Shown here one piece after another: positions 1 through 64,000 of a stretch of DNA of 64,000 nt. The position numbers and the translations under genes were made by a program. Within the stretch, counting starts at the first letter, position 1. Every line of letters starts with the position of its first letter. The DNA comes from Microbotryomycetes sp. JL201 (taxonomy: Eukaryota; Basidiomycota; Microbotryomycetes). Under the pieces are notes generated by a model. It saw only the letters and a program-made list of their open reading frames with translations. It searched no databases and had not been told where the DNA came from. Location: NCBI GenBank assembly GCA_033819885.1, contig JAQYUZ010000054.1:1-64000 (forward strand). The letters run 5' to 3'.

Positions 1-277
1 ATGCAGACTCTGACATGGTAGTGTGCGGGCGTTTGCAAGCTGGTTGAGCCCCAGGGATCGAAATCACACACGTCGACCACCGTCAAGTCGCACAATGAAG
101 TCACGCGCGAGTCAAGCGAGATCACGTGATCAAGTTGCTTCACATGCGAGTCTACAGACTCTGCTCGCACAAGACCAACTCAGGATCACCTGACAAGGTG
201 TCAACTGGTAGCAAAAACGATTGAAATGCGGGAAATGCAACTATTCGGGTATCAAGCTCTACATCTAACGTCATAAA

Positions 278-1730
278 TCATGCCTCGTCATCACAATGTA
301 TCACTTCTCTGAACAAGGTCGCAGGATCGATCAATTCTGCATCTTGCTTCCAAACCTCCGCAACAACATCTTCGCCTTCGTCGATTCGGATCCTGTCCAC
401 TGTCGAGTCTCTTAGAACGCCTTTCCACGAACTGCCGTTGCCTCCTTGAAGATCGCTAGGCCCATCCTTTCGTTGAATGATCAAGGGAGGCTGGACCGAA
501 AACGCTCTGACTTGACCAAACTTGATAAGCGTTGGTACGGCCGCGTCGACTGCGAGCATGAACGCTTTCCAGGGATCGAGCAAATGTGCAAAGATGCGCT
601 GAGCGCCAGTTTGAGTTACGGACCAGCCATGTAGACACATTGGCGAGACGGATTGATGTAGAAGCGGGTGTTTGTACGATGGCCCTGCGGAAGCAACTTT
701 TTGTTAGCGGAGGAACGAGCAACGAAGGAGGAGGAGGAGGACTGACGCTTGCTCTCATGCCCCCAGCAATGACCCAAGAATGTCACATCCCACTCTTCTG
801 GCAACCTCATGGCAATTCTGCTCCACAGTCTCTCCACGTCCCACTCGATGTCGACATCATCCTCGAGAATTAATGCCGTGTCGTCCCGGTTGCGTATGAC
901 TTGCTTTAACGCTCGAGTCTGACCCCAATACGTCGAAATGATGCCCTCGTGAAGCTGCCTGACTATCCGCTTTTCGCGATAGTCGTGCAGAGCTTCGCGG
1001 AGATCAAATTTTGGATTTTCTGGCTTGAGCGTCGTGTGGTTGCCAGCGTCAAAGTATGCTTCAAGGTGCGCTGTCCATGAGCCGGATGGATAACGCTCGT
1101 CTCTTGGAAACTGTGGGAACGGCTGTTTTCCATCCAGAGTCGGTTGCAACCATTGTGAGCCAATGCCGAGGCCGCCGATCGAATCGACGGGTTTGTTTTG
1201 AGCTTCAGCCTGATGAGACGAGAGTGTGAGCTTTGATTTCGAATGACAACACTCGTCCTCACCATGAGTTGCCGCCGTTGCTTCCTCGTTTCTGCAATGC
1301 GTTCGCCTATCCATTGAATAAAACTTTCGTCCTTGTTGGCCGCATCAACAAACTCGACTGTGATCCCGAGGGCCTTGGCCAGCTTTGACATCTCGTCTCG
1401 TCTGTCTTGCCTCGTTGGCAAGCTGAGCACGTAAATCTTGCTGAACCCAAGTGTAGGCGAATGCTCCATCTGTCTCGGTGGCGATGTTGTCTTCTCGAGC
1501 ATTAGTCTGTACTCGAGCGAAGCATCTTGATTGGAAGCAGAGTTGGAGTACAATGGTGGTCTCAGCATAGGCGGCAGAGCGGGGAGATAATTCGCCAGTT
1601 TTTCGTGTGCAAGGGCGACTGCTGGTCTGGCCGACTGCGGTGGATGTGTGCTGACTAACAGCACGAGCAGAAGCAAGCCCGAGAATAGAATGATTGGCGT
1701 CCATGAGGACCGTTTTGGCGTAGCGAACAT
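278..1730 (-). CDS. Family-25 (LPS-type) glycosyltransferase, type II membrane protein
   Basis: Three exons (1730-1263, 1209-747, 684-278) join in phase to about 445 residues. An N-terminal hydrophobic stretch after MFATPKR looks like a signal anchor, so the enzyme probably faces the secretory lumen. The family-25 core begins at IYVLSLPTRQDRRDEM and has the acidic EDDVD motif expected for nucleotide-sugar/metal binding. A C-terminal stretch reads CLHGWSVTQTGAQRI, where the family has an H-x-Y-x-V-x-x-x-G-A pattern. The start at 1730 is the first ATG before the hydrophobic segment; an upstream in-frame extension has no ATG. Introns are 53 and 62 nt. Sugar donor and acceptor cannot be told from sequence. 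Family assignment is from recalled motifs. Confidence 0.8.
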
Positions 1731-2124
1731 GGCGCAGCAGCCCTCCCAAAGCGAGCTCTGGCCAGTGTAAGAAAGTGCCAGGGGGCCTTTCGTATGCTTT
1801 GTTCGACCTCTTTTATGGCTGTGCTGCTGTTCCGGTGCACGAGACTGGGCTGTGCTGGCGAAATGCACGGGTCCCGTCTTTAGCGGAAGCCACGCTGAGC
1901 GGCGGCTGTGGGCCTACAGGTCGGCCTCAGGCGGGTGTGCCGGGCCTGATGTAGCCACGCTCTCGTCGTGCACACGTGCAAGGCTGTGTCCGGGGCGTGC
2001 TGACGTATGCCGTCAGGAGTGACGCGCCGCGACGCGTGCGCGACTTTTGTCGAGAACCTCCTGTCTTTGGGCAGGGAGACGCTCACCCTTTGCGTCTCTC
2101 GCGCGCGGGAGCAAGCACGCTTGC
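1731..2124. other. Divergent intergenic region, no gene seen
   Basis: This 394-base gap lies between the start codons of the glycosyltransferase (minus) and the DENND6-like gene (plus) and must carry both promoters. I see no TATA-like element or other feature I would defend. Confidence 0.5.
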
Positions 2125-4698
2125 ATGGCACCAGAAAGCAGCAGCGGTGGTCCACCGCGCACTGCGACGCCAGACGAGACCAACAAATTGCCAACTCCGC
2201 GGCGCCCACCACCGCAAGCGCGTCAGTCGACGCTGACACGCAGAGTGTCGTTTCCGGACGCACACATAGACGATGTGACGCTTGCGAGGCTGCAGCGGTG
2301 GATGTGGTGCTTTGCGGTCGTCGAGTTTGACTTGGACACGGGGGTCCGTGCGCGACGAGACCTGTACAACGCCAACGAAGCTAACTATGCATTCAATGAG
2401 CAGCCCATCTTGGACAATGTGTATCCAAACGTCAACTTGAACCCGCTACTGAAAGCCAATATCGCATTCTCTTCGCTGCCAGAAGGCGAGTTGCCGTCAT
2501 CGAAAGTGTTGACGTACTCGTGGCGGATACCAGCGGACGGATTAAGGTCAAGCACGAGCGACACCTGCACACAAGCAGACTCTCTGCCACGTGGAGGTGA
2601 CGGATTTCTGCATGGGTTTGTCTACTTTGCGCAGGAAAAAGTGGGGCGCCTCTGTCGTCATGGCCGGCCGATCAATGTAACTCATGTACCCGTTCTCGCT
2701 GCAGGACGAACAACTCAGACGAGGTTTTTCGCAAAGGTCGCTCGTTCTTGTGAGTTGGGGTTTTCCCCACTCCTGACCGTCGGTTCTCGCCCTGATCGTC
2801 TTTGTGCAGGTTTCGCATCTGCCATCGCTGCCGGGCTTGTTTGAGAGCGCACTAGCCATCATCGGCCCGCTCTACTTTAAGCATAAAGGTGGTGGCATGG
2901 TGGAAGCTGCATGTCACAACATTGCAAGTTGGTTCGTCTCGTCTCACAAATTGCTCTTTCTGACGAGCCCGCTGCTGACATGTGCATGTCAATGCCAGGC
3001 CAGACCCGGCCAGCGGGCTTAGTCTCGAGCTACCATTGCTTGGAAGCGTCCTTTCGATTAGCATGCCGCTGGGCAACAGAGCCCAGTGGCCGCCACCTCC
3101 TGCAAAATTGACGAAAAAAATAGGATCGCCATTGTTGAACCCGGCTATATCATTTGTGCGCTCGTTTGCCTGTCTCGAGCAGATCTCAGACTGAAAGTAT
3201 TTCTTTCTTGTGGGCAGATTCCGGCATCAATACCTCTGACACCATTGTCGACCGCGTTGCATGGCACTTTATCGTTCTCTCGCATCTTGTTGTTGTGGGA
3301 ACTTGTTCTACTCGGAGAACCTATATTGATTTCTGCACCCGACCCGAGAACGGGTGCTGACCTTGTACATCACCTGCGTAATTTGATCAGGCCGGTCAGT
3401 GGTCGATCACACATGGTCTACGCGCCTCAGCTCACAGCAGTATTTCTTGTCAGGTATCCTTGGCCGGGGATTACAGACCATTTTTCCACATTCACGACAC
3501 TGATTATTCGCGTATCGCCAACAACAGCAAGGTGAGATTAGGTTTATTGGCTGAAGTGGAGTCTTGACGGTTGACGCTTCAGTTCGGCAGCCTGCAGCAG
3601 GCAACATTGTAGCGACGACCAACCCACTCGTCGTATCTTCATGTAAACACTGGCCAAACATTATCCGGACTCGTGTTGTCAAGACGGATGATCCGACGAT
3701 CGTCGCAGGTCTGACTTCGCCACGAAAACGACACGTTCGCAAGGAACCAAGCGTTGCGAAGGCGGTGGACAAGGCTTTTGCTTCTGGAGACTGTCAGTGT
3801 CAGCTTGTGTTTACGGAACCTTGGGCTGACTCGAACAGTATTCGTTAGACTTGGGTTGCGACGCCGTCATTTTCCAACATTTGGCACATTTGACCGAGCT
3901 TTTTCTCGCACCGCTGAATCGATATTTTGGAACCTTGTCAAAGGGCGACAAGTGCGTACGAGCGAGCTCGACGTTTCTAAATCTGCATCTGACAAGGTTG
4001 TGTCCGATCGTGACAGCTCGCTTGTCGCCCCCTCGCACTCGAGATCGTTCACGCCTGACGATTTTATTGCCTCTCTGGCGTCTCACGGTACTCCACTTCC
4101 ATTCCGGCAAACGGCCACTTCTCTTGCGACTCCGATCTCTGTCACGAGCCGGTTCTATCTCAAATTCCTAAAATGTCCCAACTTTGCAAGTTGGTTGCAT
4201 GAACGACATGACTTGGAAAGTGTAGAAATTCGCAAGAGGTATTTGGAGAGGTTGGAGCAGACCGATTTGGAAAGTTGGTTTTGGACGACAGGCCGACGGA
4301 CGAACGAGATTGAGGAGCTCGTTGGCAGGTTGGAGAAGGAGGCGGTCAGTCGAGATTTGTCCTGTCCTGTCATCATCTGCTGGATTGATTTTGGAATTGT
4401 GGTTGCTGATTTCCAATCGAAATTTTCCTTTTATCAGACCTTGTCAGAGGCGGCGGAAGCAGAGAGGTCAGGTTCGAGACAACGGAGTGTCAATTTACGG
4501 TCTCAAGCTCAACGTCTCAAGAACCTCAGAGATCAACATTCAAGGGAGTCTAGCCCCAATGGGATCAGCCTGTCTAGGCTTCGAGTGGATACGTCGGTGG
4601 ACGGTCGAGGAGGAGGAGGGGGAGGGTACAGCCCGGCAGCATCTTCGTCGTTTACGAGTGGCGTCGACTCTGATGATTTTGATGCTGCTAGTGATTGA
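2125..4698 (+). CDS. DENND6/FAM116-like DENN-domain protein
   Basis: Ten exons: 2125-2640, 2705-2749, 2810-2931, 2999-3155, 3218-3394, 3454-3531, 3591-3792, 3849-3951, 4017-4344, 4438-4698; about 662 residues. Family signatures in order are WCFAVVEFDLDTG, HGFVYFAQEKDEQLRRGF spanning the first splice, VLVSHLPSLPGLFES, LWELVLLGEPILI, GDYRPFFHIHD and NIVATTNPLVV. DENND6 proteins act with Rab14/Rab35 in endosomal recycling in animals; a Rab-regulating role here is inferred. Exon 2 is only 45 nt. The tail is poly-Gly/Ser and acidic. The ATG at 2125 is the first ATG of the frame; upstream in-frame sequence has none. The last intron (93 nt) keeps the frame, so its retention would not break the protein. 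Confidence 0.82.
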
Positions 4699-5185
4699 CA
4701 CTGAAGGCAATCTTATTACTTTGCGTGCGTCACTCTTAAGTTTATCGTATTTTTTTTTCTTTTCTTTCGAGGAAGACGGCGTCGTGTACTTGAGACGTGC
4801 GGCTAGACTGTAGGCTGGGCCTTCACATCGAGTGCGATCGTGTCGAAAGATGTGTGCGCCGGCCCAAGAATCCAACACAGGCGCGGCTTTGACCGGGCAG
4901 AAGGCGTGCGCAGTCTGTCCGGCAAGACGGCGTGCGCATTAACCGAACTGCGGATCAGAGGAAATCGCGCGCTGCGAAGGCCGGCTGAGATCGTGGCTTG
5001 TGTCCTCACACTCGAGCACAAAGGACGACTGACCAACAGCGCTTTGCCCGAACCGAAACTTGTGTGCCTGCCTCGCTCGTGTGTGCAGTTTACGCTAGCC
5101 GATCGTCAGCTTTTTGCCACTGTCCGACGTCTTCCGGTCTCGGCTCTTGTTTCCTCTTGCCTCTTGACTCGCACAAACAAACACG
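4699..5185 (+). other. Intergenic, no gene seen
   Basis: 487 bases between the DENND6-like stop and the acyl-CoA oxidase start, both on the plus strand. It contains a pyrimidine-rich run near 4748-4769, probably part of the upstream 3' region. No supported gene. Confidence 0.5.
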
Positions 5186-7771
5186 ATGGTGTCTCGCCCA
5201 TGGCCGGAGCCTACAATCGAGATTCCAGCACACCTGAGTCAACCGACGGGCACGCCTGGCTCGCGCTTGCTCGAGATTGAGCGCTCAAAAGCCTCGTTCT
5301 CGAGTGAGCAACTGGCAGAGTATTTGCACGGCAAGGCCTACAAGGACAGGCTCGAGCGCATCCTGCCTGTTTTGGAGAATGAGGTGAGCGTTTGTGAATG
5401 GTCATGTGTCCAGTTGGGGTATCGTGCCGGGCTTTGAACGGCTCCGATCATTCTCCCCCGGATCGGCTCACAAACCCGGGGGACGTAGAGCGGGTCAGGT
5501 GGGACAGTGTCGTGCAGCGATGAGCGCAACGAGTCATCTTGAACGCGTCTCGTCGCCCGTCAAAGTCGCTCTTGCCAACTCTTGCACTCTGTTCACGCGC
5601 GGCGTCTTTCTCGACAATCGAGTACTGACGTCGTCACTCTGTCGCCATTCACGCAGCCTGCCTTTGACAAGTCCAAGCTGCACTACATGAGCAGGACGGA
5701 AAAGTTCAGAGCTGGCTTGCTCAAGGACAAGCGTCTGAGCGTCTTGCGCGAGGAATTGGGTTGGTCCGACGAAGACTTTAAATTCGCAGAAATGCTGCTC
5801 GGTAAGTTAGCAATCGTCCAGGTATCGCAGTCGAATCCAACGTACTGACTTGACGCGCTTGATATGCAGATTGGCCCGCCGCGTTCGGCTTGCATCGATC
5901 CATGTTCAGCGCCACCTTGTACAATCAAGGCACAGACGAGCAACGCAAGCTGTTCTACGAACCCGCCAAACGATATGAAATCATCGGATGCTATGCTCAG
6001 ACTGAACTCGGTCACGGCTCCAACGTACAGGGTCTCGAGACGACGGCAACGTACCAACCCGACTCGAAGACGTTTGTACTTCAGTCGCCTGGATTGACCG
6101 CTATGAAGTGGTGGATCGGAGGTCTTGGACGATCGGCAGACCATGCCGTCGTCATGGCACAGCTGTACACGCCGGACGGAAAGAATGGCAAGCTCGTCCG
6201 ACGTGGCCCTCACCCTTTCGTCGTGCCCATCCGAGACGTCAAGACTCGCGAGCTTTTGCCCGGTCGTACCATCATGGACATTGGTCCTAAAGCTGGCTAT
6301 GCTATGACGGACAACGGCGCCATGCTCCTCGACAAGGTCGAAATTCCTCACATCAACTTTCTCGCTCGCTTCTCGGCTGTCGACCCTGATACGGGTCGCT
6401 TTTCTAAACCGGCTAACGACAAGCTGGCATACGGCACCATGACTCTGATCCGCGCCGGTATTGTTCAAGAGGCTCGACTCGTCTTGGCACGATCGGCTAC
6501 GGTCGCGATCCGCTATTGCTCCGTTCGCAGACAGTTTGCCGACCGTGACGCGCCCGTCATGGACGACAAGAAGCCGGCAGAGACTCAAGTGATCAATTAT
6601 CAGCTCGTGCAAGCCCGTATCTTCCCCCCTCTCGTTCAGGCCTTCGCTTGCCACTTTACCGGCAAGGAAATGTACCGCCTCTACAACGAAAACATGGAAG
6701 CCATGGCGAGTGGCGATTTCTCAATGCTGGCCGACGTTCACGCTTCTTCGTCCGGTCTCAAGTCGTTGTGCACCATCATGGCGTCGAACGCGATCGAAGA
6801 GTGCAGACGAGCGTGTGGCGGTCACGGCTTTTCGATGGCCGGCGGTTTGGCTTCGTTCTATCAAGATTACTTGCCTCAAGTTACATGGGAGGGTGACTCG
6901 TACATGCTCACGCAACAGGTTGGCCGATACCTGTTCAAAACGCTGCGCACTTTGGTTCAAGACCGAAACGCTCCAATGTCTCCAGAAAACAAGACGCGAG
7001 ACTACCTGCTCAAATACATTGACAACCCCAATGCGACTGCCAACGTCCAATTCGCCGGTGACTTGAGCGATCCTCAGTTCTTTATCGACGCATTCGGACA
7101 CCGCGCTGCCTACTTGACGGCAACCGCGTTGAAGAAGCGAGACATTGAGCGCAGGACCTGGAACAGCCTGTTGATTGACATTTACCGATGCTCGTGAGTG
7201 GTTACATGTCACTCTTCTAGGTTTCTTTTTGCTGACGTTGTACAACCTTGAATACGTGCAGGGTCGCGCACTCGCAATTCGTGCTCGTCATCAACTTTGC
7301 AAAGGCCATCTTGCACGACGAAGAGCTCAAGGCTCAGCCTGCCATGCACAGAATCATGTCGACGTGCTTTGAGCTGTTTGGTGAGCATTTCATGCTATCA
7401 CATTCGCCTGTCGATTCTTGCTCATCCAGGTCCAACGTATTACAGCTTGCTACACAATGGACACCGAGGCTTCAGAATTCCTTTCGTCAGGTTACTTGTC
7501 ACCGAAGCAACATGAACTCTTGCGCAACAGGGTCCACGCTCTGTTGGCAGAGATCAGACCTCAAGCTGTTACGCTCGTCGACAGTTGGAATTTCCCAGAC
7601 TACTTGCTCAACTCTGCATTGGGAGTTTCGACTGGCAAAGTGTACGAAGGTTTGGTCAAGTTTGCCCAAAACGAACCGATCAATCAGATCAGGTGGAACG
7701 TCGACATTCATTCGGATGAGACCGAAGTCGGACCGGAAGAGGGACACAAGGGACGAGAGTCAAAGATGTGA
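5186..7771 (+). CDS. POX1: Peroxisomal acyl-CoA oxidase
   Basis: Five exons (5186-5383, 5657-5801, 5870-7193, 7262-7380, 7446-7771) give about 703 residues, the usual length. The enzyme oxidises acyl-CoA to trans-2-enoyl-CoA with FAD and O2, the first step of peroxisomal beta-oxidation. Visible landmarks: CYAQTELGHGSNVQGLET (FAD-contact region), KWWIGGLG, ECRRACGGHGF and the C-terminal SSGYLSPKQ/YLLNSALG block. The last three residues are SKM, a functional-type variant of the PTS1 signal SKL, so peroxisomal import is expected. Intron 1 is 273 nt, much longer than its neighbours. The last acceptor (7445) was chosen over an AG 16 bases upstream because only it keeps the conserved frame. Confidence 0.93.
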
Positions 7772-8068
7772 TAAAGGAGCCTTTTCAAGCGATAATATCT
7801 GGCTGTGTTCTTGTAATTGTACAGCGTACTTTGCCAACACAAGACGACAGCCTTGAGAATAGGAGGCTCAGATCCGGAACTCTTCTTATGATGGTGCAGC
7901 CACACTAGAGACGCAAGAAGAAGGAGACCCGCTTTGTTTGTGAAGTGTTTGTACCATTGAAATGATCTAAGGAAAGTGCACAGTCGCAGCGTTTTGGCCC
8001 TCTTCATCACCAGTGACAGACGCGCCACCATAGCCCTGTCTCTTGCTTCTCAGAGATCCGGACCAACT

Positions 8069-10303
8069 ATGTCTTCTGACGAGCCTCAGGCCAAGCGTGT
8101 GCGCCTGGCGTCTGATGCAGCAATCGCTGATCGTCCAAACGTTTCTGCATCGTCATCATCGCCATCCTTGCCGTTCTACCCTGGCTTGCTCGACCCTGAC
8201 AGTGTCAACAAATTGAAACAAGCTCATGAAAGCAGTACACCGTACAAGCACGGCGTAATTGACCAGTTGTTTCAACCTGATTTCCTCAAACGAGCGAGAC
8301 AAGAGATTGTAGAGCAATTGAGCTTTACAGAAAAGGAAACAGACATATGTGTGTTTGTGCTGATATCTCGTGTCAGCTTTTTGATCGAGGCTGACTTGGT
8401 CTTTTTTTTCGTTTGTCCAGACAAGGTAAGCTCGGACTTGTCCATCCTGCTAGCCAGTACAGGGACGCAATTGATTCCGTGTTTCCGTGACAGATTAATC
8501 AAACTGGCGACTTGACCAACTTGTCAGGTCTGCCCGCCACTGAACTCGCCCTCCTACCTACGCTCCTTCAGCTCCGAGACGCACTGTACTCTATCGAGTT
8601 TCGTCAATTTCTACAAAAAGTGACGGGTTGTGGACCTTTGAGTGGTGTCAAGACAGATATGAGTTGTGCCGAATACAGTCAAGGCTGCTACTTGTTGAAC
8701 CATGACGACGTGATCGGTACGAGACGGATCAGTTTCATCTTGTACTTGCCATTGGACGAGCCAGCTTGGAAGCCAGAGGTGAGCTTTGACTCGCGCGCCG
8801 ACTCAACTTTCGTGTGAGCTCACACGAGCGCCGTGATTTGAAGTGGGGAGGCGCGTTGGAATTGTATCCGGTTCTGAAGGCAGACAACGAGAATCCAGAC
8901 AGGCCCAACGTTCCTCATGCCAAGCCGACGAAAAGTATTCCTGTGAGTGTGGTCTTGATGAGTTGGCGAAGATGTGCTGAACTATGCTTCTGATAGCCCT
9001 CGTTCAATCAGTTTGCATTCTTCGAGGTTCAGCCGGGGCATTCATTTCACTCTGTAGAAGAAGTTGTTGTTGAAGGTGACGGGAAACGAGGAGGCAAAGG
9101 CGCCAGAGTCAGCTTGTCTGGGTGGTTCCACAAGCCGGTTCAAGGTGAAGAAGGCTACGAAGGCGACGAGGGCTATGCTGCCAAGAGCAGCTTGCAGCAA
9201 CTCGTGCGTGCAAGCTCGTCTTTAGATGTTATAAGTGCAGGAGCTGATTAAATGTTCAGTACGCTACGACGCTGGAACCGCCTTCAAGTTATGAATTACC
9301 GCCAACCTTGCCACTCCCTCTCGTGCCGTCATCCGAAGACGTCACAATCTTGCAGAACTTCATCAACCCGACATACTTTACGCAATCCATCATCTCTCAA
9401 CTCCGACCTCGATTCATTGAAGAATCTCAACTCTTGCTGGCAGATTTCCTCATTCCCTCGCTCGCAACCGAACTTGAGAGTCTGATTCGAGCGGCAGACC
9501 TCAAGATGGAATCAAACAGAAGAGGTCAATTCGTTGGTGGAAGAATGACGGATCTGATTCCCAGTCACGATCAAGGTTCGAACGAAGCGGGTTGGACTGT
9601 CGTCGGTCCTCCTCACATCCAAAGGTTTTGCACTTTGTCCTCGCTTCGGCCTGATCCAGAAGGAAAACCAGACAGATTGGTCGAATTGTTGAACGAGATT
9701 AACAAAGTCATGAGGACAGAGGCGTTTCGAAACTTGTTGTCGAGTTTTACCAACTTGCTTTGCTTGGGATACACGACTCATGTTCGGAGGTTCAGACCTG
9801 GTTTGGATTACACTCTTGCAAGAGGTGAGCCGGCCAATAATGCGGAGGAAGAGCAAGAGGAACAAGGAGATGGCGAAAATGCGGTAGGAGAAGCAAAGTT
9901 GGATGTTGGTTTGGGTTTGACTCCGAAACCGAAAGATGATAGGGATGACGCGTTGTGGGAAAGCGGACAAGTTGGTGGTTGGGACCTTTGGCTCGTGTCT
10001 GAAGATGGTGGAGACGAGGCGACGTACAGCGGTGGCAAGAAGCAAATTGGAGATGCAAATGGTGCAAGCGCTTCCGAGGACATGGAAGGACAAGATGAAG
10101 ACGAAGACGATGGACCGTTGCTCGCATTCAGACCAGATTGGAATCAGTTGTCTCTCGTGTTGAGGGACGCGGGTGTTATGAAGTTTGTCAAATATCTAAG
10201 CGCACGAGCTCCAGGATCGAGGTGGGACGTTGCTGGAGAATGGCAGATTGCCATGGTGGAAGAAGAAGGAGAAGACCAAGACGAGAACAATGTGGGCTCG
10301 TAG
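8069..10303 (+). CDS. TPA1: Tpa1/Ofd1-type prolyl dihydroxylase (2-oxoglutarate/Fe oxygenase)
   Basis: Six exons: 8069-8348, 8421-8425, 8494-8778, 8844-8942, 8997-9203, 9260-10303; about 639 residues. Tpa1/Ofd1/OGFOD1 enzymes hydroxylate a proline of ribosomal protein uS12. The first half holds the dioxygenase fold: the H-x-D iron ligands in [13 protein letters not shown], the third His in [10 protein letters not shown] and the 2OG-binding Arg in RVSLSGWFH. The second half is the degenerate oxygenase-like domain, with an acidic loop about 9840-10120. Exon 2 is five nucleotides (ACAAG). It restores the family motif [17 protein letters not shown]; without it the frame stops at once. The start is the ATG preceding a Lys/Arg-containing leader ([11 protein letters not shown]). 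Confidence 0.88.
8421..8425 (+). other. TPA1: Five-nucleotide micro-exon of TPA1
   Basis: ACAAG is flanked by an acceptor TTTGTCCAG and a donor GTAAGC. It supplies the Tyr-Lys pair of the conserved DIYKINQTGD motif. Flanking introns are 72 and 68 nt. Seen in sequence; splicing is inferred. Confidence 0.75.
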
Positions 10304-10413
10304 ACCCGAGTAGATCCAATTGCAACTAGCATTTCCGAGATATTCCTCGACGTCGTTCTTCCTCTCTGCAACCGCCGGTCAGCTCAAGCATTACTGGCCG
10401 TGCCGCCAGAGTC

Positions 10414-12724
10414 TCACCTATACTCAAACATGACCTGAACCGCAACAAACAAGCAAGCCATAGCAACAATCATGAACCGTACGCCTGATTACAACGTCTT
10501 TCGTTAGATTTTGCTCGATTCGTAGCCGACAGAGAGAGAGACTGACCGGCCCACGTGCCAATCATCTGTTGCCACATGTACTTCATTCCGTCCGTCCCGA
10601 TGGCGAAACCGATGAGATTACCGGTCATCATCATTAGTACATTGAGCACGCCACCAAATGCTGCAACGTGTCTGTACCAACAAGTCGAGCCGTACTGTAC
10701 CCCACGAATCAGTCGAGCGCAAGATTGCGACTTTCGTACACTTGGAACATACCTTGTCATACGGCAAGACTTTTTTGGCGACCATCTCGGGGATGACAAA
10801 CAGGGTGATGACCCATCCCCAAGTCAACAGCTTCAAGCTCAAGTCGTGCCAGAGAGCAACGAACGTAAACACTGTCAAAGTAGACAGTAGAGCCCTCGAG
10901 GAACCTCCAAGGGGAATGTACAGGTATCTGTTCAGTCCATGTCAGCTCTTTGCAAGAGATGGAGAACCGAGCAAAGAGGATGCACCTGACGGTCCAGAGG
11001 TTGAAACTCCTGTGCCATGACCGCCAAAAACCCATCGTCGAGTAGTTGTTTGCCATGCAACGAACCATGTTTTCAGGTGGATCGATGCCGTCGAGGAAGG
11101 CCCACAACCGGAAGAATCGCCAAGGAATGAGCAACTGTGTGGTTTGACATACTTCAGCCTTGTAAACAAGCGCGAAAACACACTCGACAACGAGCGCACC
11201 TTGAGCCATACGATGATCAGGTTCCAAAAACCGACCATGCTCAACTGAAACGGCGTTGCACCGTCCCAAGCTCCGGATCCAGCTCTGCTCTCGTCTTTGA
11301 TGGCGACGACGTACATTGAATGAGTCACGAGCTCCATCGTTAAGAGGCAGGCCAGGAATCGAGCAAAATAGCTTGCGACCATCCGTCTTGATATCACGGG
11401 CGGATTAAGAAGTTGAGAAACGAAAGAGTTGAAAGTCAGGATAGGACCGGCCAGGTATAGCGGAGGGTAGAGGGCGTATGTCAGGTACAACCAAAACGCG
11501 TAAAAGTGCAGCGGGTGAGAGGTCGACGAAGGCGATGAGCGCACGGATGCGGCTGGAGGAGACTGCCAATGACAGTGTCGATGAGAACGAGCTTCCCGAA
11601 AGCCTCTGAATCTTTCCTCACCTTCTCGTCCTTGATGATGTCTGCAGATGCATCGAGGGGCGGCGGAGGCGGTGGATGGGACGAAGTTGCCCAATAATAG
11701 TCCATATTGAAGCTGATCAGTCGCAGCATTGTAATGTTCCAATTGATGTGCCACCTGGGTAGAATGCCGTGCCACCGCTCGTCGTCCTGTAGGAAAGCTT
11801 GATCAGCACTTTACGAAAGAAGATCTCTAGTCGACGGACCAGCATCGTCAGTCCGATGCTAGACCAGTGATAGCCCTCGTATATCTCGTTTGAAAAGAGA
11901 ATGGCTAAATTGAATATCCACGTCAGCACTGGCGTAGCCCTCGTCCAGTTGCCTCCCCAAGTTGCAATTCTGGCGATCCTGTAGTTGAGCCATAAGATGG
12001 CCAGCATCTTGGGCATCGAAGTTCCGTGCAAGACAGTCAACAAGACGAGGCCGAAGGCCAGTATGAATCGAGCTCGCGGCGGTATTTGAGCTGCGGATGG
12101 AGACTGCTGTTGAGGCGGTCGGACCACAAAATTGAAGACGGATGACAATGTAACCCAGAGAACAACTAATGCTGCGAGCATTGGCAGGTGGGACCGCACA
12201 GTGTACCACTGATCGTCGGATTGATCCTGCATCGGGGGAACCAGTAAACGTCGAGCCTAAGATTTGGCCGAATACACGTACGACCTGCCACCCGAACAGC
12301 CAGCCTGGAGCCAGTCGATGAGCATATAGAAAGTACGTCGGATGCTTGACTGTGAACGAGGCGGCAATATCAGCTCGTGCTCCGTGGCCGCTACGCAACC
12401 AATCAGCTCACTTCTGCTGAGTTGAGTCGCAGCTCTGACCATTGCTGGTACCGCGATGGCAAAGATGGCATAGTAGACTCTGAACTCTCGCGTGTGCCAC
12501 CGTGGCTCCGGCAGCGCCTTTCCTGTGCTATCGTGCTGGCCTGACGCGCTGTTTCCACCCTGATGAGTTCTTCCGTTCAAGGTCTGGTGCCCATTCTTTG
12601 CTGTTGCATCGTGTTGCGGTATATGCACCGTCAGGTTTGTCAAGTTGACGCGCCTCCAAAGGCCCGTGCGCGACGTGTTGAACGGGTCTTGGCGCCTCGG
12701 AGTCGGTGACGGAGGATTCGACAT
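10414..12724 (-). CDS. GUP1: Gup1-like MBOAT acyltransferase (GPI-anchor remodelling)
   Basis: Nine exons: 12724-12412, 12349-12282, 12226-11840, 11786-11622, 11562-11200, 11134-10986, 10927-10753, 10694-10547, 10484-10414; about 612 residues. Gup1 is a multi-pass ER MBOAT protein adding a C26 acyl chain to lyso-GPI in yeast. Motifs: [63 protein letters not shown], the MBOAT active-site region [13 protein letters not shown] and ALWHD with its His. The C-terminus MFEYR is encoded by the last small exon. An acidic/proline loop precedes YALYPPLY. All donors are GT. Convergent with TPA1 (110 bases between stops). Confidence 0.9.
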
Positions 12725-13230
12725 CCGTCTGAACTGCAAGTGCTGCAGCTGCCTTGTCGCGCTCGGGTCTCCGCAGCCCGCACTCGGCCAAGTCGCTCGG
12801 CGCGCCGACAATTGCTCTCACGCCAAGGCAAACAGCAAGGTGTGACTGCAAAGTCGGTCACGTGGTCCACCACGGGCTGTTCTGACACGATCGTCGGAGT
12901 TTACTGAAGAATTTGCGAGCACGGGCAGCGAATAGTCCGCTCTGCCTCTGGACATTTTGAGAATAGTGTGATCGTAAAAAGGACATTTCTGGTATCTAGG
13001 TGAGCTCGATAACTGTACGCTCCCGCAATCCTCTCTAACCAGATTCAGAATGTGTCCGCTCACGTGACCTGTATTCAGGGGTAATCAAGGTCGCTAGAGT
13101 GCATCGAGACAGGGTCATTACGGTACTATTTGGAGTGTATCCGGCTTGACGACACTGTGTATTCTATTATGGGCTTCCATCAGTTGTGTGCAGCGGCTTG
13201 TGCCACCGGAGCGCTTTGATCTCGTTCGGC
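12725..13230. promoter_or_regulatory. Divergent GUP1/DNAJC8-like promoter region with two CACGTG boxes
   Basis: 506 bases between divergent start codons. It contains CACGTG at 12859-12864 and the full palindrome TCACGTGA at 13060-13067, the type of E-box bound by bHLH factors such as Cbf1. No gene is supported here. The regulatory role is inferred from motif and position only. Confidence 0.4.
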
Positions 13231-14301
13231 ATGGCGACAGCGGCCGCCGACGCAAAGGCGACGGCGTCGACGATAGATGCAGATGCAGCAGTCGACTCTC
13301 TGTTTGACGATGGCGAGCTCGAGCGCATCCTCAATCAAGAGGCCTCGACAGTCACGCGCGAAGCCGAAGTGAGCACCGTACACGCGTCTAATGCGGCAAA
13401 CGTTCACGCTTACACTCGTGCTTGCTCCATTTGATAAGGTCTTACGCGTGCTCAAGGCTTTCAAAATGAATGCGTACGAGATTCTCGAGCTCGATTGGAT
13501 GCCAAACGCCGGCGTCACCGATGCAGACATCCGTCAGTCAACCAGAGACCCATTCGACCTGCTCTGTATGCTCAGAAGCTGACCAAGGCCACTGGGCCTT
13601 GCAGAAAAGAGCTACAGGAAGCGATCGCTATTGATTCACCCGGACAAGCTGCAGCATCCTCGTGGTATCGAAGCTTTCGACTTGTTGAAAAAGGTGTATT
13701 TTCACATGCTTCCCGTCATCCATGTCCCCCAGCCTCGACTGACCAATTGCCCTTTCGGCGCCGGCTTCAGGCTTCTGGCGAGCTGCTCGATGCCGACAAG
13801 CGGAAAGCCCTGGATGAGACATTACAGGATGCAAGAATGCTCGTATTGAGGGCTGAAGGTCTACCAAGGGATACACCGGACAATCACGAAAAGGTGAAGG
13901 CGATGAAGAACCCAGATTTCAAAGAGCGAGTGAGGATCAAAGCAAAGGAAATCATCATTGACGAAGAATTGAGGCGGAGACGGTACGTTTTTACGCTTCT
14001 TCCGAAGATGGCGAGAGCCTGACCGTAATCGCTCACTTCTGGCAGGGTTACGAAGATGACGATGATTGCAGAAGGCGCCGAAGCAAAGCGACAAGAGGAT
14101 GCGCTCGCGGAACGAAAGCGCAAGATTGAAGACAAGCAACGGTGGGAAGGTCAGTCTGATACGATGAGCTGAACTCGTAGTGTCCTGTTTGCGCCATTGA
14201 CGCCATCGAAATTAGACACTCGAGAAGACCGAGTGTCAGATTGGCGGTCGTTTCAAAAAGGCCCATCAAAAAAGAAGAAAAAGTCGAACGTACTAGGGTG
14301 A
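13231..14301 (+). CDS. DNAJC8/Spf31-like spliceosomal J-domain protein
   Basis: Six exons: 13231-13368, 13439-13532, 13605-13693, 13771-13982, 14046-14149, 14216-14301; about 240 residues. The J domain is short and central: NAYEILELDWMPNAGVTDADI, then across a splice QKSYRKRSLLIHPDK with the HPD tripeptide needed to stimulate Hsp70. The C-terminal half is a charged helix (KRKIEDKQRWEDTREDRV) ending in a Lys-rich run, as in human DNAJC8 and fission-yeast Spf31, which are spliceosome-associated. Two of five donors are GTCAGT. Start is the first ATG in frame. Confidence 0.85.
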
Positions 14302-14418
14302 GGGTCAAGATCCTCAGTCGCCTCGGGACCGGCTTGTTTCTTGGAATCCGTCGTGCTCCGTTATCGTGCATTTTTCCCCTGTTGTCACAATACCTTGAAG
14401 TTCATGAAATAGATATGA

Positions 14419-15835
14419 ATGCACACTTTGACAGTGTCGCGTCGCGACGCGCCCCGTTGCTCCGTTCTTGTCGTCCGTCCACACTCGTCGACCCCGGTTT
14501 CCACGCTGGCCGTGCCCGCGTCTCTCGCTCGCTTTTTTGCGAGAGAGTACCCGACGCTTGAGTTTGAGCCAGTATGGCTGCAAGAATGCTGCGAATATGT
14601 CCGAGTCAGTCGAGACTGTCACCACGCACGCTCCGCGGTGTGTACAACCCACACACCGGCGCACAGACTCGATCCAAAGGTCAGCTATGCTGACAGGCCT
14701 CCTTCTGGATCCGCAGGCGTCACACCCTGGCTTGTCTGAGTTCGAGTTGATCAAAAAGGTCGAATTTCAACTATTGGCGTCAAACCTGTCCACCTCTGTG
14801 ATGCTTTCGAGCAAACTGTTGCCTGCTCCCGATGATGTGCGAATCCAGTCGTCGTTCAGCCGCTCTCGCAAGTCGAATGACAAGTCGAGTTTTACAAAAG
14901 CCGAAAAGGTCGTCTTGTTTCCTTCGAAGCGAGACGCCGTCTTGGTTCAGATCAACAAGGTCGACGACATTTCGCACTCTGCTTTGGACATGCTCGACAC
15001 GTTGAACGACCAACGCGAACGAAAGGAAAAGGCAGAGAGGTTGGCGAGGAACCCACAGTTGCAAAGAATGCAGCAAGCATACGATGGACCACAAATCGAT
15101 GACCCACCCAGAACATTCAAGAGGGGTTCTCTCAAGTTTAAACTAAGTGATGGTCATCACGAAATCGATGCCTTCGAATTGAAGCAGATCGACGGGATCG
15201 ATCTCGAAAAGTTGCAATTGGGCTGCAAGGTGGGTATCAAACTAGTTTCGCTCTTGTGATCATACTCTGAAGTCGTGCCTTTATGCAGCTCTTGATACAC
15301 AACGTCAAGGTCGTTAGAGGCATTTTGATGCTCACGCCTGACTCGGTCGAAATCAAGGGCGGGCTCATCCAAGAGTTGCATGACGAGGCACAAGAAGACT
15401 TTGAAGACACTTTGCGCTCCCGGCTTGGGTACGTTTCTCGATTGGAGCCTCATTTCGAATTGCGATCCTCATTTTTGGGTTTCCGGCAGGATGGAACCGC
15501 TCGATCGACAGGCTCGACGGGAACAAGAGGCTAACAGGGTACCATCTGCTGAAGTCATTGCAGTAGGACAAGAGACAGCTGTCATAGGAGCTCGTTCCGG
15601 TCCGCCGCCGCAGAATGCTCCGCTCGCCATCTCCAAACGATCTCAAGACGAGTTTGATCTTGTAATGGACGACGACGACGATCTTGACCTAGATGCAATC
15701 GCTGCTATAGAGGAAGCCGCTTTGGCAACTCGGAAAGCTCCGCCGCGCTCGACGACTCGACAAAGTCGACCGAAACCATTCGTCTCGCAGCAGGAATTGG
15801 CCGAGCTCGAAGTGATCGACCTGTCGAGTGATTGA
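14419..15835 (+). CDS. RMI1: RecQ-mediated genome instability protein 1
   Basis: Four exons (14419-14604, 14717-15229, 15289-15428, 15490-15835), about 394 residues. RMI1 is the OB-fold partner of the Sgs1/BLM-Top3 dissolvasome. Visible are the N-terminal helical region (PVWLQECCEYV, then FELIKKVEFQLLASNLSTSV across a 112-nt intron), the OB-fold block QINKVDDISHSALDML, LKFKLSDG and LGCKLLIHNVKVVRGILML with ELHDE after it. The tail is acidic (DDDDDLDLD) and the last residues, VIDLSSD, look like a SUMO-interacting motif. Another ATG lies 4 bases upstream in a different frame. DNAJC8-like stop to this start is only 117 bases. Confidence 0.85.
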
Positions 15836-16006
15836 CGCTTGCTTTCAGATTGAAGGATGATTGTTGTTGTACTGGACTCATTTGAGCTTGCGCGTACAAG
15901 AGAGAGTGACAACGACGAGAATGCAACTTCAAAGGCGACAATGGGCAAAAGGCTCACGAGAAAGCTACGACAACAAAAGAACGGAAGAACGACAAGCTTT
16001 CAGAAT

Positions 16007-17435
16007 CTAGCAGTTGATGCACAAGACTGGCTTGGCCTTTGCGTTGCAGTCCATGGCAGCGTCAAAGGCCTTTTGAGCGTCTTCGAGTTTGTACTTTTCG
16101 ACGCGAATGACTTGCTTGAAGCAGTCGCTGTGGAGCTTGACGAGTTCAAAGCACTTTTCAAGGTCAAGAGGAGTTGAAGCTGGGAAGCCGCAAATCGAGC
16201 GACGCTGAGAGACGAGCGGGACTACAAAGGTCGACCCGAAAAGTCAGGGACGAGTCAAAGAGAGAACAGTCACGATACAGTGGCAACTCACTTGTAGGAA
16301 GGGCGAGTTTGTCTTCGCGAGCAGGAGCAAACATGATCAAATGTCCATTTGGACGAAGGCCCTCGAGCATCGACTCGACGTGCTCAACTCCTGGCATCAA
16401 GCACAAAATGGCGCACACTCCGCCGCGGTGGCCTCCATGGTGGCCTCCATGGTGCTTCATCAAGTCTTGACCGATGTTCTTGCTCATTGGAATGAATGAA
16501 GCAGAACGAGTCATCATCTCGAGTGCTGACGAACCTGGACCGTCCTTGGGATCGTTGTCGGCGGCGGGAGACGAAGGCAAGACGGAGCGGTCACGGCCAA
16601 TCATGACGACGTGATAGCCCATCGCGCACGCCATGGCACCTGCGAGATGAGCACGACCGCTGTGGATGATCGCCATGAGTAAGATCAAATGTGCCGAAAT
16701 CAGGGACGTTGGCTCACCCTTCGGCGTGAATCGCCACCGGTGAAGCTTGAGGCAATTTCATGTCCTTGAGGCAAGCTGCAAACGGGTCAAAGCATGATCC
16801 AGCCGTCACGATTTGGCGAGCAAAGGACTTACTGTACACACTCGAAGCCACACCGCACAACACCGTCATCATGGGCCACTCCAAGCGCATATCATTCGGC
16901 ACACGTCCGCAAGCTTCAGCCCTCAGGAGGCAGTACTGAGCGTAGCCACCTGGGCGCGTGACGCCTAAAATGCTCAATCCGTGTCAGTGACTCTCACTCT
17001 CTTTCAAAGTGGATGAGCTTGCCGTTGATTTGACGATCCACGCAACAGACAAAGTCACTAAGCCGGACTCTTTGTCAGCCGAGGCGTCAAACGAACGAAA
17101 CAATCACCTTACCCCATCTTGCAAGGCTCGCACATGAACTCGTGTCCGCCATGCCAAGCACTGACGACAATGTCGTCCGTCTTCCACTCAGTCACGCCAG
17201 GCCCGATCGCGCACACCTTGCCAATCATCTCTTGACCGGGCGTCGCAGGATATTTGGTCGTGCCCATGTAGTTTTGTTGAGTAATCTTGTCGTACATCGA
17301 AGCTCCGCAAGCCAAGACTTGCACAAGCACCTCTCCGGTTGAGGGTTGCTTCATCTGGACCGTGTTGATCCGCAACGTGTCTCCTGGCTTGTCGAATTGG
17401 GCAGCCTTGAACGTGTCGGGAATGCGAGAAGACAT
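16007..17435 (-). CDS. Zinc-alcohol-dehydrogenase-family protein with altered zinc ligands
   Basis: Six exons: 17435-17113, 17057-17023, 16964-16833, 16775-16718, 16659-16292, 16179-16007; about 362 residues. MDR/ADH fold: GroES-like half (GEVLVQVLACGASMYDKI, WHGGHEFMCEPCKMG), then GGYAQYCLLR and a Rossmann start HAEGGRAHLAGAMACAMG. Family members have VCHTD and PGHE at the catalytic zinc; here these read ASMYD and PGQE, so two ligands appear replaced. The cofactor-side loop carries a His/Gly-rich insert KHHGGHHGGHRGG. Intron 2 (17022-16965) starts with GC (GCAAGC); only this boundary gives the family junction ING-VTRPGG. Activity is uncertain. Confidence 0.8.
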
Positions 17436-18115
17436 GATCTTGTGTACAGCGTTGATGAAGTTGAGAATGGTGAAGAGAAGGAGCTCGAGAAGAAGGACTG
17501 GTTCAAGGAGATCAAGAGCTGGGTGTAAAGAAGGAAGGAGAGGCGCACAAGCGCACTTGTCTGTCTGTGCGTCACTGGCTCGCTGGATCCGCGGACTTTT
17601 CGCACTAGCGCAAATCGCAAGGCTGTGCCTCGCGAAGCGAGCTCCTGTCTCAAAGCTGGCGAGCAGCAAGTAAATCAGATTCAGAAAGCGTCCTGATGTA
17701 GCCGGCATTGCTCGAGGGGTGAGCTTCATACTGCTTCTGAGGCTATACGTGGTCACCGAGCGTGGGTCTTCGCGCAGAGATTCTCTAGCTGAGTTCGTTC
17801 GCATCGAAGCGCCTGGAGGGCGGAACCATATTCGGAAAGCATGTCAATTCGCAAGCATTTCATAACTGATACTACTTCAAAGAGTTCAAGACAAGTTTGC
17901 TATCTTGAACATTGCCAAGCAAGCCGCCGCTGCCACCAACCGAAAACCTTTGCTCAATTCCGCCCGTCGTGCTGTTGTCGCGATGCTTACTCCTGTCTCC
18001 TTTTATACACCAGCATGTCCCCCTCGAGATGTTTATGGCTGCGAAAGCGGTAATCCATCTGCTGACGAAAATTGTCGCGTGACGGTCAATGTTTGGTTGG
18101 TCAGGTATGTACAGC
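17436..18115. other. Intergenic, no supported gene
   Basis: 680 bases between the dehydrogenase start and the 3' end of F-box gene A. Short open frames occur on both strands but lack coherent splice structure or recognisable motifs. The part nearest 17436 is presumably the dehydrogenase promoter. Confidence 0.5.
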
Positions 18116-20678
18116 TCATTCACTTGCCAGCTCTTCTACGCTGTACTTGCGAGGCGTGATTTTCCCCGTCTGCAGATTGACGCAGACGAATCGGCTTTCG
18201 AGGGCGCGTAAATCGTTGATCGTGGCCTCTTGTTCGTCGAGTCCGGCGGCTTGCAGAATCTTGCGACATACACTGACAGTTTTGGCATCGAAGATGGCGA
18301 CGAGACGCGACTTGAGGCTGTTGACGTTCAACTGTTTCCTCGTTGCGGCGCAGAATTCCGGAAAAGTGCCGAGCCTGACGCATCCAAAGCCTGGCCTCGG
18401 ATCAAAGTAGACAAAAGTTGAAGTTGCCTTGTTGAAGATCTCGTCGCTGTACTGCTGCTGTACAGAACTGGGGCTGTATTGCAGATCTTGCACGCTCGTC
18501 AAACTCAGAATTAGCTTGATGGCTGCCGTCCGGATCCGATATCGAAAAGCGTCCATGTCCCTCGCAAGTCCTGGAAGCGCTGATAACATGTCACGCGCTT
18601 CTACCACGCTCGTAGACCTGTCGTCCGTATTCCACAGTGCTTTGACGGAAGGGAAACGTAAAAATTCGTGCCAGCGATCTGGCAAGAACAATGGAGCACG
18701 GTCATCTTCTGGACGCTCTCCTCGATGACCGAGTGCAAAAATCCATAGCTCCCTGCCCAGATACTTTCGGCGAGCTTCTCTGGCACGACGAAGTTGAAGG
18801 CGCTGAATGCCCTGGCGCATCTGGGTCCAGGCTGCTCGCGTGTTGATCAGTGTGGGGCTCCGAACATCGCGGTCATTACGAACCTGGTTCGTCTTGCGAA
18901 GGACTTGATTTTGGTGAACGAAGCTGGAAACTCGGAACCCTGCCTTCGAACTCGACCGCCCAAACTTTTTCCTTGTAGAGAGTGATTCTACAAACAAGTA
19001 TCAGCCGAATTCGGCAATTCCAAAATCTGACAACATGACTCGCTCTTCAGCGGTCCACTGGCAGGCCTGCAAAGCTTGCGACACGTCTCGCCAGCGCCGC
19101 AAGAGAGAATTTTGGCGAGCCTGTCTAGCAAGGCGCTTCTTCTCCGACCTTTCGTGCTGCAAGCGCCAATGTCTCTGTACATTGTTGAAACAGAGTGAGC
19201 TTCGAAATATTATACCCAAGCGATCCAGTACCCACGTTTTGCGCGTTTTCGATTGTTTTGCGTCGAGCCGCAAGAAAACCAGCAACCTTACCCTTGACCG
19301 CTCGCTCATCTCCTTCATTCAAGTGCACTGGACGCGAACGAGTGCCACGCTTACGTACACCTTCTGATTCGCGCGTAATCTGATCGATCTCGTCTACCTC
19401 TTCAAGGCTGAACAGCTTTTGATTCAGCTCCCAGAGCTCATTTTTGTCGTAGAACCGCGCCGAATCTGCCATGGTTAAGTGGTCAGTGGCGAGTGCAACC
19501 TTTGGCAGATGCTTTTGACGCACGCCCGAATCCGACACTGTCGAGCGATCGATCTAGGAACGGAACTATGAGCGTCAAACGCAACATGCGCTCTGGCGCA
19601 GCTCACTGTAGCAATGTACTTGCTGAACTATTTTCTTGAGCTGGGGATGGACTCGTCCGAGAAACTGGACGAGCGCAGGCGGGGGTGGATTGAATCTGGC
19701 GTTCGGTACACAGATGGAGCTACAAGATCCGCAGTAGTTCTCAGGATGCGCTCGTTCAGAAATAAAGAGATACGGACCTGGCGCGGATGCAGTCTTGGCA
19801 ACGGCGCTGAAGGCGAGCCAAGTCTGGACCCAAGTATTCAAAGGTTTTCCCACAAGTCTGCGGGGACGGGCTCAGTTCCTTACAGCGTTGACTCTGATGC
19901 TCACATACCTGACAGTTTCGGCCAAACAACAAGAGCACAAATTGGATATCGGAAAGCTCGGTGATGAAGGTGAGGTCATTCTCTTTCCGAACCGTTCCCC
20001 AAACCGGCTTGACTCCGTCAGACATCAAGACTTGATGCAGAATTTTACTTGTTTCGGCGAGGTGTACCAAGTCGGTGCCGTCGAGGTACCCAAGAATCTG
20101 ACATAATATCACGCTGTCAGCTCATTCGGCGACAAATCTCTGTGCCGCATTTCACTCACCTCGTACAGTACATCAAAAGGAAGATTGAAGAATGCGTCCA
20201 GCGACAGGCTGTCGTATTTTAACTCTGCTTGAATGTCGTCTTCTTCCACCTTGACTATCGCTGGTCGCGTGATCGAAACAGCAGATTCCGGGCTCATGCG
20301 CGGCTTTTCGTGTGCGCGTTCTTGGTCTTTGTCCCGTTCTGCAGCTAGAGAAACAGTGCGATCAGCTGAAGAAAAATCGAGATTCGGTGGCACAACGAAT
20401 TGCTGCGGAGGTCAGGCGATCTGTGCGCTCGACTCGCTGTAAACGCTCTCAGCGGCATAACATGACTAAAGCGTAGCCACACAACATTAAGAGCGAGCTT
20501 GAGCCTGTTTTTGTTCTCGCTCGTGCTTTGCCTGTCGCACATGAGCGGCGTCAATCGCCGACTTACATTTGATGCGCTGCACCTCGCGGTCTTGCTCGTC
20601 CATACCAATATCGCTGCTCTCAATCTCGACATACGACACCTTTGGCTTGCGCCGAGCGCGAGGGCGGGCGCAGGCCAT
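18116..20678 (-). CDS. F-box protein A with CxxC-CxxC module (paralog of genes at 33.5-36.0 and 60.8-63.0 kb)
   Basis: Exons: 20678-20567 (KPKVSYVEIESSD leader), about 20365 or 20344-20160, 20097-19909, 19857-19778, 19719-19607, 19537-19236, 19174-19032, 18971-18116. The F-box spans FFNLPFDVLYE | ILGYLDGTDLVHLAETSK and continues to KPVWGTVRKEN. It is followed by NCQTCGK...CQDC, a pair of CxxC motifs likely to bind zinc. Later exons are charged and helical, then a C-terminal domain with LPDRWHEFLRFPSVKALW. F-box proteins recruit substrates to SCF ubiquitin ligases; the target here is unknown. The acceptor of intron 1 has two options. A 63-nt in-frame segment starting CAG|GTTCGT inside the last exon could be another intron. 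Six exons carry well-formed GT/AG junctions in phase. Confidence 0.72.
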
Positions 20679-20710
20679 GACAAAGTCAAAGGCAGAATTG
20701 AAACGGACTG

Positions 20711-20718
20711 TCACGTGA
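20711..20718. promoter_or_regulatory. TCACGTGA palindrome upstream of F-box gene A
   Basis: Perfect 8-bp palindrome 33 bases 5' of the F-box A start codon. Same sequence recurs upstream of other genes in this window. Binding is inferred. Confidence 0.4.
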
Positions 20719-20873
20719 TCATGGCTTGCCTCGCGAACTCCGCTAAGGTGTCGGTCAGCCCGTTCGCAAGTGAGTGCAATACAACCCTGTTATTGCTCAT
20801 TGCATAACCAGTGAAAATACATAATCACATCCTGTTCGCGAGTCTTGACTCCGCAACGTCAAAATGGTCTGCC

Positions 20874-22262
20874 TCACGGATCGCCAGTGCCGTCCGTCAG
20901 AGCCCACAGATACCAGCAAGCGACGGATCGGTAAGGTTCGAGCGGTGCCATCAACTCTTCCATCTCGTTCGGCGTGAGATAAATGTTGCCCCTTCGTGAG
21001 AAAGAGGATAAGCTAGGGAATCGTCCGAGAATGGCCTAGACTCACTTGAGCTTCTTTCCTGCCAGCCTGGCCTTCAATACACCCGGCGTCAAATTATTGC
21101 TCGTCGCCGGGAAAACGAACGGGTTCTTGGGTGGTTCGGGTACGACTGCTTCGGGTGTGACTGGTTCCTCGAGCGGCACGTCCACTGCTCCCATTGCTCG
21201 CAAATTTTCAATCGTTTCTTTCTCTTCATTGCTTGGTGTAGAAGGCGTCGGATATGACAAGACTGGTGCTGTCTGCTTGTTGGCAGGCGTCTTTGGCTCG
21301 GCTGCGGCAGTTGTCGGTGTAGGTGTGGCCTCTCGCTGCTTTTTGCGAGCGTGAATCGCAGGCGTCGAATGCGGATCATCGCTGTACCATCGACACAGCG
21401 ATTTTTGGATCCCCAAGTCTCCCCATGGACAAACATTCGGCCGTTTTGACGAGAAGATGAGGCTGTCCAAGAGCATGCACGTCAATAAAGAGCAAAACCG
21501 GTATGAAAGGAGCAATACTGACAACATGTGCACCGTCCAGACGCCAATGCCACGCACGGCGACCAGGGTCTTCATGATCTCTTCGTCATCCGCTTCCCAA
21601 AGCTTCTTTGCATCAAGCCTGCCGTCGTGAAATCTTTCTGCTAGTTCGATGATGTACTCTGCCTTGCGCTGACTGAGTCCGGCTGATCGCAATGTTGCCA
21701 TTTGGTCTGGCAGGTTGACGATCTGCGCTGGCGTGGGAAACGGTGTGTCTTCCGGTCTCGGCGCCGTCGTCGTTGGCGGAGCCCTCTTCTCTGGCAAATG
21801 TGGGTAAAAGATGCGTACAAACTTGTGCTGGATGCTCCTGGCAGCGAGCCAGGACACTTGCTGGCCGATGATGCTCGATACGAGCGACTTGAACGGATTG
21901 AACGTCTCTTTATGCTCTCCTTCATCTTCACCTTGAAAAGCTGTGCACCTGAGCTTGTCCATCAAGACACCCCAACGCGAGTCTACGCTCTCCAAATGTC
22001 GCCGAGCATCCGCAAACTCGAACGTCAATGCCGGTGGGTGCAGCAACACGCCCTGCTGCTCTGCAACGTTGTCCGACTCGATGGCAGCCTGGTGTATAGC
22101 CTGCTCGTCAGCGTCTGTCGTCGCTGCCTCTGTCGAGCATTGCGCAGTCGCCGGCTGGCGCGGTGGGGCCGTCTTGCGGCGCTTGAGAGGCTGCACAGCA
22201 ACAGCAGGCGCTGTCCTCTTTGCCGTGGAAGCAATTGCCGACGCCGAGCGAGTGACGCGCAT
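20874..22262 (-). CDS. AlkA/Mag1-type DNA-3-methyladenine glycosylase (HhH-GPD)
   Basis: Three exons (22262-21523, 21462-21046, 20991-20874), about 424 residues. It removes alkylated bases in base-excision repair. A Lys/Arg-rich N-terminus is probably a nuclear signal. The HhH-GPD region has NPFKSLVSSIIGQQVSW, LSQRKAEYIIELA and the hairpin LVAVRGIGVWTVHMF, followed by the PWGDLGIQ block with the catalytic Asp. A long Pro/Thr-rich insert separates this from the C-terminal helix LTPNEMEELMAPLEPYRS plus WYLWAL. That last piece is in a small third exon: exon 2 appears to stop (KKLK then TGA), but the TGA is part of donor GTGAGT. ATG at 22262 is the first in frame. Confidence 0.9.
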
Positions 22263-22977
22263 CGTTCGACGTGTCGGTGGCGGCGTGTCAACTTGTCCAG
22301 ACTGGCCAGGTTTCAATTTGTGATCGAGTCACTCTTGGCAGACACACGCAGCTCATCGGTGTCAAGACTGAAACTCCTTCCTTGTAAACTATTTAGGAGG
22401 GCACCAACAGCATTCGCGACAGACGGACTTACCTCCTGTCTATAGCAGCGATTGACATCTCAACAACGCCTTCGCCGCCGCGTCTGGCTGCGGCAAAACG
22501 TGTCGAAGCTGATTCCCATCACAGTCAGGTGGGTCACGAGTCCAAACATGTTTCCGAGTCAGCGCACAGCGGTCTCGCAAGTCGGATCGGCCCGCAAGAC
22601 ATCGGAAACAAGACGAACGATGGCCTGCAGCCCATGTCCTCTACGCTTGGTGCGACAATCATAGTCGCATGATTGCCAGTCTTCCTGTGACAGTGCAAGC
22701 CTATGCTGCGTCGTAGCTTGGGTCCCGACTTCGTACCGAACAAGCGACCGTGCACTGCTCACAAGAACTTGCACGTACGGCTCAACCACATTCGCGACGC
22801 ACGAGACCATCATGTGACCTTTCGCGCGCAAAGAAACACAATGCAAGCCGCCTCGAGAGGCTTCAACAAAACTGACTCTCGCTTTGCCCGGCGCTGCAGG
22901 CGAAGACACTGTCGGGCGATCTTTTGTTCCGCAAATGAGTCGATACGAGTGCTGCTCGCCGCTGTAACTTTCCAAGG
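22263..22977. other. Divergent intergenic region, no supported gene
   Basis: 715 bases between the glycosylase and ATRIP-like start codons. A minus-strand open frame of about 185 codons (22559-23113) crosses it into ATRIP exon 1, but it has no ATG start and no recognisable motif, so I do not call it. Confidence 0.5.
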
Positions 22978-25900
22978 ATGTCGCAAGACGAGTTCGACGA
23001 GTACGATTCGCTCTTTGATGACGTGCCGGAGGAAGCCCTCGCTCTCGCCGAAAGCAATGCGAGAGCGTCAAAGGCCGCAAGTCCCGCTGTCGCTGCTGCT
23101 CCTGTCCGTCCATCGGTATACAAGCAGCAAAGGCAAAGACCGAAGCCGACGATTCTGCGACCGCCGCAGAATCCGGTCCCTCGGCCGATCCAGCCTCTGC
23201 CAGCCGCTCATTTACCCTCCGAGACAGCTACCTTGTCTGCTCCGGTACATAATGCGCCAGCGAAGCCGTCGCCACTAAAAAAGCCCCGTCTCGAATCGAA
23301 TGGTCCGGCACTTGGTCGCTACAAGGAATGGGTCGACCCGAATCCATTTGCAGATATCCCTTCGCAACGACCCAGTGTCGTCCAAGCTAACAGCCACGAT
23401 GTAAGGATAGGCTCCGTGAATGTGAGCGGCCCGGCGGCGGCCCCTCAACCTCGTGAAACAAACGCAGCCGAAGAGGACATGCCAGAGATCAGCGTCATGC
23501 CCAACGGCACGTATGCTGCAAGTCGGCCTGCTCCGATTCAACACACGGATTCGGCCAGAATCTTGCCACCACCTCGCCCACCCGAAAGAGACTTGTCGGC
23601 GCTCAAAGAATGGGGCGAAGGTAAAAATAAGGCCACGACGACAGGAAAGCCTGTGGCTTGGGCGACTGGATATCTCAGCGGACGACCAGACGATGCTGAG
23701 GCAGAAGAGCAACGCAATCTGAGGCTCGAATTGCAGAAGCTGCAGGCCGAGAATCGCAAGATTCTGGCCGAGAAGCAAGACATGCAGAAATCCCTGGAAA
23801 CCACGCAGGCGAAATTGAAGAAGTCTGATACGGAGAGAATGAGCAAGATTGGCGAAAACACCATCATTAGGCGAAAACTGGAAATGGTCAGTCCGCACGT
23901 AATCGATCGGAGGTGCTCAACAACCTGACAGTAAATGTTTTGAATTGGCAGGTCAAGAAGGAACACGAGAAGGATATGACCACAGAACACATGTATAAAG
24001 AAGGTCTCCAAGCTCGGCTCACAGAGACTCAGCGCGAATTACGCTTGCTGAATGAGCGCATGAACATGAACGAAGCCTTCAGAGTAAGTAGCACCATGGC
24101 GGGGCTCTCCAGCGTGACCGCTACTTATAATCTAACAACCTGTACCAGAAACAGGAAGCTGAAACAGCACGTCGAACCGGACCATCTCAACGGCCAAACA
24201 CCCGCCGGGCGTCCACCGTCGCGCCGCCGGTAGTCAGCCCATCCACAATTCGAAAGGCGCCGGTTGCACATGGTTTCCCTGGCTTTCGGAACGCTTTCGA
24301 AGAGAAGCCTGCATCTAGTCCGGTCGTTGATGGTAAACCTCGAGAGACGGTCACTCCTCGTTCGAGTCCCCAACGAAACAAATTTGTCACGCCAAATCGG
24401 GCGATAGCAACAGATGCGGATGAGATGTTCATCGATGGGGGAATGGTAGATGCGGCTCAAGCTCAAACCCGAGTCGCATCAGGTCCTGTCAGATCGTCAG
24501 TACAGCACGACGTGAGCTTGCTGATTTGGTGGAACGTTTGACTGGCGAATGTTGAGCTCCTTCAACGCAGTTCATCTCTGCTGCTTTGATGCACAGGACT
24601 TTGCAGCCTGGCAAACCGACTGCGGAATCGAAGACGGGCTCAGGCGATGCCTCTGCTCGTTCGAGAACCTCCGCGATTGCACCACCGCGCGAGCAGGCAG
24701 ATGGACTGGCGGTTGGCGCATCGGTCGGACTGTTGAACGATGGGTGCGATATGACAGCTGACGTCGCTACGTTGCAATATCTGGCGGGCGTCAAAATAGC
24801 CGGCAGCTCTGATCACCTGCGCGACTTGCTGATCGCACTAGGCGTACACCCTCTTCACGCTGGCTCATCTTTGACCAGCGCCAACGACATCCGTTTCGTC
24901 CAAAGGGCTTGTAGTGCACTCGATGGACTCGTCAGGGACTTGAGCACCGGTTCAGACATGACGCCACTGTGTCGCTTGCTCAGCCTTATCGCTTGCATCG
25001 CATTCAGATGTCGTCTTGCGGCAGATTACTGGCTCGGAACCGCAAGTGTCTTTTCGGACGCCGCCAACGGTATGGAAGTCGACGCGTCTCCGTCGTCCAA
25101 GCTCGTTGGACTGTTGACGCAGATTTTGGCCAAGTATTGTTCACCCTCGGCTGCCGCGAACAACAAAATCAACGACAAGTTTGGTTCCTCCGGACGCAGC
25201 AAGAAGGAAAAGTCAAGGCGGACACGGACCAGCACAGCTCGTCAGACCTTGGCATCGAAAGCAGGTCGTGCAGTTGCGCCTGTCCAAGCGAACGTCGTAG
25301 AGTTGGACGAACAAACGTGCCTCGCACTGACCTGCGCCGTCCTTGAGGTACTCGAAGCCTTGGTTTGGCACTCGCACTCGTTCTCTGCAGAAACGTGAGT
25401 GCGGTCGAATCTGTACGTGAAACCGAATATTGACCGACTCTCTATTCAGCTTCGTTCAACTGCTATCGCACGAGTCTGCAATGTCTCATCTGTTGAGTCC
25501 GAGGCAGTCGACAATCGTACTGAAGCGTACAATTGGGATGCTTTGTATTTTGGCGAGCTGTGAGTTGGCGCGATTGTTCATGAACGGCGGCGTCGACTGA
25601 AATAATGCACACTCCAGACCCGGACTTGTTCAGGCCAATAGTGGGCATTCAGCTTGGCAGTGCGCCGGATTTACGCGAAAGCAAAGTACCGATCTTTGAA
25701 CGCGTGTCAACTTTGATGCTTCGACCGACTTCTATCGCCATGGTCGCGGAAGTAAGGTGAACATGAGATTCAGCAAAGGCAAGCTCACTCATGACCATGG
25801 TCATATGCAGGATCACGCACTAGATTTTGCTCTGACGTCGTTGGTGACGACGTTGTCGACGAAACATGTCGATTCGATCACCTTGATAACGTTGAGCTTT

Positions 25901-26559
25901 GCCTTTTTACCAACGCTCATCAGCAAGATACACGAAGATGCTTGTCCGTGTTGGGACAAGGACGGCTTGCTTCTGTCGGATCAAACCAAAACGCTTCTCG
26001 AGCTGTGAGTGTGCGATCGTACCGTCATTCTTGTTCGAATCCTTGACAATCCGCCGTCCAGTTCGATTGATCGACTAGCAGCAAATGTCCACCTATTCTA
26101 CTACCTTGCGTCTGCTCCGACGTCAATGCTACTTATCGGTGAATTTTTCGCCCAATCCTCTTACGCAAGCGTCCAGGACCATTTCTACTCGGCTTTCGGG
26201 ATGCTAGCATTTGCTGGTGTGCCAGAATGGGCTCGAGACAAGCCTAGCATTATCAGCACATTGTCTGGTCTGGCAGGTAAGTTCCATTGATAGTTTGAGC
26301 AGGGTCGAATGAGGAGCTGACAAGCATTACCCGCAAAGAACTGGCACAAGATGTACTCGAAGATGTCTGTCCAAACGAGCTCGACTCTATCTGCGAATGT
26401 TTTCAGATTGAAGCGAATGATGACAGCGTGGAAAACGGAGTTGCGGACGGCGCACAGGATGCGCGGATGGACGTTGATCCTGTCAATGATGAAGCTTATC
26501 TCGAACTGGGAGATGACGAATTGGCCATGCTGGATATGAGCCAATCTGGTTCTCACTAG
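22978..26559 (+). CDS. ATRIP: ATRIP/Lcd1/Rad26-like checkpoint protein
   Basis: Nine exons: 22978-23886, 23952-24083, 24149-24511, 24607-25394, 25450-25559, 25618-25751, 25811-26004, 26062-26276, 26339-26559; about 1021 residues. ATRIP brings the ATR/Mec1 kinase to RPA-coated single-stranded DNA. The N-terminus DEFDEYDSLFDDVPEEAL resembles the acidic RPA-binding motif. A coiled coil runs over about residues 240-340 (EEQRNLRLELQKLQAENRKI, then KIGENTIIRRKLEMVKKEH across intron 1). Then come a Ser/Pro-rich linker and an alpha-helical C-terminal half (LCRLLSLIACIAF, VLEVLEALVWHSH). The acidic tail ends DMSQSGSH. Exon 3 has a clean frame but few motifs. Assignment rests on overall architecture. 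Confidence 0.72.
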
Positions 26560-27003
26560 CATCTCGTTGTTGGCGCTGGTTGTATTCGTATTATCCTGTT
26601 GTCGGCAAGCGGAAGCTTCGACGACGGCCAAACGGGATCGTGAATCACGTGACCCGCGGCAGCTCCAAGTCAACCCTAACAGCAAAGCTGGACTAGCACG
26701 AAACATGCTTTCTGAACCCGACTCAGTTGTTAGCGTGGTCTGGGGCATCATGACGTTAGAAGCCGCCTGTCTCATCAGAGTGAGACATTGAGCTCGAAGC
26801 CCAACTGGGCGATCTCAAAGGGGGACGACAAGAAGGCGCCTGCTGCTCGAAACTGAATCTGCTTCCCGGCACGCGAACTCGTCCATCCACATCTCTCGAC
26901 ATTCAAGAGCTTGTCGTGAACCTCGGTAGACAAGCATCTTCCTTCGTTACAGGCCGCCACACGGCCGAGAAGGTGCTTTTGCCCTTCGGGAGACGGGAAA
27001 CAA
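26560..27003 (+). promoter_or_regulatory. Intergenic region with TCACGTGA at 26645-26652
   Basis: 444 bases between two plus-strand genes, no supported gene. The E-box palindrome lies about 350 bases upstream of the fucosyltransferase-like start. Regulatory role inferred. Confidence 0.35.
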
Positions 27004-29260
27004 ATGTCGTCGTCGCGCACGACAGACTCGTCCTGGTCAGACTCGTCCTCTGCACAATCGAGTCCTCTTTTGCAGCAGTACCCTACAGGCGACGATCGGT
27101 TCCGCCACGGCGTGTCGCCTTCGACCGTAACAATGTCTTCGCCGCAGTCGCTCGTTTTGGACTTTGCGGGACCGGGCACTCGTTTGCACACAAGTTCAAC
27201 GCGCAGGCGCACAAGTTGGGTGAACGCAACACCTCAAGTCGACGCAAACATCGAGTGGTCCACTGCTTATGCTCAGACCTCTTTCGGCGATGACAAGGAC
27301 GAACTTTCGGCGGACGATGAGTCGAAACGAGCGAAAGCACAATCGTACAGGAGACGAGCGCTGTCAAAGTCACCTCAATGGGCTCAGAGCATGTCTCAGA
27401 GCAGCCAGTCTGGCTTTCTTACTCCACAGCGGAGAGCAAAGGCACGAGGTTGTCTCAACATTGCCAAGAAATTGGCTTTGATAGGCTCATGCATCGTTAT
27501 TTGTGCCGTCATTATCACGCGGCTGGTCAAAACAAATTCAGACGAGGCTATCGAGACGCACCTCGGTAATGGCACCGCCGCAACTCATCATGCTCAAACG
27601 TTGCAAGACGGCCTGGCACGAACAAAGCATGCACTCGAAGCTGCGATCGACCATCAGTCCTACGAGGGCATGTGGGACTCTGTTCTTCATGCGCCATCCA
27701 AATTTAAAAAGATTGTACATGACTTTGGTGACAAATGGACGGGCACACGGCAGACAGGTCGACCTATCCACAAGAGCTTCAACTATTCTCTAGTAGGTCT
27801 CCACACGTGGCAGAGAATACTTGAACGGTACTGACGCGGCCCGTGCTCAGGTTCTGAAGCCAGGCACCGAGAATGAGCCAACGTTGCGAGCGAGGTTACG
27901 GGACGACATCCGTTACATTACAGCGATACCTTACGGTGGTCATGCCAACATCTTCATCGGCCTACAGCGGTTGATCTTGCTGGGCAAAATGACTAACCGG
28001 GTCGCGATTCTGTCAGTCGAATGCAAAAGCATGATCGAACCCGCCAGACTGACTTGCCTACATTTGCAGGCCAACGTTCGACGCAGCGCACGTTAGGGGA
28101 GATGCGCAGCCAGTGGATGCGTTTTACGATCTCGATAGATTCTATGCCGAGACTCGCATTCCCATTGTTCCTATGAACGAGATTAAAAAGATGGGTTGGA
28201 CCGGCACTGCGCCACGGCTCGAAAAGATTGCTTGCTGGTCCGTTGCAGAAAGGACGATAGGACAAGCCAGCCCAGGCATCGAGGCTTTCGCCAGACATGA
28301 TCTCGACCCGCGGTTTTTCCCTCTGCCGAATGTGCCACGAGCAGCCGGCGGGTTTGACTTGTCGTTTGACGGTCTCAAGTTGTTTGATTTTCAAGACAAG
28401 AGTGCCTGGATCAAGCAGGTCCGCGAACAATTGTTGCCGCAACGACCGGATGCGACTCCCAAGACGCAAGAGGACAAGCTCAAGAACGTCAAGGATCGCT
28501 TCGACCCGGTCAACGGTGAAGTGCCGTCAGATCAGCTATTCTGCCTCGACAACTCGTTCTTCATTGGTCCGGTCATGTTTCCAGAAACCATCCACGACGG
28601 TTTGCCAGAGGAACCAAAAGTACCGGGCGAAGGCGATTCTTGGATCCAAGTCGGACAACACTTGCACTTTACCGAGCCTCTCGAGTCGGCGGCGGACGAA
28701 GTGTTGATGGAATTGTTTCAAGTGTCCAGACGTTCCTTAATTCCGCCTTACATTTCAGTTCACATTCGTCGCGGCGACTTTAAAGACTTTACTGGCTTCA
28801 CGTCGCTCGAGCGATACACGGCTGCGCTTGACAAAGTCCGGATGCGATTGCAAGAGCGAATCGAGAATCCTTACAATTGGGAAGGACCGGGTCGCAAGCA
28901 CTTTCAAACCCATGGCATCTCGGCATTTGAGTATCCGATCGTTGCCACGACGGACGAATCGCCCGACTCTGACTTCGTCAAACAAGTCAGGGCTCTCGGC
29001 TGGCATGTTCTTGATCATCAAAAGTTTGGAACAGCAGAAAAGTGGGGCCCTTGGTATCCTTCAATGCTCGACGCCGTCATCTTGTCGCGTGGCAAGAGTT
29101 TCGTAGCCACGAGCGCCTCGACGTATTCTCACTTGGCAGGATTGAGGGTCAAGTTGTATGTTCCATTCAATCGCTCGAGTGATGAAGACCGATGCTGACT
29201 TTTTTTTTCGCGTGTTTCCCTTGCTCTAGCTGGCATGGCGGACTTGTTGAAGTGGCATAA
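27004..29260 (+). CDS. O-fucosyltransferase-like type II membrane glycosyltransferase
   Basis: Four exons (27004-27792, 27851-28011, 28070-29155, 29230-29260), about 688 residues. A Ser-rich cytosolic tail is followed by one transmembrane segment at about residues 157-174 (LALIGSCIVICAVIITRL), then a luminal GT-B domain. Motifs: AIPYGGHANIFIGLQRLILL, RVAILPTFDAAHVRGD across intron 2, and ISVHIRRGDFKDFTG, the donor-binding H-x-R-R-G-D typical of protein O-fucosyltransferase-like enzymes. C-terminal SASTYSHLAGLRVKF-WHGGLVEVA needs a 31-nt last exon; reading through its donor GTATGT gives a spurious tail. Acceptor protein unknown. Confidence 0.8.
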
Positions 29261-30053
29261 GCATATGCGCTGGGCGCATCAGTACCTCAATATCATACCG
29301 CGTTGTTTTATAATTTGTTGTACACTCGCATGCACTTTGCCTTGGAATGCGGTGGTGGGACTTTGATGGATCCCTATTCCGCCAATTTTTGGTCGAGCGC
29401 GCGATTCGGCTCAGAATATGGATACATGTGCACCAGGAGCTTTTCGGTTCGCGTGTCTTTGAGATGATCGAGAGTCGAAGCAAGGCGGTAGATTGGCTCG
29501 GGTGCCGTGCCTCTCCGCGCAACTACCGACATCATGCTCGAAAGCTAAAATCACTTCCACCGAAGCATTTCATGCTTGCGGGCTTCAGCAGTTTCTTCAC
29601 GGACTTTGAGCCGGTAGCCCGGGAAGAGAACGAATGGTATGAAAAGGCTTTCAAGGTGCTGCGCGCAGTTTCTTTTTGTTTGCAAAAAGCGCAGTCTTAC
29701 GCCTTTGACTTGATCCAGCAAACAATAAGAGCGAAATAGAAGGGATGAAAGGTTTATCTTTGAGGGTGATCATTGTATTCTTCTGCCAGCGGCGCCTTCA
29801 GCCGGCGCCCGTGCCCCGTGTTCGTGCCGAAGCATTGACCGCTTGACCGATTTCTTGCGCTCGGACCGCGTCCTTTGTCTCATCTGACGGACGTGCGTCC
29901 GCGTCAAACGTGCACGCTCCTCTCGCTCCCTCTCGGGCTTTATCAGACAGGAACGAGCGTCACGCCACCTCGAGCACGGCTCTTTCCGTTTAATCCGTTT
30001 CCATCAAACCGCTCATTCTTCAGAGACGAATCTTCATTGCTCTGCGCTCAAAG
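29261..30053 (+). other. Intergenic; one weak open frame
   Basis: 793 bases between two plus-strand genes. An ATG-started frame at 29347-29739 (130 codons, plus strand) begins MRWWDFDGSLF and shows no motif I recognise. It may be 3' untranslated sequence of the upstream gene or chance. I list it for completeness and do not call it a gene. Confidence 0.3.
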
Positions 30054-31804
30054 ATGGATTTGAATGACATCCTACACAACAACACGTCCTCACCCGACAG
30101 GCCGTTTACATGCACGTACGAAGGATGTCAAAAGTCGTTCTCGCGCCGGAGTGACCTCGTCAGGCACAACCGCATTCACTCGAATGACAGGTGAGCACAC
30201 ACAAGCGTAGCATGTGCGCGTCCTCGTCTGGGCAGCGCGGGAGTCTGTGCAGCGAGCTGATGTTTTGCTTGCGGTGCACGGGCTTGTGCAGACCTTGGGC
30301 GTGCACTTGGCCGGGATGCAAAAGGCGAGTGACGTAGACGGTTTGCCACCAAGTCACGGGCTGACAGGCTGAATGTCATGTACAGGGATTTCATTCAACG
30401 AAGCGCCCTCAAGGTTCACATCAGAGTTCAGTGAGTGTCTGCACCGCCTTTTCATTCAACTCCGTGGACCACGAGTAAATTCGCACTGACCGCGCCTGCG
30501 TCCCTCTGCTTCTCTTGAAACGACCAATGATACAGCACGGGTGAAAAGCCGCACATATGCGAGTATGGAGCATGCAGGAAAGCATTCTCGGACTCGAGTT
30601 CGCTAGCACGTCACCGACGGGTCAGTCTCCGAACGGACCCCCGCGTGCGCGGCACGCAAAGACGGGTAAGCGGCCCAAGCGCTGACGTCCGTGACATACC
30701 CACGCACAGATCCACACTGGGCGCAAGCCATACAAGTGCCCCGAGAAAGGATGCAACAAGTCGTGAGCTTCAACGTTTCTTCACTTTGTACACAGACTTG
30801 ACTCCTGACGTTCCATGCCCGACTACTTTTGAAATTGCACTAGCTTCTGCCGCAAGACGACCTTACTCAAGCACTTGAAGAGCACCCATCCTTCTTCGCC
30901 AGGATTCTCGCATGCAGAGAGTTGGCGAGCTGCTCAAGCAGAACTCGAAGACATTTCGATGGATTCTGACGATGGCCAGGACGAAGACGAAGATGAGCTT
31001 GAAGAAGATGGCGACGAGCAAGAAAAGCCAAAGCCTGTGCCCAAGTCTCGGGCCTCTTCGTCTCGGACTGCTCAGTCTCGACAGGCACGAGCCGGACCTT
31101 CTTCCAATACCGTGACCGCCACGCCACAGTCTCAAGGTGGTCACCGAGCACCAGTCGCCGGCAGCATGGTGTTTATTTCTCCTTCAAACTCTCGAGGTCT
31201 ACCTGCTAGCGAGACCGTGCCCGACTTGTCCAATTACCGCTTCGGTCGACCGGCACACAACGTCTCTCAGCCATCGTTCGCCCCTCCAGCGCCACAAGGA
31301 GCATTCTCGTACCCAATGACGCCTTCATCCTCGACCAACTCGACCTCGAAGTTGCAGTACTCGCCTGGAGTGCACGAGTATCGATTCCCTGCTCGCATGC
31401 CTGCTGCTAGGCAGACTTCTTCGGCAGCGATGCAACATGCAATGTCGAACCCGCTGCCCATCGAAACGTCCTACGTCGAGTCGTCTTTACGTCAACCCCA
31501 CTCTGCCTTTCAAGGCGTGCACCAAACTCGAATCAAGCTCGAGCCGAGTTGGGTGCCTTCGACACCCGAATCATGCGACCGCTCTCAACTTGGCGATCAG
31601 GTTCAAATGTCGGTGCCAAGACAAATTAAATACTCTCACCATCAGAATCCCACATCACCAACGTACGAAACTTTTGAATCGATGCGACATCGTCGAGCAA
31701 GCTCGACGCCGGCCGTGCTCGACTCGTCAATGGTGGCTTTTCATGATGCTAGTTGGCACAGAGACAGGTTCGAGACGGGTTTGGGCCTCGACGTAACACC
31801 TTAG
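30054..31804 (+). CDS. Four-finger C2H2 transcription factor (Azf1/Krueppel-like)
   Basis: Six exons (30054-30190, 30292-30324, 30386-30430, 30536-30620, 30710-30762, 30844-31804), about 437 residues. Four tandem C2H2 fingers fill residues 20-125: CTYEGCQKSFSRRSDLVRH, CTWPGCKRDFIQRSALKVH, CEYGACRKAFSDSSSLARH and CPEKGCNKSFCRKTTLLKH, joined by TGEKP-type linkers. The SRRSDLVRH / IQRSALKVH / SDSSSLARH order is conserved among fungal C2H2 regulators as I recall them. Every finger is split by a short intron. Intron 2 (30325-30385) begins GC (GCGAGT); a GT donor 4 bases on would break finger 2. The rest is an acidic stretch and a long Ser/Pro/Gln-rich low-complexity tail. Confidence 0.85.
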
Positions 31805-31957
31805 AAGATCTTGCACGTTCTTTGTATTGTCGCGGTTGTTTTCATCATGCTATTATCGGAGGGGTTTATCATTTTGGTTTGCTCGGATGCAAAGAGTTGC
31901 TCTGCTGGTCAGACGGCGTTGCAATAAGATTTATTTGTACGCGAACGAAAGAGTGAA

Positions 31958-33055
31958 TCAAAACAATATCGTTTGAAAGTTGCTGTCAAAAGTCGCGAGT
32001 CAGCTCCAGTCGAGAGAGATGGCGGAAGGGCCGCGCCGTACGACTCACGGAAACACCAATTCGCTCTCCAAAGTCCTTCTCAGGACGTCCAACACAAATT
32101 TCTCGACCTTACCAACGTTTTTTAATACGTGCTTGTCTGATTGACCGACTTCGCTCTCGACTTTGGCCCCGGATAATAACCTCGATCCAGGGTTAGCTGA
32201 CCCTAGGCCTTGCACGCCGTTCAAAGGATCCAACACGGACAAGTGTATCCTGCTTCTGTCACCTTCAAAAGCCAGAATAAATGTGCCCGAGAATGCAATT
32301 GACGTGACCGACATTTGTAAAGGGAGCGACATGAATTTGGGCGAAGGGTAGTTGATCAGCAGACTCGTCGCCAGACCGAGAGTCAGATTGCCAGAGTACG
32401 ACACTCTCAGGTGAAGTTGGAGTGAAGGTGACGAGTATGAAGGTGTCGTCGTGTCTGTTGTGGCGCCTTCAGCCTCGTCCAAGCCCGCGAGAGCCCCGAG
32501 CGATGACGGTGGCGTGTGGTCCTCCTCGTCGTAAACTGGCGATATTGCTTCATGTATCGAAGACGTCTGAGCTGGCGAGAGTCCCATAGACCTGTGCTGA
32601 TTCAAGCCAGGCGAGAACAAGGCAGATGACGGCGGTGCGAGCAAAGTGTTTGTAGTGACGTTGAACCGACGACGCGCGCTCGTGGCTACAGACGCCCAAT
32701 CGACCTCGTCATCCTCGGCGATCGGCGAAACATCATCAAAGTACCGAGAGCTGAAGCGCGGTGGGGGAGGCGCCGGTTTTGGATACGGATGACGTGCAGA
32801 ACCGACGAGCGCCTGGTCGCCCTCATGCCCGTGCGGGTCATTCGCAGCGAGGTCAGCCTCGACAAACTCGTGAAACACGTCTCTGACGTCCAACAATTCA
32901 ATCTCGGGTTCAGTGTCGCCAAACGAGAACTGAGTGACGCGTACATCGCCGACAAAGTTTGGCCTGTTGGCCGTTGCAAACGCATTCTCGAGAAACGTAA
33001 TCACATTCTGAGTTAATTCGGCGTCCAGTGCGTGCCAGTCGAGGTCGACACTCAT
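31958..33055 (-). CDS. MDM12: ERMES subunit Mdm12
   Basis: Two exons (33055-32049, 31982-31958), about 343 residues. Mdm12 is the soluble SMP-domain subunit of the ER-mitochondria tether that moves phospholipids. The N-terminus MSVDLDWHALDAEL and VTQFSFGDTEPEIELLDVRD are diagnostic, as is the C-terminal SMP half (LQLHLRVSYSGNLTLGLATS, LPLQMSVTSIAFSG, SEVGQSDKHVLKNVGKVEKF). A low-complexity, acidic insert lies between. The reading frame seems to end at FP-TGA, but the TGA is part of donor GTGAGT; a 25-nt last exon adds NFQTILF. Preceded by TCACGTGA at 33110-33117. Confidence 0.92.
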
Positions 33056-33466
33056 TGTGGTGCGAAAAACGGTGAAGAAAAGGGAGGAGAGCGAGTTGAG
33101 CGCGAGAGCTCACGTGACGTGGCATAATGAGAGACTACCGGCAAGAATTGCCAGAGAGAACACACATTTTGGATGACGTCCCTTTATTCATCAAGCCTCC
33201 GTTCTCATCAATGATCTGCTCGAGTTGGGACTCGTCGTCATCGACTTTGAATTCACAAATGGAAGACAAAGTACAAGCCTACCTCACACCGGTCCACCCG
33301 CATACATGCAAAATTTAAATAAAAGCTGACATGCTGCTCCAGCGACATGTCAAAAAGGCGGCTCACTCATCAGGTTTACATGATCATCTACAAGGTTGTC
33401 TACAAATCTCACAGCCACTACTAACAATAGATTGACTTGCGAACAATCTGCTTCTCAGTCAAAGCG
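33056..33466 (-). promoter_or_regulatory. Mdm12 upstream region with TCACGTGA at 33110-33117
   Basis: 411 bases between F-box gene B (3' end) and MDM12 (5' end), both on the minus strand. The palindrome lies 55 bases 5' of the MDM12 ATG. No gene supported. Confidence 0.4.
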
Positions 33467-35977
33467 CTAAGCGTCTTCGAACCGGATATCGGGAACATCA
33501 AGTGACTGCGTTGTGCCCAAATCCGCGGCGTGTTCGCTCAGATACGCATCAACCTGGTTCAGAAGTGCGTTCAGTATCGCGTTTGACCGTATCAGACGTC
33601 TTGCCCACCAACTCTACAAAGCTCATCCTGTACGAGTAAAGCACGGTCGTTGGTCGGTCGTGCCAAACAAAGCCCGGCGGAAGTGCTTCGGCATCTTCGA
33701 TCGTTGCAGACTCCAGTTCTAGTCCAGCGGCCTGTAGCGCAGCTGTGTAGATGACGACATGGTGACGAGAAAAGTTATGGCGCCACATGTCTTCCAATTG
33801 TTGGATCAGAATACCTTCCTCGCCAAAGTCGAAATCTTGCAGGAAATCAGGAAACTCCATCAGATCGCAATTTACGTCTGTCTTGAGAAAGAACGCATGC
33901 CGAGCTTTGCTGAACAGTGCTTCGTGGTAGGGTTCGAATATTAGGTGGAAATCCGGGGAGCCGAGTTCGGGTGGGCCTGGCTCGACAGCGGCGAGCCTCA
34001 CGACCAGGTCTCGACCTTGGGCCCATATCTCAGTTCTAAAGCCGACGATGAACTCCAGGGAAGTTTCCATGAAGAATTCGAATCTGGCACAAGTGGGGCG
34101 AAGAACTTGGATGGGCTCCCACCAATGTCGCGAATCTTCGACAAAGTCTTCCAGGGTTGGTAAGGCATTGCATTTCTCATCGGTCAGATCACGGGCTCGA
34201 GCGACAACTGTCGGCCATTGACGAGCAACGTTGTCCATCCTGTTTCGAACGTCGACGACCAGCGGAAAGATTTGTTTGATGAATTCGTGCAACTGACGCC
34301 AGGCTACGTGCCAAGGTAAGGTATGCAGCGGATCACTGCATCAGTCTCGGAGAAAACCCGACGACAGTGTGCATCACTCACCCTGTGGCGATTCATTCGG
34401 CAATAAATCTGGGCACTTGGGTCTCACCTGGCTTTTGATATCCTCCGGAAAAAGCGGGTGGAAGAACACTAGGATCCAGAGCCGCAGTCTGTGATCGTGG
34501 TGTACAGTCAGTCTTTTGCGGAGTGATACTGAAACAGGCATTCCTGACTCATTGGCTGTCCAACCGGCTACTTCTAGTTGAGGTTGTGACCGGTGCCAGC
34601 GTCGCTGCTGAAATAAATCACATATAGTATTCAATGCTTGCGCTTTCTGGGACAGCTGTTTCTCGATCGAAGTCTTCCGCTGCGTGGAAGCTCTCAGTCA
34701 CCGCCACTCCGAAGGCAACGCCACTCACATTGTCTGCTTGTTTTTGGGCAGCGGTGCAACTAGCCAAATACTCGGCAAACTCCGTCTGTCCGACAATATC
34801 TTGCCCACTCGCGAGCAATCCGGCTGTGCTGTCTCCTTCCAAGGCGTGCAAACGCCGGTTGACCTTGACGAGTTGATCGGAAAAATAGCACGTACGCTCT
34901 ATCAACGAATAGACACCAATCGGACACCGTACCAAGTCGCCCTGGCGTGCGTAGCGCATCACGCATTCAGTGAGTTTCTCGTGCACGTGACCGAGCATTT
35001 CGATCGTGTTCGGGCAGTCCATGTACACAGTTCTGACAATGATCAGAAGCTATAAGCTCTCGGCTGTCGTCTTGTATGTTCGCCCGCAAGACGTACTGGT
35101 TGCTTGCGCACTCATAACAGAGTCTCTTCAAATGCCTCCAATCCATCGAAGCTTCCTGGACGCCGCAATCCTGGATCGGGATGTCAGCGAAGTTGCCGAC
35201 ATTGTCAAGCCTTTCTCGGCAGCTGACTTGGCAATGTTCTCCAAAGCGCATTTGGACGAATGCTCGGTCGTCAAGCTTCTCGAACCCGAGGCCAGTCAGG
35301 TTCTCCTTTCGGCGCAAGCATGCCCACACAGGCTGAGCCATCGGGGAATGCATCATACGTCGCATCTGCTTGTTAACCTCGTCGAGCCTGAGGAGATCGG
35401 CCCCCGAAAGGTATGAGCAAATCTGAGGGAGACAACTCAGCCTTTGACACAACCAAAAAGACAGTGGCGACGCGTTGAACAAACCTCGAAGAATACGTCT
35501 CCAGGCAGACTCGCGAATAAGTCAAAGAATGGCGAGGGCTGTCCGGCGATCTGCTGCGATATGTCATCTGCGCTTGGTACATCGTCTCTGCGCGGAGACT
35601 TTGAGCATGACGGCACTGCCTCCGTTTCGACCGGGTTCCTCTTGGCTTGTTCTACTGAAGGGCACAGAAGAGAGCGTCAGTGCGTGCCGAGGACGCGACT
35701 TGTTTTGGGGCAATCAACGCGTCGCGCTCGAGCCTCTCCTGAGACGGGTCTGCCTCAGATTATGGCCCTGAGAGCATCAAAAGCGCAGGATCAAGATGCT
35801 CAGTGGACGAGCAACAATGGTCCGTCCGAGTCTCACGCAAGCGCAGGCAGGAGGCAAGCGAATAAACGGACCTGGCTTGTGCAGATGTACTTGACCTGCT
35901 CCGTCAATTCTAGTATCACCTTCATTGGGTCTCGGCTGAAAGACGACGCGTGGTCGGCATGAATTTTCCGTCGCCAT
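33467..35977 (-). CDS. F-box protein B with CxxC-CxxC module (paralog of A and C)
   Basis: Proposed exons: 35977-35920, 35654-35485, 35422-35228, 35170-35097, 35032-34729, 34679-34382, 34303-33609, 33553-33467; phases add up. F-box: FFDLFASLPGDVFFE | ICSYLSGADLLRLDEVNK, then QPVWACLRRKENL. The zinc-like module is HCQ | DCGVQEASMDW...RLCYEC, with an intron after CQ at the same place as in genes A and C. Later exons match gene A in order: a charged helix ending near RWHRSQPQLEVAGWTANE, CPDLLPNESPQ, and a C-terminal domain finishing with RMSFVELVDAYLSEH. The first exon (MATENSCRPRVVFQ) is weak; its 265-nt phase-1 intron parallels gene A. Likely SCF adaptor, substrate unknown. Confidence 0.68.
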
Positions 35978-36276
35978 CGAGTTGGCGAGTGGGTCAAGTT
36001 CAGAACATTCAAGAGAGGGGCCCGAGCGTAGGTGAGGATGGAGTCCCACAGTTAGGGGTTTCTTGACTGGTGCGTGTAATTTCTGCCGGAATAAGCGATT
36101 ACAAGCTCAACAACAAGCAGCTCGCTCCGCCGGCAGCATTGGCATCTGCCCGATATGTCGTCGGGCCATCGGTTCGTCGATCGGCGACACTGCCGCGCCG
36201 CCGGTTCGTGCGTAAGCCAAGTGCTGAATGACGCCGATACACGCTCGCGGGCATTGATCCATCTACACAGATATCG

Positions 36277-38643
36277 ATGAACGCAACTTTACAGGCGTCT
36301 GGCTCTGCCCACGATCAAGCACCGCCGCGGCCTCGCCAGAAGCGCCTGAGGCTGTCGTGCGCATGTGTGCGGTGCAGGAGACGCAAGCAGAGGTGTGACG
36401 AGCAGCAACCTGCATGTGGACCGTGTATGGCGGCTGGCGTCGAGTGCATCGTGTCAGCCGTTCGGTGGTAAGATTGGGTGGCACAACAGCGCTGAGACGG
36501 CTTCTATTCTGCAGCGAGAAAGCGCATCCCGACTCGTTGACCGATCCTGTACGCAAACAAAGTGGCGACGGATCATCCTCGAACCGCCGCATGAAGCGCA
36601 ATGCACGTAAGGGCGCAAATTGACTCTTCCGGATATACTGTCTCGGCTGACGAAATTCTCGCGTTCCTACTGATCAATTCGAAGCGACACGAACAACACT
36701 GGCTCAAGACGATACTCAAACATTGGAGCCGTCAGAGCCTACTAGCGAAGTCATCCGCCTCAACACGTCGAGCTCGTACTTTGACATTATCGGTTATGGA
36801 CTTGACAGCAAGATCATGGGTCCAGCGTCCACCTCTGCGTTGTTCAAATGGCTTACGCTCCATACTCCTGGTGAACCACAACCAAGCCACCCTCCATGGC
36901 AAGACGAGCTACCAAGTGAAGAGTATAGGGTGCCGAGCGACGTCGACCCGTCTTTGATCGCGCTCCCACCACCAAACGAATTGCGGCTCGCGCTCGACGC
37001 TTATTTCAGCAAGTTGTTGCTCAAATGTAACAGAAACGGCTCGCTTGCTGATACATTCAGAGTGCAGCTTCATTTCACCTGCTGTTTCCGATTATTGATG
37101 AGCAATCGCTCCGCCAGGCCGCCCAAGCGGCACACCATGACCCAATATTCAAAGCGATGCTGTTTGTGGTATGCTCGCTCGGTTTCGCCGCCAGGGATCG
37201 AGATATGAGCGTCAGCCCACAAGCAGATCAGATGCTGATGGCCGCATGGCACATGCTTCCGTCATTACTGTCACGACCATACCGCGCCGCCGTGCAAACG
37301 TTGACTCTGATGGGACTTGCCATGCGGTACAAAAATAAAGACGGTGTATGCATGATGCTAGTGGGCTTTGCGATCCGTATCGCGCACTCCCTTGGAGGAC
37401 ATTTGCATCGACCAGGACCCCATGCGAGCATCGACTCGCGCATTTGCAAGTTGCTGGCAGGTTGAGAATTCTTGAAGGGCGGGCGCTGACAATCCTTGTC
37501 GTCCAGGGTTCTCCCTGTATTCACTGGACAAGATCGCAGCTTTCGAAGCAGGTCGGCCCTCACTCATTCGTGACTCGGATTGCTCGGTCCCGCTCGAGAT
37601 CGGTCAATCCGAACGCACGTTTATTGTTGACGGCGTGGCTTTCGACTTTCTCGGCATAATGACGAGGCTGGGTCGGACTGTGTCCCGCATCTCGAGCAGC
37701 TTGTTCGCGCAGGGTGTGCTGAGTTTGTCGGTCGAAGAAACGCTTCAACGCATCGGTGAGGCCGATCGTGCCCTGCAAACCTTTGCTGAAAGCGAGCAGC
37801 GCGAGCTCATGCTTGGACCGGAGGCCATCCCGACTGCCAACATACTTCCACTCGTTATGCCCATTTTCGCATTGTACCACCTGGCGTAAGTGGACGTTCT
37901 ATCCGATTGATGGATGCATTTACTGAACGCAATTCTGCAGTGTCATCACGGTACACCGTCTGAGTCTCCTCAACCATGAGCAGTTGGTTGCTCCCTTTCT
38001 CGACAAGCCGCTTGTGCGACCTTACGCAGATCGACTGCGCTCAAGCAAATCTCTTTGTCTGACTTCTGCAAGGCTCATGCTATCCGCTCTCGAACAGGTT
38101 CGGTTCGCTCCGTGGCCTCGTTTCTGGACTTTTCATCCGTTCTTCGCAAGCTGTCTGACGCTAATGATTGGCGTGTGGCAAGAACCAAAAAGTTGGCAAG
38201 CGAAAGCCGATTTGCAGATTCTTGAGCAAGTAGCTCAATTCAGCTCGAGCCTGTACCAAGACTGCGGTTTTCCCGTTTCATTCACGGGTGTGCTGCCTCG
38301 GCTAGCACAAATCACCAAAGGAATCGTGTCAGGTCAACTTTCGCCGAACATGCACCTGAAGGCGACGGACAATAGAAGTGGTGACGACAACAAAGCGGGT
38401 CCCACGAAATCCTCTAAATCGAAATCGGAGAAGGCCGCTCAGTCGCTTCCGGAACGATTCGACGCTGATGGTCAAGACGGCGAAGACGATTGTGAGGACG
38501 ATTTGCCAGAAGTAGACATTCTCGGCTGGCAGGCGATGCTCCAGGACGTGCTTGGTGATGGTGCGGCATTGTTCCAGGAGCAGGAGCAAACAACCAACAT
38601 TGGAGTTGAGGAAGATTTGCGTCAGCTTTTTGCTTCGGTTTAA
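36277..38643 (+). CDS. Zn2Cys6 transcription factor with fungal-specific activation domain
   Basis: Six exons (36277-36467, 36515-36606, 36685-37026, 37068-37460, 37507-37885, 37941-38643), about 699 residues. The N-terminal binuclear zinc cluster reads SCACVRCRRRKQRCDEQQP then ACGPCMAAGVEC (C-x2-C-x6-C-x5-C-x2-C-x6-C). The central fungal_trans domain has LLFPIIDEQSLRQAA, LLSRPYRAAVQTLTLMGLA and FSLYSLDKIAAFEAGRPS. A Ser/Lys linker and an acidic C-terminus (DGEDDCEDDLPEVDILGW) could be the activation region. Three introns are only 41-47 nt. Divergent from F-box gene B (299 bases between starts). Target genes unknown. Confidence 0.85.
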
Positions 38644-38670
38644 AGACGATTTACTCCGTTCTTTTCATTC

Positions 38671-38763
38671 AATGCTTGTTGTGTACGAATTCCTTTTGCA
38701 ATCATTCTCAAACCCAGAATGCTTGTTGTGTACTAATTCCTTTTGCAATTATTCTCAAACCCG
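38671..38763 (+). repeat. Tandem direct repeat, two ~47-bp copies
   Basis: Copy 1 starts at 38671 and copy 2 at 38718; both begin AATGCTTGTTGTGTAC and differ at only a few positions. It lies in the probable 3' untranslated region of the Zn2Cys6 gene. Looks like a recent local duplication. Confidence 0.85.
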
Positions 38764-38990
38764 TCCCGGTCACTCGCTGGTCTCCCTCTCATCATTGTCG
38801 ACGGTTTCGCAGAGAGGAAGAAGTGAGCACGTTAGTTGCAGTGCATGTGCGAGTCCTCGTTACACGTCGGCCCCACATCGTTCGAGGCTTTCGAACCAAC
38901 CCTTCGCCCCGCATTTAGTCCGAGGCAGACTTGAGCTTTTATCTTTCGCAGAGGGAGCTATCCTCCCTCTTTCTTCCTCTGCTGTTCGAC

Positions 38991-40390
38991 ATGACATCAA
39001 ATCATATCTCGGAACCCGCAAGTGACATCTTTGTCGACCCTTCTTCCGTCAAGGCAACATCGGAGGACCGCCGCCACCCGTTGCAACCCAGCTCTTCAAA
39101 CTATTTCCGATGGGACGCACCGGGCGTTGAAGTGATACCCGAAGATGAAAAGGACAAAATTAGAGCAGTTTCAGAGCAGTTTCGTGAGCTTTTCGTGATG
39201 CATGAAATGATGCAGAGCGCTGAGATTGGCGCAACAGAGCGGTTCCAGCAGATGAACTTTAACGAGCATCACCACATGTTCAGGGGGACTCATCTCAAGA
39301 CACAAGGATGTGTCAAGGGCAAGCTGGTGATTGATGACAATTTGTGAGGCGAAGCAGATCAGGTGCAAGTAGCAGCAGCAGCGAGACCTAACAACCAGGC
39401 GCATTTTCAGGCCTGATTATTTGCGCCAAGGCATGTTCAAGAACGGTGGGGTTCACGACGTAATCCTACGTTATTCTTCCTTGACACCAAAGCTGCTCCC
39501 CGACACCGTGCCCGCTCCTCGAGGCGTCGGGATCAAGGTTTTCGGAGTCAAAGGCGAAAAGATTTGGAAGTTGAATGGCGAAGACAAAGAGACCCAAGAC
39601 TTCACCTTCAACAACTATCCTCTGCTTGAACTGCGGGAGTAAGTAGCTCGTCTCTGCCTGAAACATGCGAGCCTAAAAAAACCATCGGCAGTCCAAAGAC
39701 GACGAACGAGATTGCAGACTCGCTTGAGCGCAACTGGGACAACGGTGACAAATTTGTTGAAGAATTAAAAACGCGTAAAGATGCGGACGTCGCTTGTTAC
39801 GCCGGAGGTTTAAAGCAGCAGCACATGGCAGCCATGTCAGTACATGAAGACCGTGAGGTCGTTTGGTGCCGCACAGACTGAAAAATTGCAACAGGCCGCA
39901 GTATTCACAGTCTGCATATCGCTACGGCGAATTCGTGGCCAAGTTCGCACTGTTTCCCGCCACCGAAGAGCAGCGGGCTCTCGCAAACTGGTCGATCGAG
40001 CCAACGCACCCTCCGAATGTCCTCGCGACTACGTTGCAGGACTTGCACAAGCGTTCTGTCGTCAAATACTCTTTCAATGTTCAGCTGTTGCAGAATTTGA
40101 ACGAGCAACCTGTCGACGACATTGGCGTTGTTTGGGACGAGCAAAAGTATCCCTGGCAGCAGGTGGCTATGCTCGAGTTTGAGCCTCAAGACTCTTTCCT
40201 GCCTTCGTTCCGCAATTGGTGGGATGACCAAATTACTTGCAACGGCTGGCATGGCTTGAAGGAGCATCAGCCACTCGGCTCGACAAACAGAATGCGCAGA
40301 GTCGTGTACGCAGAAAGTCGAATGCTCAGGATGAAGACAAACGATCGTCAGTGTATCGAACCTGGCTCGATCGCAGAGGTGCCTGCTTGA
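38991..40390 (+). CDS. Catalase-like heme protein (y4iL-type, not canonical catalase)
   Basis: Four exons (38991-39343, 39411-39638, 39692-39835, 39895-40390), about 406 residues. Weak catalase-superfamily resemblance: GVGIKVFGVKGEK, DFTFNNYPLLELRD, YSQSAYRYGEFVAKFALFP and a C-terminal HQPLGSTNRMRRVVYAES whose Tyr sits where catalases place the heme-ligating Tyr. The usual distal-His context (HAKG) is replaced near NEHHHMFRGTHLKTQG. Small catalase-like proteins of this type include lipid-peroxide-acting enzymes; the reaction here is not predictable. No signal peptide seen. Third donor is GTCAGT. Confidence 0.72.
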
Positions 40391-40751
40391 GAGCACCGCG
40401 CCCTTCGCGGCTGGACAGAGGCGCGTGGTCCAACATTATACTTGCAAATATCTTCAACGGCTGAAATAACATTGTACACCAGTGCTGCAAATGCTTTGTA
40501 TACAAGGGTAATTTAGTTACATTTCTCTGGTGTTTGGATCTTTTTGCGGCCGTTCCCACTCCTACTTCTCATCCGTGCATTTTCATCGCCAAATCCTCTT
40601 GTCCGAAAGCTTTGAGCTGTGAGTATCTTGTGCGCAAGCAGCATTTGCATGCTGTGATCTCATGGGTGCGTTTTCTGACTCTGAGCAATTTCGCTCTGGG
40701 AAACTCTGGCAGGCGCACAGGCTATCGTGAGCTGCCAACAGAGCTCTGCAT
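40391..40751 (+). other. Intergenic, no gene seen
   Basis: 361 bases between the catalase-like stop and the exoribonuclease start, same strand. No supported gene or motif. Confidence 0.5.
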
Positions 40752-43700
40752 ATGCATATGGTCAAACCACTTGCTCAAGTCGCTCACTTGGCGTGCACAT
40801 GTCGCCCAACTGCCGGCACCTTTAACTTGTCGCGTTCATTGACGACTGCGACGTCTGTGCTGCAACGACAGCCCGGATCAAAGACACGGACAATTCATGA
40901 GCGAGTATCGAACCGAGTCACCCGCTTGGCGGCTATCGGGGCGCGGCTTGAACACCTCAGCCAGCGATCGCCGAGCTCGGAGCAGGCGTCATTCGCAACA
41001 GAGGACGACGTAGAAGCTAGACAATTGCGGCAGCATCGCAGATTCAAGTTGATACCACGTCGAGACCAGTCCAACAAAGTCAGATTACGGTCTGCCGTCG
41101 GGAAGCGGGCAGGTCTCGTTCGCCACTTGCATTTGGTATCGCCGATCGATTCACCGCTTCACGCGCGCAAACTACACACCTCAACGATCGAAGAGATATC
41201 ATCAGCAGCCGATAGAATCCAAGCGGAAGTAGAAGAAGACGTAGCCGAGCCTCGCCGCGTACACAATCCGAGAGCGAGATACCCGCGAGATGAAGAGCCG
41301 GTCCCATTTGGCTCACTGGTCCCAGGTTGTTTTGTCGAAAGTCGAAGGTGCGTTGCGCCCAAGGTCTGGGTTGAACTGTGCTGATTAAGCGAGGTGATAG
41401 ATCTGGCACTCTCGTCCAAGGCATCCTCGTTGGCAGCAGCCCAGAGCGTCCTCGCAACATGCTGCTACTTTCGCCAAATGCAGAAGGAGAGACTGCGTTT
41501 GTCGAGATCGCAGCGGACGACATCACATTCGTCTTGAGCAAATTCATCACTCAAGCACAGGCAAGGGACAGCATTGGTTTGCCACCAGATCATCCGATGA
41601 TCATGAACCTTCTCACTAAAATCCGACTCTTGACGATTCAAATCGAGCGCGACGTCCGCACTCTCGTCAGCATGGGCTTCGCCGAATTGACTCGATCCCG
41701 TCGCGGCCACGACGATGACGAGTCTTGGTCGACACGGAATGCAACGGGGCGAAACACCTTTACGACCATTCGCATTCTCAAGGAGCTCAAGATTCCAACA
41801 CCGGCTCACCCTTCGCTTCACTTGGCCGCGCACCGTCTCATGTTTGAAGACAGCCTGCATTTTGTAGCAGACCCCGACTCGGTTCGTACGACTGGCGTCT
41901 TCACTCTTCGCAATCCGAAAGAAGTATACAACTATGAAACTGTGCGAGAATGGACAAGGAACCGGACGAAAGAGTTTGTCGATTTCGTCGAGAAAGCATG
42001 TCGTGTACGCCAAGCCATCCGAGATCGTGCACCAAAGGTCGCAGCCGGGGACAACGCCTCTATGCTCGGGATTGACGTATTCCATGACCAATCTCTGACG
42101 TGGTCCGGTAACGACCGCACGATTCTCCGCTTTCTCAAACGATCGCTCGAGAACGAACGTGCTTTTCAAACGCATCCGTATGTCGCCATCGTACCAAGCA
42201 TTCTCAAAGCAGTCGAAGCGCATTCAGGCGGACGGGAAGCGTCTCTGTCTGAAGAAGATCAGATACTCACGTTCGATCGTCAACGCACTCGAGAGTTTCT
42301 CACGGAGATCGGTGTCGTGGCTCCGTGGGAGAATTGGGTGGCGCACGAGTTGCCTTACGAGATGAGAGCAGAGACACCCGAGCCGAGCTTGGCTGCATTG
42401 ACTCGGCCTGCCGCGCATCAGCGTGTGCAAGACGAGCTCGAGAATGTTCGAGCTGACTTTGGCACACAAAACGTCTACGTCATTGACGACATTGGCGCAA
42501 AAGAGCTGGATGATGGCATATCTATAGAGTCTACTGCGCAGACATTGGATGGTCGCCCATCATGGTGGGTTCACGCCCATGTGGCGGACCCCACCGGCGT
42601 TCTGCTTACCCCGGGCAGCAGAGACGCGACACCGGGTTCGAAATTGTCTGAACGACTCGTATCGATAGCGTCTCGACGCGACCATACAGTGTATTTTCCC
42701 GAGCAAACGTTTCCGATGCTGCCCGAACAGTTCGTAGAAGATGCGCGACTCAGTTTGGGCTCCGCGGAGGGTGCACAGACTACGCTCGTGTTTTCGACGC
42801 GTTTGACTGAAGACGGTGACATTATCGACACAAAAGTGTCGGCGGGCAGTGCAAAGCGCTTCAAGCGGCTGACGTACGCCGCTGTCGACGAGTTTCTGGG
42901 TCATGCGCCACCACCTCCGCCCAAGCGACTCAGCCTGTGGCCAGCATCGCAGAGAGGGCCGGAGCAAGAGGCCAATAAGTCAGTTCGGCAGCTAGAGAAC
43001 GACGCCCTGAGTTCGGATGTTCAGGTGCAGAACGATATCAAACTGCTGCACAAGCTGTCGTCGGCGCTGATGCGACGGCGAGCTCAAACAAGCGCGCTCT
43101 TCTGGACTTTTCCGTCTTTCGGAATAAGCATTTCGCCCCAATTGAAAGGACACTTTTCAGTCGACCCGCGACCAGTGTTTTACAAAAACTTGCCATCGAT
43201 CACGATGACGCTGCCGACTCGAGACCTCGCTTGCACTGATTCTACGTTCACTCCGTCTCAAGTTCTCGTATCCGAGATGATGGTGCTGGCCAATCGTACA
43301 GCAGCGAGATTCGGTGTCGAAAAGGGGGTTCACTTGGCATATCGCTCGCAATCCGCGCCGGCAATCTCGCAAGCTACGCTCGACCAAGTTTTGGCCGCTC
43401 GCAACCCATTGACGGGCGAGGCTAGCGCTTTGCAAGTCTTGCGTGCCGGAGTCGACTTTTTGCCTGCGATGACGAGCATAAAGCCAGGTCATCACTGGCC
43501 TATGGGCATTCAAGACGAATACGGATACACTCGTGCGACGAGTCCTTTGCGACGGTACGCCGACTTGTTCACGCATTGGCAGATCAAGTCGATGTTGAAA
43601 CCGGGCGCCACAAAGCCCGTTTTCGAACAAAGAATGGTCGAACGAGAGATTGAACGGTCCGAGTTGATCAACAAGGCTCGTGGTCGATTGTCGAAGCACG

Positions 43701-44026
43701 CCGAAATGTCTTGGGCCGCATACGTTCTCAAACTCAAACTTGACAAGGTTCGACATCCCGACAGACAACCCAACTTGCCAGAGGACGAGTTTGCTGAACA
43801 TTTGACGATGGCGGGGTTGACTGGCGTGGCCATGCGCGATCCTGCGTTTTCGACGATTGACACGATGTGGACCCAGGCTGTTTGGGTGCAAGAATTGGGT
43901 TTGAGAGCTACGTTGACGGGCGACAGACGCGTTGACATGCCCGAGAAGGGGGACATCGTTAACGTCAAAGTTGAAGACGTTGTCGTGGGTGCGAGGAGTC
44001 GGGTGCTCGTGTCGAAGCGCATCTAG
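40752..44026 (+). CDS. DSS1: Mitochondrial RNase II/RNB-family exoribonuclease (Dss1-like)
   Basis: Two exons (40752-41347, 41401-44026), about 1073 residues. The N-terminus (MHMVKPLAQVAHLACTC...SRSLTTATSVLQRQ) is basic and Ser/Thr-rich without acidic residues, like a mitochondrial presequence. The RNB catalytic domain begins VYVIDDIGAKELDDGISIE, with the clustered Asp residues that bind Mg, followed by HAHVADPTGVL and DHTVYFPEQTFPMLPE. A later block TSPLRRYADLFTHWQIKS carries the conserved R-R-Y-x-D. Yeast Dss1 is the exonuclease of the mitochondrial degradosome. The C-terminus ends in a short S1-like strand region (GDIVNVKVEDVVVGARSRV). Convergent with the NME6-like gene (117 bases). Confidence 0.85.
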
Positions 44027-44143
44027 ACGACTGTTTGGGTCGGTTGTTTGTTGTTGTATTCAATCACAACTCTTTTTCATTCTTGACAGTTCTTGACAAC
44101 AACAAGTTTCGAACAGGCTTTACATACGAAACAAAAAAGAACC

Positions 44144-45086
44144 TCACTGGTTCGCTTTCTGTTGAGCCAACCACCAGTCTACATCCCAACCCTCTGCAGA
44201 AGTGCATGTCAGCTCATCGAAATCGGTTTCTTTCGCCAAGAGAGCTTACCGAATATCTGTGCCAGCTCTTTCCTAGCCGAATCCGGCGAGTCGGATCCTA
44301 AGTCGAGGATGCCGTCAGTGCCAAGGTATCAGGACGAAAGCGCGCTCGTGTGTATCAGCTTGCCGTGAAACCCGTTTCTAGTGTCACTCAGGCCAAACTT
44401 TGCCCTCAACGTGTCGGGATGAGTCCATTGAGCTTTGTAAACGTGGGTGGGTCCGATCATGGCTCGCCATCTTTGGATTGCACCTTGGCCATGTATCGCA
44501 AGAGCGACAAATTGTCCTGATGCTGCAGCTTGAACCTGCGACGGGGCAAGCAGAGTCAACGCGCCGCCACTGCTAGAGTCATCAAGTCTTCTCACGAGCC
44601 GGGGAAAATAGAAACGGCCTGCAGCGAGCTCGTCAGCGTGTCAGAGATGGGCACTTGTAGCAAACTAGTGATCTCGCCTCTGTGCTCTGCGTAAAACTGT
44701 GGAAACGGCGGGAGCTTTCAGTATTCGTTGGAACAGGTAACGGGATAGAGCGCGCCGCGCACCTGTTCTGCATCCGATTCCTTCCAAAAGAGCTTTTTTG
44801 AACGAGCAATCTGCAAGTTGAAGGTGCTGACTCGTCAAGACTATGCGTCGACCAGATTCTGAGGTTGGACAGCGCTTGCCTCTAGGCCGCTCGCCTTGAT
44901 GTGTCGCATTATGTCTGTGAATGATGACGGTTGAACTGCATCAGCCAGGTCATGCTTGTGGTCTGGCATTGGCGAGGATCGACGTCGGTCTTGACCCGTG
45001 TCACGTGCCATCGTACCTTGAACCGGACCCGGCGTCGCTGCCACTGTCGGCTTGATGATGCCGAGTGTGAGCTGCGTGCGGAACAT
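44144..45086 (-). CDS. NME6-like nucleoside diphosphate kinase
   Basis: Seven exons (45086-45017, 44914-44880, 44810-44763, 44696-44678, 44618-44364, 44297-44250, 44193-44144), about 174 residues. Spliced signatures: QLTLGIIKPTV, FYAEHRGRFYFPRLV, IQRWRAMIGPTHVY, LRAKFGLSDTRNGFHGSDS with the catalytic His in HGSDS, and a C-terminal EGWDVDWWLAQQ. An NME6-type insert lies between FYFPRLV and IQRW. Introns 2, 4 and 5 start with GC (GCAAGC, GCGAGA, GCAAGC); no nearby GT donor joins the family motifs as well. Exon 4 is 19 nt. Divergent from the kinase gene (136 bases between starts). Confidence 0.82.
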
Positions 45087-45222
45087 TGTCGCGTATGTGA
45101 CGCTGTCGCCGTCAGTAGAGCGCGAAAAGGAGACAACTTTGGCGGGATTCGCCGAGTTGTTTCTTCTCACGTTGTGACGCGGGTCTGGGCGCGCGCATTC
45201 AGATGTCGATGGCTCAAGTGAG

Positions 45223-46657
45223 ATGATGCAGCCCGAGTACAACACGGACACGCCGTCGTCGCTTGTCGCAGCCGGTCTGTTGCAAGGTCGAGCGATCAAT
45301 CTCGACACGGCATCTGTACACGCGCTCGATCAACGTGCAGGCGTGTGTGCAGGATCAGTCACACTCAGACTGCCGTGGATCGTCAAGTTTGTGGGCGGCA
45401 GGACTGACGCAGTCGCGATCAAGACGCAACACGACGTGCATGACACCAAGCAGCCACGACACCCCTGGCGCGAGATCCAACTGATGCATGGGATGAGTCA
45501 CCTGAACGTGAGTCTGGCCAGGACATCGCTCAAAATCACCGGGCGGACGAAGAACCGAATCTGACGCCACACGACCATCTTTGACTCTTGCTCGCCGTTC
45601 ACAGGTTGTCAAGATTTTGAATGCGTATCGAATACAAACAGACACTCCTACACCACGGCTCGTCACCTTTATGCCATTGTACGACTTTTCCTTGCGCGAC
45701 TTGCTCGACCACGAGACGTTTGTACCGTCAAGCGGGGAATCCGAAGGATACGAGCTCGTAGCGCACTCGATCGCCCATCAGCTGCTTCAGGCGGTCGCAT
45801 ACATCCATGACAATGACGTTGCCCACCGCGACATCAACCCGTCCAACGTTGTCATGAGCTCGTATGGCAGAGTAGTTCTCATCGACTTTGGCATCGCAAT
45901 CAAAAACGGCGACGAAACACCAGGCGAGATGCATTTCCAAGTCGGAACTCAGTCAGTGGTCTTTCATGTACGGACCATGTGACACTCCCAAACTGATCGG
46001 TAAACCATTCCTCCGAAAGACCTTATCGTGCTCCCGAGTTGATATTCGCGTCGAAACAATATGATGCGCAGGCAATAGACGTGTGGGCGCTCGGTGCAAC
46101 ACTTTCGGAACTGTACTTGCCCATTGTTCCGTGCCCCCAAAAGTCAGACCGGGCGTCCTCATCGTCGTCAACCTCTGAGGACGATTCGGAGCAAAAGCCT
46201 AGACGCGCAAGGCTGTTTGAGCCCAACTCTACAGACTTTGCACTTGCCGCGAGCATATTCAGAGTCCTAGGTACGCCTGACGAGGAAAGTTGGCCAGTGA
46301 GTCATTCATCAGACTATTCTGCTCCCATGTCTTGAGCGTGAATCTGATCGCGTGGTCTACTACTTGAAGGAATCCAAGGATTTGCCATCTTTCAAGTTTT
46401 TTACGTTTCAAGATTTCGGAGCTCCAAAGTTGAGCGACAAATTGGTTCATCAACCCGAAAGCCCACGAGAGAGTTTAGTGGCGCTCATTCAAATGATGCT
46501 ACAATACCCAAGTCAGGACCGATTGAGGCCCCGACGAGCTTTGCAAGACAGCGTCTGGAACAAAGTCGTCATGGCGCGCGAGCCAAACATCGGAGAACGT
46601 TGCACGTCCCTCGCATACTATTTGGAACGGTACCGACCTTCTTCTGTGTTTAGTTGA
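45223..46657 (+). CDS. Csk1/Cak1-like CDK-family protein kinase
   Basis: Four exons (45223-45507, 45605-45951, 46020-46296, 46370-46657), about 398 residues. Kinase landmarks: AIKTQ (ATP-anchoring Lys), REIQLMHGMSHLN | VVKI (C-helix region), VAHRDINPSNVVM (catalytic loop), LIDFGIA, PYRAPELIFA and AIDVWALGATLSELYLPI. A Ser/Glu-rich insert follows the DVWALG helix. The Gly-rich loop is not recognisable and the catalytic loop has Asn where most kinases have Lys (HRDxKxxN). CDK-activating kinases of the Csk1/Cak1 group are divergent in these places, as I recall, which is why I choose that name. Convergent with GPI16 (67 bases). Confidence 0.75.
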
Positions 46658-46724
46658 TTCGCGCCTCTGCTTCTTTTTATCACGTGTTGTTATACAACAA
46701 TTGTAAAGCCTTTCCAAAAATCCT

Positions 46725-48930
46725 CTATTGTGCCTTGCGTTGATCGTCTGTTTCATTATCGTCTGGTTCGAAGCTAACAACGTACCATTTCCTGACGAGA
46801 GTGTTGACAACCGACCCAAAAAACAAGGCAATGACTGTACTTGTCAGTATAATGACGTTGTAAGGCATACTGAAATCTGGCGTGGGCAAGTCGATCAACG
46901 CGCTCGTCGTTCTCAGCTTGAGTTGTGAGTCGATTTTGCCTTGACGTAGTCGTAATGCGACAGGCATGGACGTGTTTGAGGTTGAAGAAGACAGCAAGGT
47001 CACGATAGCGCCAGGCACTTCGAATCCTCTGTGCGCATCAGAAGGATACTCTGTGTACCAAAGAAAGCTACTCTCGTAATCGACGAGCAGCTGTTGTTTC
47101 GATCGAGCTGGAATGGACAAGAGAACTTGCAACGTTGTGGGTCGAGCTCGTGCGATCGGTGGCGTGTACGACAAGTCGAGAACGCTGGCGGCGGAATCGT
47201 CCATTGATACGATCTGAAGGGAACCTATGAATGCGCGTAACCACCAAGGCCAAGTCTCGACCCAGACAACTTGCACGTCGACGTCTTGATTGTTGCAGAT
47301 TTCGACGCCGATTCGACCGCGCTCTTGGCCGTAGCCGGCAAACAGCAGCCGACGAACTGAAAGGGGCGGCACCTCATACCGGTCTTGAGGCGCTGGAATG
47401 GTTCAAGGTTGAGCGAAAGGTTTTATTCGATGCACACAACTGAGCTTACGGTAACGGTACTGGTTTTCGCCGGGCCAAGCTACCGAAACGTCCAGAGCTT
47501 GTTCCGACGAAGCTGAATGGGCCATACAGATAAGCAGCAGGTCACGCATAAGCGGGATAGACATACTGGTCAGGTCCCACGAAGCAACGTCCACGTCACC
47601 ATGTCGACTTGGCACCATTCCGTCTTTTGGCTCGATCCGAAACGGTTCCTTTGAATGACTGGGCACAAGCAGGTCGACACGCGACGAATTGGCGACAGGG
47701 CATGCTGCGCTCAGTTGTCGGTCAAACAAGCTCGTGAAAGAAAAATCTGTGCCAAGGAAGCGATGGCTGTCAGTGCCTGTTGGAGCAATGAGAGTGGGCG
47801 ACAAAGTACCTCTGCTGCCAAGATGCCCTTGTAACCTCGACTGCCTGACCGGATCAACGACACTTCCGACTTGCAGTTGGACCTCGAGTTTGTCCACGCT
47901 GCTTTTAATCATCTTGATCTTTAACAACGTCCATTCGCCGTCGAACAACTTGTGAGGGTTGAGCAGTGAGCCGAGCCCAGCATGAGATGCGCATGGCAAC
48001 AAGCTCAGAAACGGCGTGAGAGATTCTGTGCAAGTAGCTTGAAGCCTTGGCAAGGACATATGAAACATTTTGTTCTCTAGCGACGGACGTAGATGGTCAG
48101 AATGGGCCGACAAAAAGTTTCACTCGCTCACCTGATGCTCTACCGTGAGCTTCGTATCTCGTGACCCACGACGGAGTGCTGACACTTTGTTCGACTCCGT
48201 TGCTCACTCCAGCACAAAACAGTCCGCTCAACGAATTTGTCAGTTCGATGAATCTCTTGTCCACTTCGTCCGCGCTCGTCCTCGCTGATGTGTCGTCATT
48301 TTGCGTAAGTTGTGCCGTTTCATTTCGCTTTGATCGTTTGTCCAACCAAGCAACGACTTCGATACCCGACGCTGGCACCTCGAACGCCAGTGTCTGTCCA
48401 TCGCCACCGTGGCTGGCCAATCCACTTCGACGAGACTTTTCTCTCGTACCCCACCTGTCCAAGTTCCATCTTCCTGAACTTAGACTGAGTTCAACTTGTT
48501 TGACTCCGTACAACTCTACAAGCGACACCAAAGTACTTGAAACGTATTTCGTTTTTTGAACTGTACAGAACGTTGGGATCCATCCCCGGAATCAGTTGCA
48601 CCTCATCACAGATTGTGCAAGAGTGAACCGACCATGTACGTTTGAAGCTTGTTGTAAAGGACGAGTCGGTCCATTCATTCGAAAGGTGAACGTGCTCAAC
48701 ACTTTACCGTCCAACAAGGGTTCGACTTCCAGATGTTCATCATAGCTGTCGATTGGTTGTTTCGGTCGATTGCGCCCGGCGTGAGCTTGTTCGGGTACAC
48801 GGGACACGACGTTGTCCGCCTCGAGCCGTTGCAGCTCATCAAGGCCAGTCTCGACGTGTGCGTCGCTAGCACAGGTACTTGAGAGACATGTTGACAGGAC
48901 TAGCAGAGATGCGAGCTTGCGCACGCGCAT
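46725..48930 (-). CDS. GPI16: GPI transamidase subunit Gpi16/PIG-T
   Basis: Four exons (48930-48633, 48560-48132, 48076-47450, 47392-46725), about 673 residues. Signal peptide MRVRKLASLLVLSTCLSSTCA, a large luminal domain, and one C-terminal transmembrane segment (NVIILTSTVIALFFGSVVN) followed by a short acidic cytosolic tail. Family motifs: LLDGKVLSTFTFR, VELYGVKQVELSLSSGRW, NSLSGLFCAGV, LQATCTESLTPFLSLLPC and LLFAGYGQERGRIGVEI. PIG-T holds the transamidase complex (with Gpi8/PIG-K) that attaches GPI anchors in the ER. The first intron uses GTCGGT; its acceptor was set by phase. Confidence 0.9.
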
Positions 48931-49120
48931 CCAAGTCGAACAAGCGTGGCTTCAACCGGTCAAGAAGCGCAGCGCAACACCGCCAGACGATGACGACGAG
49001 GACAATAAGTAGTGACAATGACACAAGGAAGAAGAAGAAGAAGATAGAAGGAAGCAAAAATGTTTTGAGCCCTCCTCGAATTTCATTTACATCCGGCCTT
49101 GCTTCGCCAAACAGAACAAA

Positions 49121-51644
49121 TCAAGAATGTGCTGCCGACGTGCCACCATTGAACCTCTTCTCGACTGCTTCTCTGATAGCTGTTCGAGCTGCATCAGTGA
49201 CGCTCCGTTGTCGGCCATGTTGACTCGGTCTCCTCAAACCTGTCGGTGGCGGTCCACTGGACGACGACGACATTCCGCTGTTGACTTCATTCAGCGCAAG
49301 CGGACTATGAAGCTGAGTCGTAGTCGTAGACATCGTCGCCACTGGCATCTTGTCAGGGCCAGGAGCGTGAGCAGCAGCTTGACTCTGGGCGACCGCAACG
49401 TCACTCGTTGCTCCTGCCCCACTTTGTCCACCACCAATCGTACCGGGCGACACCGCAGACGTCGTCGATCCAACAGGTTGAAGTTTACCCGATTTCCGCG
49501 CGACGAGACACTGCAACGCTGCCAACCATTTAATCTCGTCTTCTTCAGTCGGAGCACAAACGAGGTACGTTCGTTTCGGCGTAATGATCTTGAAACAGTT
49601 TTCATAATTGCGATCGGCTTGAGAGATCAGGTTGGCAGGCGAAGAAAGGGGCATCGAACTGGAGGAGCCAGGTGACATGGGTTCAGACAAGGTGCTTTGT
49701 CGTCTTGCGCCAGTGCCCACGCCCGTGCCGCCGCCTCCTCCTCCGCCTCCCTCGTATTCGATCGCGTCCAGTATCCTCGTAATTGGAATCTGTCGATGAA
49801 TTTTGGTGTCCTGCAGATCCATCACGATGGGTCAACGTGATGAAGTTTGTGTCTCACGAAACCATTTTAAAGTCTCACCATGTGGGATTTCGAGTACATG
49901 AGTCTGCCACCCATCAAAACAAACCACCTCTTTCTCCAATTTTTGCGTTTGCCTTGCTTCATCAAGTATCCAGCCAAGATCACCTTGTTTGGGTCACCAA
50001 ATCCGCCGTCAACCGGACCAGGACTGATCGGAGCCGACTGCTGCAATGGAGCAGCGGGCTGCTGCACTTGTTGTGATTGCGGCAGAGGTTGCGCTTGTTT
50101 TTGCTGAAGGGAATTTTCGACGAATTGTAGTCCCTGTACAGCGTTCGGACCGGGCGGAGAAACATAACGATCAAACCCGTCCTCGTCCTCAGAGCTCGAG
50201 ACACCCCCACCCGGGCTTTGAGGGATCTGTAAACTGCCTTGTCTCGTACGTGAAAAGTACCCAGCGCTTCCAGCATTCGGTGGCAACGACAAGGTCAAGC
50301 TCGGTGACCTCGGCGCCGTCATGGCACTTTGCGTCGAGGGTCTTCGTTGTCGGTCAAACAGTGAGCTCCCTTCTAGCGGGTCGAGTTGAACAGGCGCTCC
50401 TGACGAGTCTTGCAACCCGAGCGCGCCTGATGTTGGCGGTCCGGTTGCAGCTCCGGCGGACGAGGTCGAGGCGTACGAAGATGACAAGCCAGATGTTGAT
50501 GTTTGAGAGTACGATGTTGGAGGGGTTGCAGGTGCAAATGCGGCCATACCCGGCACGTTCAAACCTGAGGACCCAGGGATCGGTATCGCAGCAGGTCCGA
50601 CCGTGCCGTTTGGAGAGACAAGTCCAGGCGTCGGGGGTGCCGTCGGTTGAGGTGTCGTTTGACTCTTCTCCAACGAAGGCCTCCGAGTTGGTGTGTCGTT
50701 GCTCGATCTCGTCGTGGACGTCGTCAACAAGTCTTGCTTCGCCTGTTCGATCGACCTGCACCATGCTTGCACAGCCGCGTCCGACTCTGCCTTGATGTAA
50801 TAAGTTCGCTTTGGAGTGACAATGCCAAACGCGTGAGAATGTTTTTTGATCTCGACGGGTCCGACAGAGTGGATCTCTTGCAGCGGAATTAGTCTCAGCA
50901 GGCGGTATTCCTGCTCGTCCCCGTGCGTCAGCCGAGAACGATTCGAAAAGCCAAAGCTCGAACAAAGCGCACCTTGTCGTTCTTGTACATTGCCAATTGA
51001 CCTCCTCTTAGGACGAACCACCTCTTTTTCCAGGTCTTGCGCTTTTCGCCCTTTTTCATGAGGTAGCCGCTCTTGACGGCGACATTGTCGCTCAACCTTG
51101 CATTGTCTTGCTGCACTCGCAATCTCTCCATTGCGCGGTTGATTGATACGTGTCCTGAGTGGTTCTGCGTCGCTGACGCTGAAGTGAAATGTCCCGTTTG
51201 GGATTCGTGAGGCCCCAAGGTGGCGGCGGCGGTAGATGACGCGTCAGAGTCTGAACCCGATTCTTGTTCGGAAATTGCGGTTAGAGGCACGTTTGGTCTG
51301 TTGGGTGACGACGGGGTGTCGTCCTCTGACGCGCTCGACATGCCACTGGCCGAGCTGGTCGAGATTGCAGGGTGGACCTGCCGGAGCAAGAAAGGGAGTC
51401 GCAAGATCCCGATCAGAACATGGTTGACCAGAGCACGAATCATAAAGTGGTCATGATTTTTGCTCACTCTTCTGGACACCGAGCTGCCTCTGCGTTGCAT
51501 CTGGTTGTCTGCAGCAACTGTGAGGTTTGAGGTTGCGAGCGGCGCGAGCGCCACGTTTGGCGATCCTAGTTTACGGTGAACCTCCTGGGCTGACGGTCCG
51601 TTGGTCGCTGCGTTTGACATGCTTGTATTCGCCTGCGTAGTCAT
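49121..51644 (-). CDS. Double pleckstrin-homology (PH) domain protein
   Basis: Four exons (51644-51468, 51377-50973, 50910-49879, 49810-49121), about 767 residues. PH1: SGYLMKKGEKRKTWKKRWFV then, across a splice, EYRLLRLIPLQEIHSV, TPKRTYYIKAES and AWCRSIEQA. PH2: AGYLMKQGKRKNWRKRWFVL, splice, QIPITRILDAIEYE and ITPKRTYLVCAPTEEDEIKW. Each has an intron at the same place, after the second beta-strand, so the two likely arose by duplication. PH2 carries a Gly/Ser insert of about 40 residues before NYENCFKI. The linkers are low-complexity Ser/Pro/Gln. A phosphoinositide-binding role is inferred. Confidence 0.82.
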
Positions 51645-52154
51645 TGTAGTCGTCGTAGTGCGGTATGGTCGCGAGTATGCTGCCTGGGCCCTGTCCTGGC
51701 CGGGGCTTGGCCAGAGTCACGTCGTCAAGCAAGCGCTAGCTGCAGTGTACATGAACATGTCAACTGTCTGAACAGCGCGGTCGCAGTATTGGCAGAGTCT
51801 CGGCCCGCTCGGTTCGTTCGAGGACAGCGGTAATTGTACACTGACTGGCCACAGACAGGCACAGGCAGCGCTATTTCCGTCTCATATCCTCATGAGCGCC
51901 TGTCTTGGGCCCGTCGCAGCGCGTGTCGGCTCGCGTTGGCTGACGTCGTCGGTTCACCGGTCGGCCGCGCCCCATCTGCACGTTCTCAGACGACCATTTG
52001 CGCACTGCACAGGACTCACATACTCCAGAAGAGTGTATGCACAATGTCGGAAACAGCGGTCAAGGCGATTTGCAGACAGCCGAACCCGGGACACGAAAGC
52101 GGGGCAGAATTTACATCAACTACACAAGACTCAAGCTCTTTGACGTTGTTCCAT
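51645..52154 (-). other. Intergenic, no gene seen
   Basis: 510 bases between the 3' end of the M20 peptidase gene and the 5' end of the double-PH gene, both minus strand. Several short open frames on the plus strand lack coherent structure. No supported gene. Confidence 0.5.
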
Positions 52155-54620
52155 TCAATCGCTTTCCTGCCCTTGTGCGTTCAGAATCAATTTGTAAAAG
52201 AACCGGATACCCGTCAAGTGAGCATCCTTGTGGATGCCTGCGCGTATACAACGAACAAGGTCAGCAACACTTGGCTGACACAAAGGTATGGCACGGCCAA
52301 GGGCCCGCCACTCACGCTCATCGACCGTATGGAACCCTTTGATCAAGTCGAGTGAAGCAGGCACAAACCTGAAAATGTTGCGCGTCAAGTCCCAGGTCCA
52401 TTTCGTGTCCGTGTTGGCTACAAGATGGTCAAACACCGAGTCAGAGTCCGTCAACATGCAAAGAGATGCAGAGCAAGACACGGCCGACTGACCAATCATG
52501 CCACTCGGGGCGACGATAGCCCCTTTGAACACGTGCTTGATCGTGCCACTCATCAAGTCAAACGCATATCCAGAAGCGGGAGTCAAAGGTGCAGGCTCAA
52601 GTGCGCTGTCACCAACGACGACAAGCTTGACAGTTCCGTGTCCAAACACCTCATCGCCACCCGTCTCTTGAACGGCAATGCCGTCTTCATCGTGCGACTC
52701 GAAAGCTTCAAAGGTCATGTTGAACTGCTTCTTGACGACAGGTTCCAAGACGGATTTGATATGACTGAGGGTCTCGTTGACTGATGATTGAAAGTCAATC
52801 CGATAGTTGATCGTCGCCGTCGTGTATTCTGGCAAAGCGTTGACCTGAGCGTGTAACCTCCAAGTCAGTCTCTCTCAATTTTTTTCAGTCGGCAGGACGC
52901 TCTCAGGCACACCTTGATGCCGCCATTGACGAGATTGATGGCCTGAGTCGTGCTCAAGAACGCCCTCATAATCGGGTCTCTGTCGGCCATGTCCTTGCCC
53001 AACTTCTTCCACTCTTTCTTGTTCCTGATCCTCTTTTTGAACTTTTTGTCAACCTGCCCGTAATCAGCAGCGCATTGCAAATATTGCAACACGGGGCTGC
53101 CTTGCTCCAGTTTCACTTCGCTCGGTTCGTCCTCCAATTCGACCAACAAGCGACTCAAGACTCCAATACCAGTGTGGTGAGGTGGAACGGAGGCGTGCCC
53201 TCCGTTCGTAGACACGCTCACTTTGACAGACACGGCACCTTTTTCAGCCATACCGAGACGTGCAAACGTTCGACCGAACGATTGATCCACGCCCGTAAAA
53301 CCTTCATCGACGATCAACTCGATACCGTCGTGACCGTAACGAGATAGAATCAGCTCGGCGAGAGGTTTCGCCGTGCGAGAACCGCCAATCTCTTCGTCAG
53401 AACCGAACGAGAGAAGGATGGTGCTGTGAGCGTTTTCAACGGGTGTGAGTCTGACGAGAAAGTATTTCGGCACAATCAGAAATTCAACTGACCGTCGCGG
53501 CTCAAAGTCTTCATCCATGAGCTTTTCGACGGCCGACAAGATGCCGATCAGAGTGTTTTTGCAATCGGCGGCGCCGCGCTGTGTATATATCCGCACGAGC
53601 CGAACAGCGAGCTGAGCGACAGCAATTATTCAATCGTACGAATCAGACTCACGCCCCATACCCATCCGTCATCGTCGAGGTCTCCAGAGAACGGCTCATG
53701 TTGCCACCTGTCAATGGTCGAAGGGTTGACGGGCACGACGTCTGCATTTGCACATCTTAGCAAGTGAGCAAACGTCAGAGTGTTAATGTAGCTCACCCTG
53801 GTGAGCCATAAGCACCTGTACGGAAAGAGCGTTCGGGTCAGGGCGTCTGGTTTCTCAGTCTCTCGAGAGGCGCCGGCCTGCTCACGATCGGCTTCAAGCT
53901 GTCGTCTGATCCTTTCCACGTGTACAGCAAGCCATACTTGGCCACCTCTTCCACCTGCAGCGTTTCGTAACTATCCGCGGGTTCGTCAGTGTGCTTTGAT
54001 GATGCAGTGTGATCAGTGAGGACTGACGTGCGCGGATACGACGATTTGAGAAAGGCGTGCAATTGACCCATCGGTTTGAACCTGTCGTCGTCTTCGGGTT
54101 TACCCATGTCATCGTATGATTGCGTTGGCTGGAGAGTGAAAGCGACAGAGAACGTGCCCTGGTCATGTCAGTGTCTGTCAGGACCGGAGACGGGCAGCGG
54201 ACTTGCGATGCGAATCGAACCTCTGAGGCGGTCCAAAGCTTTTGTGACATAGTCGGCGTCTTTTGATGGGTCCCAGTCGTGGCCGATGTTGATCGGGTCG
54301 ACTTGGCGTGGACATTTCGCTGCGGCCGAGGTGCTGCTTTCGTGCGGATGGCGGTGGCCGAAGCCGAGGCAGCCATTGCTGCTCAAGGGGGACGACGAAG
54401 ACAGCGACAAGGCCGCAGCGGCCAACTGAGGTGCTTTGACGTATCCTGTTGCCGTCGCAACGGCCAAGAGCGCGCTCGTCGCGATGCCGGCGCCGACCAA
54501 GTGGAGCTTCCGAGGGCAGCTCGATCGGCCTTGGTGCGCGAGCATGGCTCGGTCGTCGGCATCGAGGTCATATTTGGCTCCTCCTACGTGCTTTTCTTCG
54601 GAATGATCTGGTCCGACCAT
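52155..54620 (-). CDS. CPS1: M20 metallopeptidase, vacuolar carboxypeptidase S-like
   Basis: Eight exons (54620-54207, 54128-54028, 53970-53886, 53815-53797, 53741-53653, 53578-52913, 52844-52316, 52237-52155), about 661 residues. An N-terminal hydrophobic segment (LVGAGIATSALLAVATATGYV) suggests the type II membrane topology of yeast Cps1. Zinc and catalytic motifs: VLMAHQDVVPV (His, Asp), GRGAADCKN (metal Asp), FGSDEEIGG (general-base Glu and metal Glu), and the C-terminal FHTVDER. Exon 4 is 19 nt. Intron 1 (54206-54129) starts GCAAGT; this gives the family junction SIRI-PTQSYDDM. A further ATG at 54707 is in frame and would leave only 5 bases to the ACB1 start. Confidence 0.88.
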
Positions 54621-54712
54621 GTCGTCGCAGGTGCAGTCGCAGGTGAAAAGGTCGACTCGAGCTCGAACCGAAACGCTCTCCCTTTTGACATCAACCTCGA
54701 CTCGCATCAGCC

Positions 54713-55672
54713 ATGCCGTACTCTTCCTCTCAATTTGACAAAGCTGTCGAAATTATGCAAGTCGTTGTCCGTCCGTGTGACACGTGCATGCATGCGATCG
54801 AACGAGCTCCGCTGACGTCGTCCGCGGCCTCGCGTTGGCGTGCCTCGATTGCTCGTCAACAGCGGCAGCTTGCCAAAGGACGGCCCCATCAAGCCATCTC
54901 AGAATGATCAGCTCACTGTGAGTCGTCGCATGCCCGTCTCGACAAGCACACCAGCGAATGCACGGGCGCTCCGGCGACCTTTTGTTCGGCCAACAAACGC
55001 ACATGACAGCAGCAAGAACAACTTTGCGACGGCGTCATACACATCTCACAAATTGCTGGTCAAACCGAGCTATTCGCTACCGATTTCTATGCGCGCTTGC
55101 ATTCAAACACGCGGCCTCTCGGCCGAGTTGCCCCAACCGGTCGAGCGCGCGCTTTCACATGCATCGCATACAATCCCGTCTATTCCGATCGACTTCCGAA
55201 CGCATCATTGCATCAGACTCACCACGCTTTGTTCCATGTCTCGAAACTGACACAAACATGATCCGCATGCGCGCCAGTTTTACGGACTGTACAAGCAAGC
55301 GACCATTGGCGACGTCAACACGAGCCGCCCCGGCATGATGGACTTTACCGGCAAGGCAAAATGGTCAGTTTCAAGCGCGAGCGAGCACACGCCTGAAGCA
55401 GCATCACTAGCCAAAAATCACGCAAGGCCAATTCTGACCAGCGGGCCCATGTCTTTGTAACAGGGACGCGTGGAAGAAGAACGAGGGCTTGTCCTCTGAC
55501 GAGGCAAAGTCAAAGTATGTCGAGGAATTCATCAAGATCCTCGACAAGGTCGACCACGAAGAGTCGCAGAAGCACAAGCAAGCCGTCAGTTCACGTATTT
55601 CCTACACTGGCTTTGCATGTGTGTCCGCTGACATTTGATCGGCTCTGCTGCGTACAGGTCGAGTCGGCTTAG
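54713..55672 (+). CDS. ACB1: Acyl-CoA-binding protein
   Basis: Five exons (54713-54756, 54863-54917, 55278-55363, 55464-55584, 55658-55672), 106 residues. ACBP binds long-chain acyl-CoA in the cytosol. Motifs: [53 protein letters not shown] and the C-terminal helix [12 protein letters not shown]. Intron 1 (54757-54862) begins GCAAGT; no GT donor in exon 1 has the right phase. Intron 2 is 360 nt, the longest I resolved in the window. The promoter must lie within about 92 bases or overlap the 5' coding part of CPS1, which runs the other way. Confidence 0.9.
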
Positions 55673-55809
55673 GAATGATTTCCTCCCACGATCAAGGCAG
55701 TGCGTTCTCGTCAATTTGTAGACTTTTGAACTCTTGAAATACTCATTCGTCAAATATGATCGAAACCATGCAACCGAAAAACTCGAATCTAACAACTCCG
55801 ACACCTTTC

Positions 55810-57614
55810 TCATCTATCATCACACCTCTCATCTAAAAACTTTTCAATCTCGTCTCGAATGACCTTTCCAGCATCATTTCCTGTCCAACCTCGTTCCTTT
55901 AATTTTCGCTTCTCGTGCTGACCAAGTTCGAAAGCGTGTTGAACGTGCATTTGCCAACGACCCGCTTCAAAGTCTGTGCGTGACAGTTCAACGGACGTCC
56001 CTCGTTGACGCATCAAGCGACGCAAGCCAAATTCCTCGATGAACAAAGGTCGAGGGACTGCAGCCAGGCCACAGTGTACGGTGAGTGTCGGAAATAAATG
56101 AAAAGGACAGAACGACCCACCGTAAACGAATGGAGTAGCGGCCGAGATCGTTTCCGAACAAGTACCGTAACCCTGTGCGCCAAAGGAATGTCACCAACGC
56201 GACTCATCCACCCGCTCGCACACGACAACTCACCAGTTTTCCCAACACAACATCAGCAGTCGCAGTCAAATCTGGGACGTAAACGTCTTCATGACTTGCA
56301 AAGAATTTGTCTGGCAAATCCTTTTTAATCTCGTTGCCGTTGCCCAATCCGCAAACGATTGCGATCCAGCCTGGAGGTAGCAGACCTGCCATTGATGGGT
56401 TCGTCGATGCAGGTGAAGGAGGTGACAAGGCCCCGTTGACGGTCGTTGACGAACCGAATGCAGGACTTTCGGCGAGGGGAGTCGCCAAAGGGCTTGGAGG
56501 TTGACTTTTCGGCCTGGGTATGCTCTGTCCCCCAAAACTGACCAACAGAATCTTTGAATCGTGCAGCTCGGGCGGAACGTTCAAACTTGACAGCAATCTC
56601 GTTCTGAATGCAGACTCAAACACGTTTGGCGAAAGAGGTCTGACAATCAAAGGCACGTCGACGACTTTACCTCTCGGAACTTTGGACGTCGGGCGAGACA
56701 AGATGGCTTCAACTTCGGGTGTAAAGCTCGACTTGTCGTTCGTGACCCATTTGCCCGCGGGCATTGGCACGTCCGTGTCGAACGCTGGGATTGGGATGAC
56801 TCCGGGTAGACGAAGCAGCAAATCCGCGCATTTGTAGTCTTCTATCGTACGATTGACGAGAGGATCTAACAGAGACGCTGGCAGAGGCGGTTCGGGCGAC
56901 ATGTCGTGAATCGTGGGAGTGGCGGGATGCGAGAGGTACGAGTAGCACGAATCGAACGTAAAGCTGCTCCCGAGTGTCAGTATTGAGACTTATTGCTTTG
57001 TTCCGGTCAACGGTTGACCTACTTGCTGACGATGATGCTAGGGATGCCTGCGCCTGCAGCGGCGGCGCTGAAGCTCAACCGGATTAGCTCTTTGAGCGAT
57101 TCCACAAGCCGCACTCTAGCTAGCTCACCATCCCAGGAACGTCGAGTCGCTCAGGACGGCGTCAATATGCTGCTCTTTGAGCCATGCCACTTCTATCGCC
57201 AAAGTCTCGTCCCGCTGATCGACGAACTCGTTCAACACGTCAAATGTCGCCCTCCTGTCGACGTCATACGCTTTTGGCTGGACGATTCCGGCGTCAACGT
57301 TTCGTTTCCGGTACGTGGCGTATCGTGGTAAACGAGGCAAGGGCTCTGACGTTGAACTCGTCGCCGCCGCCGTCGTTGCTGCAGGGTCCAACACGGCCAC
57401 GAACGGTGTCGTAGGCGCATTCGTGACGATCGCGACGTCGTGGCCGGCTTCAAGGAGGCTGACGGTCAGCGCAGACACGCGTGTCGCGTGCTGTACCGAT
57501 GCGTAGTCGAGATGACAAGGTCAGTGACGCGACATGCACGCAGACAGACGACCGCATGCTTACTCCGTAGCCATGTCCGCTGCAGTAGAACGCAAATTTG
57601 CGCATCGTGGGCAT
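55810..57614 (-). CDS. Glycosyltransferase-like protein related to the N-terminal domain of L-arabinokinase
   Basis: Six exons (57614-57564, 57490-57129, 57067-57023, 56963-56234, 56172-56121, 56057-55810), about 495 residues. Reads as a GT-B protein: FAFYCSGHGYG | HATRVSALTVSLLEAGHDV, IEVAWLKEQHIDAVLSDS, AGAGIPSIIVSNFTFDSCY, VLGKL | GYGTCSETISAATPFVYVPR and PLFIEEFGLRR. The GHGFGHATR opening and the GYGT-SE...PFVYVPR block match the plant ARA1 N-terminal half as I recall it. No GHMP-kinase half follows, so the domain stands alone. It carries a Pro/Ser-rich insert (56390-56520). Reaction unknown; it may be a UDP-sugar-dependent transferase. Confidence 0.72.
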
Positions 57615-58442
57615 CCTCGGCTGCGATTAGCCGGCGTGCGGGACGGGTTCAGAGGTGTCGCGCGCGTCGGCCTTGGAGGCTGCGGCAGTCGGAGGCTTGT
57701 TAGCAAGCCAGAGCAATATTCTCAGACGCCAATCTCGTCAATGTCATCTTTGATTGACCAGCCAGGGCTCGGACTTGCCGGCGAGACTCTTGAAAATGAC
57801 ATCACGTGACCTTTCTTTCGCTCGCTCGCACAGAGCTTATTCCAAGCCACACAGTTGGCGAGCATGGTACAGCTGAGCAATGCGCCGCATCAAATGCCAA
57901 GCTGGATGACGACAGTTGTCACTTGAACCTAAAGTCTCTCTGTGTCGTCAAAGCATGATCAAGCAATCGAGTTGCTCAAAGCAGCTCAGTGGTCACCACG
58001 TTCTCAAGAAAGATCGCAATTTGCTTTGGAGGTTACCATTCCCATTTCTGCTGGTTCCACACTCTCAGTGCAACAGGTGGCTGAGGTTGACTACCAAGTC
58101 ACGTGCACGTGCACGCGCACGCGCCTGTTCTCTTGCTCAGAGACTGGTTCGTGTCTGAACTCCGACTCGGACGCCTCGTCCGTCGCAACTGTGCATCTCA
58201 CAGCGTGCACCTGTCAGACGACCGAGTCAGTCGACAGGGCTCTCTGGACAACTGTCGCTCCCTCGACCCCCGGGCCCCCGCGTACTCACCGAGTCGTACC
58301 ACAATCGTCAGCCAGCATGGACCACCAGCCAGATGTCGTCAAAGAGCTGTGAGTTTTGGTTGGCAGGGCCATGAAGCCTCATACGAATGTACTGATGCCG
58401 CGCGACGCTACGCGTGCCTTGCCGCTTAGCACTCACCCCCGC
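57615..58442. other. Divergent intergenic region with E-boxes, no firm gene
   Basis: 828 bases between the ARA1-like and DUF7918 start codons. Holds TCACGTGA at 57802-57809 and an alternating CACGTG/CACGCG tract near 58098-58123. An open frame 57942-58352 (plus) lacks an ATG until 58317. That ATG plus donor GTGAGT at 58349 and an acceptor at 58429 could form an upstream coding exon of the DUF7918 gene. Confidence 0.45.
58098..58123. promoter_or_regulatory. Alternating CACGTG/CACGCG tract
   Basis: About 25 bases of strictly alternating purine-pyrimidine sequence containing two overlapping CACGTG cores. Such tracts can bind bHLH factors and are prone to Z-DNA. Function inferred. Confidence 0.4.
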
Positions 58443-59584
58443 ATGCCCTCGTTCAAAGCGTTCGTCCTTGTCAACGGCCAGCGTGTCAACGTATACAACA
58501 TCTCGCAAGTCGGACCCAGGACGACGGTGGGCTACATCGAAGCGAGTGACGACCAAGAGTTCGAGATTGGCTACGAATCGCTCGGGTCAGAGTTGCACAA
58601 AGTCAGCAAAGCATTAGATGTCACTGCGCTTGTCGACGATACATTGTGAGAACCCAGCCGTGAACTTTTTGTCACACTGTGCTGACTTTGTCCCTGCAGC
58701 GTTGACGCAAGGTGTTTTTATAATATCCCCGGGAACCGAGAGCCACGGCGTAGAACAATTGATGGATTCAGAGAGAACCCAGTGCGTTGAAATTTTGCTA
58801 CAGCAGGACCATTCTGACATGTTCGGGGCAGACGAGTATCCGACCGTTCAAGTTTGGCACTGTTGCACTGACCGACGATGAAGATCGTGTGCCGCAGAGT
58901 GAGAGCTTCCACAAGAATGTGGGCACGATCCAGTTAAAGTGCAGGCGCCTCCACGGCTACAGCACCGGGGCGGAAGCATCTTTCGGGTGCTTTGAAAAGC
59001 AGTCTCTCCATGAGGCGTCAAAAAAAGCGCGCCTGAGTCACCAAGCAGAGTCAGTTTGGACAGTGCTCGCAAGTCAGCTGATACGGCTGACTTTGGATTA
59101 ACCGATCAGACTCGGCGCTTCAAAGCACAGTCCTGATCTCGGTAGCTTCTGTACCCCGAGCTACATCGATCATCATTCAGACAAAGCTTTCGCCGTTATT
59201 GAATTCCGCTACTGCTCGCGCTGTGAGTTTGAGGAAGGACGTAGCAGCACTGATCGCTGATCAGCTTGCACTCAGTCCTGCTCGAGATTGGGGGACATTT
59301 GCCAGGTGAGAGAGACATGGTCATATTCTGAGGTGGCGCAAGAACTTGACTCATGCCAACACGCAGCCCATCTGATGCCTCCGGCTCCAGCCACGCCTCC
59401 GCCTCCGGCTCCCCTGCTTGACCCGACCCGAGAAAGTGACGACGAAAGCTCTCAATCCAGCTCTGAACTGTCACGCCTGCGAAAGCGGGTCGCAGAACTC
59501 GAACGCTCGAAGAACAAGAAGCGTAAAATTAAGCGAGAAAGAGCAGTCAAACCGGAACCAGGCGAGGTCGTGGTTTTGGATTGA
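58443..59584 (+). CDS. DUF7918-type nuclear-like protein
   Basis: Six exons (58443-58645, 58700-58781, 58832-59072, 59181-59222, 59276-59305, 59367-59584), about 271 residues. MPSFKAFVLVNGQRVNVY and GYIEASDDQEFEIGYES open a beta-rich domain, followed by PFKFGTVALTDDED, NVGTIQLKCRRL, HEASKKARLSHQ and AVIEFRYCSRFLLEI. The C-terminus is a basic coiled-coil stretch (LSRLRKRVAELERSKNKKRK), then KPEPGEVVVLD. The domain is common in basidiomycetes and has no known function. Exons 4 and 5 are 42 and 30 nt. The donor after exon 3 (GTCAGC) was chosen by phase and is the weakest junction. An upstream start at 58317 is possible. Confidence 0.65.
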
Positions 59585-60828
59585 ATCGTCTCGACGTGAC
59601 ATCTATCGAGCGAGCTTTGCTTTTGTCTTTTGTTTCCTCTTTGCTCGATGTGATTTGTTGTACCTTGCATGTTCCTTGGCTTGGCAACTTCTTTGGTTCG
59701 GGCCTCTGAGCGGCTTGACCTCTGTCCATGCGCCCTCGGCTTCAATGGCCATATCGCCCTCGCGTCGTACTCAATCGCAGCTGTGAGAATTCAATCAGCG
59801 GCAGACGGACCGCTGATCAGCTACGGGCTCGCCTTAGGTCAAAGACAATTTCACGTATTACGCCGCACGCGTCACATTTGAACCATTTGTCTGTCGTGCC
59901 TACAATGATTTTTGACGCAAGCAAAACCGACGCCCCAAATGAGGCAAAGAGCGGCAACAGGAAGAAGAAAGATTGAAGCAAGGGACCGTGCATTCGCGTT
60001 TGAAAGAAGTCGTGCAGCCTTTCTGGATACACAGCGAGTCCGATCTTGTATGCGCATCTGGTTGTCAATTGCGAGCTAATTCAAATATATGTGTAGAGCG
60101 CGAACTTGGCTTTCGTGTCGCGGAAGAGCGGTCCGCCGCACCCAGTAACCAGCTTCTGACGGATTACACTCAGCCCGTCAACCAATATGCGGACATCATG
60201 AAAGATATCTTGGAGATAGCGAGCATCTGAATTCCTTGCCTTTGCGTTGGAAATTGTATGTCAACGCTTAGATTCAGTGAGGTGGCGATGCATGGCTTGA
60301 GAGGGGGTTTTTTTTTTGTTTCGTGCTGAAAGTGTCCTCAAGCTCTTGTCCAAGAACTTGCTGCAGTGCACCCTTGTCCGATGCTATCCTGTGTCGGTCA
60401 CGTGACTCTCGCACCTTTTTATGTGTCTGTGTCTCGTTGCCGTTGCAAATTTGGAGACCAAGTGCCAGCCTGAGATTATCAGACTGGATGCAAGCGAGAC
60501 AGGGCATGTGTGACTTACGAGACCCATTTGCAATCCAGACCAGGAGCTGCTTTCAAAGTCCTCGGACTTTGCTGGCAGGCTTCGTTTGATTGGCTCATAC
60601 AATTGCTTCCCGCCGTGTCGGCTGCCCAACAAGCTCTCCATCACGAGCGCAATCACCGCTTGCCCCTGCAAACGAGGCGGAACAAGGCGTACGAAGAGCG
60701 CACGCGTCTCGCATGAACGCGGCCTGAGCACTGACGGCTAGCAGGCAGCCTGCTGACGTGCCATCCTAGTCGAGCCAGTCAACTTGACAGTGCTTTCACT
60801 CTAAGCTTGGAGCCCCACTGCGAGGACC
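59585..60828. other. Long intergenic stretch with TCACGTGA at 60398-60405, no supported gene
   Basis: 1244 bases. Open frames up to about 115 codons exist on both strands. One on the minus strand (59817-60068) contains a hydrophobic run (FFFLLPLFASFGASVLLASK) but has no splice or family support. A T-run lies at 60310-60319. I call nothing here. Confidence 0.5.
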
Positions 60829-63040
60829 ATGAGCACAAACTCAAGGCCTTGGTCGGTTGACGCTCATGCCTCGACCGACATCCTTTCGCGCATGCCGTTT
60901 GACATCCTGGAAGAGGTGCTTCAGAACCGTCAAGCCTGGAAATGCTGAGCTAAAAGTACCACTCTTGCAGCTCTGCCAATCCATGACAGGTCCTTCACTT
61001 GTCAAATTCGCCCAAACGAGCAAAAAACTTAAGACAAAAGTTGCTCTCCAAAGCCGCAAGACTCATCTGGTCTCGGCACTTGCATGCCGGATGCTTGCTG
61101 GACCTCTCCTGCTTGCGAAATGGTCTGAGTGCTCTCGACATGACGCTCCTGCAATACGGCACCAACTGTAGCGTCAGCCATCGAAAGCACTTGCTGAATT
61201 GTGCGATACTAACCATCTCGTCCACAAGCTCTGCGGTCGCGCGGTGGCCTACCTTGACTCTGTCAGAGGCGGCCTTGATTTCGTCGACTGGGTGGCATTG
61301 AAACGCGTGTGCGACGGCTGTTCTGCAGGGTATTTCCCTCAAAAGAATTTGAAGCGTTTCCAGTGCGGAGGTTGCAGTAAGCCTGCTTTGATATTCTCGC
61401 GCTCGCGATTGGGACTCAGTTCGACTCGTTCGTTGCGCAGGGGCTTGCGACCGTATATCCCTTGGTGCGCCGGTGATCTAAGGATGAAGAATGATGCTGA
61501 CCACGGTAAAGCTGCCGGCCGAAGGGAAGCATTTGCCGAGTTATGGCTCCGAGTCCAAAGCAAACAGGCTGTGAGCACCTTGAATCTGTTTCAAGCTCAG
61601 GCTTGCTTACTGACTGCAAACGTTTCAGGCTGGTTTGGACGCGAGTCGAGACCGGGCAAAGCTGGGTCGCGCAATCACCTGGGAACTTGGGCGCTTGGAA
61701 TCGACGTTTCAAGAGCAAGTAAGCGAACAGCATGCAGAACATTGGCACAAAATGGAACACTTGCTCTCCAAGAGCGGCTGGACAGAGCTGGAGTAAGTCG
61801 TGAAGCAATCCAGGTCATACTCAGGCAGAACTGAAGACGAGTCACGATCGAATTTGGGATGACGCCGTGTCGCAGAATCAGCATGCACAAATACAATGTC
61901 TATACGAAGACGGATTCTGTCGACTTTGATGTTGGTTCTGTTCCGAACCTGCAAGAATTCCACAAGCGTGACTTTCTCACCGGGACGAGCTCGAGGTCGC
62001 CGGCTTTGTGGCTGGCGTTTGGGCAGACGATCATCCCATCGTGCTTGCCGCATCAAAAGTCGCTTGGTGCGTAAAGTTGACGAGGTTTCGGTACCGCATC
62101 TGCTGCGTCGGGGAGCTGAAATTTAGTTCACAGACTGGCGCAGGTATCACGAAGACTTGCAGTTCGCCGCCACGCGTTGGCAACAAGAAAAGGCATTTCA
62201 AGAGCGGGAGGCCAACCTGCGTAAATTGCTCGTTGGCATCCGAGATGCTTTTATTCACACGAGACCGCGATACAAGCATTTCGACTGCGTCAGACGACTT
62301 GACTTTGAAAATCTGGCGGCCGCCAAACGGCTGCGCAAGTACTTGATGACCTTGTCACAGGAGATCGATGAGCAAGCCATACAGGGGCTCAGATCCGAGT
62401 TTTTCAAGCAAGTCGAGGACGTGTGCTTGCAATGGCAAATGCAGCGACGCATCGAAGGGATCAAGGCGATTCTTGTCGCAATCGACGGCCTCAGCAACGA
62501 CGAAGCCGAGACAGACATGGCGCGCGCTTTCGCCGCAAGCATCTATGACGAGGCTTTCATGCGTCGAGCGGTCTGTGTGCTGTATCCACCGGAACTTTCG
62601 GATCGGCCAACTACTTTGGATGAATACCTGAGCAATGGCACGTTCAATATTCACCGGTCAACGCCATCTACGGACGTGCCCTTGGAGGATTGCTTACCCG
62701 AGCGTGCGATCAAGTGCGCACGATCGTGCCTCGCTGCGGCCGGGTTGGATTTGAATACATCCATCGACGAAGTCAAGAATGTAAACGGCTGCTGGATTTG
62801 GCAGGACGAGCCAGGCGGAGTTGAGCGCCGTCGGACGTTCGGAAGAATGGTGAGTGTCTTTCCCCCACTCGAACAGCATGTTGATTTGCCTATTGACGAT
62901 TACGCTGCCAGGTGCTGCTCACGCGCAGATACAATGTTGAAAGAGTCAGATTTTTGCCAACCTCGAACTCGGCGCCATCTCGACCAGCCGAGGTCACAGA
63001 TTTGCGCACAGGTAGCAGTGACGCGCTAGGAGACTTTTGA
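60829..63040 (+). CDS. F-box protein C with CxxC-CxxC module (paralog of A and B), partly unresolved
   Basis: Resolved exons: 60829-60915, 60971 or 60990-61172, 61229-61329, 61441-61570, 61629-61792, about 62147-62849, 62912-63040. F-box: MPFDILEE | LCQSMTGPSLVKFAQTSK. The frame that gives this best match does not continue into NLRQKLLSKAARLIW: it is off by one base at an A6 run (61022-61027). An acceptor at 60989 avoids this but shortens the F-box by six residues. Zinc-like module: NCS | LCGRAVAYL...KRVCDGC. Then GRREAFAELWLRVQ, HKMEHLLSKSGWTELE and a helical C-terminal domain. Between 61793 and about 62147 I could not find one consistent set of exons, so damage there cannot be excluded. Confidence 0.55.
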
Positions 63041-63138
63041 AACGGTCTTGTTTAGATTGTAGCAACATTGTCTCACACGTGATGCGGCGCAATTTGTAGG
63101 TCGGACGGGTTTCCTTCTCCAGAGTTTAGACGAAGACC

Positions 63139-64000
63139 ATGTCGCCCTCGGCAACCGAGGCAGCGTCAGTTCTGTCTCGAGTGCCTCCAGACGCACCTCA
63201 GCGTGCACAGATTGCACAGCTGGACCGCGTACTAGCCGCCGTCGAGCGCGCACGGGCCTCTGTACCGCAACTGCTGCGGTCGTTCACGACGCCCGCCGCG
63301 ACGCCGTTAGATCACGCCAATATATACAGGCAAGCGTCCACCGAAGCTTGGACGAGCGTGCGCGTGCTCGGGGAGCAAGTCGACGCCGCACAAACGATCG
63401 TCGCAGAAACACAGCAAAGCGAGCAACAGGACGCAACAGGCATCGTTGTCAGGCAGAAACAAGTGAACGGACAGGATGGACATGGCTGGAACACGCTCGC
63501 GGCACTCATGGCGCGCGCAGAGACTGGCAACGCGCTGCATCAACGACCGACGGTGAGGATGATGGGTGACGGGCCGACTACAGTACAAGAATTGGACGAG
63601 TTCATACAAAAGTGGCACGACAAGCATCCGAGGGTCAAGCTGCAGCTCGAAGGAGCCGAAAATGATCGGATCGCCACACGGATCAAGCTCTTGCTCAAAG
63701 GAACTATGAAGGCGGTCATCATGCTGCACCACCCTGTTGCCTCGAAGAGTGACCAACCGCGCTTCGTCTTGGCAGAGCGTGTCGCGTGCTTTGGCATCAA
63801 AGAAGACGTGAGTGGCGGTGTTTTCCGTGTGGCCGAGAGCACAGACTGAGTGGTTTCTGCTTTATCTTCAGAAACCGCTATATCTGCCCTCTCAATTCTC
63901 GGCGTTCAATCAGGTCACGAAGACTGCGATGGAGACAATCGAACGCGACCGGCTGCAACAACACGTGCAAGGCAAGCCACACTCGAACCTCGAGGCGATT
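63139..64000 (+). CDS. MED27: Mediator subunit Med27-like, cut by window end
   Basis: Exon 1 63139-63807, exon 2 from 63872 to the window edge; 266 residues are visible, no stop reached. The N-terminal half is helical (RAQIAQLDRVLAAVERARAS). A linker holds HPRVKLQLEGAENDRIATR, and the C-terminal domain begins TMKAVIMLHHP, FVLAERVACFGIKEDKPLY and PSQFSAFNQVTKTAMETI, resembling the Med27 C-terminal fold around its NYQVFQKVTDHA segment. Mediator bridges activators and RNA polymerase II. The call rests on weak similarity. ATG at 63139 is the first in frame. Confidence 0.6.

Follow-up and report, generated by a model that had tools for sequence, protein, structure and literature searches.

It is well established that an F-box protein docks to Skp1 through its F-box and takes its substrate with its C-terminal part (PMC8744115), and in mushrooms F-box proteins are among the orthogroups specific to complex multicellular development (PMC8893723). 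F-box genes number 210 in Flammulina filiformis, of which 80 are developmentally expressed (PMC7567395), 164 in Rhodonia placenta (PMC7314958) and, by another count, 95 in Laccaria bicolor (PMC7991009). The three genes described here, A, B and C, lie in a window of 64,000 bases (bases 1-64000 of contig C50, which is 110,230 bases long) of the genome of the basidiomycete Microbotryomycetes sp. JL201 (17.15 Mb in 92 contigs). Like the SCF F-box proteins covered by the Pfam models PF00646 and PF12937, their products have an F-box followed by a long non-F-box region, but unlike those with repeats they carry a four-cysteine (Cys4) element and an unclassified C-terminal region; Pfam searches for WD40, LRR and Kelch repeats found none in A, B or the 546 aa piece of C that lies downstream of a frame change described below.

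Zinc domains occur in several F-box proteins, including the zf-CXXC of KDM2/FBXL10-11, the zinc-binding region of EMI/FBXO5 and the MYND domain of F-box with MYND proteins. The proteins described here are similar to these in combining an F-box and a cysteine-rich element in one polypeptide, but differ in that the zf-CXXC, IBR and MYND models did not match A, B or the 546 aa piece of C at E-values up to 1. An F-box family of mushrooms has the layout F-box, W-x2-A-R region, C-x2-C, L-R-V-R-x-C-x2-C and a C-terminal GLDP-x-TAT-x2-D-x-D motif, and the combination of F-box and Cys module is common and abundant in mushroom-forming fungi. If the mushroom proteins do share this layout with the genes described here, the latter would belong to a family of a known though uncharacterised kind. 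Literature searches gave us no description of the Cys module, and those parts of the Flammulina and Rhodonia accounts that were available count F-boxes without reference to it.

Gene models

When the genes were read in all frames and then spliced, A, B and C were recovered at the coordinates given by a first-pass annotation of this DNA (Table 1), and the spliced models have the layout that it proposed, namely an F-box, the module C-x2-C-G...L-x-R-x-C-x2-C, a W-T segment and a C-terminal region. Its assignment of the F-box is borne out by PF00646 for A (score 25.1 against a cut-off of 20.5) and for the spliced piece of C, with X at the frame change (21.4, just over the cut-off); B falls under the cut-offs of both F-box models, its PF12937 match scoring 22.8 against 24.3. 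Introns are numerous, mostly of 44-78 bases with a few longer, and the least certain parts of the models are the first exons of A and B, the donor of the latter being uncertain.

The reading frame of gene C changes at a run of six A within its F-box exon, and the product would be only 95 aa long if the DNA sequence is correct. After the change, 546 aa are open across all introns. The change reflects either an error of sequencing or a real, recent disruption, and gene C may be non-functional.

Table 1. Positions of the F-box genes, their introns and related loci. Positions without a contig name are those of the window; a slash within a motif marks an intron.
Feature	Position	Strand	Remarks
Gene A	20678-18116	-	9 exons, 648 aa; spliced model; PF00646 over cut-off
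Gene A, exons 1-5	20678-20567, 20344-20160, 20097-19909, 19857-19778, 19719-19620	-	
Gene A, exons 6-9	19553-19236, 19174-19032, 18987-18884, 18831-18116	-	
Gene A, F-box intron	20098..20159	-	phase 0; LPFDVLYE/ILGYL
Gene A, Cys-pair intron	19858..19908	-	phase 0, 51 nt; within first Cys pair, NCQ/TCG
Gene A, exon with TCG...LQRRCQDC	19778..19857	-	
Gene A, last exon	18116..18831	-	C-terminal region; AAGLD...ATI..L..AL...FVC motif at its end
Gene B	35977-33549	-	7 exons, 601 aa; spliced model; F-box-like Pfam match below cut-off
Gene B, exons 1-4	35977-35896, 35654-35485, 35422-35228, 35170-35097	-	
Gene B, exons 5-7	35032-34729, 34607-34382, 34303-33549	-	
Gene B, F-box intron	35423..35484	-	phase 0; LPGDVFFE/ICSYL
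Gene B, Cys-pair intron	35171..35227	-	phase 0, 57 nt; within first Cys pair, HCQ/DCG
Gene C	60829-63040	+	8 exons; reading frame changes in F-box exon
Gene C, exons 1-4	60829-60915, 60971-61172, 61229-61329, 61378-61570	+	frame change inside 60971-61172
Gene C, exons 5-8	61629-61792, 61876-62066, 62134-62849, 62912-63040	+	
Gene C, F-box intron	60916..60970	+	phase 0; MPFDILEE/LCQSM
Gene C, run of six A	61022-61027	+	site of frame change
Gene C, Cys-pair intron	61173..61228	+	phase 0, 56 nt; within first Cys pair, NCS/LCG; CTAAC branch-like site
Member D	C53		ACQ/TCD...LERRCQMC
Member E (L080)	C17:44.6-45.0 kb		RCR/SCG...LRVRLCAKC
Member F (L081)	C17:81.1-81.5 kb		ECE/KCG...LWSRLCDPC
Broken relic (L019)	C29:69509-69634		closest to B; stops and frame change in F-box exon
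WD40 F-box protein (L001)	C6:279448-279579		single C-x2-C-G directly behind F-box

Shared introns and the split cysteine pair

A phase-0 intron divides the first cysteine pair of all three genes exactly as the first-pass annotation had it, and a second phase-0 intron lies inside the F-box, where it follows the pattern P-x-D-x-x-x-E/. Both are in the same place in all six members of the family, A-F, of which D, E and F are introduced below. The homology of A, B and C had nevertheless been understated, since they share further introns beyond the one in the Cys pair. A phase-1 intron ahead of the last exon is common to all three, as is a phase-2 intron 3′ of the second Cys pair, found in the spliced models of A, B and C and also in D (phase read by hand). 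Genes A and B both have a phase-1 intron in the N-terminal part, where their first exons are uncertain, and a phase-0 intron 5′ of the W-T segment, and A and C both have a phase-2 intron 3′ of that segment.

The Cys-pair introns of A and B have lengths that are multiples of three and contain no in-frame stop, so that the DNA alone permits read-through at both. Splicing at these two sites is strongly indicated by comparison with the other members, in which the corresponding intron either has a length indivisible by three (C, D and E) or contains an in-frame stop (F).

The intron-split module is rare. When both strands of the 110,230-base contig were scanned, its pattern matched three times, at A, B and C and nowhere else, and the loci of D, E and F hold one site each, although the pattern was derived from this same family and the scan thus speaks to rarity and not to independent discovery. 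The split module was absent within 700 bases downstream of all 25 other F-box loci of this genome, a comparison set taken from F-box profile searches in which two weak matches (E-values 0.27 and 0.82) may not be F-boxes; the whole module without an intron was likewise present in 0 of the 25. A single C-x2-C-(G/D) occurs at two of these loci, and one of the two encodes a WD40 protein on contig C6 in which the pair follows the F-box in frame. This protein, whose PDB matches are WD40 proteins with FBXW7 among the best and which we take to be Met30/SconB-like, is unrelated-looking; it is like A-F in having C-x2-C-G directly behind the F-box but unlike them in having no R-x-C-x2-C half, no intron in the pair and WD40 repeats at its C-terminus. 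Half a module can therefore occur elsewhere. Chance likeness and unrelated fusions were considered as the origin of A, B and C, and are ruled out by the shared introns together with the split-module scan.

Relationship of the C-terminal regions

Sequence comparison points plainly to homology of the C-terminal region between A and B, which align over 609 residues with 22 % identity (E-value 2.6e-23). For the region 3′ of the Cys module, the A-B score was reached by none of 300 shuffles (z 12.4), the A-C score by 13 and the B-C score by 5. Corresponding numbers for the W-T segment are 0/300 (A-B), 0/300 (A-C) and 1/300 (B-C), and for the last exon 0/300, 7/300 and 5/300 respectively. In whole-length hhalign comparisons A matches B with an E-value of 4.6e-20 and C with an E-value of 7.6e-8, but B and C gave no match (E-value 0.28); by BLASTP, C matches B over the F-box module only (25 % over 120 aa, E-value 4.6e-8). 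The AAGLD...ATI..L..AL...FVC motif that ends the last exon of A is common to B and, weakly, to C. On these shuffle and hhalign results, the evidence for homology of the C-terminal part of C comes from its W-T segment and the positions of its introns. A divergent C-terminal domain had been ascribed to all three genes; this part is not unrelated, A and B being homologous over the 609 aa alignment and sharing introns, while the similarity of C to A or B in that part is weak.

Further members of the family

Genome searches gave three further members, D on contig C53 and E and F on contig C17, and E was first met as a sub-threshold Pfam F-box match. In each case the F-box exon led to the find, and of the four cysteines only the first lies in that exon, although the queries that found D and F did contain the Cys module. 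Reading on through D, E and F shows in each an intron in the F-box, a first Cys pair that is split and a second pair behind it, and the four cysteines are kept in all six members. The genome search for further paralogs that had been suggested as a check thus agrees with the proposal that these F-box genes are homologous paralogs and that their Cys4 module is conserved, cysteines and introns alike being common to six of six.

In the alignment of the six members the invariant residues are the four cysteines, one Arg, one Trp, one Pro and one Lys; the loop between the Cys pairs is variable and is longest in C. Pairwise identity over the module is 20-38 %, which indicates that the copies are old. 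E and F, which have 34 % identity over the module, lie in opposite orientation at a distance of about 36 kb and form a second loose grouping besides A-B-C. Presumably E and A are the members most like the F-box family of mushroom-forming fungi, and we take the sequences AAGLDEQEATINDL of A and AAGLELESATIEDA of B to resemble the GLDP...TAT...D motif of the mushroom proteins.

A broken relic on contig C29 has the second C-x2-C downstream, as R-L-C-N-C-C. A later consensus search of the genome gave no further member, and a search for relatives of E in genome_contigs returned 117 pattern matches, none of them a relative. A match from the searches of this genome, C15:3852, is among the 25 comparison F-box loci. 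Two candidates, C78:134157 and C49:96223, had no module by eye on reading and were dropped. No fourth member was seen on contig C50, and a local tandem array is rejected. The six members and one relic are a lower bound, since the searches ran exon by exon. As judged from the sequences, the family as far as found is small, old and anciently duplicated, and is not a large recent expansion; the large expanding family envisaged in the first-pass annotation does not accord with six members and one relic in 17.15 Mb at 20-38 % identity.

Domain recognition

PF00646 matches all six members at E-values up to 10, with a best value of 4.7e-7 and member E over the cut-off. When F-box profiles were run on the genome exon by exon, A and E were below the cut-off and B, C, D and F were missed. 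The intron after the first F-box helix accounts for this, causing exon-wise profile searches to miss or under-score A-F, so that F-box counts from unspliced genomes are too low; for this genome the size of the family and the number of F-boxes are each a lower bound.

The best match in a PDB profile search is the F-box of FBXO31 (E-value 0.0051). Member E alone had no PDB match, and a profile of the last exon found only chance-level matches in the PDB. Relatives of the last exon of A were sought in viral_contigs, with no match. Comparison of the Cys module with named domains in Pfam and PDB profiles gave no match above the cut-off, only the F-box being named, in line with the earlier remark that the module could not be matched to a characterised family; zinc-ribbon and zinc-finger Pfam matches were all far below the cut-off. 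Apart from the F-box, and with the exception of a sub-threshold C2H2 match in A, Pfam at E-values up to 1 has no match in A, B or the 546 aa piece of C. The lack of a match for the module means that there is no existing model for it, and not that it is novel. A structure model of the last exon of A, built from a three-row alignment with B and C, has a mean pLDDT of 46, which is too low to interpret.

Proposed function

We consider it probable that A, B and C belong to one family of fungal F-box paralogs that have diverged from each other, and that their products are SCF adaptors with a structural Cys4 element that probably binds zinc, although C is frame-disrupted. In such an adaptor the F-box would bind Skp1 and so recruit the protein to a Cul1 (SCF) ubiquitin ligase. 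Immediately after the F-box, the Cys4 element would serve as a small structural unit, in all likelihood with one bound zinc ion, and would make the connection to the C-terminal region more rigid; that region would select the substrate. The cysteines of an F-box adaptor could instead serve without metal, in core packing, as disulfides or as a redox switch, a reading with which the failure of any known zinc domain to match above the cut-off and the unreliability of the only structure model (the last exon of A) are both compatible. We think this unlikely, however, since two C-x2-C pairs are kept in six of six paralogs at 20-38 % identity; two kept C-x2-C pairs are what a Cys4 zinc site typically looks like, and disulfides are rarely used in a cytosolic or nuclear adaptor.

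The frame change inside the F-box exon of C, the stops in the relic at about 69.5 kb of C29 and the low overall identity between the copies might also be taken as signs that some or all copies are decaying without a present function, their cysteines kept merely by descent. This is distinctly improbable given that the nine exons of A and the seven of B form open frames with every splice site in place, that 546 aa of C stay open beyond the frame change and that the cysteines outlast most other residues. Least probable by some way is that the F-box serves Skp1 binding outside ubiquitin ligation, or works as a module for protein interaction in general; roles for F-box proteins outside the SCF have been suggested (PMC1712225), but there is no pointer to one in these sequences. 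An extension of the SCF adaptor reading, which we put forward only tentatively and regard as rather doubtful, is that the Cys4 element represents a domain without a name, which together with the F-box would form an extended, rigid Skp1 dock specific to basidiomycetes and constant among the six copies, whose diverged C-termini would each take a different substrate. A family that profile libraries see only as F-box now has complete gene models and a clear signature of introns and cysteines, and the Cys4 element would merit a Pfam entry if it proves to be a shared Skp1-side domain.

Neighbouring genes

The five open frames of at least 350 aa in the window match the acyl-CoA oxidase, HhH-GPD glycosylase, O-fucosyltransferase, RNB and PH-domain families; together with the many introns of A, B and C, this is in keeping with a fungus. 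The RNB exoribonuclease domain is encoded by an 882-codon frame at 41378-44026 (+ strand), for which the PDB match is mitochondrial exoribonuclease II. Elsewhere in the genome, the frame downstream of member D (L014, about C53:72.1-72.7 kb) resembles, by eye, the beginning of an aldehyde dehydrogenase.
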